DNA of 64,000 bases from Costus lasius. Lineage: Eukaryota > Streptophyta > Magnoliopsida > Zingiberales > Costaceae. Below the pieces are notes generated by a model. The model made no database searches, was not told the DNA's origin, and saw nothing but the letters and a program-made list of their open reading frames with translations. Positions 1 to 64,000 of the stretch are shown here, in pieces. The DNA lies in assembly GCA_027563935.2 (NCBI GenBank), contig CM050447.1, forward strand, positions 78,539,461 to 78,603,460, written 5' to 3'. Made by a program: the position numbers and the translations under genes. Each line of letters starts with the position of its first letter. Within the stretch, counting starts at the first letter, position 1.

Positions 1-424
1 GTATGAGAATATTTAATTTCGCTTGAGATATTGATACTGAAAGTTAAGCCATGAGAGTGATTTAAACATTCTTTGTCAAGATTTACATATTTTAAAACAC
101 TGAATAGCAAGTCACGAGATTGAAGGTTGTTCAGTGTTAATTGTCGTTGCAAGAGCAAGGCAATTTCCTTTAAAAAGTAAATTTCATCTTTATCATGTTA
201 AATATAAATTAACGAACACTTATTTTTGTCTAGTTGTTGAAATTAATGAAACCCTAGTCCCAACTTCCTATCTCTGATAATCCGTACACTTTCCGATCGT
301 TGGCTTACATCATATTTGATTTGTTTAGCTAGTGAGAAAATAACTATTCAGTACTTAACATGTAGGTCTCTGTGGTTCGATATCTTTTATTACTTTGAGT
401 ATCAGTGCACTTGCGGACATAACA
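1..424 (+). repeat. Element A, 5' LTR (3' part only)
   Basis: This is the last 424 bp of an LTR whose start lies left of the window. It ends in GCACTTGCGGACATAACA, matching the ends of the other Athila-type LTRs here (GCACTTGCGGACACAACA in B), and is followed at once by AGTTTTTGG and a tRNA primer site. The AGTCCCAACT and GTTCGATATC segments also occur near the U5 end of LTRs F and D. Confidence 0.88.
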
Positions 425-430
425 AGTTTT

Positions 431-447
431 TGGTGCCGTTGCCGGGG
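431..447 (+). other. Element A primer binding site (tRNA-Asp)
   Basis: The 17 bases match the complement of the plant tRNA-Asp(GTC) 3' end (TGGCGCCGTTGCCGGGG) with one change, C to T at the fourth base. It lies 6 bp after the LTR, the usual distance for minus-strand priming. Confidence 0.9.
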
Positions 448-615
448 ACCTTAGTTTTGTTAATATCAAAGTAATTGATAATATTGCTAGACTAAGCTTG
501 TTTTTAGTTTTATTTTCTATTTTTTATTTTTCTTTGAATCTTTAGAAGCTGTGAAATATTTCTGTTTTTTGTTATTTTTTGAAATTCTAAGTTTGTTTGA
601 TCTTTCTACTTGTGT

Positions 616-2248
616 ATGCGTAGGACCCTTAGGTCAAGACCACTAGTTCCTTTTGATCCTGAAATTAATAAAACTCTTAGGTTGCACAGGAAACTCAGAT
701 TTGAAGAGAAGAAGGAAGAAGAATTGATCATGGTTGAAAGAAGATCACTTCGAAATTATGCAGCACCGAATCCATAAGGGATTCACTCTAGTATAGCTAG
801 ACAAGCGATTGAGGCTAACAACTTCGAAATCAAACTAGCCTTTCTATCTATGATACAGTGGAATCAGTTTGGAGGATCACCACTTGAGGATCCTAATCAA
901 CATCTAGCTCATTTTCTTGAATTTTGTGGCACCATTAAGATTAATGGTGTATCTAGTGATGCTTTGAAACTAAGATTATTTTCTTTTTCTCTTAGGAACC
1001 GAGCACAAGCGCGGCTACACTCTCAACCAACTGGAACATTCACCACATGGGATCAACTTTCAAGAGCCTTCTTGATGAAGTACTTCCCACTAAGTAAAAC
1101 GATCCAGTTGAGAAATCAGATCACTAGCTTTGCATAGAGGGATAGCGAGTCATTGAGTGAAGCATGGGAGCATTTTAATGAATTAAAAGGAAGTGCCCTC
1201 ACCATGGCTTGGAAAAATGGGTTTTGATTCATACTTTCTATAATGATTTACTTTATAATACCCATCTCATTGTTGATGCTGCTGCAGGAGGAGCTCTCAT
1301 GAACAAGACCATTGAAGATGCTTTTACTTTGATTGAGGAGATGACCCTGAACCATAACCAGTGGACCACTGAGAGAGGAGTAATATATCGTGCTCCATAT
1401 GGTAAGAATGAGAATGAAGGATAGCGTACCTTGGTAGAAAAGGTAGACTCTTTGGTTAATAGATTTGATTCTTTTCATATGCAAACTGCTATGGTTTCAT
1501 CTTCTGTTACCTGTGAAATATGTGGAAACTAAGGTCATTACTCTAAAGAGTGTAAAGTTATTGCTGATCAGGGTGTAGAACAAGTAAATGTTGTAGGGGG
1601 TTACAATCAAGGTAGAAATAATGACCCTTATTCTAGTACATACAACCTTGGATGGAGGAATCATTCAAATTTATCTTGGACGGGTAACAATAATGCAGGG
1701 GGACAGGTAGAGAATAGAGGATATCAACACAGGCAACAAAATCAAAATCAGCCCCATAACTCTAATTTAGAATCCATGCTTGAAAAATTCATGTCAAATC
1801 AAAATCAGAAATTTGAAGAACTTAGGAATGAGATTATGTAGCAAAAGGATACAATTAATCAGCTTACTTCTCAGGTAGGATCTTTAACAGCGCACAATAA
1901 AATTCTAGAAAACCAAATAGCACAACAAGCCAGCACATCTTATAGACCCCCAGGGAAATTGCCTACTAAACCTGAACTGAACCCTAGGGAACATTGCAAT
2001 GCTACTAGGAGTGGGAAACAATCAGATGAACCTAAGGGTAGACCTGATGATGAGGAGGAAGAGCATGTCATTGAACCTAGCAGTGAACAAGTCTTAGAAC
2101 ACTACCTGCACATGTGCAGTCCCATACTAGTTCACCACCTCATAAGGGTGATGAACCTAAAGGTGATGAGCCATGTCAGTCTGATGTTCCTAGACCTAGT
2201 TCACCTACTCCATATAGGCCACCTATACCTTTTCCCCATAGACTAGTT
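616..2248 (+). pseudogene. gag: Element A gag (Athila-type Ty3/gypsy), broken
   Basis: This is the capsid and nucleocapsid region of an Athila-type element. The start is the ATG at 616 (MRRTLRSRPLVP), which aligns with the gag starts of B (42243) and J (63996). The retrotransposon-gag core follows (QFGGSPLEDPNQH; FTTWDQLSRAFLMKYFP), then a CCHC knuckle around 1520-1560 (CEICGN, stop, GHYSKEC) and a coiled-coil stretch with LTSQVGSL. It is dead: in-frame stops occur in NP-stop-GIHSSI, at 1135 and inside the knuckle, and there is a frame change near 1210. Several stops replace CAG/CAA codons seen in the other copies, which fits C-to-T decay. Confidence 0.88.
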
Positions 2249-3993
2249 CAAGCTAAGTTAGATAAGCAATTTGGAAAGTTTCTTGTTGTTTTGAAAAAGC
2301 TTTATATTAATATTCCTTTTACTAATGTTTTGTCTCAAATGCCCACTTATGCTAAGTATATGAAAGAAATATTGTCTAACAAAAGAAAAATAGAGGACTA
2401 TGGTACTGTGGCATTAACTGAGGAGTGTAGTGCTATCATTCAAAACAAATTACCACCGAAAGTAAAGGATCCAGGTAGTTTTTCTATACCTTGTTTGATT
2501 GGGAGTATGAATTCTGACTGAGCCTTATGTGATCTTGGAGCTAGTGTAAGCCTAATGCCTTTATCTGTTTGCATGAAACTAGACATGGGAGAGCCGAACC
2601 AACTTCTATATCTTTGCAACTCGCTGATCATTCAGTTAAGTATCCTATTGGGATTCTTGAGGATGTTCCAATCCAGGCTGGTAAGTATTTTGTTCCAGTG
2701 GATTTTGTAGTTTTAGAGATGGAGGCAGATGTCAAAATTCCTATCATACTTGGTAGACCGTTCTTAGCTACAGTAGAGGCAATTATTGATGTAAAGAATG
2801 GTAAACTCACTCTTAATATGGGTGATAACAAAATTGAGTTTGATTTGAGTGAATCCATGAAGAAACCATCATATGCTGGATCTTGTTGTAGTATTCATGC
2901 TATGGATGACATTGTTTATGATTTTAATGCTTTATTTGATGAACTATCTGATTCTAACTTTGACTCTGATTCTAGTTCTAATTCTGATTCTAAAACTCAT
3001 GATTTATTAGACTACACTGTTTGTGAATTTCTTGGACTCAATTCTACTTACCCTGTTATTATTGATACACAGCTTAATGAAAGAGAGACAGATTTGCTTC
3101 AAATGGAGTTGAGGATTCATAGGAAGGTAATTGGGTACTCTATTGATGACTTGAAGGGAATTAACCCGTCTTTTTATATGCACAGAATTCTTATGGAAGA
3201 GGAACACAAACCACATGTTGATTTTCAAAGAAGACTTAATCTCTCTATGAAAGAAGTTGTAAAGAAAGAGGTTCTAAAATTACTTGATGCAGGTATTATC
3301 TATCCTATCTCCGACAGTAAATGGGTAAGTCCTTTTCATTGTGTTCCTAAGAAAGGGGGTGTAACTGTTATGAAAAATAAAGATGATGAATTGATTCCTA
3401 TTAGGACAGTAACTAGTTGGCGCATGTGCATAAATTATAGGAAATTTAATGCAACCACTAGGAAGGACCACTTTCCCTTACCTTTTATTGATCAGATGGT
3501 TGAGAGATTTGCTAATCATTCTTACTTCTGTTTCTTAGATGGGTATTCTGGATTTTTCCAAATTCCCATTCATCCAGAAGACCAAGATAAGACCACTTTC
3601 ACCTGCCCATATGGTACTTTTACTTATAGAAAAATGCCTTTCTATTTGTGTAATGCACTTACTACTTTTTAGAGGTGTATGATGGCTATATTTTCAAATT
3701 TTATTGAGGATTTTATGAATGTTTTTATGGATGACTTTTTTGTATAAGGTTTTTCTTTTGATGATTATTTGGCTAACTTATTTCGAGTTTTGCAATGGTG
3801 TGAAGAAACTTATCTTGTGCTGAACTGGGAAAAGTGTTATTTCATGGTTAGGCAGGGGATAATTTTGGGACACCTAATTTCAGAAAAAAGGATAAAGGTT
3901 GACAAAGCCAAAGTTGCAGTGATTGAGAAGTTCGAGCCGTCCAATAAAGTCAAGGAGATCAGAAGTTTTTTTTAAGACATGCAAGATTCTACC
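2249..3993 (+). pseudogene. pol: Element A pol, protease and reverse transcriptase, truncated
   Basis: The retropepsin active-site motif DLGASVSLMP is at 2531, just after an in-frame stop. The reverse transcriptase follows from about 3090, with FLDGYSGFFQIPIHPED, FTCPYGTFTYRKMPF and the catalytic VFMDDF at 3721-3738. Stops occur at 3670 and 3745. A long Asp/Ser-rich linker (2940-3000) separates protease from RT, as in B. RT homology stops at about 3993, right after the thumb motif RSF-RHARFYR. RNase H and integrase are absent and unrelated GC-rich DNA begins, so the element was truncated or interrupted here. Confidence 0.88.
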
Positions 3994-4960
3994 GATGATT
4001 CTACGGACGCCCTCACCGATGCCATCGTAGCTACGCCGAGCCGAGGAAGAAGACATTGTCGAACTAGAAACGCAGGAGTACCTTCGACATCGCACTGCCA
4101 CACAACCACCCACTAGACATCGAAGAGGTGGCTGGGATTCACCGCCGACTATCGAACCGAGGTGGACGAGGGAGATGGAGACAAGAGCACAGGAATCGCC
4201 GATAGCGGAGCAACCGTTAGAGCAGAGACGACCAACACGTTCACAGGGAGAGTGAGTGTCAGTGATGAAAACCCATTCGAACGTCGCCTATACGGCGTCG
4301 TTTCGACTGTTGTCACTAGCTCGGCCGTCAAGTGGATGAACCCACATTCGCCACCTGGATCCACGTTGACAAGTCGCTCATGGGTGGTGCCAGTCTGGCA
4401 TCCACATCAATGTTCACCTCACTCGTCGCCCGTTACACCACGTGCACGCCACGTGGCCGCCGCTGGCTAGAACCAACATCGCCCATTGGAGCTGAGTCAT
4501 CCACGCAGCGTCACCACCCATCGTCGCCAACTACCGTCTACCATGCGACGTCACCACCTGTCATCGCCAGCTGCCATCTACCACCCGGCCGACAATGGTA
4601 TGGACGAGGACCTCGCGCCGCTCATCCGTTTGCTCCGGAGGACGACGGTTCGCCGCTCGAGCCATCGTCTGTCATTCCCTCGTTACGCGAAGCACTCGAC
4701 GATTGCCGGGACTCCACACGTCGCTACCGCGCCGCTCGAGGTCCCCAGATTAGCATGCGTTGTAGGAAACGAGTCGCCCGCCGCTCGTTCCACGTGCTAG
4801 AGATCTCGCCAGGAAAGAGAGCTCTTTCTCCTCCTGCGTGCTCCACATGTCGAGCCACCTGTCGCCGGCTGCTACAGAGCTCGAAGCAGACGCCATTGGT
4901 CGCGAACGATGCCGCTGCCCAAACCACATTCGTGAGTCCTAATCATTGTTTGCGCTGAAA
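3994..4960. other. GC-rich block of unknown origin
   Basis: About 970 bp of GC-rich, CpG-rich DNA sit between AT-rich flanks. Open frames on + (4162-4470, 4332-4958, 4486-4800) overlap one another and look like by-products of high GC. I recognise no domain, terminal repeat or target duplication. It starts exactly where element A's RT is cut off, so it may be part of another transposon or captured gene DNA. The C-terminal half is rich in His, Ser, Pro and Arg, with no convincing codon bias in one frame. Confidence 0.4.
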
Positions 4961-5460
4961 TTTGGGCTGATTTTGACCCGGTCAATAGCCTAGTTGATTG
5001 GTCCATATCGGGCCCTAATGTTTGGGCTTAACATCTAGTATAATTATTATAAAATGATGGTTATGTCCTATAATTCAAATGAATGTTGATTATGTTCTTG
5101 GTCCGTGACTGCAAGCATGAGGGGTGCATTTTATAGGGAACTGATCTCTGTAGAAATTTTAAGGCATCTAAATTGTTTACTTGCATAACATATACTAGTA
5201 ATTGGATTAAACTAGATATCATAGTGGTAACATTGCACCGAAATCCACAGGTTTTTCCCTTTCTAATCCAATGGATCACCTGGACAAGAATTAATTGCCA
5301 AGATTCAACCAGTGAATTGAAATCTATTGGCAGTAGCAGCTGATCATGTGTAACTGACTGCAGCCCTCACTTCAATCCTCTAACAACATCAACTTATAAT
5401 TTGCATCAACAACTAATTCTTAGCACGACCAATCCAGAAGACAACGATTAACATGCTTAA
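4961..5460. other. Intergenic, downstream of the LRR gene
   Basis: About 500 bp of AT-rich DNA with no convincing ORF or repeat. It is the 3' flank of the minus-strand malectin/LRR gene, and its polyadenylation signal should lie here. Nothing else is recognised. Confidence 0.6.
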
Positions 5461-7719
5461 TTAGTATAGTTTGGACAGTAACGTCAAACCAAACAAGAGA
5501 GAAAGCGCAGGCAGGACCAGATTGCTGCTGTCCTTGATCGTTAAAGTTGCGGAGGATGAAGACATCTTCCCTCTAGGCAAGTTTGGTGTGTTATTGGTGC
5601 TGCCGGATCCGTCGCATGCCTTGTGGCCGTCCGAGGAAGACAAATCTGGGTTGCCACAAACCCTGCATAACATCATATAATACATGCATTCTTTAATTAA
5701 CTTCATTTCCCTTCAATGCAACTTCGTGCCTACTCACGTCAATTTGATATTGTTGTTCTTCGAGATCGAGGATGGTATTGTTCCATTCAATTTGTTGTTC
5801 GCCAAGTTGCTATACATATACATGAAAAATTCGACAAGCAGCAGCAGGATGTAATGGTTATGATTAATTTTACATAGGAAGAGATCATAGAGATACAGTT
5901 AAGTGGTAAGAAATCCATTCATTAATTAAGCTTACAGCTCTTTTAACTGCGGCAGTTTGCCAAAGAACTCTGGAACTTGCCCAGTGATACTGTTGTTGCT
6001 CAAGTCTCTGTCAAAAGAAAGAATGGAGAACATGAATGTGAATGTGTGTGTGTATATGCAGTAGTAGATCATACTTACATGGTTTGGAGCGCAGTCATAG
6101 TGCTCAAGTCGGGGAGATCACCAGAGAGACCATATCCACTAAGATATCTGCATGAATATGACATCAACTATACAAGATCAAACAATCTATATATCTTTAA
6201 TTTGTCAGACAAAGTAATTATAATGATTTACAGGCTTACAGTGCGGTAACTCGTGGAGAAGTGGAATCAGAGCTGCAACCCACCCAATCAACATTGAACG
6301 TAGCTGGGAGGCAAGGATCACCGCTCCAATCACCCAGCACAGTAAATTTATCTTGCAAAGCTATCAAACCTTCCACTGCATGCGAGCTTACTGATCTTAG
6401 TTATTTAATCATACATGTTGCGTACATTTTAATTTCGCACAAAACTTTGATTCAAGTAATTAAAATATTACCGTCGGATGCATCGGTTCCGTTGCTGAGC
6501 CCATCTCGCGCGACGAAGACCTCCATCGCACTAACGATCGGCGGCAGAGTGGCTTCCTTGGTGGCGGTCAAAATGATCGTGGTGTTTGCCGTGGCGGCCG
6601 CCACTGTGACGAGGTACTCGACTGCGCTTTGGTAGCGCGGGCTGATGGCGGCGGCGACAAGTTCGCTGCTCACGTAGATCTGGAAGATGCGGCTGTCGCT
6701 GGGGCTGAGCTGAGTCATCTCGGCGAAGTAGACGTTGACATAGGCGGGGACGGAAGTGACGGTTGGCAGCATGGCGAGAGGGAGGATGATGCCGGTGGCC
6801 ACGTTGTCGGTGGTGATGGCGTTGAGGAGGACGTCGGCCGGAGGTTTGTCCTTAACGGTGGTCGGATCCATCACCGTGGTGTCGCTCTTAATGGCAATCA
6901 ATCCGTTGGAAGCCACCACGGGCTCCCATATTCGATCGTAATCATCACTTGGATATCTAATGTTCATAATTATGAAACCTGCTTAAAGAAAACTTTTTTC
7001 TTTTTTCAGATGATTAACCTACACTCTTACCTCACAACTCCCGGGGCAGCAAACGCCAGCCTAGCCCTGAGGAACAACGCGGAGGTGGTATAGTCTACGT
7101 CGTCGTACATGCCCGCCTCCAGCGTCCTCACCGCGATCGCCGACACGAACGGCAGCTGTCCGGGCTCCGTCTGGGCCACGCAAACCGCCGTACCCACCGC
7201 GAACACGTCATACACCGCCTCGAAGTGCACCGGCTCCTCAGCCGACGTCACCACCGTCGCCCAGCTGTTGGCGTCGAACTGCAGCGCGAAGGTCGGCGGC
7301 GCCGCCTTTTTGTCGTAGTTGCCGTAGAAGAAGCTCGCCCGGACCAGGACGCGCCCACCGCCGGCCATCGGGATGGGGTAGCAGTTCTTCTTCCGCGACT
7401 AGAAGACCCGGAGCGTCCGCATTGTCTCCGAGACGGAATCCGGATTCTCGACGACGTGGTTCTCGCCGTTGCTGACGTAGGAATCGTCTGTCTCCCATTC
7501 AATGCCGTTGCCATCCTTGTACGAACTGGCTGCGCCGCAATCTATGCTGGTGAAATCTGCGCGGAAATTTTGATAAGATGGCCGAGAGTGGAAACATAAA
7601 AAGAGGTTTTGTTTTAACTTTATCTTAGTTAAGCTTCTAAACTTACTAGAATCAGCTGAGGCTGATGAAACAAGGAAGGGTAGGATGAGAGGGAGAAGAC
7701 GATGGAATTTTGTAGTCAT
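5461..7719 (-). pseudogene. Malectin-like domain/LRR protein without kinase, eight exons, one nonsense codon
   Basis: Exons by GT-AG borders: 7719-7647, 7556-7031, 6956-6472, 6375-6240, 6147-6079, 6007-5936, 5809-5738, 5662-5461. They sum to 1635 nt, which is 544 codons plus TAA, in one consistent phase. The protein has a signal peptide (MTTKFHRLLPLILPFLVSSASA), a malectin-like domain (FTSIDCGAASSY, RASFFYGNY, RYPSDDYDRIW), the WSGDPCLP hinge and three LRRs, two of them on 72-nt exons with phase-2 introns (DLSNNSITGQVP, NLANNKLNGTIP). It ends in a hydrophobic tail (LVLPALSLLFGLTLL) with no kinase, suggesting a GPI or membrane anchor. Such proteins resemble the extracellular part of LRR-I receptor kinases and sit at the cell surface. 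An in-frame TAG at 7399-7401 (codon 77) sits in a conserved stretch before RKKNCY, so this allele should be null unless it is read through or is a sequence error. Splice sites are intact, so the loss looks recent. Confidence 0.88.
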
Positions 7720-7773
7720 TTTCGAGCTCAATTTTCATATGCAATATCCATCTAAACGATCAGACTCTCTGCA

Positions 7774-7780
7774 TATTTAT
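7774..7780 (-). promoter_or_regulatory. Candidate TATA box of the malectin/LRR gene
   Basis: The minus strand reads ATAAATA here, about 55 bp before the ATG at 7719. That places transcription start some 25-30 bp before the ATG. This is inferred from position and sequence only. Confidence 0.4.
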
Positions 7781-7845
7781 GCAATGCATCAATCAAGTTA
7801 GATCATGACAAGTCCACATTACTTTAATATTAATTTTAGAAGACC

Positions 7846-8433
7846 TTGACTTAGTTTTTAACAGAAAAAGTGCAAGTTGGTCTGACAGATCTCAGCTGAT
7901 GAACTGCGCTGTAGAGAGTTGACTTGAGGACAGTCAAGCGCGCAGAGGTTACTTGTTACGTTGCTTGACTAGAACACTTTGACTTCGTTATACACGGCAC
8001 ATATATAATCAGTGTATGTAGAAAAAAAAATAGATGGTCAAATTAGTTTCACTTGCATGAAAAGATTTGCCATTAATTAAACAAGCCTGCCTCGTGATTC
8101 GAGGATAAATGGACTCAGAATTTCACATGCCCTCAATTAATGTATGCATTTGCAAAAAGGTAGAACAGTCAACAAAATACGCGTAGAGCTTATCCGTTAT
8201 ATCTGTCAACGATACAAACCGAGGAATGGAAATGAAACGTGAATGAGAACGCACGTAATTTCGAAGCATAATTACAAGTGTTCATGTCATTTGAGGATTC
8301 TTGGATGTTGTATTCGCTTCATCACGTAGTAAATAAGTACATTAATTGATGCTGCCTATTATGCGTTGACTAACAAGTCTTGCCTTGAAAGCCTAATTTT
8401 CAACGATTGTGTTATTTCCTTTAACAAAGTCAA
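7846..8433. promoter_or_regulatory. W-box cluster upstream of the malectin/LRR gene
   Basis: Nine copies of TTGACY occur on the two strands within 588 bp: 7846, 7919, 7932, 7965, 7979, 8036, 8167, 8366 and 8428. Under one is expected by chance. TTGACY is the core bound by WRKY transcription factors, which control defence and senescence genes, including many malectin/LRR receptor genes. Binding is inferred. Confidence 0.5.
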
Positions 8434-8654
8434 ACTTGTGTTCGTTATCACTTCGTTGATCCGCGCGAGAGCTAGCGAAAAAAGCAAATGCACAAACTCC
8501 TAGATTAATTTGATTGCAAATGAGATGATTGTTAATCACTTCTTTAAATGTCTCAAAGGGGTGGAGGATAAAAAAAACAATACTTGGTTATGCAAATTAT
8601 TTTTAGCCGAATGTGTTAGTAGTTCAACTAGTAAGAACTTTAGTTATTAATAAC

Positions 8655-8705
<51 letters not shown>

Positions 8706-9681
8706 GATTCTTGACAAAGGTTTAAACTTGTACATAATAAATTCCAAGGAAAAATCTATAAATTAATGAAGAGAGCTAAGTGACACAAAGAAAGGTGTCA
8801 TTTTTACACATGACAAGTGATCTAAGTCAAGCCATAGAGAAATATCGCTCATCATCTTCATGACTAATCTTAATGCAAAAAGGTGAATCTATATGTTAAT
8901 TTGCAATATATGATGTGGATGAATAACATGAATATAAGTATGTATATACATACGTATAAGAATATAATGGAATGCACTAATTTTCAAAATAAAAAGCATA
9001 AGATAGCTATTAAAGTCAACAGCTAAATTAATATAAATCCTTCAAAACATCACTTTGGTTTGTATGGTGGAACAACCAATAGTAATTGCTTGAGAATCTT
9101 ATTTTGTGTAGATCTTATACCCCTATTACCATAATTAATTATCACATAACTATTAGGCAAAACTATGATCACAAATACTTGTTACATGTATTTATTTTAG
9201 AAGTGGAAATAAAATAAAGGATGATGCCAATGCTCATGAAAGAAACTTCACCTTGCTTGATTTATCTTTCGCATGATTGTGCTTATATGTTGTGCTATGT
9301 TAGATTTGTCTATTTTGTTTTTTTTTTATTTGGTGTAATTTGATATATCCACATTTAAAATGCAATGGAGTTGTATCTAACACAAACTTTACATAGTTAT
9401 GGTGATAAGACATGATGCTTTGTTGTATCGATTCGGTTGATATATGCTTGTCTCTTTGTGAATATTTTTGTGAATTGACGTATATTGTCCTCTGATAACT
9501 TGGAACTTGTAAGATCATCAACAGGAAAAGGATCCAAGGAAAACTCATCCAAGTATGCATAAGATACATGCCTAAGCATTGTAAATTTGAGCAAATATTT
9601 ATTGAATAGTTTTTATATTGGAAATCAGTGTACCTATATCAACTTGATCATGGAAATTCCAAGAAAATAGTCAAGTGGTAT
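8434..9681. other. Intergenic AT-rich region
   Basis: About 1.25 kb with no recognised gene. Two overlapping minus-strand frames at 9300-9594 (65 and 89 codons) have no family resemblance I can name and no splice or codon support. An AT microsatellite lies inside (separate entry). Confidence 0.55.
8659..8699. repeat. (AT)n microsatellite
   Basis: A 41-bp uninterrupted AT run, about 20 repeats, 940 bp upstream of the malectin/LRR start codon. Probably length-polymorphic. Confidence 0.97.
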
Positions 9682-10140
9682 TAGACCTGACAATTCGGAT
9701 CAGCGGGTCATAAACGGGTCATGTTAACTATGACCTGTGGTCCGATTAAGCCAACCCGAACATGATTCATTTAATTAATTGGGTTAAACTTTCTAACATA
9801 AACACGACTCGAATATAATTGAGTTAAACCGACATGACCTCAATAACTTGTTTATCATTTATATTTTAAACATAAATAACAAATTGATAAAAATTCTATT
9901 AATATTAATAAAACTTTGGGCTTATATGTAGGCTGAAATCTGGGTTAAAAGATAGTTAGAAGATATTTCGGCTTATGGGCTAGCAATGAGAATTAAGTGA
10001 GTCTATATTTAAATTTTTTATATATAAATATATAATGTAATTGGTTAAGCGGGTCAATCCGTTTACAACCTAACACGACCCGATTATTTTTGGGTCATAA
10101 ACAGGTTGACCTATTTTGTAAAATCGTAAAATCAACATTA
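9682..10140. mobile_element. hAT-like non-autonomous element, one-ended relic
   Basis: The left end reads TAGACCTGACAATTCGG followed by GCGGGTCATAAACGGGTCATG. It aligns with the right end of the intact hAT element at 19095-20841 (inverted: TAGAGCTGGCAATTCG, then AAACGGGTCATG). Subterminal GGGTCA/TGACC motifs recur at about 9745, 10050-10075 and 10095-10110. No matching right TIR or copy of the flanking 8-mer AGTGGTAT was found, so the right end is lost or decayed. There is no transposase. Confidence 0.6.
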
Positions 10141-10239
10141 TGAAAAAACATAAAAATAACTATCATAAAATTGACGTTCATAAACTTCGGATCTTCGAAT
10201 AAACAATCATCATAATAAACAATAACATAAACAAGTACC

Positions 10240-10591
10240 TGATGCGGAAGACATCATGATCGAAGAAAACAGAGGAATTACTAGATCTCTAGTAATTGAT
10301 TTCTCTCACTTGATCTCCCTTCTAATACAAGTCTCGATAGAAAGGACTTACTTACGTGTGTATTTATAGAGATAGAGAGAGGACCAATTAATACATCTGT
10401 TTCATTTAAAACGTAACGTCTATCACGTTACCATTAATAAATGTTGATGGCATTAATTTCACTATTAATGCTATAATTTAAAACGAACCAAAAAGGCGGG
10501 TAATTAATTTTACCGTTAAAGATGTATAGCCGTTATTAAGGTCATAAATCTGACATTAGTTTGACCATTAATTAGGGCCATAAATATTACA
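10240..10591 (-). repeat. Copia element G, 3' LTR
   Basis: On the minus strand the LTR starts TGTAATATTTATGGCC at 10591 and ends CTTCCGCATCA near 10240, about 350 bp. It follows a polypurine tract, AAGTGGGAGAA, typical of Ty1/copia. The left edge is less certain because the 5' LTR is not in the window for comparison. Confidence 0.65.
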
Positions 10592-11851
10592 TTCTCCCAC
10601 TTGGCCTGATATTCCAACACATAATTTAATAGTGAAAACATTAAGCGCGCATACATCCAATCAATATCATTAACATAATATACCTCAACTTAATAAATTC
10701 ACATAATGCGAGTTATGGCCGTCGTACACTGTAGCATTATATACTTCCTACCATATACCATAACATTAGTAATTTAATAAGTTAGGTATCATAAGTGATA
10801 TAAATATCATGATGGTCCACATTAGTGTCTCATAGACATTTTATCTTTCTTGTTCGATGTCAATTAGGTGTACACAAACATAATGAACAAAAAAATTAAC
10901 AATAAAGTCAGAAACATATTATTGAGCACAAGAGTGTTAAAACATCATTATAATTAATCATTATTACAACCAACACCCATTCTTTGAACATGTTCTTTAA
11001 ATATCCTTGGTTGTAATCCTTTAGTTAAAGGATCTACAATCATGAGTTCTGTCTTAATATGTTCAATACACACTCTTTGTTTTTGAACTTCTTCCTTCAT
11101 AGCAAAATATTTAACTCCATATTTTTTGCACCTCTAGATTATTTATCATTATTGGAGAAGAAAACTGCTACAGAATTATCACAATAAATTTTCAGCGGCC
11201 TAGAAATAGTATCAACAATCTCCAGCCCTGAAATAAAGTTTTGTAGCCATAATGCATGAATTGTAGCCTCAAAGCATGCTACAAACTCTGCCTCCATAGT
11301 GGATGAAGTAATAACAGATTGTTTGACACTTTCCCATGAAATTGCTCCTTCTGCTAGTAGGAATAAATAACCAAACATTGACTTTCTACTATCAATGCAT
11401 CTAGCAAAGTCTGAAGCCGAATACCCAATTACTTCTAATGGATTAGATTTTCTATAAATGAGCGTATAGTCTTTCGTTTCTTGAAAATAACTCATTACTT
11501 TCTTTGCAGCTTTCTAATAGTCAATACCATGATTACTTTGATATCTCCCAAGCATTCCAACTGCAAAGCTAATGTCGGGTCTTGCGCATGTTTGCAAATA
11601 CATTAAACTGCCAACAACTAAAGAATATGGAATAGATCCCATTTCCTTTCATTCTACATCATTATTTAGACATTTCATAAGACTAAATTTGTCTCCCTTC
11701 TGAATTGGAACAATCCCTGGAGAACATTTATCCATATGAAATCTCTCAAGAATTTTCTTGATATAGTCTTTCTGAGACAATCCTACCAATCCTTGTGATA
11801 TATTCCGGAATATTGAAATTCCAATCACATAGGATGCCTCACTCATATCTT
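10592..11851 (-). pseudogene. pol: Copia element G, end of RT and RNase H
   Basis: This is the C-terminal part of a Ty1/copia polyprotein. At 11846-11649 it has SEASYVIGISIFRN and GLSQKDYIKKILERF, the end of RT. At 11495-11139 it has SASDFARCIDSRKSMFGYLF, AISWESVKQSVITSSTMEAEFVA and IYCDNSVAV, the copia RNase H. A frame change lies between the two blocks. The reading continues from 46075: the codons after FLSKNFE at 46.08 kb resume here, which shows one copia gene was split by element B. Confidence 0.9.
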
Positions 11852-12920
11852 TGTTGTGTCCGCAAGTGTACGGATACTCGAAGTAATAAAAAGTTATTGA
11901 ACCATAGAGACCTCGTTGTTAAGTACCAAAGAATTGATTTCTCACTAGCTAAGCAAACTGAATATGACGTAAGCAAACGATCGGAAAGTTTACAAAATAT
12001 CAGAGAGAAATAATTGGGACTAGGGGTTCAACCATCTTAATTTCAATGACCAAATATAATTAAACACTCATTAGTTTATTCTTGTTATGATAAAGATGTA
12101 ATTTGCTTTAATAAGAAATCGTCTTGCTCTCGCGCAGATTTATTTTATGTTTATGGAAAAGCAAACCTCAACATAGAGATTTAAGAATCACTCTCGTGCA
12201 TTCGAACCCGATATCAAAATCTCAAGTGAAACTAAGTATTCTCATACCCTAGTTCCACTAGTTTTACTTAAGGGTTTCTAACAATCCAATATCTATCTCT
12301 AGCATATTTTTATGTCTGAAACAGTAATATTTTCTAGATCAGTCTATCAACAAGTCAATAAACTTCTAAAATCTAGAGATAAGAACACAACTAATTTCTT
12401 ACGATGAGTTCCTAAACCTCAATTTTAGGGTTCCAAGTTTTGCAAATCACTTTTCAGTCCATATCACAAAACTCTAACACATGCTAATGATTGAAACAAG
12501 AAAAGATTAAAGACGTAAATCACTTAAGTAAAATTATCATATCAAAAACATTCTGATGAAATAAAGGTCATCCTGTCATTAAGAAATTAAGAGGTCTATA
12601 CCCCCTTGTCTCAAAGAGGTTTAAGCAAGCATGATTGAAGAATTATAATAAAACATTATTTAAAAGGATCAGAAACTGAAAGAGTAGAGATAAGGTTACT
12701 AAACAGGGCTGTAATAAAAATTACAGCCCGTAATTTAGCCTGGAAACGTGATGAATAGTGGCGATGCCCTTGTTTTTGCTGATTTCTCCCTCGATCGGTC
12801 TCCTTTCACTCTGAAACTTTTCGTGTGTCCTCTCCTCCTTCAAACGAAGCTTCCTCTTAAATTTCATGGTCGATGGTGCTCTGTATGCTTCCCAACGATG
12901 AACCCTAGGGTGGTGACCAA

Positions 12921-14405
12921 TGATAGGTATCCGCAAGTGCACGGATTTATCGAAGTAATAAAAAGATTATCGTTCCCAATGAGGATCTAGCAGTCAAGTA
13001 CCGATTACACGTTTGATCTATATCTAGACGAATCAATATGTGGTTTTTGTTTTGGCAACTTCTAAGTACAAAAAGAAGCAAAAGCGAGCGTTCGGGTAAA
13101 AATTAATTCGGATAAATTCAGGATCTAGGGTTTCACCACGTTGATGATTATGAATAAAATTTGCGAATAAATCTTTTGATTAGAAAATTATAATTTTGAA
13201 AGGGATTTTTCCTAAGGTACAGATTACCTCCTCCCGAAGCGTAACCTGGTATCTATTTACATTAATTCCCTACTCCCGTGGCAATTAACATAAATAGACC
13301 CATTAAGTTCTGTGAAAAACCATGGTAATCCTTCAAGCGAATCCGAACTACTCCCGTGATCGGATTCACAGGATTGAAAAGAATAGATCCGACGCTACAA
13401 TTCACCTCCCGGTCCTTCTCGCAACGTCTAAGACGTAAAATTACTTGATCAGGGTAATTCACTAAATAAGCACAATTCAAATCAAATCAAATCTATAAAA
13501 GATCATGTCAAAGATTTAAAACTATGTATTTAATCCATAAATCGTCAACGGGCTATTCCCTAAATCCCAAAAATAAACTTTACACGTTCATGTTCATAAC
13601 AAACAGCATGTTTATTGATGAAAATCGCATGGAAACTCAAGAAAAATACAAGAAATCGCTAGACAAGATAGTAGAAAGGCTTCCCCTCAACGTGGAGACG
13701 AAGATCAACCCTCTAATTCGACCTTTGCGCAGCTTTCTTGTTCATTTTCTGCCCTGGAATCAATTCTCGCCCTCGCCGCCGCCTCCTCTCGTTTTTGTGC
13801 CTAAAAGCCCCCCGAAACCCTTCCAAAACCTTTCCTTTTATAGTCTAATCAGTATATAACCGGTCTAGGAAGGTTTCTAGAGAGTTTGGTTCAATTTTGG
13901 TTTAATTTGGAATCAAATCGAGTGAAAAACCAAAAGGGCGGACATTTTTACGGCCCGTGATGAGTTTATGGCCAAGGCCGTAATTCTTTCGGTCTATAAT
14001 GCTTTTAGTCACAGAAAGTTTCACGGACCGTGATGGATTCTCGGCCTCACCCGTGAAAGTTTCGGTGAACTTTTTAACTTAGCCGATTTTCGTCCTCTAT
14101 TCGTCGTCGCTTTCACGGTCGAATATGCAATTACGGCCAAGGCCGTAAATCTCTCATTCTTCACCGTTTTTGGCCCAAATTGGACGTGTGAGCTCGTGAT
14201 CTCCTCGGGAATCATGCTCTGGCTTCAAAACCCTCAAAATCCATCATTTTTATGCCCTTTTACCTATATTTTCAATAAAACCAGAAAAAGTGAAGATTCT
14301 GTGCAAAGTAAGATAAAAACACTAAAAGTAACACAAAATCATGCAAATAAGCCCAAAATATGATCTAAAACATAGGCAAAAACATGGTGTAGAAATCACT
14401 TATCA
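12921..14405 (-). repeat. Element C 3' LTR
   Basis: 1485 bp, starting TGATAAGTGATTT at 14405 and ending GGATACCTATCA at 12921 on the minus strand. It matches 17876-21113 once the hAT insert is removed. It contains the palindromes TTACGGCCAAGGCCGTAA (about 14126) and TCACGGACCGTGA (about 14022). Confidence 0.93.
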
Positions 14406-16194
14406 AATAACCCTAGACTTAGAATTTTGCTTGTCCTCAAGCAACACCTTGATATGTATAAAGAATGTAAAGATAAGGATTTTTTAATTATTTTTGCCCC
14501 TAATAATATCCTCAGTTTACAAATTAAGCAATTAATATTTCAAACTCAAGTAATTCAAGAAAAATCATAATAGAAATAAATTCCCAAGAGGTTACAATCC
14601 AAGAAAGATAAAATTCACGATTCATGTCATAACATCCATTCAACACACACTAAGCATCAAATACTTTCATCTTAATAAATCCATTTCACTTAACAGATAA
14701 GATTTCTACTTCAAGAATTTCAGTGATGTTAAGGATAAGAGATTTTTAAAGCAATTTGGTTTTTAAATTGTCATATGCTGTTTATTGTTAGCATCATACC
14801 AAGTTTAAAGTATACCACAAAGCAGTATAATATAACTCATAGTCTCAATCATGAAAGTCAGCGGAGTTGTCCACATGACATACAACTTTCTCTTTTTCTC
14901 CTTTCTTTTTCTTTTTTCTTTTTTTTAATAGACTTCAACTCATGTCTTAGGTACCACAATCAGATTTAACAGTGCCAAGTAGAGGAGTCTCCCCTTTTTT
15001 TTTTTTTTGGAGAAAACCGGTCAGTGGCATGGTACTTAAATCGTTATCGATACCTGATCGTAACATATTTAAAGTATACCAACTCGTGGTATAATATAAC
15101 TCATGACTTCAGATCACTCAACCATAGGAGTTGGAGTAAATCTCAAATTAAAAATATATCACCAATTTTCTCTTCATAAAAATTTTCATCATGTAGAAAT
15201 AGATAAATTAAACATCAAGTAACAAAATACTATGCACGTGTCATATGAACATATAACAATTCACATATGCATTTTATCAATACCAGAATTAAATTTACTC
15301 AACAATTTAAGTCTACATGAAATTTTAAAAATTCCTTAAGTCATCAAATCAATCACTCAAAATGTTTCCTAAGTCTAAAATCAAGGGTAAAACAAATTTG
15401 ATCATCCTTAACAATCATAAACATTTAAGATACATACTCATAAAGCCTTGAAGGATAAACATTCATGAAGGACACCCTAGACTTAAATTGTTGCACATAC
15501 ATAAAGATTAAATCAAGTCATGATGAATTTCAGAAAATTTTTTCAAGAGTTCCCTTTAAAATATATAGTGATTCCCTATGCAATTATATCAAAATATGGA
15601 AACATGAACCAAAAAGATTTAGAAACTATATCACATTAAAGATAATCATGTTTTACAATGTAAACAAGTTTCAAACATTAAATACCATCATGTTTCACTA
15701 TCAAATTCATATTAACCATACTCACAAAGAAAATGTCGTCATCACGGTTTATAATTGTTTCACGGCTACACCCGTGAACATCTCGTTGAACACTTTTCCT
15801 TCAAGCAAAAATTTCCCAAAAATTCCTACAAGCAAAAACAACTTATTAAAAATTTTTCATCAATAAAAATTCATCAAATCATGCTGCAAAAATTTATTAA
15901 AATATAAAGAAAATCAAAAACTGAAACTAAGAGTAATAAAAATTAGATGTTTGGGTTGCCTCCCGAAAAGCGCTTGTTTAAGGTCATTAGCTTGACCAAA
16001 GCTTCATGTCATGGTGGAGTTGGTGAATCTGTGCCATAGTAGAGAGCATGTAGTCTTTTTCTTTTCCTTCGTCTCGTCAGTGTGTCCACCAAAGTATATC
16101 TCCAATGAAATAAGTTGAGCAATGTTGTAGTGACCAGTACATGCATGCAAAAACAAAAGTTAAAGTCATGAAAAGAATAATCAATAATTTTTCT
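14406..16194 (-). other. Element C 3' non-coding region
   Basis: About 1.8 kb without a convincing ORF. It holds the CTTGCTTTTGAGG-type hairpin GCTTGAGGACAAGC near 14432, the conserved 3'-UTR hairpin at 14931-14990, and two diverged copies of a segment reading TTTAAAGTATACCA...GTATAATATAACTCAT (14798-14842 and 15070-15104). Near 15955-16005 is the GGTTGCCTCCCGAAAAGCGC segment also seen after the integrase tail in B, D and J. That indicates a deletion joined gag directly to this region. Confidence 0.7.
14931..14990 (-). ncRNA. Conserved 3'-UTR hairpin, element C copy
   Basis: In RNA sense this starts AGACTCCTCTACTTGGCACTG and ends GGTACCTAAGACATGAG, then TTGAAGTC. The outer stem AGACT/AGTC and part of the inner stem (CAC/GTG) remain. 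The same module occurs in B, D (two copies) and J (two copies) with paired base changes. Confidence 0.55.
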
Positions 16195-16473
16195 TTATTT
16201 ATCCAAGAGTAGTATCATGCATTCTTCATTTGGATTTTCATTAACAAATGGAAGAAGATTAGAATTAAAATCAAAGAATTCATACCTTGAATTGATCAAA
16301 AAGTTTTCAAAGTTCAAATTTGACTTTTCTCTTACCTCAATGCCAATGTAATCAATGTCAATGTGCTCAAGAATCTCATGTGTTATCACCTTCTGGGTAC
16401 CTGTGCTTGGATTTGAATCAAACAATATTTCAATCACCTCATTATCTTTAAAATCATCTCCATCATTAATCAT
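16195..16473 (-). CDS. Element C small ORF downstream of the gag remnant
   Basis: 92 codons, acidic, ending NEECMILLLDK. It follows the gag-derived ORF after one stop codon in the same direction, so it is probably the end of that reading frame before decay. Element E's last ORF has a similar phrase (GLMILLSDK), suggesting a shared C-terminus. No function is recognised. Confidence 0.45.
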   Translation of the reverse strand: MINDGDDFKDNEVIEILFDSNPSTGTQKVITHEILEHIDIDYIGIEVREKSNLNFENFLINSRYEFFDFNSNLLPFVNENPNEECMILLLDK

Positions 16474-16494
16474 GCAAATTTCTAATGGATTTTC

Positions 16495-17532
16495 CTAGAG
16501 AATAAGAATTAATGGTACAATATGCATAAGATCCTCTTCCTCATAATTTTCCTCAATTTCTTTCTCTTCAATGGGGCATTTCATCTTAACACTGTCAATT
16601 TCATCCCCATCTATCTCTCTAATTCTTTCTTGAGGATCCTTAAATTCATCATCCTTCTTCTCACAAGACTCAAAAAATTCATAAATCTCTTCAAACATGT
16701 CCCAAGTATTTGTGTTGTAAGACACTTCATTATGTGAGAGGGGACTAGATGGCTGGTAAAGTGCAGAGGAAGGTAAATCAAAATCATCCAAATTATCAAA
16801 ATTTGAAGAAGGTAAATCACAATCATCAAAATTTTTAATATCATCAAAATTTTTAATATCATCCAAATTTTCAAAATCATCAAAATTTGCAGAAGGTAAA
16901 TCACAATCAAGAGTCATGACTAATGATTGATCCAACTCTACAAAATTCTTAGATTCATCATGGATTTCTTCTTTTATGTCATTTTTATCAGTGCCATCAA
17001 TCATACTATGAATATCTTCACTTTCCAAATCAAACTCAAGTATACAACTTTGTTGTGCTATCTGTGTTCCTAGCATTTTAGTATTAGCACATATAGATTC
17101 TACTTGAGAAGTAAGCTGAGCAATCATCTCACTAAGATCTTCAAGTTCCTTACTCTGATTTATTATAATTTTTTCAAGCATGGATTCTAGCATAGATTCT
17201 TCAGATTCCTCAAAGTGTGGTTCTGAAATATTATTTGAGAAATCCTCATCAAAAGAACTTTGCTGATTTTTCCATCTAGAATTAAACTGATCATCTTGGT
17301 ACCGTGATACATTAGAACTAGCAGGATTTCCAAATTGACACTCAGAAGGATAATGATAATAGCTTCCACAAATATCACAAGTAACATAAGATTTCATTCT
17401 TAAATATTCAGTGTGTTGAGAAAAAGAATTTACCCTTGCTACAGGTGATTGAAATGCAACTGGCGGCACATATTCTCTAGTCTTTACAAGTGGCACATAT
17501 CCCTGACTTGACCATTGACATTGGTTAAACAT
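16495..17532 (-). CDS. gag: Element C gag-derived protein: CCHC knuckle, coiled coil, acidic repeat tail
   Basis: The frame is open to 17634; the ATG at 17532 (MFNQCQWSSQGY) is the likelier start. A perfect CX2CX4HX4C knuckle (CDICGSYYHYPSEC) is at 17338-17379. It is followed by Q/S-rich sequence and a heptad-like segment (MLEKIIINQSKELEDLSEMIAQ, then QVESICANTKMLGTQIAQQ) that matches gag of B and J. The capsid core ([22 protein letters not shown]) is missing. The tail is very acidic and repetitive (NFDDIKNFDD, CDLPSSNFDNLDDF). It probably binds RNA through the knuckle and could be carried into particles made by a relative's Gag; that is inference. The frame is open over about 345 codons despite the element's age. 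Confidence 0.7.
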   Translation of the reverse strand: MFNQCQWSSQGYVPLVKTREYVPPVAFQSPVARVNSFSQHTEYLRMKSYVTCDICGSYYHYPSECQFGNPASSNVSRYQDDQFNSRWKNQQSSFDEDFSNNISEPHFEESEESMLESMLEKIIINQSKELEDLSEMIAQLTSQVESICANTKMLGTQIAQQSCILEFDLESEDIHSMIDGTDKNDIKEEIHDESKNFVELDQSLVMTLDCDLPSANFDDFENLDDIKNFDDIKNFDDCDLPSSNFDNLDDFDLPSSALYQPSSPLSHNEVSYNTNTWDMFEEIYEFFESCEKKDDEFKDPQERIREIDGDEIDSVKMKCPIEEKEIEENYEEEDLMHIVPLILIL

Positions 17533-17659
17533 TATTCTTTTCAATTTATACAATAAATTCAAAAATATATAATGTAGAACAGGAAATGCAAAATATGTAG
17601 ACAAGCAATTTTTTGAGTTCTCCTGCACATACAATGTGTTAATCCAAAAAGAGACAAAT

Positions 17660-17803
17660 AAAAAAAACTACCTATATAAAAAGAATGTGAAAAATAAATA
17701 AAAATAAAAAAATGAAAACAAAAACAAATAAAATAAATAAAATAAAAACAAAAACAAAAACAAAAACAAAAATAAAAATAAAAACAAACAAATAATAAAA
17801 AAA
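17660..17803. repeat. A-rich simple repeat in element C leader
   Basis: A stretch of AAAACAAAAATAAA-type simple sequence. On the RNA strand it is a T-rich run between the primer site and gag. B, D and E have shorter T-rich leaders in the same place. Confidence 0.85.
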
Positions 17804-17852
17804 ATGTCTAGTCTATAAATCTCACGATTAAATCAATATTGACTGGCCTGAT

Positions 17853-17869
17853 CCCCGGCAACGGCGCCA
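17853..17869 (-). other. Element C primer binding site (tRNA-Asp)
   Basis: The plus strand reads CCCCGGCAACGGCGCCA, a 17/17 match to the 3' end of plant tRNA-Asp including CCA. It is the best primer site in the window. Confidence 0.95.
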
Positions 17870-17875
17870 AAAACT

Positions 17876-20800
17876 TGATAGGTATCCGTAAGTGCACGGA
17901 TTTATCGAAGTAATAAAAAGATTATAGTTCCCAACGAGGATCTGGCGGTCAAGTACCGATTACACGTTTGATCTATATCTAGACGAATCAATATGAGGTT
18001 TTTGTTTTGGCAACTTCTAAGTACAAAAAGAAGCAAAAGCGAGCGTTCGGGTAAAAATCAATTCGGATAAATTCAGGATCTAGGGTTTCACCACGTTGAT
18101 GATTATGAATAAAATTTGCGAATAAATCCTTTGATCAGAAAATTATAATTTTGAAAGGGATTTTTCCTAAGGTACAGATTACCTCCTCCCGAAGCGTAAC
18201 CCGGTATCTATTTACATTAATTCCCGACTCCCGTGGTAATTAACATAAATAGACCCATTAAGTTCTGTGAAAAACTATGGTAATCCTTCAAGCGAATCCA
18301 AACTACTCCCGTGATCGGATTCACAGGTTTGAAAATAATAGATCCGACGTTGCGATTCACCTCCCGGTCCTTCTCGCAACGTCTAAGATGTAAAATTACT
18401 TGATCAGGGTAATTCACGAAATAAGCACAATTCTAATCAAATAAAATCTATAAAAGATTATGTCAAAGATTTAAACTATGTATTTAATCCATAAATCGTC
18501 AACAGGCTATTCCCTAAATCCTAAAAATAAAGTTTACACATTCATGTTCATAACAAACAACATGTTTGTTGATGAAAATCGCATGGAAACTCAATAAAAA
18601 TACAAGAAATCGCTAGACAAGATAGTCGAAAGGCTTCCCCTCAACGTGGAGACGAAGATCAACCCTCTAATTCTTCCATTGCGCGGCTTTCTTGTTCGTT
18701 TTCTGCCCTGGAATTAATTCTCGCCGTCGCCGCCGCCTCCTCTCATTTTTGTGCCTAGAAGCCCCCGAAACCCTTCCAAAATCTTTCCTTTTATAGTCTA
18801 ATCAGTATATAACCGGTCTAGGAAGGTTTCTGGAGAGTTTGGTTCAATTTTGGTTTAATTTGGAGTCGAATCGAGTGAAAAACCAAAAGGGCGGACATTT
18901 TTACGGCCCGTGATGAGTTTACGGCCAAGGCCGTAATTCTTTCAGTGTATAATGCTTTTAGTCACAAAAAGTTTCACGGACCGTGATGGATTCACGGCCT
19001 CACCCGTGAAAGTTTCGGTGAACTTTTTAACTTAGCCGATTTTCATCCTCTATTCGTCGTCGCTTTCACGGCCGAATACGCAATTACGGCCAAGTAGGGT
19101 TGGCAAAAACTAACATGACCCATTAACCCGACCCGACCCGACACGAAGTTAAGCGGGTTCGGGTCGGACATAATCGTGTTCGGGTTATAAACGGGTCAAC
19201 TCGTTTATGAACCGAAAATATTCGGTTCGTGTCGGGTCATAAACGGGTTGACCTGCTCAACCCATTTATTTCATATATGTAGAAGCCAAGCCCAAACATA
19301 AATACCTAGCCCATTAATACTATATCATTTGTTGATCTCCACCCTTCAATTTCAAATGAAGGGTGAGATCAAGTTAACCTATTTATCATTCCGACTTTTA
19401 CTTTCTACAGCCGCTGGACAATCGTGAGCCCGAGCCGCCTCCTTCGTTCTCACCATCGCAAGTATTTTCTTCCTACCATTTACAGCTTGTTCCAGCGCCT
19501 CCTGTGCTGTTCGAAGTCTCCATCCTCGCCTAGTTGCTGCCTCATCGCCGGTTCTACTCCCTGCTGCCCTCACAGATTCATTGCCGGTTCTACTTCATGC
19601 TGCCCTCACAGATCCGCTGCCGCCCTTACAGATCCGCCGCTGCCCTCACAGATCCTTGCTCTGCGATCTAAAAAATTTATTTTTAGTGCTTCCCTCTACC
19701 GATCCTTGCTTTTTAGATGTGAATAATGTGAAAATGGAAACGTAAAACACGATATGATGAGTTGCTGCGATGTCCCCTATGCTTTTTAGATTTGTTAAAC
19801 TGTTTGCATTAGACTAACTTGTTGTTCATTAATATCTGCTAATATATCTACAATGGGGATTAACTGATTATATGTGGGATCTGGTTAAACTCTTACTAAT
19901 CTATTGAGTAAAAGGCATCTTCCCATGTATCTTATATTTTTATAATATTTGTTGGAAGATGAAGATTTCAGCTCTTAGTTGTTGTCGTGAGCTGTTTGAA
20001 ATTATGTGTGTGAGCTCCTTATTTGGGTCAGCTTTGTATGGTGTGTTGGCTGCTATATTCTACTAAGTTTTGGGGCTGATTTGGTGCTAATTTGTTACTG
20101 AGTTGCTAAGGTCTTTTGGGTTGGTTTCACGCTGAATTTCTGGTGACATTAACTCTTAAGTGAGCTGCTGAATTAAGCTGCTTGAAATCTTTTCTTGACG
20201 CTACATTTTTGGGGTTATTGTTGTGGTTTGCCCTCTAGTTTTCTGTGGTAGTTGGTTGAGTTTTAATGATGTTTATATGCTGATTTGCTGATATATTCTG
20301 TTATGGGTTTGTACTGAAATTTTGAGTCAAGTGAGGTAGGCTGAATTTTGTGTTAAATGCTGCTAAATTCTGCCCTTATTTCTCCCTGCTCAGGCTGCAG
20401 CCATTGCTGCAAATATTGCCCTTATTATACTATTTGAATTATATCATGAATTATGATGATAATTTTTTTGATGTTAGAATGTTGGTGGCATGTATTTGAA
20501 TTATATTTTGATATTATTTGCTTTGTTAGAATATTGAAGCTATTTATAAATGATCTATTTGCTAAACAGGTTATTTGGGTCGTGTCTAGTTGGCTTTATA
20601 AGTGACCTATATAATAAACAGGTTATTTAGGTCGTGTCAAGTCACTGTGAAGTGCTTAACCCGTTTAATAAATGGGTTACTTGGGTCGTGTCGGGTTGAC
20701 CCGTTTAAATGCGTGTCGTGTTTGGGTTATACCCCTTGACCCAATTAATTAAACGGGTCATGTTCGGGTTAGGCTATTCGGGTCACAGGTCAAGCATGAC

Positions 20801-21113
20801 ACGACACGAACATGACCCGTTTACACGAATTGCCAGCTCTACGGCCAAGGCCGTAAATCTCTCATTCTTCACTGTTTTCGCCCCAAATTGGACGTGTGAG
20901 CTCGTGATCTCCTCGGGAATCATGCTTTGGCTTCAAAACCCTCAAAATCCATCATTTTTATGCCTTTTTACCTACATTTTTAATAAAACCAGAAAAAGTG
21001 AAGATTCTATGCAAAGTAAGATAAAAACACTAAAAGTAACACAAAATCATGCAAATAAGCCCAAAATATGATCTAAAACATAGGCAAAAACATGGTGTAA
21101 AAATCACTTATCT
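17876..21113 (-). repeat. Element C 5' LTR, interrupted by a hAT element
   Basis: LTR sequence covers 17876-19094 and 20850-21113, about 1483 bp without the insert and one TSD copy. The left end is TGATAGGTATCC. The right end reads CACTTATCT where CACTTATCA is expected, one change in the terminal CA. The perfect ACCAA TSD follows. Confidence 0.92.
19095..20841. mobile_element. Non-autonomous hAT transposon
   Basis: 1747 bp with terminal inverted repeats TAGGGTTGGCAA and, inverted, TAGAGCTGGCAA (10 of 12 match). It is flanked by a perfect 8-bp duplication, CGGCCAAG (19087-19094 and 20842-20849). The empty site is present in the sister LTR near 14126-14145. Both ends carry dense GGGTCA/CGACCC motifs for 150-200 bp, the layout of hAT transposase binding sites. 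The interior has only a repetitive 100-codon frame (19424-19726) with CCPH-type repeats and no transposase, so it depends on an enzyme from elsewhere. Confidence 0.95.
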
Positions 21114-21844
21114 ACCAATCTCTCGATTTCTCTTTGAATTTGGAAAACTAATTGGGGCATCTTGTCTGCAGATCTTCCTCTCTTTATATAGATCATTCCA
21201 CTTTTTACAAATCTAAAAATAGTGGTCTAAAACTCGAGAAATCGTCTTCACAAGCTTTCGTGAACAGTAACAACGGAAGAATCGGGCAATCGTGGAAATC
21301 TGGGTTGAAATTACGGCATCGTGAAGAACATTACGGCAGTGCCATAATCGTTTCAGAAGTTTCTGTAAGGAAACGGCTCGAAATTATGGTATTGTAAAAT
21401 GTATTACGGCAGTGCCGTAATCTCCTAAAGAGTCTCTGTATGAAAACAACCCGACATTACGGCACCATAAAAAGTATTATGGTAGTGCCGTAACCTTTGC
21501 TTGGACAAAAAAAATCTTCGAAGAATAAGGTAGCAAAATTTGGTTTGCAGATTAGGGCCTTAATATTCCTTTACGACACTACCGTAATTTCTTTATGAAG
21601 TCTAATTCGGCTCGAAATTCGATGTGTAGTCACCTCTTTGATGATTAGAATTTGTCCATGCATTGAAATTGCTTGAAAACCATAAAAATGATGACTTTTT
21701 ACCTGAAATTGATCAAAAATTAAGAAAGGTGTAGATTCCGAAACATTTGATAAATAAGGCGTAAAAATAAGCAAATGAGCATGATTATGACCCAAAAGTA
21801 CAATAAAATTAGCAAGAAATATGCTATGAAATTTAGAGTCATCA

Positions 21845-22966
21845 AAATACATAAGGCTCAAACGTTGCTTATTCTCAAGCAAATAAAGAAATCAATACCA
21901 ATTATTGACAATAAACTCTCATATGACGAATAAATTTCTAAAATACAATTATTCATGGAAAATTTAATTGAAATTACATAAAATTTCAAACAAATATATT
22001 GTCCTCTGAACTTAATCCTTAAGATCCAAAACTCAATCAAATAAAACTTCGCAATGTGCATAATAAATAGAATCCCAATCTCATTATTTTACCTTTGTTT
22101 CAGTTTAAATCTATCATAGCTTTGTTTACAGGAATAGGATTTTCAAAATCTTTTTCCAATCAAATAGTCATTTTCTTTTCCTCTTTTTTTTTTTTTTTTA
22201 CAGACTTCAACCCATGTCTTCGGTACTGCCAATGTTACGCAGTGCCAAGTATGGGAGTCTCTCTCTCTTTTTGGATCTTGGATTCTTTCTTCCCAATAAA
22301 TAGTAAGATAAACTAAACATCAACTAGGTCAATCAATTGACATCAATTCAAAAATTACACTCATATGCTCATTTTATTTAAGGGAGTTATTTCACCTTCA
22401 GATTGCATTCATGAAACAATATATTTACCCAAAACCTCATGCACTGATCAATGGGAAAAATCCAACAAATAAATTATATCAAAGAAATAAATTCAGCATA
22501 TTAGGTCTATTTCCAATTCTCAGATATTGTTATGCATGGTAATTTATCATCAAGAAAAATTTTGGCATGATAATTGCAGTAATTTCAAGGATTCAACACA
22601 TCATGCAACAGCATAGACATTTGCAACAAACTAGGAAAGATATCTCATCACAGAACTCAAATTAAACAGTTCAAACTATCACACTATACCAATACATGGT
22701 GCTCAAAATCACAAAATATCATCCATGCAAAATATACCGAGTTATACAACCACATCGAAGCAGTAGTAATAGCAAATATCAAATTATCTCAATACAACCA
22801 AATCGAATGAATTTAGCAGTTTAACCACAAAAGTAGAGGATCATCATTGTGCGGACACAAGAAGTTTGACAAAGTCATCCTTGCCTACAAGGGCATGTAA
22901 ATCATCAAAAACCCAAATGATGTAGGTAATAGTAAAGATAAGGGAAGGATACTCACAAAGTTTTAC
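21845..22966 (-). other. Element B 3' UTR
   Basis: 1.1 kb of AT-rich non-coding DNA between ORF1 and the 3' LTR. It holds the conserved hairpin at 22203-22260 and a degenerate GCTTGAGAATAAGC stem about 25 bp before the LTR. The expected polypurine tract is not visible. Confidence 0.7.
22203..22260 (-). ncRNA. Conserved 3'-UTR hairpin, element B copy
   Basis: In RNA sense it has AGACTCCC, then GGCACTGC, a loop, GCAGTACC and GTTGAAGTC. The inner stem ACTGC/GCAGT and outer GACT/AGTC pair. It corresponds to the copies in C, D and J. Confidence 0.6.
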
Positions 22967-24298
22967 TCAATCCTTATCAAAGTCCGTCTCCTCCTCACCT
23001 CCCACAGCTGGGGCGGCATCCATGGGATCACCCTAAGAACCTCCTTCTTCACCTTCATCAGTTATACGCTTAAGATGAAGGTAATCTTTGATCTCCTCGA
23101 CATCCTCATTCATTTGCACCACATAATCAAATATCCTCCTCGCGAAAGTAGTCAAACGGTGTACATCAGCAGAAAGAGCCTGAAAGCCAGGGTCTCAATA
23201 ACTTTGCCATCCACTCTGATCAGGGGCAGCTCGGCATGAATAGGAACCTGTGGTTCTGTGCGGTGACGGGTCGGCAGCTCCAGGGGGCGAAGAATCAATA
23301 CTCATACCGAAAGGGTCGTCCCCCCAAGCGGGAGGTGGTGGTGGCACAGAATTCACAAGTGCAGGAGTGGCATAGGAAACGATACTCAGAGATAACTTCC
23401 AATTTTCTTGATTTTGAACGGTGGTTCTCCTAGGGTTAGGTAGAGGCAAGGTAGGAAGACCAGGCTATAGAATCAGACAATATGTGTCTACATCCCTGAA
23501 AATCATCTTCATAGCAATACAGGATTCAATGTCAACCTTGGCATTGCCTCTAGCAACTTCGATCCTATAGGGCTCAACCCCTAAGTGAAGTGCTATAGGA
23601 GTAAGGAACCCTCCTATCACTATAGTGCCTTTCTTCGCCCTAGCAACCTTGTCCAAATGTTTGACAAAAAAGAAAGCTACATCTATAAAATACCCATGAA
23701 GCATGCACCAAAGGAAAAATAGCTCAGAATGACGGAACATACTGTCTCCGTCCTCTCGTCCGAAGACGGTATGAGCTAGGACTCAGTGTACGTACTTGAT
23801 GCAAGGGTTGGACATGCTGGTTGCTCTTGCTAAAGATGGTGAAAATCTGGTTTTTAGAGTAATTTGATTCCAAAAAATATTCTCAATGAATCCAATCGGT
23901 GGCTCGGTACGCCCATCATCTGGAAAATAAAGATACATCTAATGTCTCTAAGTGTAAGCTTCCTTTCCTCATTGGCTATCCGGAATCTAATCTCTCCTTT
24001 GGCTTGGTGATCAGGGTACTCATCCTAATCCATCTCTAAGCTGCTGAGAACCTCTAGTACTAGAGGTAGATAAGTCTAAGGAGTCATGTTAAAGAACTTC
24101 TTCGTTGCAATTTGATCGAACATCCATAGAACATCCTCTTTGAGTCCCAAAGCGCCTGATAAGCTAATGATTATACCTCTGCTCTTGAATTTCATCTCTG
24201 AAGATTATTCCATATGGGTTTGATGGTGGAGCTGGGGCTGAAGATTCGGTTGGGGCTTTCCCTTTTCTCTTAGAAACAACTTTCTTCATTGGTGCCAT
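22967..24298 (-). pseudogene. Element B Athila ORF1-like gene (env position), broken
   Basis: It starts at the ATG at 24298 (MAPMKKVVSKRKGKAP), matching the D copy (MPPVKRMVSKRKGKAP), and runs to TGA at 22967-22969 after an acidic tail (ETDFDKD). Readable blocks are FRHSELFFLWCMLHGYFIDVAFF (about 23735) and PPPPPAWGDDPFGMSIDSSPP (about 23330). Stops and frame changes separate them. The family is the plant ATHILA ORF-1 type, here downstream of integrase where some Athila elements carry an env-like gene. Its function is unproven, and I see no clear transmembrane or fusion segment. Confidence 0.75.
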
Positions 24299-24744
24299 GA
24301 GAAATGGAAGTAAGATTTCAAAGCACTTAAAGAAAAACTAGAATGAAAAGTGTTACTGAACAGGGCGAGTAGGATTTCCAGTAGCCTTTGAACCAAGCTC
24401 TCAAATATGGACTTCTGAGCTGAAATTGAGCCTTCAAACACTTCAAGGGAAGATCTCCTACATCTTTCAAAACTCCTTGAAGCTGGAACCAGCTGGATCG
24501 AAGCTTTAATGAAGAAAAATGAAGAGGTGCGGAATCCAGCGGACGAATGACAGCTAAGCTCGATCAAGGTCGAAATCGTCAAAATGTCGGGTAGGAATCG
24601 GTCGGAAAGTGTTCGGAGATGGTAAAGAAGGGTTGTCGGAAGGTTTGGGAACACGAATGGAGGAAAACGACGCTCATTCGAAGAAGATCTCGAGGAGAAA
24701 CCCTAATTGCGGCTGAGAAAACTCTAAATACCGTAGCAGAAAAC

Positions 24745-25075
24745 GTGTGGGGCCGGAAAAATTACGGCCGTAATTTTCATTACGACACTGCCGTAATTCA
24801 AAATATGGTACGGTAAAAAGTGATACGGCACTACCGTAATCTACTCTAAAATTCCCAAAAGATTCTGTAAGAAAATGGCCCAAAATTATGGTATCGTGAA
24901 AACCATTACGATAGTACCGTAAAATCCTCAAAACTTTCTAGACAAAATCGAGCCAGAATTATGATATGTAAAATTCATTACGGTAGTACCGTATATCATA
25001 TAAAATCTTTCTGCAAAGAAATAGCTTAGAATTACGGTACCGTAATAAACATTACGATAGTACCATAATTTGTAA
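24745..25075 (-). repeat. Palindrome array in element B internal DNA
   Basis: Between ORF1 and the integrase tail lie about five repeats of 60-70 bp. Each holds a TACGGTACCGTA-like and an ATTACGGCAGTGCCGTAAT-like palindrome in variously decayed form. Similar arrays are in the LTRs and in the same internal place in D and J. Confidence 0.8.
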
Positions 25076-25222
25076 AAAATTTAAAGATTGCTGAAAAAAT
25101 GTACCTACAAAGAGAAAAAGAGAAAGTTAGCACTAAAAAAAATAAATTAAAACAAAAATAGAAACAAAAACAAAAGAAAGAGTGCTTGGGTTGCCTTCCA
25201 AGAAGTGCTAATTTAGAGGTCA

Positions 25223-26302
25223 TTAGCTTGACCGTTCTACACTCGGATTTGCTCGTGGTTCATCAAGTAGAAATTTTTCTCCTTCTTCAACTTGTTCTTC
25301 ATGGAAATAATGCTTCAATCGCTGACCATTAACCTTAAACACCCCCGTTCTGTCGCTCCATATGTCAACAACTTCGTATGGATATGTTTTCTTAACTTGA
25401 AAAGGTCTAGACCATCGAGATTTAAGTTTATCGGGAAAAAGTCTCAACCTAGAATTAAACAAAAGAACAAATTCACCTGGTTGGAATTCCTTTCTAAGTA
25501 TATGTCAATCGTGCTATCTTTTAGTCCTCTCTTTATAGGTCCTTGCGTTTTCGTAAACGGAGAGTCTAATCTCATCAAGCTCGTTCAATTGTAACTTACG
25601 TTTTTCACCTGAGTTTTTCAAGTCAAAATTCAGTGTTTTGATCGCCCAGAATGCCTTGTGCTCGAGCTCTATAGGAAGATGAAAAGATTTACCATAAACT
25701 AATTGAAAAGGAGACATAGCTATCGGTGTTTTGAAAACAGTCTGGTATGCCCAAAGCGCATCATCAAGCTTAGGAGCCCAGTCTTTCCTTGTCCTTGACA
25801 CTGTTTTCTCTAATATCCCTTTGATCTCACTATTCGATATCTCAACTTGTCCACTTGTTTGGGGATGGTAAGGTGTTGAAACTCTATGATTCACCCCATA
25901 TTTTTGAAGCAAAGCTGAAAATTTGTGTTCAATAAAATGAGAACCTCCATCACTGATTACTAGTCGTGGTGTCCCAAATCGTGGAAATATAATCTTCTTG
26001 AACATCTTTACCACAACACTGGAATCATTAGTAGGTGAAGCAATGGCTTCCACCCACTTGGAAATATAATCTACTACCACAAGTATATATTTGTTACCTC
26101 TAGATGATGGAAACGGTCCCATAAAATCAATCCCCCAAGCATCAAATATTTCAACTTTAAGTATAGTGGACAATGGCATCTCATTCCTCTTGTTGATGTT
26201 CCCTGTCTTTTGACAACTATCACAAGACATTATAAAATTTCTAGCATCTTTAAAGATTAAGGGCCAATAAAATCCAGATTGTAATACTTTAAAAATAGTA
26301 TT
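25223..26302 (-). pseudogene. pol: Element B integrase, C-terminal two thirds
   Basis: From the second half of the HHCC zinc site ([21 protein letters not shown]) the core follows with DDE residues in [23 protein letters not shown] and [17 protein letters not shown]. The C-terminal part is [23 protein letters not shown], ending [14 protein letters not shown] stop or frame change lies at 25463-25514. The first His pair of the zinc site is at 37967-38010, across the D/E insertion, so this is the continuation of one pol gene. Confidence 0.9.
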
Positions 26303-26307
26303 CTCAG

Positions 26308-28219
26308 TGATGACTCTAAATTTCATAGTGTTTTTCATACTGATTAACTAACCTTTTGAGTCATAATCTTGCTCTTTTGCATTATTTTTATGCCTTATTT
26401 GCCAAATACTTCGGAATCTACACTTTCTTTGGTCCTTGATCAATATCATGTAAAAAGGCATCATTATCGCGCATTTTCAAGCAATTTCGATGCACGAATG
26501 AGTTCTAATCATCAAGAGGAGTTTGCACATCAAATTTCAACCCAAACCAAGCTTTCCAAAGAAATTACGGTAGTGCCGTAATTATTTTTACGGCCGTAAT
26601 CTGAAATCAGGGTACTACCGTAATGGATTTCATGGCAGCAGATTACAGCGAGTTTTTTAGGAAATTACGGCACTGCCGTAATTAATATTACAGTGCCGTA
26701 AATTCGGTCAGAATCGGGTAGAAACTTCAGAGGATTTCGGACAAATTATGGCACTGCCGTAATATTTTTCACGGTGCCGTAATTTCGGACAAATTTCATT
26801 CATAAACTTTTAGAGACAACCGAGAGAAATATATCACTACCGTAATTTTGGGCTAAACTTTTATGGTACCATAATTCCGAGCCAATTCTTTACAGAACAT
26901 TCAGAAGCAATCACGGCAGTACCGTAATTAAATTCACAGTACCATAATTCTGCACCCAAATTCCTGATTTTTCCGCTGAAAGATTAAAAAGATGATTTAT
27001 TGAGATTTAGGGCACCAATTAAAGATCCGTAAAAAGGGGAAGACTGAGCATGAGGAGGGGGAGATATTCAAAGAAAAAGGGACAATTTTCATCAACACTT
27101 AGGGGAGAATTTGAGAGAATCGCCGCCGCGCTACGGTTCATCGCACAGGCCATCTCCGGCCACGAAATTTGCAAGGAAGCTTCACCTGAGGAAGGAGAAC
27201 ATGCCACAGAAGTTTCACAGTGAAAGGAGGCTGATCAAGGGAGAAATCAACGAAAACGTGGTCGCATACACTGTTCATTGCGACTCTACACAAATTACGG
27301 GCTATAATTTTGACTACAGCTCTGTTTTGTAACTTTTACTCCTCTCTTTCGATTTCTAATCTTTCTAAAACCATGTTTAGCTGTATTTCTTCTATCATGC
27401 TAGCTTAAATCTTTTTTTTTTGGGACTTGGGGGTGTAGTCCCCTTGATATTATAATGACTATATGACTTTTCTCCATCAGTATATTTTTGTTATGGTAAT
27501 TTTACTTAAGAGATTTATGTCTTTAATCCTTTCTAGTTTCATGAATTAACATGTGTTAGAGTTTGTGTTATGGACTAAGAAGATGATAACGCTAAACTTG
27601 GAACCCTAGAATTTATGATAGGAATGCATCGTAAGAGATTAGTTATGTTCTTATCTTTAGATTTTAAGAGCTTAATTCTTGTTGATGTTTTGACCTAGGA
27701 ATTATTATTGTCTTATACATGAAAATATGCTAGAGATAGATATTGGACTGTTTGAAAACCTTAAGTAAAACCTGTGAAACTATGGTACGAGGGTGCTTAG
27801 TTTTGCTTGAGATCTTGATATTGAGATGGAATGCACGAGAGTGATTCTTAATCTATTTGATCAAAGTTTACTTTTATTAAACATTGAATTGGTCTTGCAC
27901 GAGAGTGAGGATCATTCTTTGTAAATTGACTGCGTGAGAGCGAGTTAATTTCTCTATTAAGTAAACTATATCTTTGCCATAACGAAAAAATAGATTGATG
28001 AACCTTTAATCGTGTCTAGTCATAAATATTAAGGTGGATGAACCCCTAGTCCCAAGTATTTCTCTCTGATCTTCCGTACACAGTTCGATCGTTTATTCGC
28101 GTCATATTCGATTTCTTTAGCTAGTGAGAATTCAATTTGTCGGTACTTAACAACAAGGTCTTTGTGGTTCGATATCTTAAATATTACTTCGAGTATCCGT
28201 GCACTTGCGGACTACAACA
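26308..28219 (+). repeat. Element D first LTR
   Basis: 1912 bp, TGATGACTC...CGGACTACAACA. It contains a palindrome array at 26560-26950, the LTR hairpin near 27298-27325 (GGGCTATAAT/ACTACAGCTC, decayed) and CACGAGAGTGA repeats at 27835-27955. By eye it differs from the second LTR by about 5% over the first 200 bp. Confidence 0.93.
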
Positions 28220-28225
28220 AGTTTT

Positions 28226-28242
28226 TGGCGCTGTTGCCGAGG
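28226..28242 (+). other. Element D primer binding site (tRNA-Asp)
   Basis: TGGCGCTGTTGCCGAGG, 15 of 17 bases matching the tRNA-Asp complement. Both changes are transitions. Confidence 0.85.
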
Positions 28243-28344
28243 ACCTTAGTTTTGTTAATATCTAAATAGTTGTTAGTATTGCTAGACTAAGTTTTATTTG
28301 TTTTAGATTTAACTTTATTTTCTATTTTTTTGCAGGTTTTGGAC

Positions 28345-28538
28345 GTCGAGAGTGCCCTTTTAGCTTAAGAAGACCTATCCATATGGAGCAGTTGATATTT
28401 GGAGTGAAGAGAAGGGTATATTTAAAGTTAATGGCCAAAGATTAAAACACTACTACCATGAGGAGCAGATTGAAGTAGGAGAGAATTTTCTACTTGATGA
28501 GCCACGAGCAAATCTGAGTACAGAACGGTCAAGCTAAT
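28345..28538 (+). pseudogene. pol: Element D integrase tail remnant
   Basis: Only the last 60 or so codons of pol remain: KKTYPYGAVDIWS, then in another frame [18 protein letters not shown], ending DEPRANLSTERSS. A one-base shift lies near 28410. Upstream the leader is joined directly near 28340, so gag, protease, RT, RNase H and most of integrase were deleted. Confidence 0.85.
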
Positions 28539-28689
28539 GACCCTTAAACTAGCACTTCTTGGGAGGCAACCCAAGCAATTTGTTCTCTTTTGTTTTTGGT
28601 TTGTTTTCATCTCAATTTGTTTTGTTTAGGGTTAATTTTTCTTTTTCTCATTTTTAGATACGTTTTTTTCACAATTTTTGTGATTTTTG

Positions 28690-29130
28690 ACAAATTATGG
28701 TACTACCGTAATTTTTATTACGGTATCGTAATTCATGTTGCTTCTTTACAGAAAGATTACGTGGATTACGGCACTACCGTGTTAAATTTTACAGGCCATA
28801 ATTTCTGTCTGTTTTCGTATATAAAGTTTTTTGGATTTTTGAGTATTTTATGGCAGTGCCATGGGGATTTTCATGGTATTGTATTTTCGGACGATTTTGA
28901 CCAAAAAGTTTTTGAGTTTTTGTGAATTTTACGGCAATGCCATAATGAATTTCACGGTACCGTCAAAGTGAAGCATTTTCTTACAGAAACTTTTGGAATT
29001 TTCAGACGAAATACGGCACTACCGTATTTGTCTTCACGGTACCATAATTTGACGTTTTTCTCAGCCGAGAGCCTGTCACGATTTTATGGCACTGTCGTAA
29101 TTTCTTTACGGTATCATAATCCACCCGACC
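28690..29130 (+). repeat. Palindrome array in element D internal DNA
   Basis: About six units of 60-75 bp with paired motifs such as TACTACCGTAATTTTTATTACGGTA and ACGGCACTACCGT. It lies between the integrase tail and ORF1, the same place as in B. Confidence 0.82.
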
Positions 29131-29567
29131 CCATGTGATACAAGTATCGTATTTAGGGTTCGGCGCCATGCTTTTTAGGTTTCTTCACCCGATTTCGCGT
29201 CGACCTCTGGATTTCTTCGAGTTCTTGCCTCCTAAACCCTCTTGCGACCATTCCTAACTAGTTTCTAACGATTTCTACCTGAGATTTAGAGAGATTTTAA
29301 GTTCAAATCGGGTTTCACGCACTATTCTTTAGCATTTTTTGCCCCTTTCATTTCCGCTCATCCAAGCATTGATTGAGCTGCAGCCAACTTCCAGGAGGTT
29401 TGAAGAAGGAAGAAGATCGGTCCTTGAAATGATTGAAAGCTCGATTTCAACCCAGAAGTCCATATTTAAAGCTTGAATCCAGCTCTATTTTCAGCTTTGT
29501 TCATCTTTCAGTAACACTTCTATTTCCAGTTTTCTTCAGTAGTTCTTTCCTTCTCTTGCACACTATC

Positions 29568-31055
29568 ATGCCACCGGTCAAGAGGATGGTTTCAAAGAGA
29601 AAGGGGAAAGCCCCATCTAAAACTCCAGTGCCTCCACCAAACCCTTTCGGGATCGTTTTCAGAGATGAGGCTCAAGAACAGAAATACAATTTGCTACTTA
29701 CCCGACGTGTTGTGAAGACAAAATAGATAGATACACGAGCATTGGAGCTTTTAGGATTGAAGGATGATGTGTTGTGGATGTTTGACAGGGTGGCTATGAG
29801 GCATTTTTTTGACATGACGCCTCAGACCTATCTACCTATTGTGTTGGAGTTCCTTAGCAGTTTGGAGGTAGATTGGAATGAATATGTAGATGATTCAGCT
29901 GAAGGAGAAATCAGGTTTAGGATGGCTAATGAAGATAGGAAGCTCTCATTCAAAGAGATTCGACACATATTCCACCTTCTGGAGAGAGGACGCACAGAGC
30001 CACCTATTGGATTTATTGAGAATATTTTTTGGAATCAAATCACGGCAGAGACTCAATTTTCACCCTCATCAGTGAGAGCGTCAAGCATCTCAAACCCATG
30101 TGTCAGATATGCCCACCACGTCCTTGCACACACCATATTCAGGCGAGGAGATAGCGACGGTATGGTCCGTCATGCTGAATTATTTTTTCTTTGGGGCATG
30201 CTTCATGGTTATACGATAGATGTAGCTTTCTTCTTCATGAAGCATCTGGATAAAGTGGCTAGAGCCAAGAGAGGCACGATAGTGATAGGAGGTTTTCTCA
30301 CTCCTATAACATTATTTTTAGGGATTGAGCCCTATGGGGTCGAGGTCGCTAGGGGCAATACAAGGATCGACATCGAATCTTACGTTGCCATGAAGATGAT
30401 TGTACGAGATGGCGACACATATTGCTTGATCTTGCAACCTGGGCTTCCCACATTGCCATTACCTAACCCTGGATGGACCTCAGTACAAAATCTTGAGAAT
30501 TGGAAGTTGTCACCAAGTTGTGTATCTTACGCCACACCTGCACTAGAGGCATCAGTACCACCACCACCTCCTGCTTGGGGTGATGACCCGTTTGGTATGG
30601 GCATCGATTCCTCACCACCTAGAGCCACTGATCCACCATCGTAAGGAGCCACCGGATCATCTACACATCACGCAGCTCCAGACCAGAGTGGGTGGCATTC
30701 TTATTAGGACCTTGGATTCCAGGCTATCTCTGAGCAGATGTACCAATAGGAGCAGCGCATGGGAAAGATGATGGGTGCCATGGGGAAGATGACCGATCAG
30801 ATAAGTCACATCCACCTGGATGTCGAAGCGTTAGGGAACTACATGGAAGATATGGGCAATTTTCTCTACTATCGTTTTGGTTTCAAAGATTCTAGGAGGG
30901 GTGGTATCTATGGCGATGCAGGTGAGGGAGGTTCTCATGATCCCATGGACGCCGCTCAGGCTGAGGGAGACAATGAGGAGACGCATTCAGATGAGAAGGA
31001 CTTTGTGAGTATCTTTCTTTTATTCTCATTGCTTTATTTATGCTCTACTGATTGA
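29568..31055 (+). pseudogene. Element D Athila ORF1-like gene, best-preserved copy
   Basis: It starts at the ATG at 29568 (MPPVKRMVSKRKGKAP). One frame runs through a TAG at 29724-29726, the main body at 29742-30641, a TAA at 30642, further stops near 30705 and 30750, and a C-terminal part to 31055. The body has LELLGLKDDVLWMFDRVAMRHFF and LPIVLEFLSSLEVDWNEY, then KLSFKEIRHIFHLLERG, the N-terminal pattern of ATHILA ORF-1 proteins. Next come CVRYAHHVLAHTIFRRGDSDG, a proline-rich PPPPPAWGDDPFG hinge and a coiled-coil-like end (MGKMTDQISHIHLDVEALG). A Lys/Arg-rich N-terminus may be a nuclear signal. No membrane segment is evident, so an envelope role is doubtful. All frames agree, so the breaks are point changes only. 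Confidence 0.82.
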
Positions 31056-31685
31056 TACTGATTTCATACTTATGTAAGGAAGGGTGACTATGTCAAACTT
31101 CTTGTGTCCTACTGCTACAGATCCTCGCTTCTGATACTTGATTGCTATATGATTTCGAATTGGTTGTACTAAAATGATTTGATGATTTACTATATTTTTT
31201 CTTCAATATGGTTGTATTGGGATTCCATCGATACTTGACTGGATTTGGTTCGATATGGTCGTACATAGTATTCTGATGTTATGATTTGATACACTCTATG
31301 GTTGATATGTTATGATTTGATGATATGAGATATGTGCCTGTGTGGTTTGGTTGATCAAGAAAATACTGCCGTTATCATGCCGAAATTTTCTTGGTGATAG
31401 ATTATTGTTCATAACGGTATTTGAGGATTGCAAATAAACCTAAAATGATGAGTTTATTTCTTTGATATGATCTATCTATTGAAATCTTCCATTGATTAAT
31501 GCATGAAGTTTTGGGTGAATGTATTATCTGATGAATGAAATTTGAGAGTAAAGTGATTTTCTTGAATAAAATGAGCATATGTTGTGTGATTTTGGATTGA
31601 TATCAATTGAATAAACCTAGTAAATCATTAAAGTCCATCTTGTTATTTGTTGGGAAGAGAGAACCTAAAATCCACAAAGTAAAGT

Positions 31686-31746
31686 GACTCCCCTATTTGG
31701 CACTGCGAAAAATTAGCAGTGGTACCTAAAGACATGGGTTGAAGTC
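31686..31746 (+). ncRNA. Conserved 3'-UTR hairpin, element D copy 1
   Basis: GACTCCCCTATTTGG, then CACTGC, loop GAAAAATTA, GCAGTG, GTACC and GGTTGAAGTC. The inner stem CACTGC/GCAGTG pairs over six bases where J copy 1 has CACTGT/ACAGTG. Confidence 0.65.
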
Positions 31747-31756
31747 TGAAAAGGAT

Positions 31757-31812
31757 TAACTCCTCTTCTTGGCATTGTATTTGCAATGGTACCTAAGATA
31801 AGAGTTGAAGTT
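31757..31812 (+). ncRNA. Conserved 3'-UTR hairpin, element D copy 2
   Basis: AACTCC, then GGCATTG, loop TATTTG, CAATGGTACC and TTGAAGTT. The inner stem has become CATTG/CAATG and the outer AACT/AGTT; both keep pairing with changes on both sides. Confidence 0.65.
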
Positions 31813-32342
31813 CAATAAAAAGTATGTATCTATGTGGGTGCATGCCAAGAGAGAGATTCTTTGACATTAACTCCGCTATCTCAAGAAGAATTCTTTCTAC
31901 TTAAAGAGATATGAGTTCTATTATGTTGGTGATGTGACCAATATATTCTGAACATGTCACCAGAAGAAAGGTGGTATTCATTTCAGAAAATGTCAAAGAT
32001 GCATAAAAAGAAAAGAGAGAGAAAATCTGAGTGGAAAAAGATTTTGTGGTTCCTATTCCTATAAACAAAAACATCATGGACTCAAAACTTAAACTGGGTA
32101 AACTCATGAGATTGAAAGTCTGTTTATACACATTGCAAAATTTTAGTTGATTGAAATATGGATCTTAAAGATTGAATTCGAAGGACTATATATTTACTTG
32201 AAATTTTGGGCATTTATTTGATGAGAATTTTTCATATGTAATTGTATCTTAGAAATTTATTCATCATCTGAAAGTTTATTTCATAATCAGTATTGTTTTC
32301 TTTATTTGCTTGAGGACAAGCAATGTTTGAGCCTTATGTGTT

Positions 32343-34262
32343 TGATGACTCTAAATTTCATAGTATTTTTCATACTGATTAACTAACCTTTTGAGTCATA
32401 ATCTTGCTCTTTTACTTTATTTTTATGCATTATTTGCCAAATACTTCGGAATCTACAACTTCTTTGGTCCTTGATCAATTTCAGGTAAAAAGGCATCATT
32501 ATCGCACGTTTTCAAGCAATTTCGATGCACAAACGAGTTTTAATCATCAAGAGGAGTTTGCACATCAAATTTTAACCCAAACCAATCTTTCCAAAGAAAT
32601 TACGGTAGTGCCATAATTATTTTTATGACCGTAATCTGAAATCAGGGTACTACCATAATGGATTTCATGGCAGCGGATTGTAGCGAGTTTTTTGGGAAAT
32701 TATGGCACTACCGTAATTAATATTACGGTGCCGTAAATTCGGTCAGAATCGGACAGAAACTTCAGAGGATTTCGGATAAATTACGGCACTACCGTAATAT
32801 TTTTCATGGTGCCGTAATTCCAGACAAATTTCATACAGAAACTTTCAGAGACAACCGAAGGAAATGCAGCACCACCATAATTTTGGGCTAAACTTTTATG
32901 GTGCCGTAATTCAGAGCCAATTCTTTACAGAACATTCAGAAGCAATCACGGCAGTACCGTAATTAAATTCACGGTACTGTAATTCTGCACCCAGATTCTC
33001 GATTTTTCTACCGAAAGATTAAAAAGATGATTTCTCGAGATTTAGGGCACCAATTGAAGATCTGTAAAAAGGGGAAGACTGAGCATGAGGAGGGGGAGAT
33101 ATTCAAAGCAAAAGGAACAATTTTCATCAACACTTAGGGGAGAATTTGAGAGAATCGCCGCCGCGCTAGGGTTCATCGCCGTTCATCGCACAGACCATCT
33201 CCGGCCCTAAAATTTGTAAGGAAGCTTCGCCTGAGGAAGAAGAACACACCACATAAGTTTCAGAGTGAAGGGAGGCTGATCAGGGGAGAAATCAATGAAA
33301 ACGTGGTGGCATACACTGTTCATCGCGACTCTACACAAATTACGGGCTGTAATTTTGACTACAGCCCTGTTTTGTAACTTTTACCCATCTCTTTCGATTT
33401 CTAATAATTCTAAAACTATGTTTAGCTGTATTTCTTCCATCATGCTAGCTTAAATCTTTTTTTTAAGACTTGGGGGTGTAGTACCCTTGATATTATAATG
33501 ACTAGATGACTTTTCTCCATCAATATATTTTTGTTATGGTAATTTTACTTGAGAGATTTATGTCTTTAATCCTTTCTAGTTTCATGCATTAACATGTGTT
33601 AGAGTTTGTGTTATGGACAGAGAAGATGATAACGCAAAACATGGAACCCTAGAATTTATGATAGGAATGCATCGTAAGAGATTAGTTGTGTTCTTATCTT
33701 TAGATTTTAAGAGCTTAATTCTTGTTGATGTTTTGACCTTGGAATTATTATTGTCTTAGACATGAAAATATGCTAGAGATAGATATTGGACTGTTTGAGA
33801 ACCTTAAGTAAAACCTGTGAAACTAAGGTACGAGAGTGCTTAGTTTTGCTTGAGATATTGATATTGAGATGGAATGCATGAGAGTGATTCTTAATCTCTT
33901 TGATCAAAGTTTACTTTTATTAAACATTGAATTGGTCTTGCACGAGAGTGAGGATCATTCTTTGTAAATTGACTGCGCGATAGCGAGTTAATTTCTCTAT
34001 TAAGTAAACTATATTTTTACCATAACGAAAAAATAGATTGATGAACCTTTAATCGTGTCTAATCATAAATATTAAGGTGGATGAACCCTTAGTCCCAAGT
34101 ATTTCTCTCTGATCTTCCGTACATAGTTCGATCGTTTATTCGCGTCATATTCGATTTGTTTAGCTAGTGAGAATTCAATTTGTCAGTACTTAACAACAAG
34201 GTCTCTGTGGTTTGATATCTTAAATATTACTTCGAGTATCCATACAGTTGCGGACTACAACA
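32343..34262 (+). repeat. Element D second LTR
   Basis: 1920 bp, TGATGACTC...CGGACTACAACA, matching the first LTR throughout. It is followed not by a target duplication but by AGTTTTTG, the first bases of the internal leader. It therefore behaves like the 5' LTR of a further, mostly lost copy. Confidence 0.92.
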
Positions 34263-34408
34263 AGTTTTTGTAGAGGAGAACTAAGCACTCTTGTATCTTA
34301 GTTTCCCAGGTTTTACTTAAGCACTTGTGGTTCGCCCCAATTTTTATCCACTATCCAGAGAGAAATCGAGGGAGGCGTCCTTAGGTTTCGGCCTCGCGCC
34401 CAAAAACT
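34263..34408. repeat. Mosaic junction between elements D and E
   Basis: AGTTTTTG after LTR D, then unassigned bases, then TTTCCCAGGTTTTACTTAAG and a + strand LTR piece (TTTATCCACTATCCAGAGAG...GGCGTCCTTAGG) like E's LTR in reverse, then CAAAAACT before LTR E. This patchwork looks like filler DNA from end joining or template switching. Confidence 0.6.
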
Positions 34409-34594
34409 TGTTGTAGTCCGCAAGTGCACGGATACTTCGAAGTATAAAAGATATCGAACCACAGAGACCTACGTGTTAAGTACCAAATAGTTGTCTTCTC
34501 ACTAGCTAAGCAAATCGAATGTGATGAAAGCACAAACGGAAAGTAAACTAAATATCTGAGAGAGAAACTAGGACTAGGATTTCATCCACCTTAA
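34409..34594 (-). repeat. Element E 3' LTR fragment (U5 end)
   Basis: About 186 bp matching the U5 end of the 5' LTR at 36246-36430. Homology ends at CACCTTAATT and E internal sequence follows at once, so U3, R and the 3' end of the internal region were deleted. Confidence 0.82.
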
Positions 34595-34790
34595 TTAGAA
34601 CTAAGTGCTAATTTTTAGGTCCATAGCTTGACCAAAAATCAAACATCATGACGAAGTAGGTGAATCAATACCATAGTAAATAGCATATAATTGTTTCTTT
34701 TTCCGCTGTCCAAAAAGTTTAGCCACTAATCCAAACATCCAAAATTTCATGTAAATCAAGATCGACATGGCTTTCTCAAATATGCAGAAA

Positions 34791-36012
34791 TCAAAAATCA
34801 AAATTTTCAATTCCACTCCAAGGATATTCAATGATCTTCCTACATTTATCAGAAAGTAAAATCATTAGTCCTTTCTTCAAATTTATATCTTCAATTACAA
34901 TAGGACTTTGATCAAAAGATGCAAGTATTGAATCATCAAAATAGTATTTCTGTCTCATATTAGATTCCTCAATAAAGCATAATTTTTTAAATAAATCAGA
35001 AGGTTCAACAGTAGATATGGCCAAAACATCAGAGTGAGATTCATCAATATTCATATTTTTTTTCCATCTTTTTCAAGTTCCTCATGCACTTCATCAAATA
35101 ATTTATCAATTTCAAAATTATCAACAAATTCAGAGTGAGATTTTTCAAAATCAATTTCCTCATGCTTTTCCACAAATAATTCATCATCAGAAAAATCAAA
35201 AGAATCAATCTTAGAATTACAAGAGTCAGATTTAACCATAAATAATAAATCATCAAAAGAATCAATTTCATCACTATCACTAGAATCAAGAGGGGATTTT
35301 TCAAATTCAATTTCCTCAATTTTTTCTTCAAATAAATTATCAAATGAATTAATTTTACAATTATCAAAATCAGAGTGAGATTCATTAATGTTCACATAAG
35401 GCTCAATCTCAAAACAATAATAATCAGAGGGGGACTTTTCTAAATCAATTTTCTCAGTTTCCAAATCAAACTCAAATAAACAATCTTGTTGTGCTATCTG
35501 GGTTTCTAGCATTTCAGAATGAGCACTCATATTATCTAGTCTAGAATTCATATGTTAAAGGTTTCATGTGCCTCCACACTTTGTTTTGTGAACTTTTCTA
35601 ACATCAACTCTAAGGTAGATTTTTCAGTGTCCTCATAGCATGGTTCAAAAATATGATTTGAGCAATCATCATAAAAAAAACTTGGTGAATTTTCCCATCT
35701 AGAATAATATTGATCATCCTGATACCATGATGAATTGGAATTTGGAGAAATTAAAATTTTGCAATCAGAAGTATAATGATCAAAACATGCACAAATATCA
35801 CATCTAATAGAAGATTAAGATTTCATAACATGGTGCATATTAAAAGTGTCTAATTTATGAGCCAAATAATCTAACTTATCTACAACAGTGTACCATGAAT
35901 CATCTTCATACCTTCCTTGTGGCATGTATACCTTACCTATTTCAGTTGCCCATGAGCTGTGATCAAAAGACATATCTTCAATTCTATCAAGAACAGAAAG
36001 ATTATCCAACAC
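34791..36012 (-). pseudogene. gag: Element E gag-derived acidic protein, broken
   Basis: It begins MLDNLSVLDRIEDMSFDHSSW (36012), which aligns with the part of gag after the capsid (LLEEMALNQNQW in B). After a stop comes a perfect CX2CX4HX4C knuckle (CDICACFDHYTSDC, 35761-35802), then a coiled coil (MLETQIAQQDCLFEFDLETEK) and acidic repeats built on SHSDF, NSFDDLL and EIEFEKS to about 35051. A last frame (35054-34791) has SHSDVLAIS and GLMILLSDK. As in C, the capsid core and all pol domains are missing. Confidence 0.7.
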
Positions 36013-36222
36013 TAATCAATCAAAATTTTTTTTAATTTTTATCAAAATATGTAAAAAAAAACAAAACACAAGCAAATAAAAAAATTTAGAAATCACAATT
36101 CTGTCACAACTTGTGAATATCCAAAACTTGCAAAAAAAAATAGAAAATAAAGTTAAATCTAAAACAAATAAAACATAGTCTAGCAATACTAACAACTATT
36201 TTGATATTAACAAAACTAAGGT

Positions 36223-36239
36223 CCCCGCCAATGGCGCCA
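36223..36239 (-). other. Element E primer binding site (tRNA-Asp)
   Basis: The plus strand reads CCCCGCCAATGGCGCCA against CCCCGGCAACGGCGCCA, two changes. Confidence 0.85.
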
Positions 36240-36245
36240 AAAACT

Positions 36246-37961
36246 TGTTGTAGTCCACAAGTGCATGGATACTTCGAAGTATTAAAAGATATCAAACCAC
36301 AAAGACCTACATGTTAAGTACCAAATACTTGTCTTCTCACTAGCTAAGCAAATCAAATATGATGAAAGCACAAACGGAAAGTAAACTAAATATCTGAGAG
36401 AGAAACTGGGACTAGGGTTTCATCCACCTTAATTTCCATGTCTAGATATAAATATGCATTCGTCAATCTAATCTTATTATGATAAAGATATAATTTACTT
36501 CATAAATGGATCATCTCGCTCTCGCACAAACAATCATACAAAGAACCAATCCTCACTCTCGTGCAAGATTTATTCAATGCTGAAGATAAGTAAACCATTA
36601 ACAAAGAACTCAAGGATCACTCTCGTGCATCAGAATTCTAAGTCAATCATCTCAAGTGGGAACTCAAGGATCACTCTCGTGCATCCGAATCTCAACACAG
36701 GTTCTACTTATGGTTCTCCTACGATCCAATACTCAATCTCTTGTAGTATCTTCATGTTTATCATAGTAACTCAATCCTAGATTTGGATTATCAACATGGC
36801 AATTATTCTTCTAAAATCAAGAAATAAGAACTAACCTAATTTCTTACGGTGAGTTCCTAATATTTAATTTTAGGGCTCCAAGTTCTCAAGCAAATTACCT
36901 CTCGGACCATATCGCGAGAACTCTAAAACATGCTAACAATATGAATCTTCAGAGAATTAAAGGCGTTCATCACATAAGTAATATTATCATAGTAAATTTA
37001 TCATGACGAAATAAGGATTATCTAGCCATATAAAATTAGGGGATTACACCCCATGTCCCAAAAAGTGTCTAAGCTAGCATGGTAGAGGAATTACAATAAA
37101 TCATAGTTTAGAATGATTAGAAATAAAAAAAAAGGGGTAGAAGATACAAAACAGGGCTGTAATGAAAATTATAGCCCGTAATTTTGTGAGTGAACAGTGC
37201 CGACGCTCGCTCTTTCGTTGATTTCTCCTCCGATTGATCTCCTTTCGCTCTGAAACTTCTGAAGTATTCTCTCCTCCTCCAGGCGAAGCTTCCTTGTGAT
37301 AATCGCGGCCTGAGGTGGCCTCTACGCCTCTTAGCGGAGGCCAAACCCTAAGGACGCCTCCCTCAATTTCTCTCTGGATAGTGGATAAAAATTGGGGCTT
37401 TCGGTTCCTTTTTCTTCTCCTCTTTGAGATGACTCTGTGGCTTCTTTCGAATCTCAATTTGGTGCCCTAAATCTCAAGATATCATCTTTTTAAGTTTTGG
37501 GCAGAAAAATCAGGAAACTGGGCCGAAAATTACGATACCATGAAAAAAATTACGGTAATGCCGTAATTTTCCTTAGAAGTTTCTAATCAAAAAGGCTCAA
37601 AATTATGGTACCATAATATTTATTACGGCACTGCCATAATTTCTTTCTATGCTTTCTGGGGCGGAAATTATGATACGATAATTTTCATCAGGGCACTATT
37701 GTAATTTTGTAAACTTGCTCCGATATGCATGAAAATTGACAGGCGGCTTCGTCTTGACGTTTGGAATCCATTGGTGTGTTTAAATCTTTCAAAATCCATC
37801 AAAATATGGCACTTTTTACCTAAAAATCATCAAAAATAAGAAAAAGTAGAGATTCTACAATATTTGACAAATAAGGCTTAAAAACAAGCAAAAGAGCATA
37901 AATATGACACAAGAAAACCAATGAAATGACACAAAATATACTATGAATTTTGGTGTCATCA
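36246..37961 (-). repeat. Element E 5' LTR
   Basis: 1716 bp; minus strand TGATGACACCAAAATTC...CGGACTACAACA. Its outer end abuts the CTCAG duplication. It has a hairpin near 37148-37170 (GGGCTGTAAT/ATTATAGCCC), palindromes at 37520-37710 and four CTCTCGTGCA-type motifs at 36508-36680. The sense frame 37457-37101 encodes RGVEATSGRDYHKEASPGGG, a segment shared with LTRs F and F2. Confidence 0.92.
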
Positions 37962-37966
37962 CTCAG

Positions 37967-40615
37967 TACTAGCATGCCCTCCATAAGTTGATCCATGACA
38001 CTGAAATAATATATCCTTGATCTCCTCTTCAGGGATACATCTTCTAAATATTCCATTTGCACATCTTATAAATACATAAGGCTCATCCCAAAAATAGTGT
38101 TTTACCTCAGCTAAAAATCTCTTCTTTCCTTGATAGCTCAAATCAAGAGGAAAAACATTAGCAACAAGATAATTTACTATATCAGCATACCATGGAGCCT
38201 TGATCTGTTCAATACTCAAGAGTTGTTCTTCTGGGAAGGAATCGTTGATGGAATCACTTTTATCAACTTCTATAGTTATCCTTGAAAGGTGATCTGCAAC
38301 TAAATTTTTTGATCCCTTTTTGTCTTTGATTTCCAAATCAAACTCTTGCAAAAGTAAAACCCATCTAAGAAGCCGCGGTTTACTTTCCTTCTTTTGCATC
38401 AAATACTTTACTACTGCATGATCAGTATACACCACAACTTTAGAGTTAATCAAATATGACCTAAATTTATCAAAAGCAAAAACTATGGCCAAAAGTTCCT
38501 TTTCTGTAGTGGTGTAGTTCCTTTTGCATCATCCAAAGTCTTGCTAGTGTAGTAAATAACATAAAGCTTCTTCTCTTTTCTCTGCCCTAGCACCACTCCT
38601 ATTGCAAAGTCACTAGTGTCACACATGAGCTCAAAGGGCAAACTCCAGTCCGAGGGTTGCATGATAGGCACTGAAATCAGAGCTTCCTTCAGTTCCTAAA
38701 AAGCAGAGAAACAATTTTCATCAAAGCAGAATTTAGCATCTTTGCAAAGTAAATCTGTAAGAGATTTAGCAATCTTAGAAAAATCCCTGATGAAATGCCG
38801 GTAAAATCCTGTATGTCTTAAAAAACTTCTAATCTCTTTGACCATAGTGGGTGGCTCAAGCTTCTCAAGCACCTCAATTTTGGCTTTGTCAACTTCTATT
38901 CCTCTTTCTGAAATTAGGTGCCCAAGAACTATTCCTTGCCTAACCATGAAATGACATTTTTCCCAGTTAAGCACAAGATTAGTATCCTCGCAGCTCTGCA
39001 AGACTCGAGATAAGTTAGCCAAACAATCATCAAAAGAAAAGCCATAGGCAGAAAAATCATCCATGAAAACATCCATGAAATCTTCAATAAATTCAGAAAA
39101 TATAGCCATCATACACCTTTGAAAAGTAGCAGGTGCATTACACAATCCGAAAGGCATCCTCTTATATGTAAAAGTACCATATGGACAAGTAAAATTAGTC
39201 TTATCTTGATCATCAGGATGAATGGGAATTTGAAAAAATCCAGAGTATCCATCAAGAAAATAGAAATAAGAATGATTTGTAAGTCTCTCAACCATCTGAT
39301 CAATAAAAGGTAAGGGGAAATGGTCTTTCCTAGTAGCCGCATTCAATTTTCTATAGGCTATGCACATACGCCAACTAGTTACTGTTCTAATAGAAATCAA
39401 CTCATTATCTTTATTTTTCATTACAGTGACTCCCCCTTTTTTAAGAACACAATGTATAGGACTTAGCCATTTACTATCGGAGATAAGATAGATAATACCT
39501 GCATCGAGTAGTTTCAGTACTTTCTTCTTCACTACTTTCTTCATGGATGGGTTAAGTCTCCTCTGAAAATCCACATGTGGCTTGTGTTCCTCTTCCATCA
39601 AAATCCTGTGCATACAAAAAGAAGGATTTATTCCTTTCAAATCATCAATAGTATATCCAATTACCTTCCTATGAATTCTCAATTCCTATAGAAGCAAAAC
39701 AGTCTACCTTTCATTATGTTGTGCATCAACAATGATAGGGTAAGTAGAATTAGGTCCAAGAAATTCATAATGAAGATTATCAGGTAAAGTCTTGAGTTCT
39801 ACTTTTGGGACCTTCTCTTCTTCATTCTTATTATCATCACAAATAGTTAAATCATGAAATTCAGCATTAGAATCTAAATTGCTATCTAAATCAGAATTGA
39901 ATTCACAAGTTTCAACAAACAAATCACTAAGATCATAGACAGTATCATCTACAGAGTGTACACTACAGCAAAAACTAGTGTACGAAGGTTTCTTCATAAA
40001 ATCATTCAGATCAAACTCAATTTTGTTATCACCAATATTTAGAGTGAGTTTACCGTTCTTCACATCAATGAGTGCCCCTGTAGTACCTAAGAACGGTCTA
40101 CCAAGTATGATTGGAATCTTAGCATCTTCATCCATCTCTAAGACTACAAAATCCGTTGGAACAAAATACTTACCAACCTGGATCGAAACATCCTCAAGAA
40201 TCCCTACGGGATACTTAACTGAACGGTCAGCGAGCTGCAAAGATATTGAAGTTGGTTTGTGAGACCCCATGTCCAGTTTCCTGCAAACATATAAAGGCAT
40301 TAGACTCACACTAGCTCCCAAATCACATAAGGCTCGATCAAAAGCCATACTCCCAATCAAACAAGGAATAGAGAAACTACCTGGATCCTTTAGTTTCGGT
40401 GGCAATTTATTTTGAAAGATGGCACTACACTCTTCAGTTAATGCCACAGTACCATAGTCCTCTATCTTTCTCTTATTAGACAAAATTTCTTTTAAAAATT
40501 TAGCATATGTGGGCATTTGAGATAAAGCATCAGTGAATGGAATATTAATGTACAGCTTTTTCAAGACATCAAGAAATTTTCCAAATTGCTTATCTAATTT
40601 AGCTTGCACTTGTCT
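37967..40615 (-). pseudogene. pol: Element B pol: protease, RT, RNase H and start of integrase
   Basis: Protease: FDRALCDLGASVSLMPLYVC near 40300-40350. RT (39682-38696): HKPHVDFQRRLNPSMKK, FLDGYSGFFQIPIHPDDQ, FGLCNAPATFQRCMM and catalytic FMDVFMDDFS, then the thumb motif RSFLRHTGFYRHFI. RNase H: ELMCDTSDFAIGVVLGQR and [13 protein letters not shown], ending [16 protein letters not shown]. Integrase begins ([12 protein letters not shown]) and is cut at 37967 by insertion E; it resumes at 26302. Stops lie between gag and protease (40610), between protease and RT (39690), and at the RT/RNase H border, with a frame change near 38490. Confidence 0.92.
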
Positions 40616-42243
40616 CTAGGGAAAAGGTATAGGAGGTCTATAAAGGGCTGGTGAACTAGGTCGAGAAACATCAATCTGACATGGCTCATCCTCTTTCGGT
40701 TCATCACCCCGAAAAGGTGGTAGACTAGCATGGGACTGCACATGAGCAGGTAGTGTTTCTAAGCCCGGTTCACTGCTATGTTCTATGTTGGGCTCTTCCT
40801 CCTCATTATCTAATCTACCCCTTGGTTCATCTAATTGCTTCCCACTCCTGGTAGTGATAGCATTACAATGCTCCCTAGGGTTTGGTTCATGTTTAGCAGG
40901 TAATTTCCCTGGGGGTCTATAAGATGTGCTAGCTTGTTGTGCAATCTGAGTTTCTAAAATCTTATTGTGTTCAGTCAAGGACCCTACCTGAGAAGTAAGA
41001 TGATTTATTGTGTCTTTTTGGTGCTTCATTTCATCCATAATTTTTTCAAATTTTTGGTCTTGACTAGCCATGAATTTTTCAAACATGGATTCGAAACTAG
41101 TGTTCTAGGGCTGATTTTGATTTTGCTGCCTCTGTCGGTATCCTCTTTCCTCAATCTGTCCCCTTATAGCATTATTATTATTCTTCCAAGATAAATTTGG
41201 GTGATTCCTCCATCCAAGGTTATAAGTATTAGAATAGAGATCATTATTTCTACTTTGATTGTAACCCCCGACACCATTAACTTGTCCTTTACCCTGATTA
41301 GTAATAACTCTACAATCTTCATAATAATGACCTTGATTACCATAGACATCACAAATAGCAGAAACTACAGCAGTTTGCATTTGAAAAGAATCAAATCTAT
41401 TACACAAAGTATCTACCTTTTCTGCCAAGGAACGCAAATCATCACTTTCGTTCTTACCATGTGGAGGATGATACAGCACTCTTCTCTCAATAGTCCACTG
41501 GTTTTGATTCAAAGCCATCTCCTCCAGCAACTTAAAAGCATCCTCAATGGTTCTGCTCATGAGGGCTCCTCCTACAGCAGCATCAACAGTCATACGAGAA
41601 TTATAAAGCAAATCATTATAAAAAGTATGTATTAAAACCCATTTTGAAGGGCATGGTGAGGACACTTCCGTAATAACTCATTGAAATGCTCCCATGCCTC
41701 GCTCAAAGACTCGCCATCTCGCTGTGCAAAGCTAGTGATCTGGTTCCTTAACTAGATCGTCTTGCTGGGTGGGAAATACTTTGTCAAGAAAGCATTAGAG
41801 AGTTGTTCCCATGTAGTGAATGTTCCAGTAGGTTGAATTTGAAGCCAGGAACATGTGCGATCCCTGAGAGAAAAAGGAAATAATTTGAGTTTCAATGCAT
41901 CATTAGAAATACTATTGATTTTAATCGTATCACATAATTCAAGAAATAAAGCAAGATGTTGATTAGGATCTTTGAGTGGGGATCCTCCAAATTGATTCTG
42001 CTGAACCATGGATAGAAAAGCAGGCTTGATTTCAAAGTTATTAGCCTCTATAGCTGGTCTACCAATACTTGAGTGTATCTCCTATGGTTTAGGAGTTGCA
42101 TAGTCCCTAAGTAATTTTCTATCTGCCATGACTACTGCTTCCTCCTGCCTTTCTTCAAATCTGAGTCTCCTGTTCAGTCTAAGAGTTCTGTTAATTTCAA
42201 GGTCTAAGGGAACTAGAGGACCTGATCTAAGATTCCTATGCAT
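40616..42243 (-). pseudogene. gag: Element B gag, broken
   Basis: Start at the ATG at 42243 (MHRNLRSGPLVPLDLEINRT). The capsid core [21 protein letters not shown] and [19 protein letters not shown] lies at 42009-41752. NC region: VLYHPPHGKNESDD and a knuckle with one Cys lost (CDVYGNQGHYYEDC). Then YNLGWRNHPNLSWKN, a coiled coil (LTSQVGSLTEHNKILETQ) and SYRPPGKLPAKHEPNPREH. Four stops or frame changes split it (near 42090, 41750, 41660 and 41100). Domain order equals A and J. Confidence 0.9.
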
Positions 42244-42404
42244 GCACAAGTAAGAAGATCAAATAAACTCAAAATATGCAGAAAAATGTAGAAAACATAA
42301 TGAATCTCAGCTTCTGAAGATTCCAAAAAGAAAAGCACAAAACAAAACAAAACCTAGTCTAGTAATACTTTCAATTTCTTCAATATGAACAAAAAAACAA
42401 AGGT

Positions 42405-42421
42405 CCCCGGCAACGACGCCA
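42405..42421 (-). other. Element B primer binding site (tRNA-Asp)
   Basis: The plus strand reads CCCCGGCAACGACGCCA, 16 of 17 bases matching the tRNA-Asp 3' end. Confidence 0.92.
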
Positions 42422-42427
42422 AAAACT

Positions 42428-45400
42428 TGTTGTGTCCGCAAGTGTACGGATACTCGAAGTAATAAAAAGTTATTGAACCACAGAGACCTCGTTGTTAAGT
42501 ACCAAAGAATTGATTTCTCACAAGCTAAGCAAACTGAATATGATGTAAGCAAACGATAAGAAAGTTTACTAAATATTAGAGGGAAAGAATTGGGACTAGG
42601 GGTTCAACCATCTTAATTTTAATGACCAGATATAATTAAACACTCATCAGTTTATTCTTGTTATGATATAGATGTAATTTGCTTTAATAAGAAATCGTCT
42701 TGCTCTCGCACAGATGATTTGCATAAAATAATTCTCACTCTCGCGCAGATTTATTCTATGTTTATGGAAAAGCAAACCTTGACATAGAGATTTAAGAATC
42801 ACTCTCGTGCATTCGATCCTGATATCAAAATCTCAAGTGAAACTAAGTATTCTCATACCCTAGTTCCACTAGTTTTACTTAAGGGTTTCTAACAATCCAA
42901 TATCTATCTCTAGCATATTTTCATGTCTAAAACAGTAATATTTTCTAGATCAGTCTATCAACAAGTCAATAGACTTCTAAAATCTAGAGATAAGAACACA
43001 ACTAATTTCTTACGATGAGTTCCTAAACCTCAATTTTAGGGTTCCAAGTTTTGCAAATTACTTTTCAGTCCATATCACAAAACTCTAACACATGCTAATG
43101 ATTGAAACAAGAAAAGATTAAAGACGTAAATCACTTAAGTAAAATTATCATATCAAAAACATCCTGATGAAATAAAGGTCATCCTGTCATTAAGAAATTA
43201 AGAAGTCTATACCCCCTTGTCCCAAAGAGGTTTAAGCTAGCATGATTGAAGAATTACAATAAAACATTATTTAGAAGGATCAGAAACTGAAAGAGTAGAC
43301 ATAAGGTTACTAAACAGGGCTGTAAGAAAAATTACAGCCCGTAGTTTAGCCTGGAAATGCAATGAACAGTGGTAGTGCCCATGTTTTCGCTGATTTCTCC
43401 CTCGATCGGTCTCCTTTCACTCTGAAACTTTTCATGTGTCCTCTCCTCCTTCAAGTGAAGCTTCCTCTTAAATTTCTAATGACATGAAAATTAATATTAT
43501 ATTTTGTGTCATTTCATTGGTCTTTTTGTGTCATATTTATGCTCTTTTGCTTATTTTTAAGCCTTATTTGTCAAATATTGCGGAATCTACACCATTTCTT
43601 ATTTTTCATCATTTTTAGGTAAAAAGTGCCATATTTGTAGGGATTTTGGAAGATTTGAGCACACCAATGGATTCCAGGCGTCGAGAGGAAGCTACCCGTC
43701 AATTTTCATGCAAATCAGAGCAAGTTTGAAAATTACACCCCGGGTGTAATTTTTATTATGACCTGTAATTTTCTGCCCAGATTACACCCCGGGTGTAATA
43801 TTGATTATGGCCCGTAATTTCTGCCCCAAAATGCACAAAAGCAAATTACGGCAGTCCCGTAATAAAAATTACACTACCGTAATTTCTGCCTAGAAATTCA
43901 TAGAACAAAATACGGCACTACCGTAATATTTTTTATGAGCCATAATTTCTTGGAAATTATCCACATAACACATTATGGCACTGTCGTAATCAAAATTATG
44001 GCCGTAATTCTGAATTTGAACGAGTCTTCCGCCGCCGCTCCAAAGCCCGATTTTTGTGATGCAATATCAGAAGATCCAAGGCACCAATTCAAAAACCGTA
44101 AAAAAGGGAGTGATCTATATATAGAGGAGAATATTTGAGGACAAGAATAATCGAATTACATCAAGAATCAAGAGAGAAATCAAAAAGGGCGTCCCTAAGG
44201 CATGGCCTCTTGCCGAGAGGCGTAGAGGCCACCTCAGGTCACAAAATTTACAAGAAAGCTTCGCCAGGAGGAGGAGAAGATACCCCAAAAGTTTCAGAGC
44301 GAAAGGAGAATGATTGGAGGAGAAATCAATGAAATTGCAGGTGTCTGCACTGTTCACACGCGAAATTACGGGCTGTAATTTTTATTACAGCCTAGTGTTT
44401 AGTAAAATTCCTCTTTCTCTTCGATTTCTGATCATTCTAGACTATGGATTATTGTAATCCTTCTACCATGCTAGCTTAAATATCTTTTGGGACATGGGGG
44501 TATAATCCCCTTAATTTCTTAATGACTAGATAATTTTATTTCGTCAGGATAATTTTACTATGATAATTCTACTTATGCGATGATTGCTTTTAATTATCCA
44601 TTGATTCATATTATCAGCATGATTTAGAGTTTTTGTGATATAGACTGAAAAGTGATTTGCGAAAACTTGGAACCCTAAAATTAGGATTTAGGAACTCATC
44701 GTAAGAAATTAGGTTTGTTCTTATTTCTAGATTTTAGAAGCTTATTGCCATGTTGATAATCTGATCTAAGGATTGAGTTATTGAAACAACCATGAAGATG
44801 CTGTAACAAATTAAGTATCGGATCGTTGGAGAACCTTAAGTAGAACCTGTGAAACTATAGTATGAGAATATGTAGTTTTCACTTGAGATGATTGACTCAG
44901 AATTCGGATGCATGAAAGTGATCCTTGAGTTATTTGTCAATGATTTACTTAAATTTAACATTGAATAGATCCTGTGTGAAAGTGAGTATTGGTTCTTTGT
45001 AAATTATCTATGCGAAAGCGAGATGATTTCTTTATTAAGTAAATTATTTCTTTATCATAATAAAATTAGACTGACGACCTCTTATTTATATCTAGTTATT
45101 GAAATTAAGGTGGATGAAACCCTAGTCCCAGTTTTCCTCTCTGATTATCTGCACGCTATCTGATCATTTGCTTACATCATATTAGATTTGCTTAGCTAGT
45201 GAGAAAACAACTATTCGGTATTTAACACATAGGTCTCTGTGGCTCGATATCTTTTATTACTTCGAAGTATTCGTGCACTTGCAGACACAACAATTTCACG
45301 GTCGATAGTGGTCTGTACGCTTCCCAGCGACGAACCCTAGGGCGGTGACCAATCTCTCGATTTCTCTTTGAATCAGGAAAACTAATTGGGGCCTCTTGTT

Positions 45401-46074
45401 TGCAGATCTTCCCCTCTTTATGTAGATCATTCCCCTTTTTATGGATCTGGAAATAGTTGCCTAAAACTCGAAAAATCGTCTTTGCAAGCTTTCATGAATA
45501 GTAACAGTGGAAGAATCGGGCAATCACAAAAGTCTAAGTTGAAATTACGGCACCATGAAGAACATTACGGCAGTGACGTAATCGTTTCAGAAGTTTCTGT
45601 AAGGAAATGACTCAAAATTATGGTATTGTAAAATGCATTACGACAGTGCCGTAATCACCTCAAAAGTCTCTGTATGAAAACAGCCCGACATTACGGCACC
45701 ATAAAAAGTATTACGGTAGTGCTGTAACCTTTGCTTGGACAAAAAAAATCTTCTAAGAATACGGCAGCAGAATTTGGTTTGCAGATTACGAGCGTAATAT
45801 TCCTTACGGCACTACCGTAATTTCTCTGTGAAGTCCAATTTGGCTTGAAGTTCGATGTGTAGTCACCTCTTGATGATTAGAATTTGTCCATGCATTGAAA
45901 TTGCTTGAAAACCATGAAAATGATGCCTTTTTACCTAAAATTGATCAAAAACCAAGAAAGGTGTAGATTCCGAAACATTTGATAAATAAGGCATAAAAAT
46001 AAGCAAATGAGCATGATTATGACCCAAAAGTACAATGGAATTAGCAAGAAATATGCTATGAAATTTAGAGTCAT
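42428..46074 (-). repeat. Element B 5' LTR, interrupted by solo LTR F
   Basis: LTR sequence covers 42428-43476 and 45298-46074, about 1826 bp without F and one TSD copy. A palindrome array is at 45540-45830 and the GGGCTGTAA/TTACAGCCC hairpin at about 43317-43340. Confidence 0.92.
43477..45292 (+). mobile_element. Solo LTR F in element B 5' LTR
   Basis: 1816 bp, flanked by perfect ATTTC repeats (43472-43476 and 45293-45297). The start reads TAATGACATG where TGATGACAC is usual, a mutated terminus; the end is GCAGACACAACA. The uninterrupted site is visible in the 3' LTR at about 12856. It is related to E and F2. It carries two ATTACACCCCGGGTGTAAT palindromes (43732, 43781) plus ACGG/CCGT ones to 44015. 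No internal region remains, so LTR-LTR recombination removed the body. Confidence 0.95.
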
Positions 46075-47100
46075 CATTCTTTCATTCAAAATTCTTAGAG
46101 AGAAAATCTTTAGTCTCATACAATAATCCTAAAACATTAGCAGCAAGCAAAATATCATCAACATATAGAACTAAAAGTATAAACTTACTCCCACTGATCT
46201 TTTGATATATACACCTATCAATAGTGTTTTCTTGAAAACCGAAAGATGTTATGGTATCATTAAACTTAATATGCCATTGGCGGGAAGCTTGTTTTAGTCA
46301 ATATATTGATTTCTTAAGTTTACACACCATGTGACCTTTTCCTTCAATGGTAAAACCTTCAGGTTGATCCATGTAAACTTCTTCCTCAAGATCTCCATTT
46401 AGAAATGTTGTTTTCACATTCATTTAGTGTAACTCTAAATCAAACTGAGCTACAAGTGTCATAATAATTCTTAATAAGTATTTCTTTGAGATAGGAGAAA
46501 ATGTCTCTACATAATCTATGCCATTCTTTTGAGTATAACCTTTGGCAACAAGTCTGGCTATATATTGTTCTATATTGCCATTCGAGTCATATTTGGTCTT
46601 AAAGACCCATTTACATCAAACTCATTTACAACCGTCTAGCAAATCAATGAGATCCCAGACATTATTTTGTGTCATTGAGTCTAACTCATCTTTCATGGCA
46701 TTAATCCATTTATCAGACTCTTTACTTTCTATGGCTTGTGAAAAAGAAACAGGATCTTTATTAATGCCACAATCAAATTCTGACTCCTGCAAATAAACCA
46801 CATAGTCATCAGGAACAGCTGACCTTCTTATTCTTACAGGTTTTCTTAAGGCTATCCCATGTGGTTCATTTATGTCAGTTGGATGTAAGTTAGTTACTTC
46901 ATGAGGCGCTGCTTCATGCAAATGTTGCTCAACATCATTTTGTTCCTCTAATGTTGGGGCAATATTCGATTTGGATATGGATATTAAAAAATTTATGGGT
47001 AATGGAACATCAACTCTAATTTCATTAATATCCATAATTTGTCTTTTAGCACTCCCACTAACTTCTCCATTTTAAATAAATTTGGCATTAGCTGTTTCAA
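46075..47100 (-). pseudogene. pol: Copia element G, reverse transcriptase (N-terminal and central part)
   Basis: 47035-46622 has the pre-RT linker and RT start (KPVRIRRSAVPDDYVVY, KWINAMKDELDSMTQNNVWDL). Then, with frame changes, TTFLNGDLEEEVYMDQPEGF and the catalytic block KFILLVLYVDDILLAAN near 46160. It ends at FLSKNFE at 46080, where element B is inserted, and continues at 11851. One A seems lost just before the junction (GAATG for GAAATG). Confidence 0.9.
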
Positions 47101-47190
47101 CAATTCTTTGACTATGGTTTAGACAATAAAACATATACTCTTTAGATTTCTCTGGATAACCAATAAAGTAACCATTAACAGTTCGAGCAT

Positions 47191-48330
47191 TTAATTTTCT
47201 TTCATGTGGATTATAAACTCGTGCTCTGCTGGGCATCCCCAAACATGGAGTTGCCTCATACTAGGTTTCCTACCGGTCCACAACTCAAAAGGAGTTTTAG
47301 GAACCACCTTACTAGGAATCCGGTTCAGCAAATACGCATCAATTTTAAGTGCATGCATCCACAAGGTTTTGGGTAATGAAGAACTACTCATTATACTCCT
47401 AACCATGCCCATTAATGTTCAATTATGCCTTTCTACAACACCATTTTGTTGAGGTGTTTCTGGCATAGTGTTTTGAGCACATATGTCATGTTTTTCAAAA
47501 AGTCTAGCAAATGGACCAGGACATTGTCCTAACTCATCATATTTACCATAATACTTACCACCTCTATCTGACCTAATGCTTTTCACTTTCATATCTAATT
47601 GTCTTTCAACCTCGTTAATAAATACTTTAAGAGCATTTACAGCTTGAGATTTTTCATTTTCTATAGACATATCTATACTGTGAAAAATCATCTATAAAGG
47701 TGATAAAGTATTTCTCTCCACTAAAAGATGGAGTATCAAAAGGTCCACAAATATCAGTGTGTATAATTTCAAGGAGCTGATTGCTTCTTGTGGCATTTTT
47801 CTTGTTATGTTTAGTTTGCTTTCCGTTAATGCAATCCACACATATATCAGTAAAATCTAAATTCGGAAGAATTTCAACTTTTACTAATCTTTCTAATCTT
47901 TCTTTGGATACATGACCCAAATGCTTATGCCACATGAAAGCAGAACTTTCTTTCATTGTGCTACGCTTACATCCAATAGAATGATTTACACGAAATAGGG
48001 ATTCAGAAAAATTAACATCTAGTTTCAATTTATATAAACCATCAATAAGAATTCCAGAGCCAATATAGGAATTATGTTTAAATAAACTGAAACATCCATG
48101 TCCAAACGTAAAATTAAACCCACATGCATCAAGTTTTGAAACTGAAATTAAGTTTCTAGAAATTGAAGGTACATAGAGAGTTGTAAGTCCCTATGCCTTC
48201 AATTGAGACCTTCTTTCGATTTCCCATAAATAAGAAGTTCTCAGTTGGGTTTATGGTTTGGATTGAAAGGAATCCCTACATCATATTGGAAACATGAGTT
48301 ATAGCACCAGAATCAAGTCACTAAGAATTA
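47191..48330 (-). pseudogene. pol: Copia element G, protease and integrase
   Basis: The protease motif LDSGAITHV is at about 48318. The GAG-pre-integrase zinc region WHKHLGHVSKERLERL...CVDCINGKQ is at about 47935-47815. Integrase core: TDICGPFDTPS, SIRSDRGGKYYGKYD, GVVERHNRTL (D, D, E). Then SLPKTLWMHALKIDAYLLNRIPSK and RQLHVWGCPAE. Frame changes lie near 47670 and 47415, with several stops between protease and the zinc region. Confidence 0.9.
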
Positions 48331-48399
48331 GAAGGAACTTCAGTTAAGTTTAGTTCAGAACATACAAAAATGTCAGAAGTACCTTTATTTTTGAACCAA

Positions 48400-49142
48400 G
48401 CTTTGCGTTTCAGACTATCTTTCTGATAATGTCCTTCCCTTTTACATAAGTGACATTTATCTGTCTTTTGCTCCTCCTTATTCACATTTGCAACCTGTAA
48501 TACTTTAACATGTGTTTTCTTCTTAAATTTCTTGGCCCTTGGTTTACTTGCTCCTTAACCCACAAGGTTAACTAAATGAACTCCTTGCTTTTTAAGTATT
48601 GTTTCTTCTTGAGTAAGCATACTGGCCAATTCATTAATATTCCACTTGTCCTTTATAGTGTTATAATTAATTTGAAAAGGACCATACTCAAAAGGTAAAG
48701 AGTTCATTATGAATTGCACTAAGGAGTCATCAACTGTCATACCCAGGGTCCTTAATTTTGCTACAATATTTGTCATCTCTAGAACATGTTGCTGCATACT
48801 ACGCGACTCATCATACTTCATGGTCATGAGTTCATCCATTAATGTACCAGCAAGAGATTTATCCGTAGAACAGAAATGTTCTTCCACATGCTTAAGATAT
48901 TCATTAGCATTTTCAATTTGTGGAATGGTAGTCTTAATGTTGTTAGCAATTGTCATTCGCATGAAGCTTAGACATAATCTGTTAGATCTTTCCCATGCAT
49001 TATAGTTTGACTTTTCTTCCTCACTTCTCCTATCAATAATGGCAGTAGGCTTTTCTTCTAATAATGCTAAGTTAAGATCCAAAACACCTAAGTGAAAATT
49101 GACTTGTTCGCACCATTCAGAAAAGTTCAAACCATTAAACAC
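48400..49142 (-). pseudogene. gag: Copia element G, gag
   Basis: The UBN2-type copia gag reads FNGLNFSEWCEQVNFHLGVLDL, then AWERSNRLCLSFMRMTI, YDESRSMQQHVLEMTNIVAKL and LPFEYGPFQ. It stops at 48555 (LVNLVG-stop). The frame continues with a knuckle in which the last Cys is Ser (CHLCKREGHYQKDS, about 48460-48420). The true start lies upstream of 49142 and is not clear. Confidence 0.87.
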
Positions 49143-50150
49143 AGTAACAGAAGAAGCATGCCAATGAAGAGAAATAGCTGCACAAACATAAAATGTTCAA
49201 TCAATTATGGATTCAGATATTTATAACATCAAATTATACTGTAACTTTCCTTTGGGTAAACACAACAATATATATTATCATCATTAAATGCTTTGAAACT
49301 TTCACATAAACATTGTCAAATATAATTAGCATCTTTGGATACGTAATTATATTTAACAATTAACCATTAATTTGCTTTAATTATATTTATTAGCCAAATA
49401 ATATTGATTTACCTATGGGTAAAATCAAAATTCACACTAATAAATATATATGTAATAATGGTTTATATAAATAAACCAAAACATTATTATCTTTAATAAT
49501 AAATGGTCACTTCGGTGACTAACATTTATTATTAGAAGACGTTAACATTATATTTTAATAATAAATGACCACATTGGTGATTAACACTTATTATTAAAAT
49601 AAATAAATAAATTAGTTTGGATACTTTGGTGACTAACAAACTATTAACCTTCATATTCATTCACTATATATGAAGGAAAATATACAGATCTAAAGTTTTA
49701 CATAATATAGATCTATATGTCTATGTGAATTTAATTATTCACAAGCTATTAACCTCATGCGTAATAGAAAACTTCTTTATATCTAATACGCAATTAGTCA
49801 TAAGTAAGTAAAGTCATACATAAGCTTTACTTACATAGAAACATACTTTGGGCTAATTATAAAACGGACAGTAATTAACTTTCTAAACAAACATAAATGC
49901 AACAATTAATCAATTAAGCAAATTACTCAAATCGTCATCGAAATAATAAAACATCAATTCAATAAAACATCTTTATTTCTTCATGCTGGCGAGAAACATA
50001 AAACAATAAATCTTGATGCGAGTAAAATTTGTAATGAGTCTTACATAAACCATAAATCCAAAACACATTTGTGAAACATAACTTTGATTTGCGTGAACTA
50101 TGTTCTAAAAACACATACAAAAAATTCATAAAAACAATTATATAGATAGA
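49143..50150 (-). other. Copia element G leader region
   Basis: About 1 kb of very AT-rich DNA with no ORF, upstream of gag. It holds a chain of five hairpins at 49404-49647. No tRNA-Met primer site or LTR matching 10240-10591 was found before LTR F2 at 50151, so the 5' LTR probably lies past the right end of the window. Confidence 0.6.
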
Positions 50151-51178
50151 TGATGACACCAAAATATATAGTAAATTTTGTGCCATTTGATAGACTTTTT
50201 GTGTCATATTTATGCTATTTTACTTGTTTTTAAGCCTTATTTGTCGAATATTGCAGAATCTACACCATTTCTTATTTTTGATGATTTTTAAGAAAAAAGA
50301 GCCATATTTTGATAGATTTTGAAAGATTTGAGCACACCAATGAATTCCAGACGTCGAGACAAAGCTAGCCGTCAAATTTCACAAAAAATAGAGCTTCAGA
50401 CCAAAATACGGTAGGGCCGTAATCTAATTTATGGTACCGTATTTTCACTACACCTACAGAACAAAACACGGCACTGCCGTAATTTCTGAGCACTGCCATA
50501 TTTTGGGATGATTTTGAATAGAAAGTTTAGCAAGAATTACGGCACCACCGTAACCAATTTTACGGGCCGTAATTCCAGTCCAGAAATCTACAGAAGAAAA
50601 TACGGCACTGCCGTAATGGATTTCACGGTACCATAATTCTGGATGATTTTTGTACCAAGAACTTCTACTGAGATTACGGCACTACCGTAAATGTTTTCAC
50701 AGCCATAATTGCAACCTGGATGCGCGATTCTTCTGGACTTTTTGAAGCCCGAATCTTGTGCAGACGATTTCGGACGATCCAGACCACCAATTTGAGATCC
50801 GAAAGAATCTATAAACTCGTCTCAATGAAGAGAGTAAAAGGGGAGTGAAAGCCCTAATTTTAATCCATTGTCCAGAGAGAAATCAAGAGTGGCATCCTTA
50901 GGGCACGGCCTCATGCCGAAAGGCGTAGAAGCCACCTCAGGATGCGATTTTCACAAGAAAGCTTCGCCTGGAGGAGGAGAGGATACCCCAGAAGTTTCAG
51001 AGCGAAAGGAGGTCGATCGCAGGAGAAATCAACGAAAGAAGAGGCGCCCGCACAGTTCACGACCAAAATTAAGGCTGTAATTTTCATTACAGCCGTGCTA
51101 TTAGTTGTTTTTCTCCTTTTTCTTCAATTTCTGATCCTTTGAAATCATGATTTATTGTAATCCTTCTACCATGCTAGC
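50151..51178 (+). repeat. LTR F2 (Athila-type), 5' part, cut by element H
   Basis: It starts TGATGACACCAAAATATATAG after ATAGA. It contains palindromes at 50400-50720, the hairpin GGCTGTAAT/ATTACAGCC near 51072-51092, and the sense frame 50868-51080 (RGVEATSG-like segment). It breaks off in ATGCTAGC at 51178, where F continues for another 800 bp. Confidence 0.88.
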
Positions 51179-52683
51179 TGTTAGGCCCACTTCCTGCTTT
51201 GGGCCAGGCGCACGCGCGTAGCCCAAGCCAAGTCCGGCGGCCCGTTTCCCTAATTTACTTACCTATCGGATCGGGCGGTGGGTTAGCGGGTAGTGGACCT
51301 GAATCCGGCTGGCTACAGTGGAAAACGTGAGTGGCACTCACGTGTTAGAGCTACAGTGCCCTTCTTCGCATCTGTTTTTGAGCGAGCGGCGGCGGCTCGT
51401 CTTCCTTCTCCCTGATCTCTTCCCTTGTCGTCGAGCGGTGTCCGACGAAGAGGGTTCCCGGTGGTGATGGTATCTTCGGCATTCCCCGGTGGGTTGGGTG
51501 TGGCGATACGGGGCGCATCGGAGCAACGGGGCGGTGTCCCCCTTCCTTCCTCTACCTTAGTCTTCGGCGTCACTGGTGGTGGAGACGGCGGACAGACGTC
51601 CGTTGAGGTACCTTCTCCTTCCAGCGGGTTGGTTTTTGGGTCGACGAGCGTCGCCGACTTCTCTCTTTCGTCCTTCGCCGCGCCTCCTCTTCTCTTGTCT
51701 CCCGCGAGGATCTGACTGGCCGGCGAGGCTGGGAGCTTCGGCTCCTTCCTCTAGTGACGCCCGGTGAAGAGTTCGCCGGCGTCTCTGGCATTTCCGGTGG
51801 CGTCCGATGAAGAAGCGGCGTGCCTCCCTTCTTTGGTGGTGTCTAGCGTCTGTGTGGGTTCGCCGGTGCCTCCCCTGCCTCCGGCGAGGTCAGGCTCGGC
51901 CGGACTGGGCTACGGCAAGCCTCAGGCGATTTTCGATGATCTTCCGGCAGTCAGTCCGCTACCTCAATTTGCGTGCATATGCTTTGGTTGGCATGCATGT
52001 GCCTCGTTTTCTGTGCGCGTGCCTCTAACAGGTTCCGGACGCGATTCTCGTTCCCGGCCGATCAACTGTCCTCGACCGGCGTCTTCTTCTCTCTGGCTCC
52101 CTGAGCTTCGCGTTCCTAGCCGGGTTCTCCTACTCGGTCGGCAACTCCTCGTCCCTCTCCGTGTTCCGCATGTGCGCCAGCCATATGTGGTGTTGCCCGG
52201 CGTTTGCCAGTTTGTCTGTGCCGGACGTCTGCAAGATGTCCCTTCTTGGGCAAGTGATGTATTCGGCTGCCTGCGTGCGGTCTGGTCAGAGTTAGGGCGT
52301 GTGCCCGGCGTCCTGCGTGGCATCGTCTTCTTGTGCATGTGTGCGCCACCACCTGTGTGCGGTTTGTCTATTTTCCGGTGTATCGGACTAAGACGTGCGC
52401 TGCGCCGACGTCGAGTCTCAGGTGATGTATTTTCAAGGACATTGGAGTTGGAGCGAGCAGCAGTCCTCATGGGCACGTGGCAGTCGATGATTCGTCGAGA
52501 CGAGAGTCGGTGTGGCTACCTGGGATAGGCTTAGGAGTACGTCGAGGACGTGTTCCTGCCGGTCGCGCCCGAATCAGCGGTTCAACCGCTTAGCCCCTGC
52601 GTGGGCGTGCTTGGGTGTGAGTCAAGTGTTGACTCAGGTGTAATTTACTTAAAATTTTTATTACCCTAATTTTGGGCGTGACA
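51179..52683 (+). repeat. Element H LTR (Tekay/Del-like Ty3/gypsy)
   Basis: 1505 bp, TGTTAGGCCCACTTCC...TTGGGCGTGACA, preceded by CTAGC. The GGGCGTGACA end followed by TGGTAT is typical of plant chromovirus-type gypsy elements. It is GC- and CpG-rich, so long chance frames occur on both strands (for example 51764-52528 +). Confidence 0.82.
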
Positions 52684-52686
52684 GAC

Positions 52687-52701
52687 TGGTATTAGAGGCC
52701 A
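52687..52701 (+). other. Element H primer binding site (initiator tRNA-Met)
   Basis: TGGTATTAGAGGCCA resembles the usual TGGTATCAGAGC. It begins 3 bp after the LTR. Confidence 0.78.
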
Positions 52702-53800
52702 AATTCTGCACGTTCCAACTTGCACACCGGTATTGTAATGTATTGGCAGCAGTGATCACTGCGATGATCACAAGTGTCCACAGCATTGAGTTGCTGATGG
52801 AGACTGTCGGATATGGAGGAGCTTCGATCGAACGATATCGACAGGGTTGGAATAGTCCAACTAGAGCCTCACTGCTCAATTTTCTTGTCCCCCTAGCGGA
52901 GACAGATTTTATGGGGGTCGCATTGCTGAAGCGTGTTATCGTAGCTTCTATAGCATCGACCAAGGCCAGAGGTGGCCAGAGGTGGCCATAGGGACTGTCA
53001 TGCGACGACATGTCCCGAGGGCAGTCGAGTGTGCCTATGGGATAATTGTGTGACAATATATCCTGGACATCAATTATTGATGCCATAGGACAGTCATGTG
53101 ATGACTTGTCTTAGAGAGTAGTTGGTGGTGGTCCAGGGGACAATTGTGCGACAATGTGTCCCAAACACCAGCCAATGTCTCCATGGGATTGCCGTGCGAC
53201 TATGTATCCTAGAGATCGGCCGATGGCTGCTAAATAAGTGTTGTGTGACGACACGTTATAGGAACTGAGGCCTTTGTAGCCTAAGGGATGTCGTGCGGCA
53301 ACATCTTTGGAACATCGGCCAAGAGTGGCTGTGTTGCCGTCGCAAGATGGCGTGCTCACGAGCTAGCACCCTTTTCAAGGGTTTGCTACGTTGAGGAAGT
53401 TGAGGACTTCCTATGGTGTATTGGAATTATATTTCCAAAACCTAGGTTCCTGCTGAGGAGCAGGCATAAGACTTTATCACGTATCTCTTTAGAGATGCAA
53501 AGCTGTGGTGGCGGACTCAGGCCGCACACAGCCATTTGGGGTTCAATCCGACCCTTAAACTCTCATGAGGAGATCTCAAAAGATGAGATCAAGGAGTAGT
53601 TTCCACTTGGGAAACTTATCGTGGGTTGCGTGAGGCACCCTAAAATGACTAAGGCATACTGGGCCATGTGGGACTATGTCTGGCAGTATGCCCAGGTGAT
53701 GCTTGAGATAGAGGGTTTCCATTGTCGACAACACCCTAGCAGTAGGGTTTTGCCATACAGAGACAAGGGTTGATGACTCTCCTTGCGAAGGAGAGGTCCC
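52702..53800 (+). other. Element H internal leader, cut by LTR I
   Basis: 1.1 kb with no recognisable gag domain. Its middle is a tandem array of about 48-bp units (separate entry). It ends at GTCCC (53796-53800), probably the target site of the I/J insertion. The rest of H should lie beyond the window. Confidence 0.65.
52987..53330. repeat. Seven degenerate 48-bp tandem repeats in element H
   Basis: Units start near 52987, 53035, 53083, 53132, 53180, 53229 and 53279 (spacing 48, 48, 49, 48, 49, 50). Each has a form of GGGA-NNN-TCGTGCGACNACATGTCC. Only the core GTGYGACRAY is well kept. Confidence 0.75.
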
Positions 53801-55714
53801 TGATAGGCTTCCGCAAGTGCACGGAATTATCTAAGTAATAAAAATATCGATCCACAGTGACCTTATTGTTAATTACCAAATAATTGTTTTCTCACTAGCT
53901 AAGCAAGCCAAATATGATGAAAGTAAACTATGCAGAGAATATGCTAAGGAGATAAACAGAGAGATAAACATGGGACTAGGGTTTCATCCACCTTAATTTC
54001 AATGATAAGATATAAATAAAGGTTCGTCAATCAAATCTTGCTACGATAAAGACCTAATTTACTTCATAAAGGGATTATCTCACTTTCATGCAGACAATCA
54101 AGGAGGGATCAGTCCTCGCATTCACGCAAGATCTGTCCCAATGCTAAAGATAAGTAAATCATCAATCAAAGAACTCAAGATCACTTTCGTGCATCCGAAT
54201 TCTAGGTTGATAATCTCTAGTGGAATCTCAAGGATCACTTTCATGCATCCGAGCCTCAACACTAGTTTTACTCATGGATCTCCAACGTTCCGATCCTCAC
54301 TTTCGTGCAAGATCTCCATGTTTGATAAATAGACTCAATCCATAGATTCATATTACTATCATGGCAATTAATCTACTAGAACAAATCAAATTAGATCTAA
54401 CCTAAGGAAGAGATCCTAACATGCAATTCTAGGTTTCCAAGATCTCAAGCAAATCACCTTTTAGTCTCATTGCGAAAACTCTAAAAACATAATTACTAAC
54501 ATGGACTTATACAGAGTCTAAGCACAATCCATCACAAAAGTAAAATTATCATAGCAAAAATTATCATGACGAAAATAGAAGAGTTATCTAATCATTAAGA
54601 ATCAAGGGGATTACACCCCATGTCCCAAAAGAGTGTTAAGCTTGCATGAAGGAGGAGATACAATAAATCATAGTTTTAGAGTGATCAGAAAACAAAAGGA
54701 AAGGAGAAACAACGTTACAACACGGCTGTAAAATCCTTTATAGCCGTAATTTGCTTCGATGAACAGCGCTGTCACCGCAGTTTCGTTGATTGCTCCTCCG
54801 ATCGGAGTCCAAACACTCTGAAACTTATGTGGCATCTTTCTCTCCTCTAGACGAAGCTTCTGACTGAAAATCACGGCCTGAGGTGCCCTCTACGCCTCTC
54901 GGCATGAGGCCAAACCCTAGCCGCCTCTCTGGCAATTTCTCCCTTGATACTAAATAAAAGTTTTTTTTCCACTTCGAGCGTTTTCTCCTCCTAAAGACGA
55001 ATCCTCCACAATTTTCGGATTTCCATTTGGAGCTCTGGATCAAAAGTTATGGCCCGCGCAAGATTTGGACTCGTAAAAATCACGTTTTTGACTGGGAATT
55101 ACGGCAGTGTAATATGTTACGGCACTGCCGTAAAATAGCTTGAGTGTTCTATTCTGGAGACGCTGGGAAATACGGTACAGTATAATTCTTTATGGCAGTG
55201 CCGTAATTTCAGTCGAGTTCTCTGGTCTGAAGTCTTCACAAAATACGGCACCGTAAACTTCTTCACGGTGGTGCCGTAAAATCGGTTGAACACTCTGGTC
55301 TGAAACGCTGGAAAATACGGCCTGTGTAATTCTTTACGGCGGTGCCGTAAAATCACAAAAACTTTCTGTTCAGAAAATCACCAAAATACGGCCGTGTTCT
55401 TAATAATACGGTAGACGTGAAAATACGGTACCGTAAAATAGTTTACGCACTGCCATATTTTGGTTCTTAGCTTCGATTTTCGTGAAATTTATTGTGTGAC
55501 TTCTTCTTGATGATGGGAACTTTTCCACGTATTTGATTTTGCTTAAAAACGCCCAAAATAGTGCCTTTTTGCCTGAAAATCATGAAAAACCAAAATAGAA
55601 GTAGACTTTGCAATATTTGATGGATTCAGCATAAAAACAAGTAAAAGATCCTCAATTTAGCATGAAAAGGTATTTAAAATGATATAAAATATACTACATA
55701 TTTTGGTGTCATCA
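53801..55714 (-). repeat. LTR I (Athila-type)
   Basis: 1914 bp; minus strand TGATGACACCAAAATATG...GCGGAAGCCTATCA. Palindromes lie at 55090-55460, the hairpin CGGCTGTAAA/TTTATAGCCG near 54723-54745, and five CACTTTCGTGCA-type motifs at 54080-54310. The U5 end (AAGCCTATCA) resembles C more than J, so LTR I is not a plain sister of the next LTR. Confidence 0.88.
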
Positions 55715-55818
55715 AACACATAAGGCTCAAACTTTGCTTGTTGATAGCCCGAAAGGGAACACAACAAATCTGGCACGCGTGTACCTTGGACTAATCCTTG
55801 GTAACGGCACCAAAAACT
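55715..55818 (-). other. 104-bp residual internal segment between LTRs I and J
   Basis: It joins the pre-3'-LTR sequence (AACACATAAGGCTCAAACTT) to a decayed tRNA-Asp primer site near 55796-55812 (TTGGTAACGGCACCA). The whole coding body between them is deleted. Confidence 0.8.
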
Positions 55819-57650
55819 TGTTGTTAAACCGCAAGTGCACGGGTATATGAAGTAATAAAAAAGTATCGAATCCACAGGGACCTACGTTGTCGAATACTAA
55901 ATAGTTGATTTCTTACTACCTAGGCAAAACGAGATCGTGAGAATAGCAATCGGTAACTAAAAGCGGGATTATCAGAGAGAAAAGCTGGGACTAGGGTTTC
56001 GTTCACTTAAACTTTTATGACTAGACATGAATAAGGATTTCGTTGATTTAATTACATCATGAAGAAGATATTATCAAAGGATGAACTCAAGGATCACTTT
56101 CGTGCATCCGAGCTCTACAATCTCTAGTAGAGTCTCAAGGATCACTTTCGTGCATCCGAGTCTCACAACTAGTTTTGCTCAAGGACCTCCAACGTTCCGA
56201 TCTTTGCTTTCGCACAAGATCTCCACGTTTGACAAATAGACTCGATCTATAGACTCATGTTATAATCATGACAATTATTTTACTAGAAAGGATCAAGATG
56301 GATCTAACCTAAGGAAGGGATCCTAACATGCAATTCTAGGGTTCCAAATTCTCAAGCAATTACCTTTCAGTCTCAAGCGAAAATTCTAAGAACATAATTA
56401 ATAATATGAACTTAAAGAGAGTCTAAGCACAATTATCACATGAGCAAAATCATCATGCTGAAATCAAACTCAACGAAATATTGAAAAAGAAGTTATCTAA
56501 TCATTAAAAGTCAAGTGAACTACTCCCCCATGTCCCAAGAGTAGTTTAAGCTAGCAGGGCGAAGGAAATACAATATTCCATAATTTTAGAAAATCAAAAA
56601 TCAACAAAAAGAAGAGTTTTTAGAAAATACGGCACGGCTGTGAAGTATTTCACAACCGTATTTTACAAAGGAAGGCGTGAACAGTGATGGCGATCCTTCT
56701 TCCTCTGATTTCTCCTCCAATTTGTCTCCTTTCAATCTGAAACTTCTGGCACGTTGTCTCCCTTCATCAAGCAATGCTTCGGTAGAAAAATCACGGCCGG
56801 AGGTTGTCTGGATCGAGCGCGGCGGCGAAACCCTCGGCGATGGCGTGGATCAAGATTTCTCCCTCAACGGTGTATGAAATTTAGCGCTTTTGGTCTCTCT
56901 CTAATCCTCCCGTCCAAAGCTCTCCTTTTGCTTCTTACGGCATCGAATATAAACTTCTGGATCATCCGCAATCATCTCCACAAGGATCGGGCAAGGACAT
57001 TGACCTGGGAATCGTGTTCAAACACCGGAATACGGCAGTGTAATATCTTACGACACTGCTGTAAAATCCATCGATTATTCTGTTCTGAAATTGCTGGAAC
57101 AATACGCAGCGTAATTTGGTTTACGGCAGTGCTGTAATTTCAGGGCAACTTTCTATTCTGAAGACGTCTGGAAAATACGGCCCATAAACTGGTTTACGGC
57201 AGTGCCGTAATTTCAGCGAAGGTCTCTGTTCCGAAAGCGCCCCAAAATACGGTCGTGTAAATTCTTACGGTGGTGCCGTAATTTCGCGAAAGCTTTCTGT
57301 TCAGTAAATGACCAAAATACGGCCGTGATCTCGATAATACAGTAGCCGTGTAAAATATGGTACCGTAAAATCCTTTACGGCACTACCGTACTTTGGGTTC
57401 TTTGCCTCGATTTGCGTGAAAATTCTTGGGTGACTTCTTCTTGAAGATGAGAACTCTTCCATGTATTTGATTTTTGCTTGAAAATGCCTAAAATAGTGCC
57501 TTTTTGCCTGAAAAACATGAAAAACCAAAATAGAAGTAGACTTTGCAATATTTAATGGATTCAGCATAAAAACAAGTAAAAAGATCCTCAATTTAGCATG
57601 AAAAGGTATCTAAAATGATACAAAATATACTACATATTTTGGTGTCATCA
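55819..57650 (-). repeat. Element J 3' LTR
   Basis: 1832 bp; minus strand TGATGACACCAAAATATG...GCGGTTTAACAACA. Palindromes lie at 57020-57410 and the hairpin CGGCTGTGAA/TTCACAACCG at about 56632-56655. It serves both as J's 3' LTR and as the 5' LTR of the deleted copy to its left. Confidence 0.9.
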
Positions 57651-58059
57651 AACACATAAGGCTCAAACCTTGCTTGTCCTCAAGCAAAAATCAAAATTTG
57701 AAATCAAAATTTGATTAAAAGAATAACCTTTTCATGCTCAATAAATTTCTAAAATACAACTTGTCAATGAAAAATTCTATCAATTGATTTACAAAATTTC
57801 AAGTAAATATATCATCCTCAGAACTCAATTTTCAAGATTCACAACTCAATCAAATAAAACTTTGCAACTTGTACAATAGATAGAATTTTCAATCTCATTA
57901 TTTCACCGAGTATCAATTTAAATCTATCATGCTTTTGTTTACAGGAATTAGGTCTCCAAGATCTTTTTCCACACATAATTTTTTTTTCTTTTTTTTTTCT
58001 TTTTTCATTGTCTTTGCATAGACGACATGTATCCACATAGACACATACTTTTTATTTTT

Positions 58060-58119
58060 GACTTCAACTCTTTTTTCGGTACCACTGTCAATTTTACACA
58101 GTGCCAAGTAGAGGAGTCT
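58060..58119 (-). ncRNA. Conserved 3'-UTR hairpin, element J copy 1
   Basis: AGACTCC, GGCACTGT, loop, ACAGTGGTACC, GTTGAAGTC. Inner stem CACTGT/ACAGTG, six pairs. Confidence 0.65.
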
Positions 58120-58153
58120 TATTCTTTTCACCACTCATTATTTTTCATGCATA

Positions 58154-58214
58154 GACTTCAACCCATGTCTTAGGTACCTCTATCAATTTTACATAGTGCA
58201 AAGTAGGGGAGTCT
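58154..58214 (-). ncRNA. Conserved 3'-UTR hairpin, element J copy 2
   Basis: AGACTCCCC, CACTAT, loop, ATAGAGGTACC, GTTGAAGTCT. The inner stem is CTAT/ATAG where copy 1 has CTGT/ACAG, a paired G-C to A-T change. Outer stem AGACT/AGTCT, five pairs. Confidence 0.65.
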
Positions 58215-59139
58215 CTCATTATTTTTTTATGGATCTCGGATTCTTATTTCCCAACAAATAGCAAAAATAGACTAAACCTCAACTAGGTTGATCAATTGAT
58301 CTAAATTCACAAATCATACTAATATACTCATTTTATTCAAAATAGAAGTTTCACTTTTAAATTTCATTCTTCAAATAATATATCTCCCCAAAATTTTATG
58401 CATCAATCAATGTCATATCTCAATAGACAAATATGTATTGAAGAAATAAATTTGACATGATGGAGTTATGTTTTCAATCATGAATTTGAGATCATCAATC
58501 ATTCAAGTCATCAACAGTATAAATTAAGAGTGAACTCATCATCACCATCAATTATCACAATATCATATCAACAAAAATATATCATCATGTATATCATATC
58601 AAACATCAGAATATCAAAATATCATACAACCCCATCGAATCAGTAAAGGTCAATATCATCATCATCATACAACCATATCGAAATAAGAATAATAGGCATG
58701 TTAAACAGAATGCAGTGGCGGCAGTCATGGAAGCACCATCCTTCCCTTTGTCATATAAAACAACAGTGAGATAAAGAAAATCATAGCACAGCAAAAAGGT
58801 AAGGGAAGATAATACTCACAAAGCCTCTACTCATCATCGTCAGATCGCGTAGCCTCCGAGTCTCTCGCTGCAGTCTACTCAGGATCAAAGTATGGGGTTC
58901 CTCCCTGATCACCATGATAGCCATAGTCTCGTAATTTCGTCACAGCTTTCTGGTCGGAAGTAGACTGAAATACGGTACCGTAAAATCTTTTACGGTATTG
59001 CCGTATTTTGCTCCAAATCACGAAAAACCTACAAATAATAAAATAAAAATTAGTCCTAAGCAAAAATCAAGGTAAATAAAACTAAAATAAGGGTTAGAAA
59101 GCTTGGGTTGCCTCCCAAGAAGCGCTAATTTAAAGGTCA

Positions 59140-59770
59140 TTAGCTTGACCCTTTAACACTCGGGTTTGATCGTGAATTTCTAGATCTCAACTCTGATTTT
59201 ACAACATAAGGCTCGATCTTGAAACAGTATCCAAATCTGCTCAGAATTCTTTCTATTTTCTCAATCATCCTAGAGCCTTCTCTTCTTCTCTTCCTCTTTG
59301 GCTTTTTCTTCTTCTGCAATTTCTCATCAATACCCTCAAAAAGATTGTTAGATTCATTATTTGGGGTTTCATCAAACAAACTTGAAACATCATAAATTTC
59401 ATCATTAAATATTTCAATACTACAACAAGATCCTGAGTATGAAAGTTTGTTTGTTGAATCATTAAGACTAAATTCGATCTTGTTATCACATATATCAAAG
59501 GTAATTTTTCCTGATTCCACATCAATTTTTGCTTTAGCTGTGGCCAATACTGGTCTACCCAGAATGATAGGATTTCTACAATTTTCCTCCATGTCCAATA
59601 TTACAAAATCTGCAGGTATGAGAAACTCACCTATTTTTATTGGAATATTCTCTAACATACCTATAGGATACTTCACTGATGAGTCTGCGAGCAGCAAAGA
59701 TATTGATGTAGGCTTTAGCTCTCCCAAATTCAGTTTCCTGTAAGTAGAAAGAGGCATTAAACTTACACTC
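59140..59770 (-). pseudogene. pol: Element J protease end fused to integrase tail
   Basis: From SVSLMPLSTYRKLNLGE the retropepsin continues with TSISLLLADSSVKYPIG, FVILDMEENCRNPIILGRP and KIDVESGKITFDICDNKIEF. The protease/RT linker follows (CCSIEIFNDEIYDVSSLFDE). Instead of RT there is a basic stretch, KLQKKKKPKRKRRREGSR, then FKIEPYVV and a tail (SNPSVKGSS-stop) like the integrase end in B (ANPSVERSS). RT, RNase H and integrase are thus deleted, in frame. Its N-terminal part is at 61995, across solo LTR K. Confidence 0.85.
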
Positions 59771-61994
59771 TGTTGGGGAATGCCGGGTGTAATTTTAAAT
59801 TTTGCAGTCCCAGGACGCAGCGGAAGAAGCATTACACCCGAAACACATTCCTTTCCCAAGGATCCATGCGAGTGAGTATACACAAGGATGTGATAGAGAT
59901 ATACCTCTTTTGCTTGTCTAGATGTCGAAGCCATGTTGAAGGCGCCCATGTGTTCGCCCTCTACAAGTATCCACGCGTCGACTCCTTGATCGTTGCTCCC
60001 TTCCACGCTTGGTGCTAGCCTCGGGAAGAGAATCAGGCCTTAGGGTTCTTTTTCACTCTTCTTGCGCCACCTCCAAGGTTCATGCGCCAAGAGGAAAGGA
60101 AGATGCCGCCAACTTCTTATTCTCTTTACTCCAAGTGAAGAGGAAGAAGAAGAGCTTCGGCTTTGAGGAAGATGAAGTGGAGCTCACGCCACCAAGTCCT
60201 TCTCCAAGTCACGCCAAGAGGAGAGGAAGGAGAAGACTTGCGGCCACTAGAAGAAGAGTTGCACCACTTTGATGTTGTCGCCCTTTGCTTTGCTCTTGCC
60301 CCTCTATTTGTGCTCACGTCTCCAAGCATTCATCCTCATGAGAGGGCGACAATGAGTCCTATAAATAGGACTAGAGGCGGCAAGAGCAATGGCTAGGATC
60401 ATGCCAAGTGGGCGGCTAGGATAAAGAAGTCTTGAGATAAGGAAAGTCTCAAAGACTTTACCATAAATCTCATTCAACCTATCCTAATTTGCCCAATGGC
60501 CATATCAGCCCAAGGCATACCTTATAGGCACGCATTCCATCCAAGGAAGATGGGCTAGGCGCAACATCCATGAAGAATTCGGCTAGGGTGGTTTCTTGGG
60601 AGAAATTAGGGTTTGAGGTAAGGTAAGTCTCCAAGACATTACCATATTCCTCACCCTACTATCCATATGCGCCCAAGAACTTCCCATAAAAGTTCTCAAG
60701 CCATATCAGCCCCAAGACTTGCCTTAGAGGCAAGTATTCCATCCAAGGAGCAAAGGGGGAGGCGCCTAATGCTTCCTTATGAAGCAACATGCGCCCACTT
60801 CACCCCATTATGCCCTTAGCGCCAATGGGGTATAATTCTTCCCCATTATACCCTTATTTGCTTATACTTCTTCATGATAACTAATTATTGGGCCTCATTG
60901 GATAATGAGCTAGCCCAAACTTCATGGCATGAGTTGATTAAGCCATTGGATCCAATCCAATGCAACCCTAATCCAAATGTGACCAATCTAGGTCAATTTT
61001 GGGTCAACCTGCCAAAAATGAAGTTTGGCTCCAATAACTTTCTTCCAACTCATCAGGCCCATTGGCGCTGATGAAATCTTCCAAATGGATCCAAGTTATC
61101 CAATAACTTGATCCTAAGGCTTCTGATTAAAGCAACGTCAAGAGTCTATTGCGTGTGACCCCGTAGGATCCATATGACCATGGCAATGATGTAAACATCA
61201 TAAGTAGTGAGGGGTATCTAGCAACACATCACTACTACCCATGTCATAGGACTTAAGTCATTATGGCAACAACTCCTAACAAGCAACGAGGATTCCCATT
61301 GCATTACAGATCCCTTTGCCTAAGCTGATATCCTGCCATTGGATTAGTCTCAAGTTTATTATCCAATGCATTGGTCATGACTCAACAAGTGTGGCCACAC
61401 TTTCCTGTCATGCACCAATAAGGTGGGGCGCCCCGAGGTGGATATCATGCTTCCTCGGAAGGAAGGGGCAAATCCTACTATTGGTCATCCATGTCTCTAC
61501 GTGACTTATGACATGCCCAATGACAGTCGTTTTGATCTCCCAATTACGGAGAGACGTAAGACTGTATTAAAGCATACCCATCATCAAATCTAGACATGAA
61601 CTCCTCAAGTCTAAGGATCAATGCAAAACCTCTTGCATGTGAGATTGACTTGTTGACTAGACAAGTCAATCCTCACGGTGGATCACTCCAGTGCATCCAA
61701 TGCACCTGTATGTCTGTGTTACTGTGCCCCGCACCTAACCAACCCATACACCAGTCTCACATGTACCAAAGCTGTCCCATATCTGCTAAGGTACCTTGTC
61801 TGGGGATAGCTTATGAGAATGGATCCAATCCAAACTCCTGGGACATTATTTATGCAACTCAATACATCAACGCAGGTAGAGAAGTCTGCATAATAACGAC
61901 CATGCCTATATAAAAAGTAATAGTTCTATCAAAGTACATTCAAACAATGCCTGACCATGTCCATACATTGGTCTTTAGGGCATATACACCAACA
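59771..61994 (-). mobile_element. Solo LTR K (Angela/BARE-like Ty1/copia) in element J protease
   Basis: 2224 bp with TGTTGG...CCAACA ends, flanked by perfect CACTC repeats (59766-59770 and 61995-61999). On the minus strand it begins TGTTGGTGTATATGCCCTA, close to Angela/BARE LTR starts, and ends GGCATTCCCCAACA. No coding region remains. The chance frames inside are not genes. Confidence 0.88.
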
Positions 61995-63996
61995 CACTCG
62001 CACCTAAGTCACATAAGGCTCGGTCAAAAGATAGGGTGCCAATTGAACAGGGCACAGAAAAGCTACCTGGATCCTTCAATTTAGGTGGCAATTTATTCTG
62101 TATGACCGCACTACAATCTTTTGTTAGTGTAACCATGCAAGTACCATAATCATCCAATTTTCTTTTACTAGACAATATCTCTTTTAAAAACTTGGCATAA
62201 GATGGCATTTCAATAATAGCTTCAAGAATTGGAACATTAATATAAAGCTTTTTAAAAACTTTAAGAAACTTTCCAAACTTTTTGTCTAGTTTATGTTGAA
62301 CTAACCTTTGAGGAAAAGGTATAGGTGTTTGGTAAGGATTAGGTAAATCAGATTTAGGATTATCTTTCTCACATGATTCCTCCCCTTTTGGTTCATCACC
62401 CTTTCGAGGTGATTAACAAATTTGGGGTTTCTCATGTGAAGAAGATTCTCCTATCTCCAATTCCCTTTTATTATCATTAAGCTTTTCTTCAGTGTTTTCA
62501 AACCTCCCTCTAAGTTCTCCCAGTTGTTTCCCACTTCTAGCCATGATGGCATTATAGTGCTCCCTAGGGTTTATCTCAGGTTTTGCAGGCAATTTCCCAG
62601 GGGGTCTGTAAGGAACACTAGCATACTGTGCAATTTGGTTTTTAAGAATTTTGTTGTGGGCTTCTACTCTATCCAGTCTAGAGTTGATTTGATGAAAATT
62701 TTCCTTAAATTCCTCATTTTGCTTGTTTTGATTTGACATGTATTCTTTTATATTAGACATGAACTGATTTTGGTTGGCCAAAAGTTTTTCAAGTATGGAT
62801 CCCTCATTAGAATTTTGATTTATGTTATGGTTTAGATTTTGCTTTTGGAATCCTTTGTTTTCATTGTTCCCCCCTACATTGTTATTGTTTTTCCATGAAA
62901 GGTTGGGGTGATTTCTCCATCCAGGGTTGTATGTATTAGAATAGGGATCATTAGGTCTACTTTGGTTGTAATTCCCTATGGCGTTCACATGCTCATTACC
63001 CTGATCGACAATTCTACAATATTCAGCAGTATGACCATCATTACCACAGTTTTCACAAGTGATAGCAGAAACAAAAACAGTTTGCATGGAATTTAACTGA
63101 CTTCACAAAAATTTTACCTTCTCTTCTAAGGAGTGTATTTCATCACTTCCACTCTTACCTTGAGAAGGCTTGTACAGTACTCCCCTTTCGGTAGTCCATT
63201 GATTATGGTTTTCTGCCATCTCCTCTAGCAGTCTGAAGGCTTCATCTGGTGTTTTGCTCATAAGAGCTCCTCCTACAGCAGCATCCACAATCATTTTAGT
63301 CTGATCAGATAATGTAATATAAAAAGTTTGCATTAAAGTCTAAAGTTCTATTCCATGGTGAGGACACTTCCGCTGCAGTTCATTGAATCTCTCTCAGGCT
63401 TCACTGAGCGTCTCCCCAATTTTTTGATGAAAGTTTGTAATTTGGTTTCTCAACTCTAGTGTCTTCCTTGGTGGAAAGTACTTGTTCAAGAAGGAATTTG
63501 ACAGTTGATTCCAAGTAGTGAAGGTACCGGCTGGGTGTGAATTAAGCCATGTCTTTGCCCGGTCCCTAAGAGAAAAAGGAAAAAGTCTTAGTCTAAATGC
63601 ATCGTTAGAAACACCATTCATCTTAATAGTATCGCATACGTCAAGAAATAAGGCCAAGTGTTGGTTGGGATCCTCCAGTGGAGATCCTCCAAACTGATCT
63701 TGTTGAAACATTGCAATGAGTTGAGGTTTAATCTCGAAATTGTTGGCCTCAATTGCTGGCCTAGCAATACTAGAACGAATTTCATGATGATTAGGGCCTG
63801 CATAGTCCCTAAGTGTTCTCTGATGGTTCTGATTGTCTCCCATCTCTAAAATCTCTTCTTGTAACTCTGGTTGGGATTGCTCTTGCAGTTCTTCTTGTGA
63901 TGATTCTTCTAACCTCAACTTTCTGCGCGCTCTTAATGTCTTATTGATTTCAGGATCCAATGGTACAAGTGGTCCTGACCTAAGGCTCATGCGCAT
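61995..63996 (-). pseudogene. gag: Element J gag and start of protease
   Basis: The start is the ATG at 63996 (MRMSLRSGPLVPLDPEINKT). The capsid core [21 protein letters not shown] and TFTTWNQLSNSFLNKYFPP is intact to 63394, where TGG has become TGA. Further blocks are VDAAVGGALMSKTPDEAFRL (63333-63103), a perfect knuckle CENCGNDGHTAEYC (63016-63057), YNPGWRNHPNLSWKN, a coiled coil (INSRLDRVEAHNKILKNQ) and SYAKFLKEILSSKRKLDDYG, ending at the protease motif CDLGAS where LTR K is inserted. Stops lie near 63394, 63340, 63100 and 62413. The 5' LTR lies beyond 64000. Confidence 0.9.
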
Positions 63997-64000
63997 GCAA

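What the first reader, a model, noticed from the sequence alone, without database searches (positions are those of the whole stretch)
21295..59010. Arrays of short CG-rich palindromes shared by otherwise diverged retroelements
LTRs of B, D, E, F, F2, I and J, and the DNA between integrase tail and ORF1 in B, D and J, carry tandem units of 60-80 bp. Each unit holds one or two palindromes such as ATTACGGCAGTGCCGTAAT, TACGGTACCGTA or TTACGGCCAAGGCCGTAA (the last in C). LTR F also uses ATTACACCCCGGGTGTAAT. Main arrays: 21300-21600, 24745-25075, 26560-26950, 28690-29130, 32590-32990, 37520-37710, 43730-44015, 45540-45830, 50400-50720, 55090-55460, 57020-57410. Dozens of copies persist although the spacers differ between families. 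The palindrome type varies while the symmetry is kept. Possible roles: sites for a dimeric protein (host or element-encoded), RNA hairpins, or a methylation-sensitive switch.
Basis: partly seen in the sequence, partly recalled or inferred. Interest (0 to 1): 0.78.

Follow-up and report, generated by a model that had tools for sequence, protein, structure and literature searches.

The report
Palindrome arrays in Athila retrotransposon promoters
Plant jumping genes of the Athila type carry rows of paired mirror-image DNA motifs in front of their promoters, and their extra protein looks like a known transposon protein that binds such motif rows to escape silencing by the plant.

The parts
21310..21588 (-). 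U3 array, 3' LTR of element B (4 long palindromes)
45544..45821 (-). U3 array, 5' LTR of element B (4 long palindromes)
24761..25069 (-). Internal array of B, between integrase tail and ATHILA ORF-1
26564..26948 (+). U3 array, 5' LTR of element D
32599..32983 (+). U3 array, 3' LTR of element D
28694..29120 (+). Internal array of D, between integrase tail and ATHILA ORF-1
37529..37705 (-). U3 array, LTR E
43732..44008 (+). U3 array, LTR F; two units with the changed but symmetric form ATTACACCCCGGGTGTAAT
50405..50709 (+). U3 array, LTR F2
55098..55459 (-). U3 array, LTR J1
57029..57392 (-). U3 array, LTR J2
58969..59007 (-). Internal single unit of J
13947..14149 (-). U3 array of element C, left LTR; long palindromes with inner gap 6
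18900..19096 (-). U3 array of element C, right LTR, interrupted by an insert; rest at 20838-20857
15741..15778 (-). Internal single unit of C (TTCACGG-N6-CCGTGAA), no ORF-1 found behind it
   Evidence: read by eye; ORF-1 search
21183..21190 (-). TATA box of B 3' LTR, 120 bp after last palindrome (B's 5' LTR has no such box)
44116..44123 (+). TATA box of LTR F, 108 bp after last palindrome
50810..50815 (+). TATA box of LTR F2, 101 bp after last palindrome
13837..13842 (-). TATA box of C left LTR (right copy 18790-18795)
24724..24730 (-). TATTTAG 31 bp after the internal array of B, followed by TAGGGTTT
29150..29156 (+). TATTTAG 30 bp after the internal array of D, overlapping TAGGGTT
29433..30644 (+). 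ATHILA ORF-1 (PF03078) of D, two open stretches separated by one in-frame stop
23198..24337 (-). ATHILA ORF-1 of B, in fragments
25514..26338 (-). Integrase of B (rve, H2C2)
38696..39682 (-). Reverse transcriptase assigned to B
39704..40609 (-). Protease region assigned to B (Pfam matches below the curated cut-off)
37959..38528 (-). RNase H and weak start of integrase zinc finger, assigned to B
28222..28238 (+). Primer-binding site of D (TTTTTGGCGCTGTTGCC)
27299..27322 (+). R/U5 hairpin GGGCTGTAAT-N4-ATTACAGCCC of D 5' LTR; also 33344-33367, 44370-44393, 51072-51095 (+), 12706-12729, 43317-43340, 37154-37177, 54723-54746, 56635-56658 (-)
43477..45292 (+). F solo LTR with 5-bp target duplication ATTTC (43472-43476, 45293-45297), inside B's 5' LTR
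   Evidence: read by eye

Best explanation
The arrays are cis-regulatory DNA: clustered binding sites for a sequence-specific, probably dimeric protein. They control two promoters of Athila-type Ty3/gypsy retrotransposons, the U3 promoter of the LTR and a second, internal promoter for the ATHILA ORF-1 gene. The half-site is about TNCCGTAAT. In the standard unit the four half-sites start at 0, 12, 23 and 32 bp, roughly one helical turn apart, so a pair of dimers could sit on about the same face of the DNA. The most likely binder is ORF-1 itself, acting like VANC: an element-encoded protein that binds its own motif arrays, keeps the promoters free of silencing, and raises its own expression through the array in front of its gene. 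Shown here: anatomy, joint, polarity, place relative to LTR start, TATA boxes and ORF-1, and a moderate fold match of the ORF-1 models to VANC21. Inferred: binding, dimerisation, internal promoter, anti-silencing.
Confidence: 0.45

Rival explanations
1. Host transcription factor sites: the arrays are enhancers that recruit a dimeric plant factor (for example NAC type), activating U3 and the internal promoter under stress; ORF-1 is unrelated to them.
For: Same anatomy and promoter context. The half-site TGCCGT equals the published JUB1/ANAC042 half-site TGCCGT(7n)ACG as listed in PMC4106437 (passages). Sirevirus motifs mainly recovered stress-factor sites in PLACE (PMC2829016).
Against: NAC palindromes were searched as CGT-N7/8-ACG (PMC4081100 passages). 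Here the order within a long palindrome is ACG-N7-CGT, and CGT-N10-ACG across the joint, so spacing and polarity do not fit. Other factor families were not tested.
Confidence: 0.27
2. RNA hairpins or a source of siRNA: palindromes fold in transcripts and feed or evade RNA-directed DNA methylation, as reported for maize Sirevirus LTR palindromes.
For: Sirevirus LTR palindromes are small-RNA mapping hotspots (PMC5311732 passages). The R/U5 unit does covary. Over the outer seven pairs G.U leads A.C 20 to 13 (not significant, P 0.30). The array covariation score exceeds most shuffles (11 of 500 reach it).
Against: Over all nine pairs G.U and A.C are equal (26 against 29). The 8-12 pair is uncorrelated (24 Watson-Crick, 23.1 expected). 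Three of the six pairs with a double change owe it to F. A fixed 4-bp joint and a fixed distance from the LTR start are not predicted.
Confidence: 0.1
3. Shared descent without function: an ancestral Athila array was inherited and re-duplicated by slippage; palindromes are relics.
For: All carriers are one clade; some internal and LTR units are near relatives (B_int 24905 with B_5LTR 45637, 0.77); tandem arrays are common in the Retand lineage of Ty3/gypsy (PMC11963269 passages).
Against: Spacers are near background identity while the short half-site, not used for selection, keeps its 4-bp place. F changed several positions symmetrically.
Confidence: 0.15

Closest known systems
Sirevirus repeated motifs (RM), Ty1/copia; Bousios et al. 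2010, PMC2829016 (section 9 whole, other passages)
   Same: Tandem palindromes with CGG-CCG core in the upper half of the LTR, starting 200-400 bp into it, upstream of a TATA box, with more copies just upstream of the env-like gene; cores CGGCAGTGCCG (within the Sorghum RM) and CGGTASTACCG (within the Inga RM) are the cores found here.
   Different: Here the elements are Ty3/gypsy Athila, with PF03078 ORF and another PBS. The unit is a long-4bp-short composite with fixed polarity, not described in the parts read. The source calls RMs Sirevirus-specific against the classic Ty1/copia elements it compared.
VANC proteins and their motif arrays in VANDAL transposons; Hosaka et al. 2017, PMC5735166 (passages)
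   Same: Element-encoded protein plus short motifs in tandem repeats in non-coding parts; motif type differs by family; ORF-1 models align best to the VANC21-DNA crystal structure.
   Different: DNA transposon, not retrotransposon; motif YAGTATTAY is not a CGG-CCG palindrome; no sequence homology found; no anti-silencing data for ORF-1.
Grande gene 23 and Retand TRP28 accessory ORFs (PMC7264820, PMC11963269; passages)
   Same: Accessory gene between pol and 3' LTR of a Ty3/gypsy element; own promoter reported for Grande (title of a cited paper), possible DNA binding predicted for TRP28; tandem repeats in about half of the Retand elements.
   Different: Antisense genes with other domains; repeats there are described as family-specific, and not as palindromic units in the passages read.
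Foamy virus internal promoter with Tas (recalled, no call)
   Same: Logic of one element protein acting on both LTR and internal promoter.
   Different: Unrelated proteins and hosts; analogy only.

Membership tests
Athila (Ty3/gypsy) | ATHILA ORF-1 (PF03078) downstream of pol | tested here: met
   D: E 7.1e-19, 68.4 bits; fragments in B; not found elsewhere in the window, where elements are partial
Athila (Ty3/gypsy) | Order protease - RT - RNase H - integrase | tested here: met
   Minus strand: 39704-40609 (protease, below cut-off), 38696-39682, 37959-38528, 25514-26338; assigned to one element B, interrupted by nested elements
Athila (Ty3/gypsy) | PBS of the TGGCGCCGTTGCC type next to the LTR | tested here: met
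   427-443 and 28222-28238, TTACC variant at 55800-55816 (a fourth hit at 32895 with 4 mismatches is chance); C read by eye; the assignment of this PBS to Athila is recalled
Sirevirus (Ty1/copia) | Ty1/copia gene order, integrase before RT (recalled) | tested here: not met
   Gypsy order; so not a Sirevirus, only RM-like arrays. Sirevirus PPT signals were not tested
Sirevirus-type RM arrays | CGG-CCG palindromes in U3 upstream of TATA | tested here: met
   (TATA in 4 of 8 LTRs)
Sirevirus-type RM arrays | Extra copies upstream of the env-position gene | tested here: met
   B and D; J and C have one unit without ORF-1; relative L001, without a PF03078 match, has no such palindrome at 2 or fewer mismatches
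VANC anti-silencing system | VANC fold | tested here: inconclusive
VANC anti-silencing system | DUF1985/DUF287 sequence domains (named for VANC in PMC5735166) | tested here: not met
   Not among the 15 Pfam families matched by 27 homologs at E up to 10 (filters drop most matches above 0.1)
VANC anti-silencing system | Binds its motif and removes methylation | not testable with these tools
   No binding or methylation data
NAC binding site | CGT-N7/8-ACG palindrome | tested here: not met
   Half-sites are ACG-N7-CGT, by comparison of the motif with PMC4081100 passages

The most novel reading that the evidence does not exclude
ATHILA ORF-1, a gene of unknown function in the env position, is a VANC-like, sequence-specific DNA-binding anti-silencing protein of LTR retrotransposons. 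Its targets are the composite palindrome arrays in U3 and in front of its own gene. Sirevirus arrays and their env-position genes may be a parallel case. This would make 'motif array plus own binder' a general anti-silencing strategy across plant DNA transposons and both LTR superfamilies.
Probability: 0.35. Interest if true: 0.92.

Novelty: new variant of a known kind. Interest (0 to 1): 0.76.

Why it matters
How retrotransposons escape plant silencing, and what the extra genes between pol and the 3' LTR do, are open questions. A 2026 sunflower study (PMC12844716, passages) reports an Athila cluster with a methylation drop in its LTRs in all three contexts, cites VANC as a model, and says that whether Athila encodes extra ORFs (like one it found in Tekay) that modulate its methylation remains to be investigated. 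The arrays give a concrete DNA target and ORF-1 a concrete protein, so the idea can be tested with one binding assay. The same motif architecture in two superfamilies would point to strong selection or exchange.

Tried and rejected
RNA hairpin role of the U3 arrays: tested by G.U against A.C and by covariation; weak at most. NAC site: half-site resembles JUB1 but spacing and polarity fail. Sequence link of ORF-1 to VANC or other DNA-binding proteins: a profile search of PDB sequences gave 3 hits at E up to 10, two of them ClpB coiled coil and one of unknown function. Pfam gave PF03078 in 27 of 27 homologs, PF20167 in 15, and 13 other families in one or two members each, with weak scores, Plant mobile domain among them (1 member, E 0.2). 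A profile search of the protein database gave 52 proteins, 49 with PF03078; the rest are one strong relative without Pfam mark, one PF07727 protein and one unmarked weak hit; only the 7994 best-sharing candidates were scored. Relatives elsewhere: one plant-like contaminant contig, L001 (integrase 62% identical), has no palindrome of the motif at 2 or fewer mismatches (4 stray ones at 3-4), no match to the ORF-1 profile, and a different 203-aa ORF behind integrase. Viral contigs: no relatives by three protein queries and no match to one pattern. Fold rows below VANC21 (PH, PX, NAP, PI3K helices and others) were taken as chance.

In print: the listings (25 of 30 papers shown; 20 of 137; 6 of 6; 12 of 24; 8 of 8; 6 of 6), open-licence PMC only, titles and abstract starts seen, showed no paper on palindromic arrays in Athila or on ORF-1 as VANC-like. 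Papers not shown, and subscription papers, are not excluded; Bousios 2016, Wright and Voytas 2002 and Sasaki 2022 were not held.

Dropped before counts: long hits at 25031 and 43800 (overlaps of short palindromes) from the 55, giving 53; B_5LTR and D_3LTR units, giving the 43-unit set. Only one LTR per pair was used.
Full report
OBSERVATION. The window holds a nest of plant LTR retrotransposons. Across the window, ATTACGG-N(g)-CCGTAAT with at most 3 of 14 mismatches peaks at g=5 (47 in 12 arrays, 1 outside) and g=2 (28 and 1), with a smaller peak at g=0 (11 and 5); g=1 gives 6 and 12.

UNIT. The unit is composite: a 19-bp long palindrome (g=5), a joint, then a short palindrome of mostly 14-16 bp. 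Of 55 long hits, 49 have a short partner (at most 4 mismatches) downstream; 40 of these lie at exactly 4 bp, 5 at 2 bp (all in J), 1 at 3, 1 at 5 and 2 at 13. Only 7 have one upstream, at scattered distances. Because that search chose the best of many offsets, I repeated it with fixed offsets on 43 units (one LTR per pair): ATTACGG matches at 5 or more of 7 bases at +4 in 25 of 43, against a background of 3.1%. In each of the 12 arrays, in LTRs and inside elements, the order is long-to-short in the element's direction. The gap between units differs: mostly 34 in B LTRs, 34 and 26 in E, 33-35 in most of J, 25-26 in most of F, 34-44 in most of D, 21-52 in F2. Element C has inner gap 6; its best short partner starts 23 bp after the long start, as 19+4 elsewhere, in 4 of 5 hits, one of them weak. 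In the standard unit half-sites start at 0, 12, 23 and 32 bp, or 0, 1.14, 2.19 and 3.05 helical turns.

ELEMENTS. Gene order in B is protease (weak match), RT, RNase H, integrase. Primer-binding sites are of the TTTTTGGCGCCGTTGCC type. The gene behind the internal arrays is PF03078, ATHILA ORF-1. These are therefore Athila-type elements (Ty3/gypsy). B's LTRs are split by nested insertions, including a solo LTR, F, with target duplication ATTTC (read by eye; map). D's internal part has no room for gag-pol (integrase-tail similarity begins about 140 bp after its LTR) but keeps integrase tail, array and ORF-1.

PLACE. The first palindrome begins 254-258 bp from the LTR start in 9 of 9 LTRs measured (B twice, D twice, E, F, F2, J1, J2). 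In U3, a TATA box follows 60-150 bp after the last palindrome in 4 of 8 LTRs tested, one per pair (B 3' LTR, C, F, F2; shuffled mean 0.18, none of 1000 reached 4). D, E, J1 and J2 lack it, and so does B's 5' LTR; J1 has TATTTAG at +142 and J2 TATATT at +78. The internal arrays of B and D are followed at +31 and +30 by TATTTAG and a TAGGGTT(T) box (the word was chosen after seeing it); J has a single unit and no such box. CpG observed/expected is higher in the array than in the rest of the LTR in 7 of 7 LTRs measured, though the motif itself contains CpG.

CONSTRAINT. Between families, spacers are near shuffled identity (0.498 against 0.472), half-sites 0.711; the latter is inflated because units were found by half-site match. 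Within LTR pairs the units have diverged about as much as the rest (D 0.081 against 0.061, B 0.084 against 0.092), so they are not cold spots. Symmetric change of both arms is clear only in F (ATTACACCCCGGGTGTAAT, two units); other pairs show little covariation. G.U and A.C pairs are equally common over nine pairs (26 and 29), though G.U leads in the outer seven (20 and 13, P 0.30). A formal count on 39 sequences gives a marginal score: 11 of 500 shuffles reach it. By contrast a related single unit in R/U5, GGGCTGTAAT-N4-ATTACAGCCC, seen in all nine LTR copies I lined up (C not examined), does covary (0.236 against 0.103; 0 of 500; 92% of cells paired; the pieces were cut by eye) and is probably an RNA hairpin.

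KNOWN KIND. Sireviruses carry palindromic motifs with CGG-CCG core in the LTR upstream of TATA and upstream of env, including the cores CGGCAGTGCCG and CGGTASTACCG (PMC2829016, section 9 whole, other passages). The present arrays are the same kind in another superfamily, with a stricter composite unit. Sirevirus palindromes in maize are small-RNA hotspots (PMC5311732 passages).

VERDICT. DNA-level binding-site arrays for a probably dimeric protein at two promoters are well supported by anatomy. That the binder is ORF-1 acting like VANC is a bold, testable reading resting on one fold match and on genomic position. Limits: one window, no plant genome collection reachable, the genome search did not complete, and one distant relative (L001) that lacks both array and ORF-1 match.

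Noticed in passing
27299-27322, 33344-33367, 44370-44393, 51072-51095 (+); 12706-12729, 43317-43340, 37154-37177, 54723-54746, 56635-56658 (-): R/U5 hairpin GGGCTGTAAT-N4-ATTACAGCCC in nine LTR copies of B, D, E, F, F2 and J, with compensatory changes; possible RNA signal in the 5' leader.
   Followed up: yes
43472-45297: F is a solo LTR flanked by a 5-bp target duplication ATTTC, inserted in B's 5' LTR.
   Followed up: partly
26308-34262: D has no room for gag-pol but keeps integrase tail, array and ATHILA ORF-1; no matching target duplication seen at its ends by eye.
   Followed up: partly
14405-17875: Element C has a short internal part with a 379-aa ORF (only a sub-threshold Pfam match), LTRs about 95% alike and Athila-type PBS, but no ORF-1 found.
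   Followed up: partly
47654-49196: Ty1/copia-type gag and pre-integrase ORFs on the minus strand.
   Followed up: no
L001 1-3330: A contig filed under a Candidatus Nomurabacteria MAG encodes a plant-like Athila integrase (62% identity): likely plant contamination.
   Followed up: partly
8659-8699: AT-dinucleotide microsatellite, about 41 bp.
   Followed up: no
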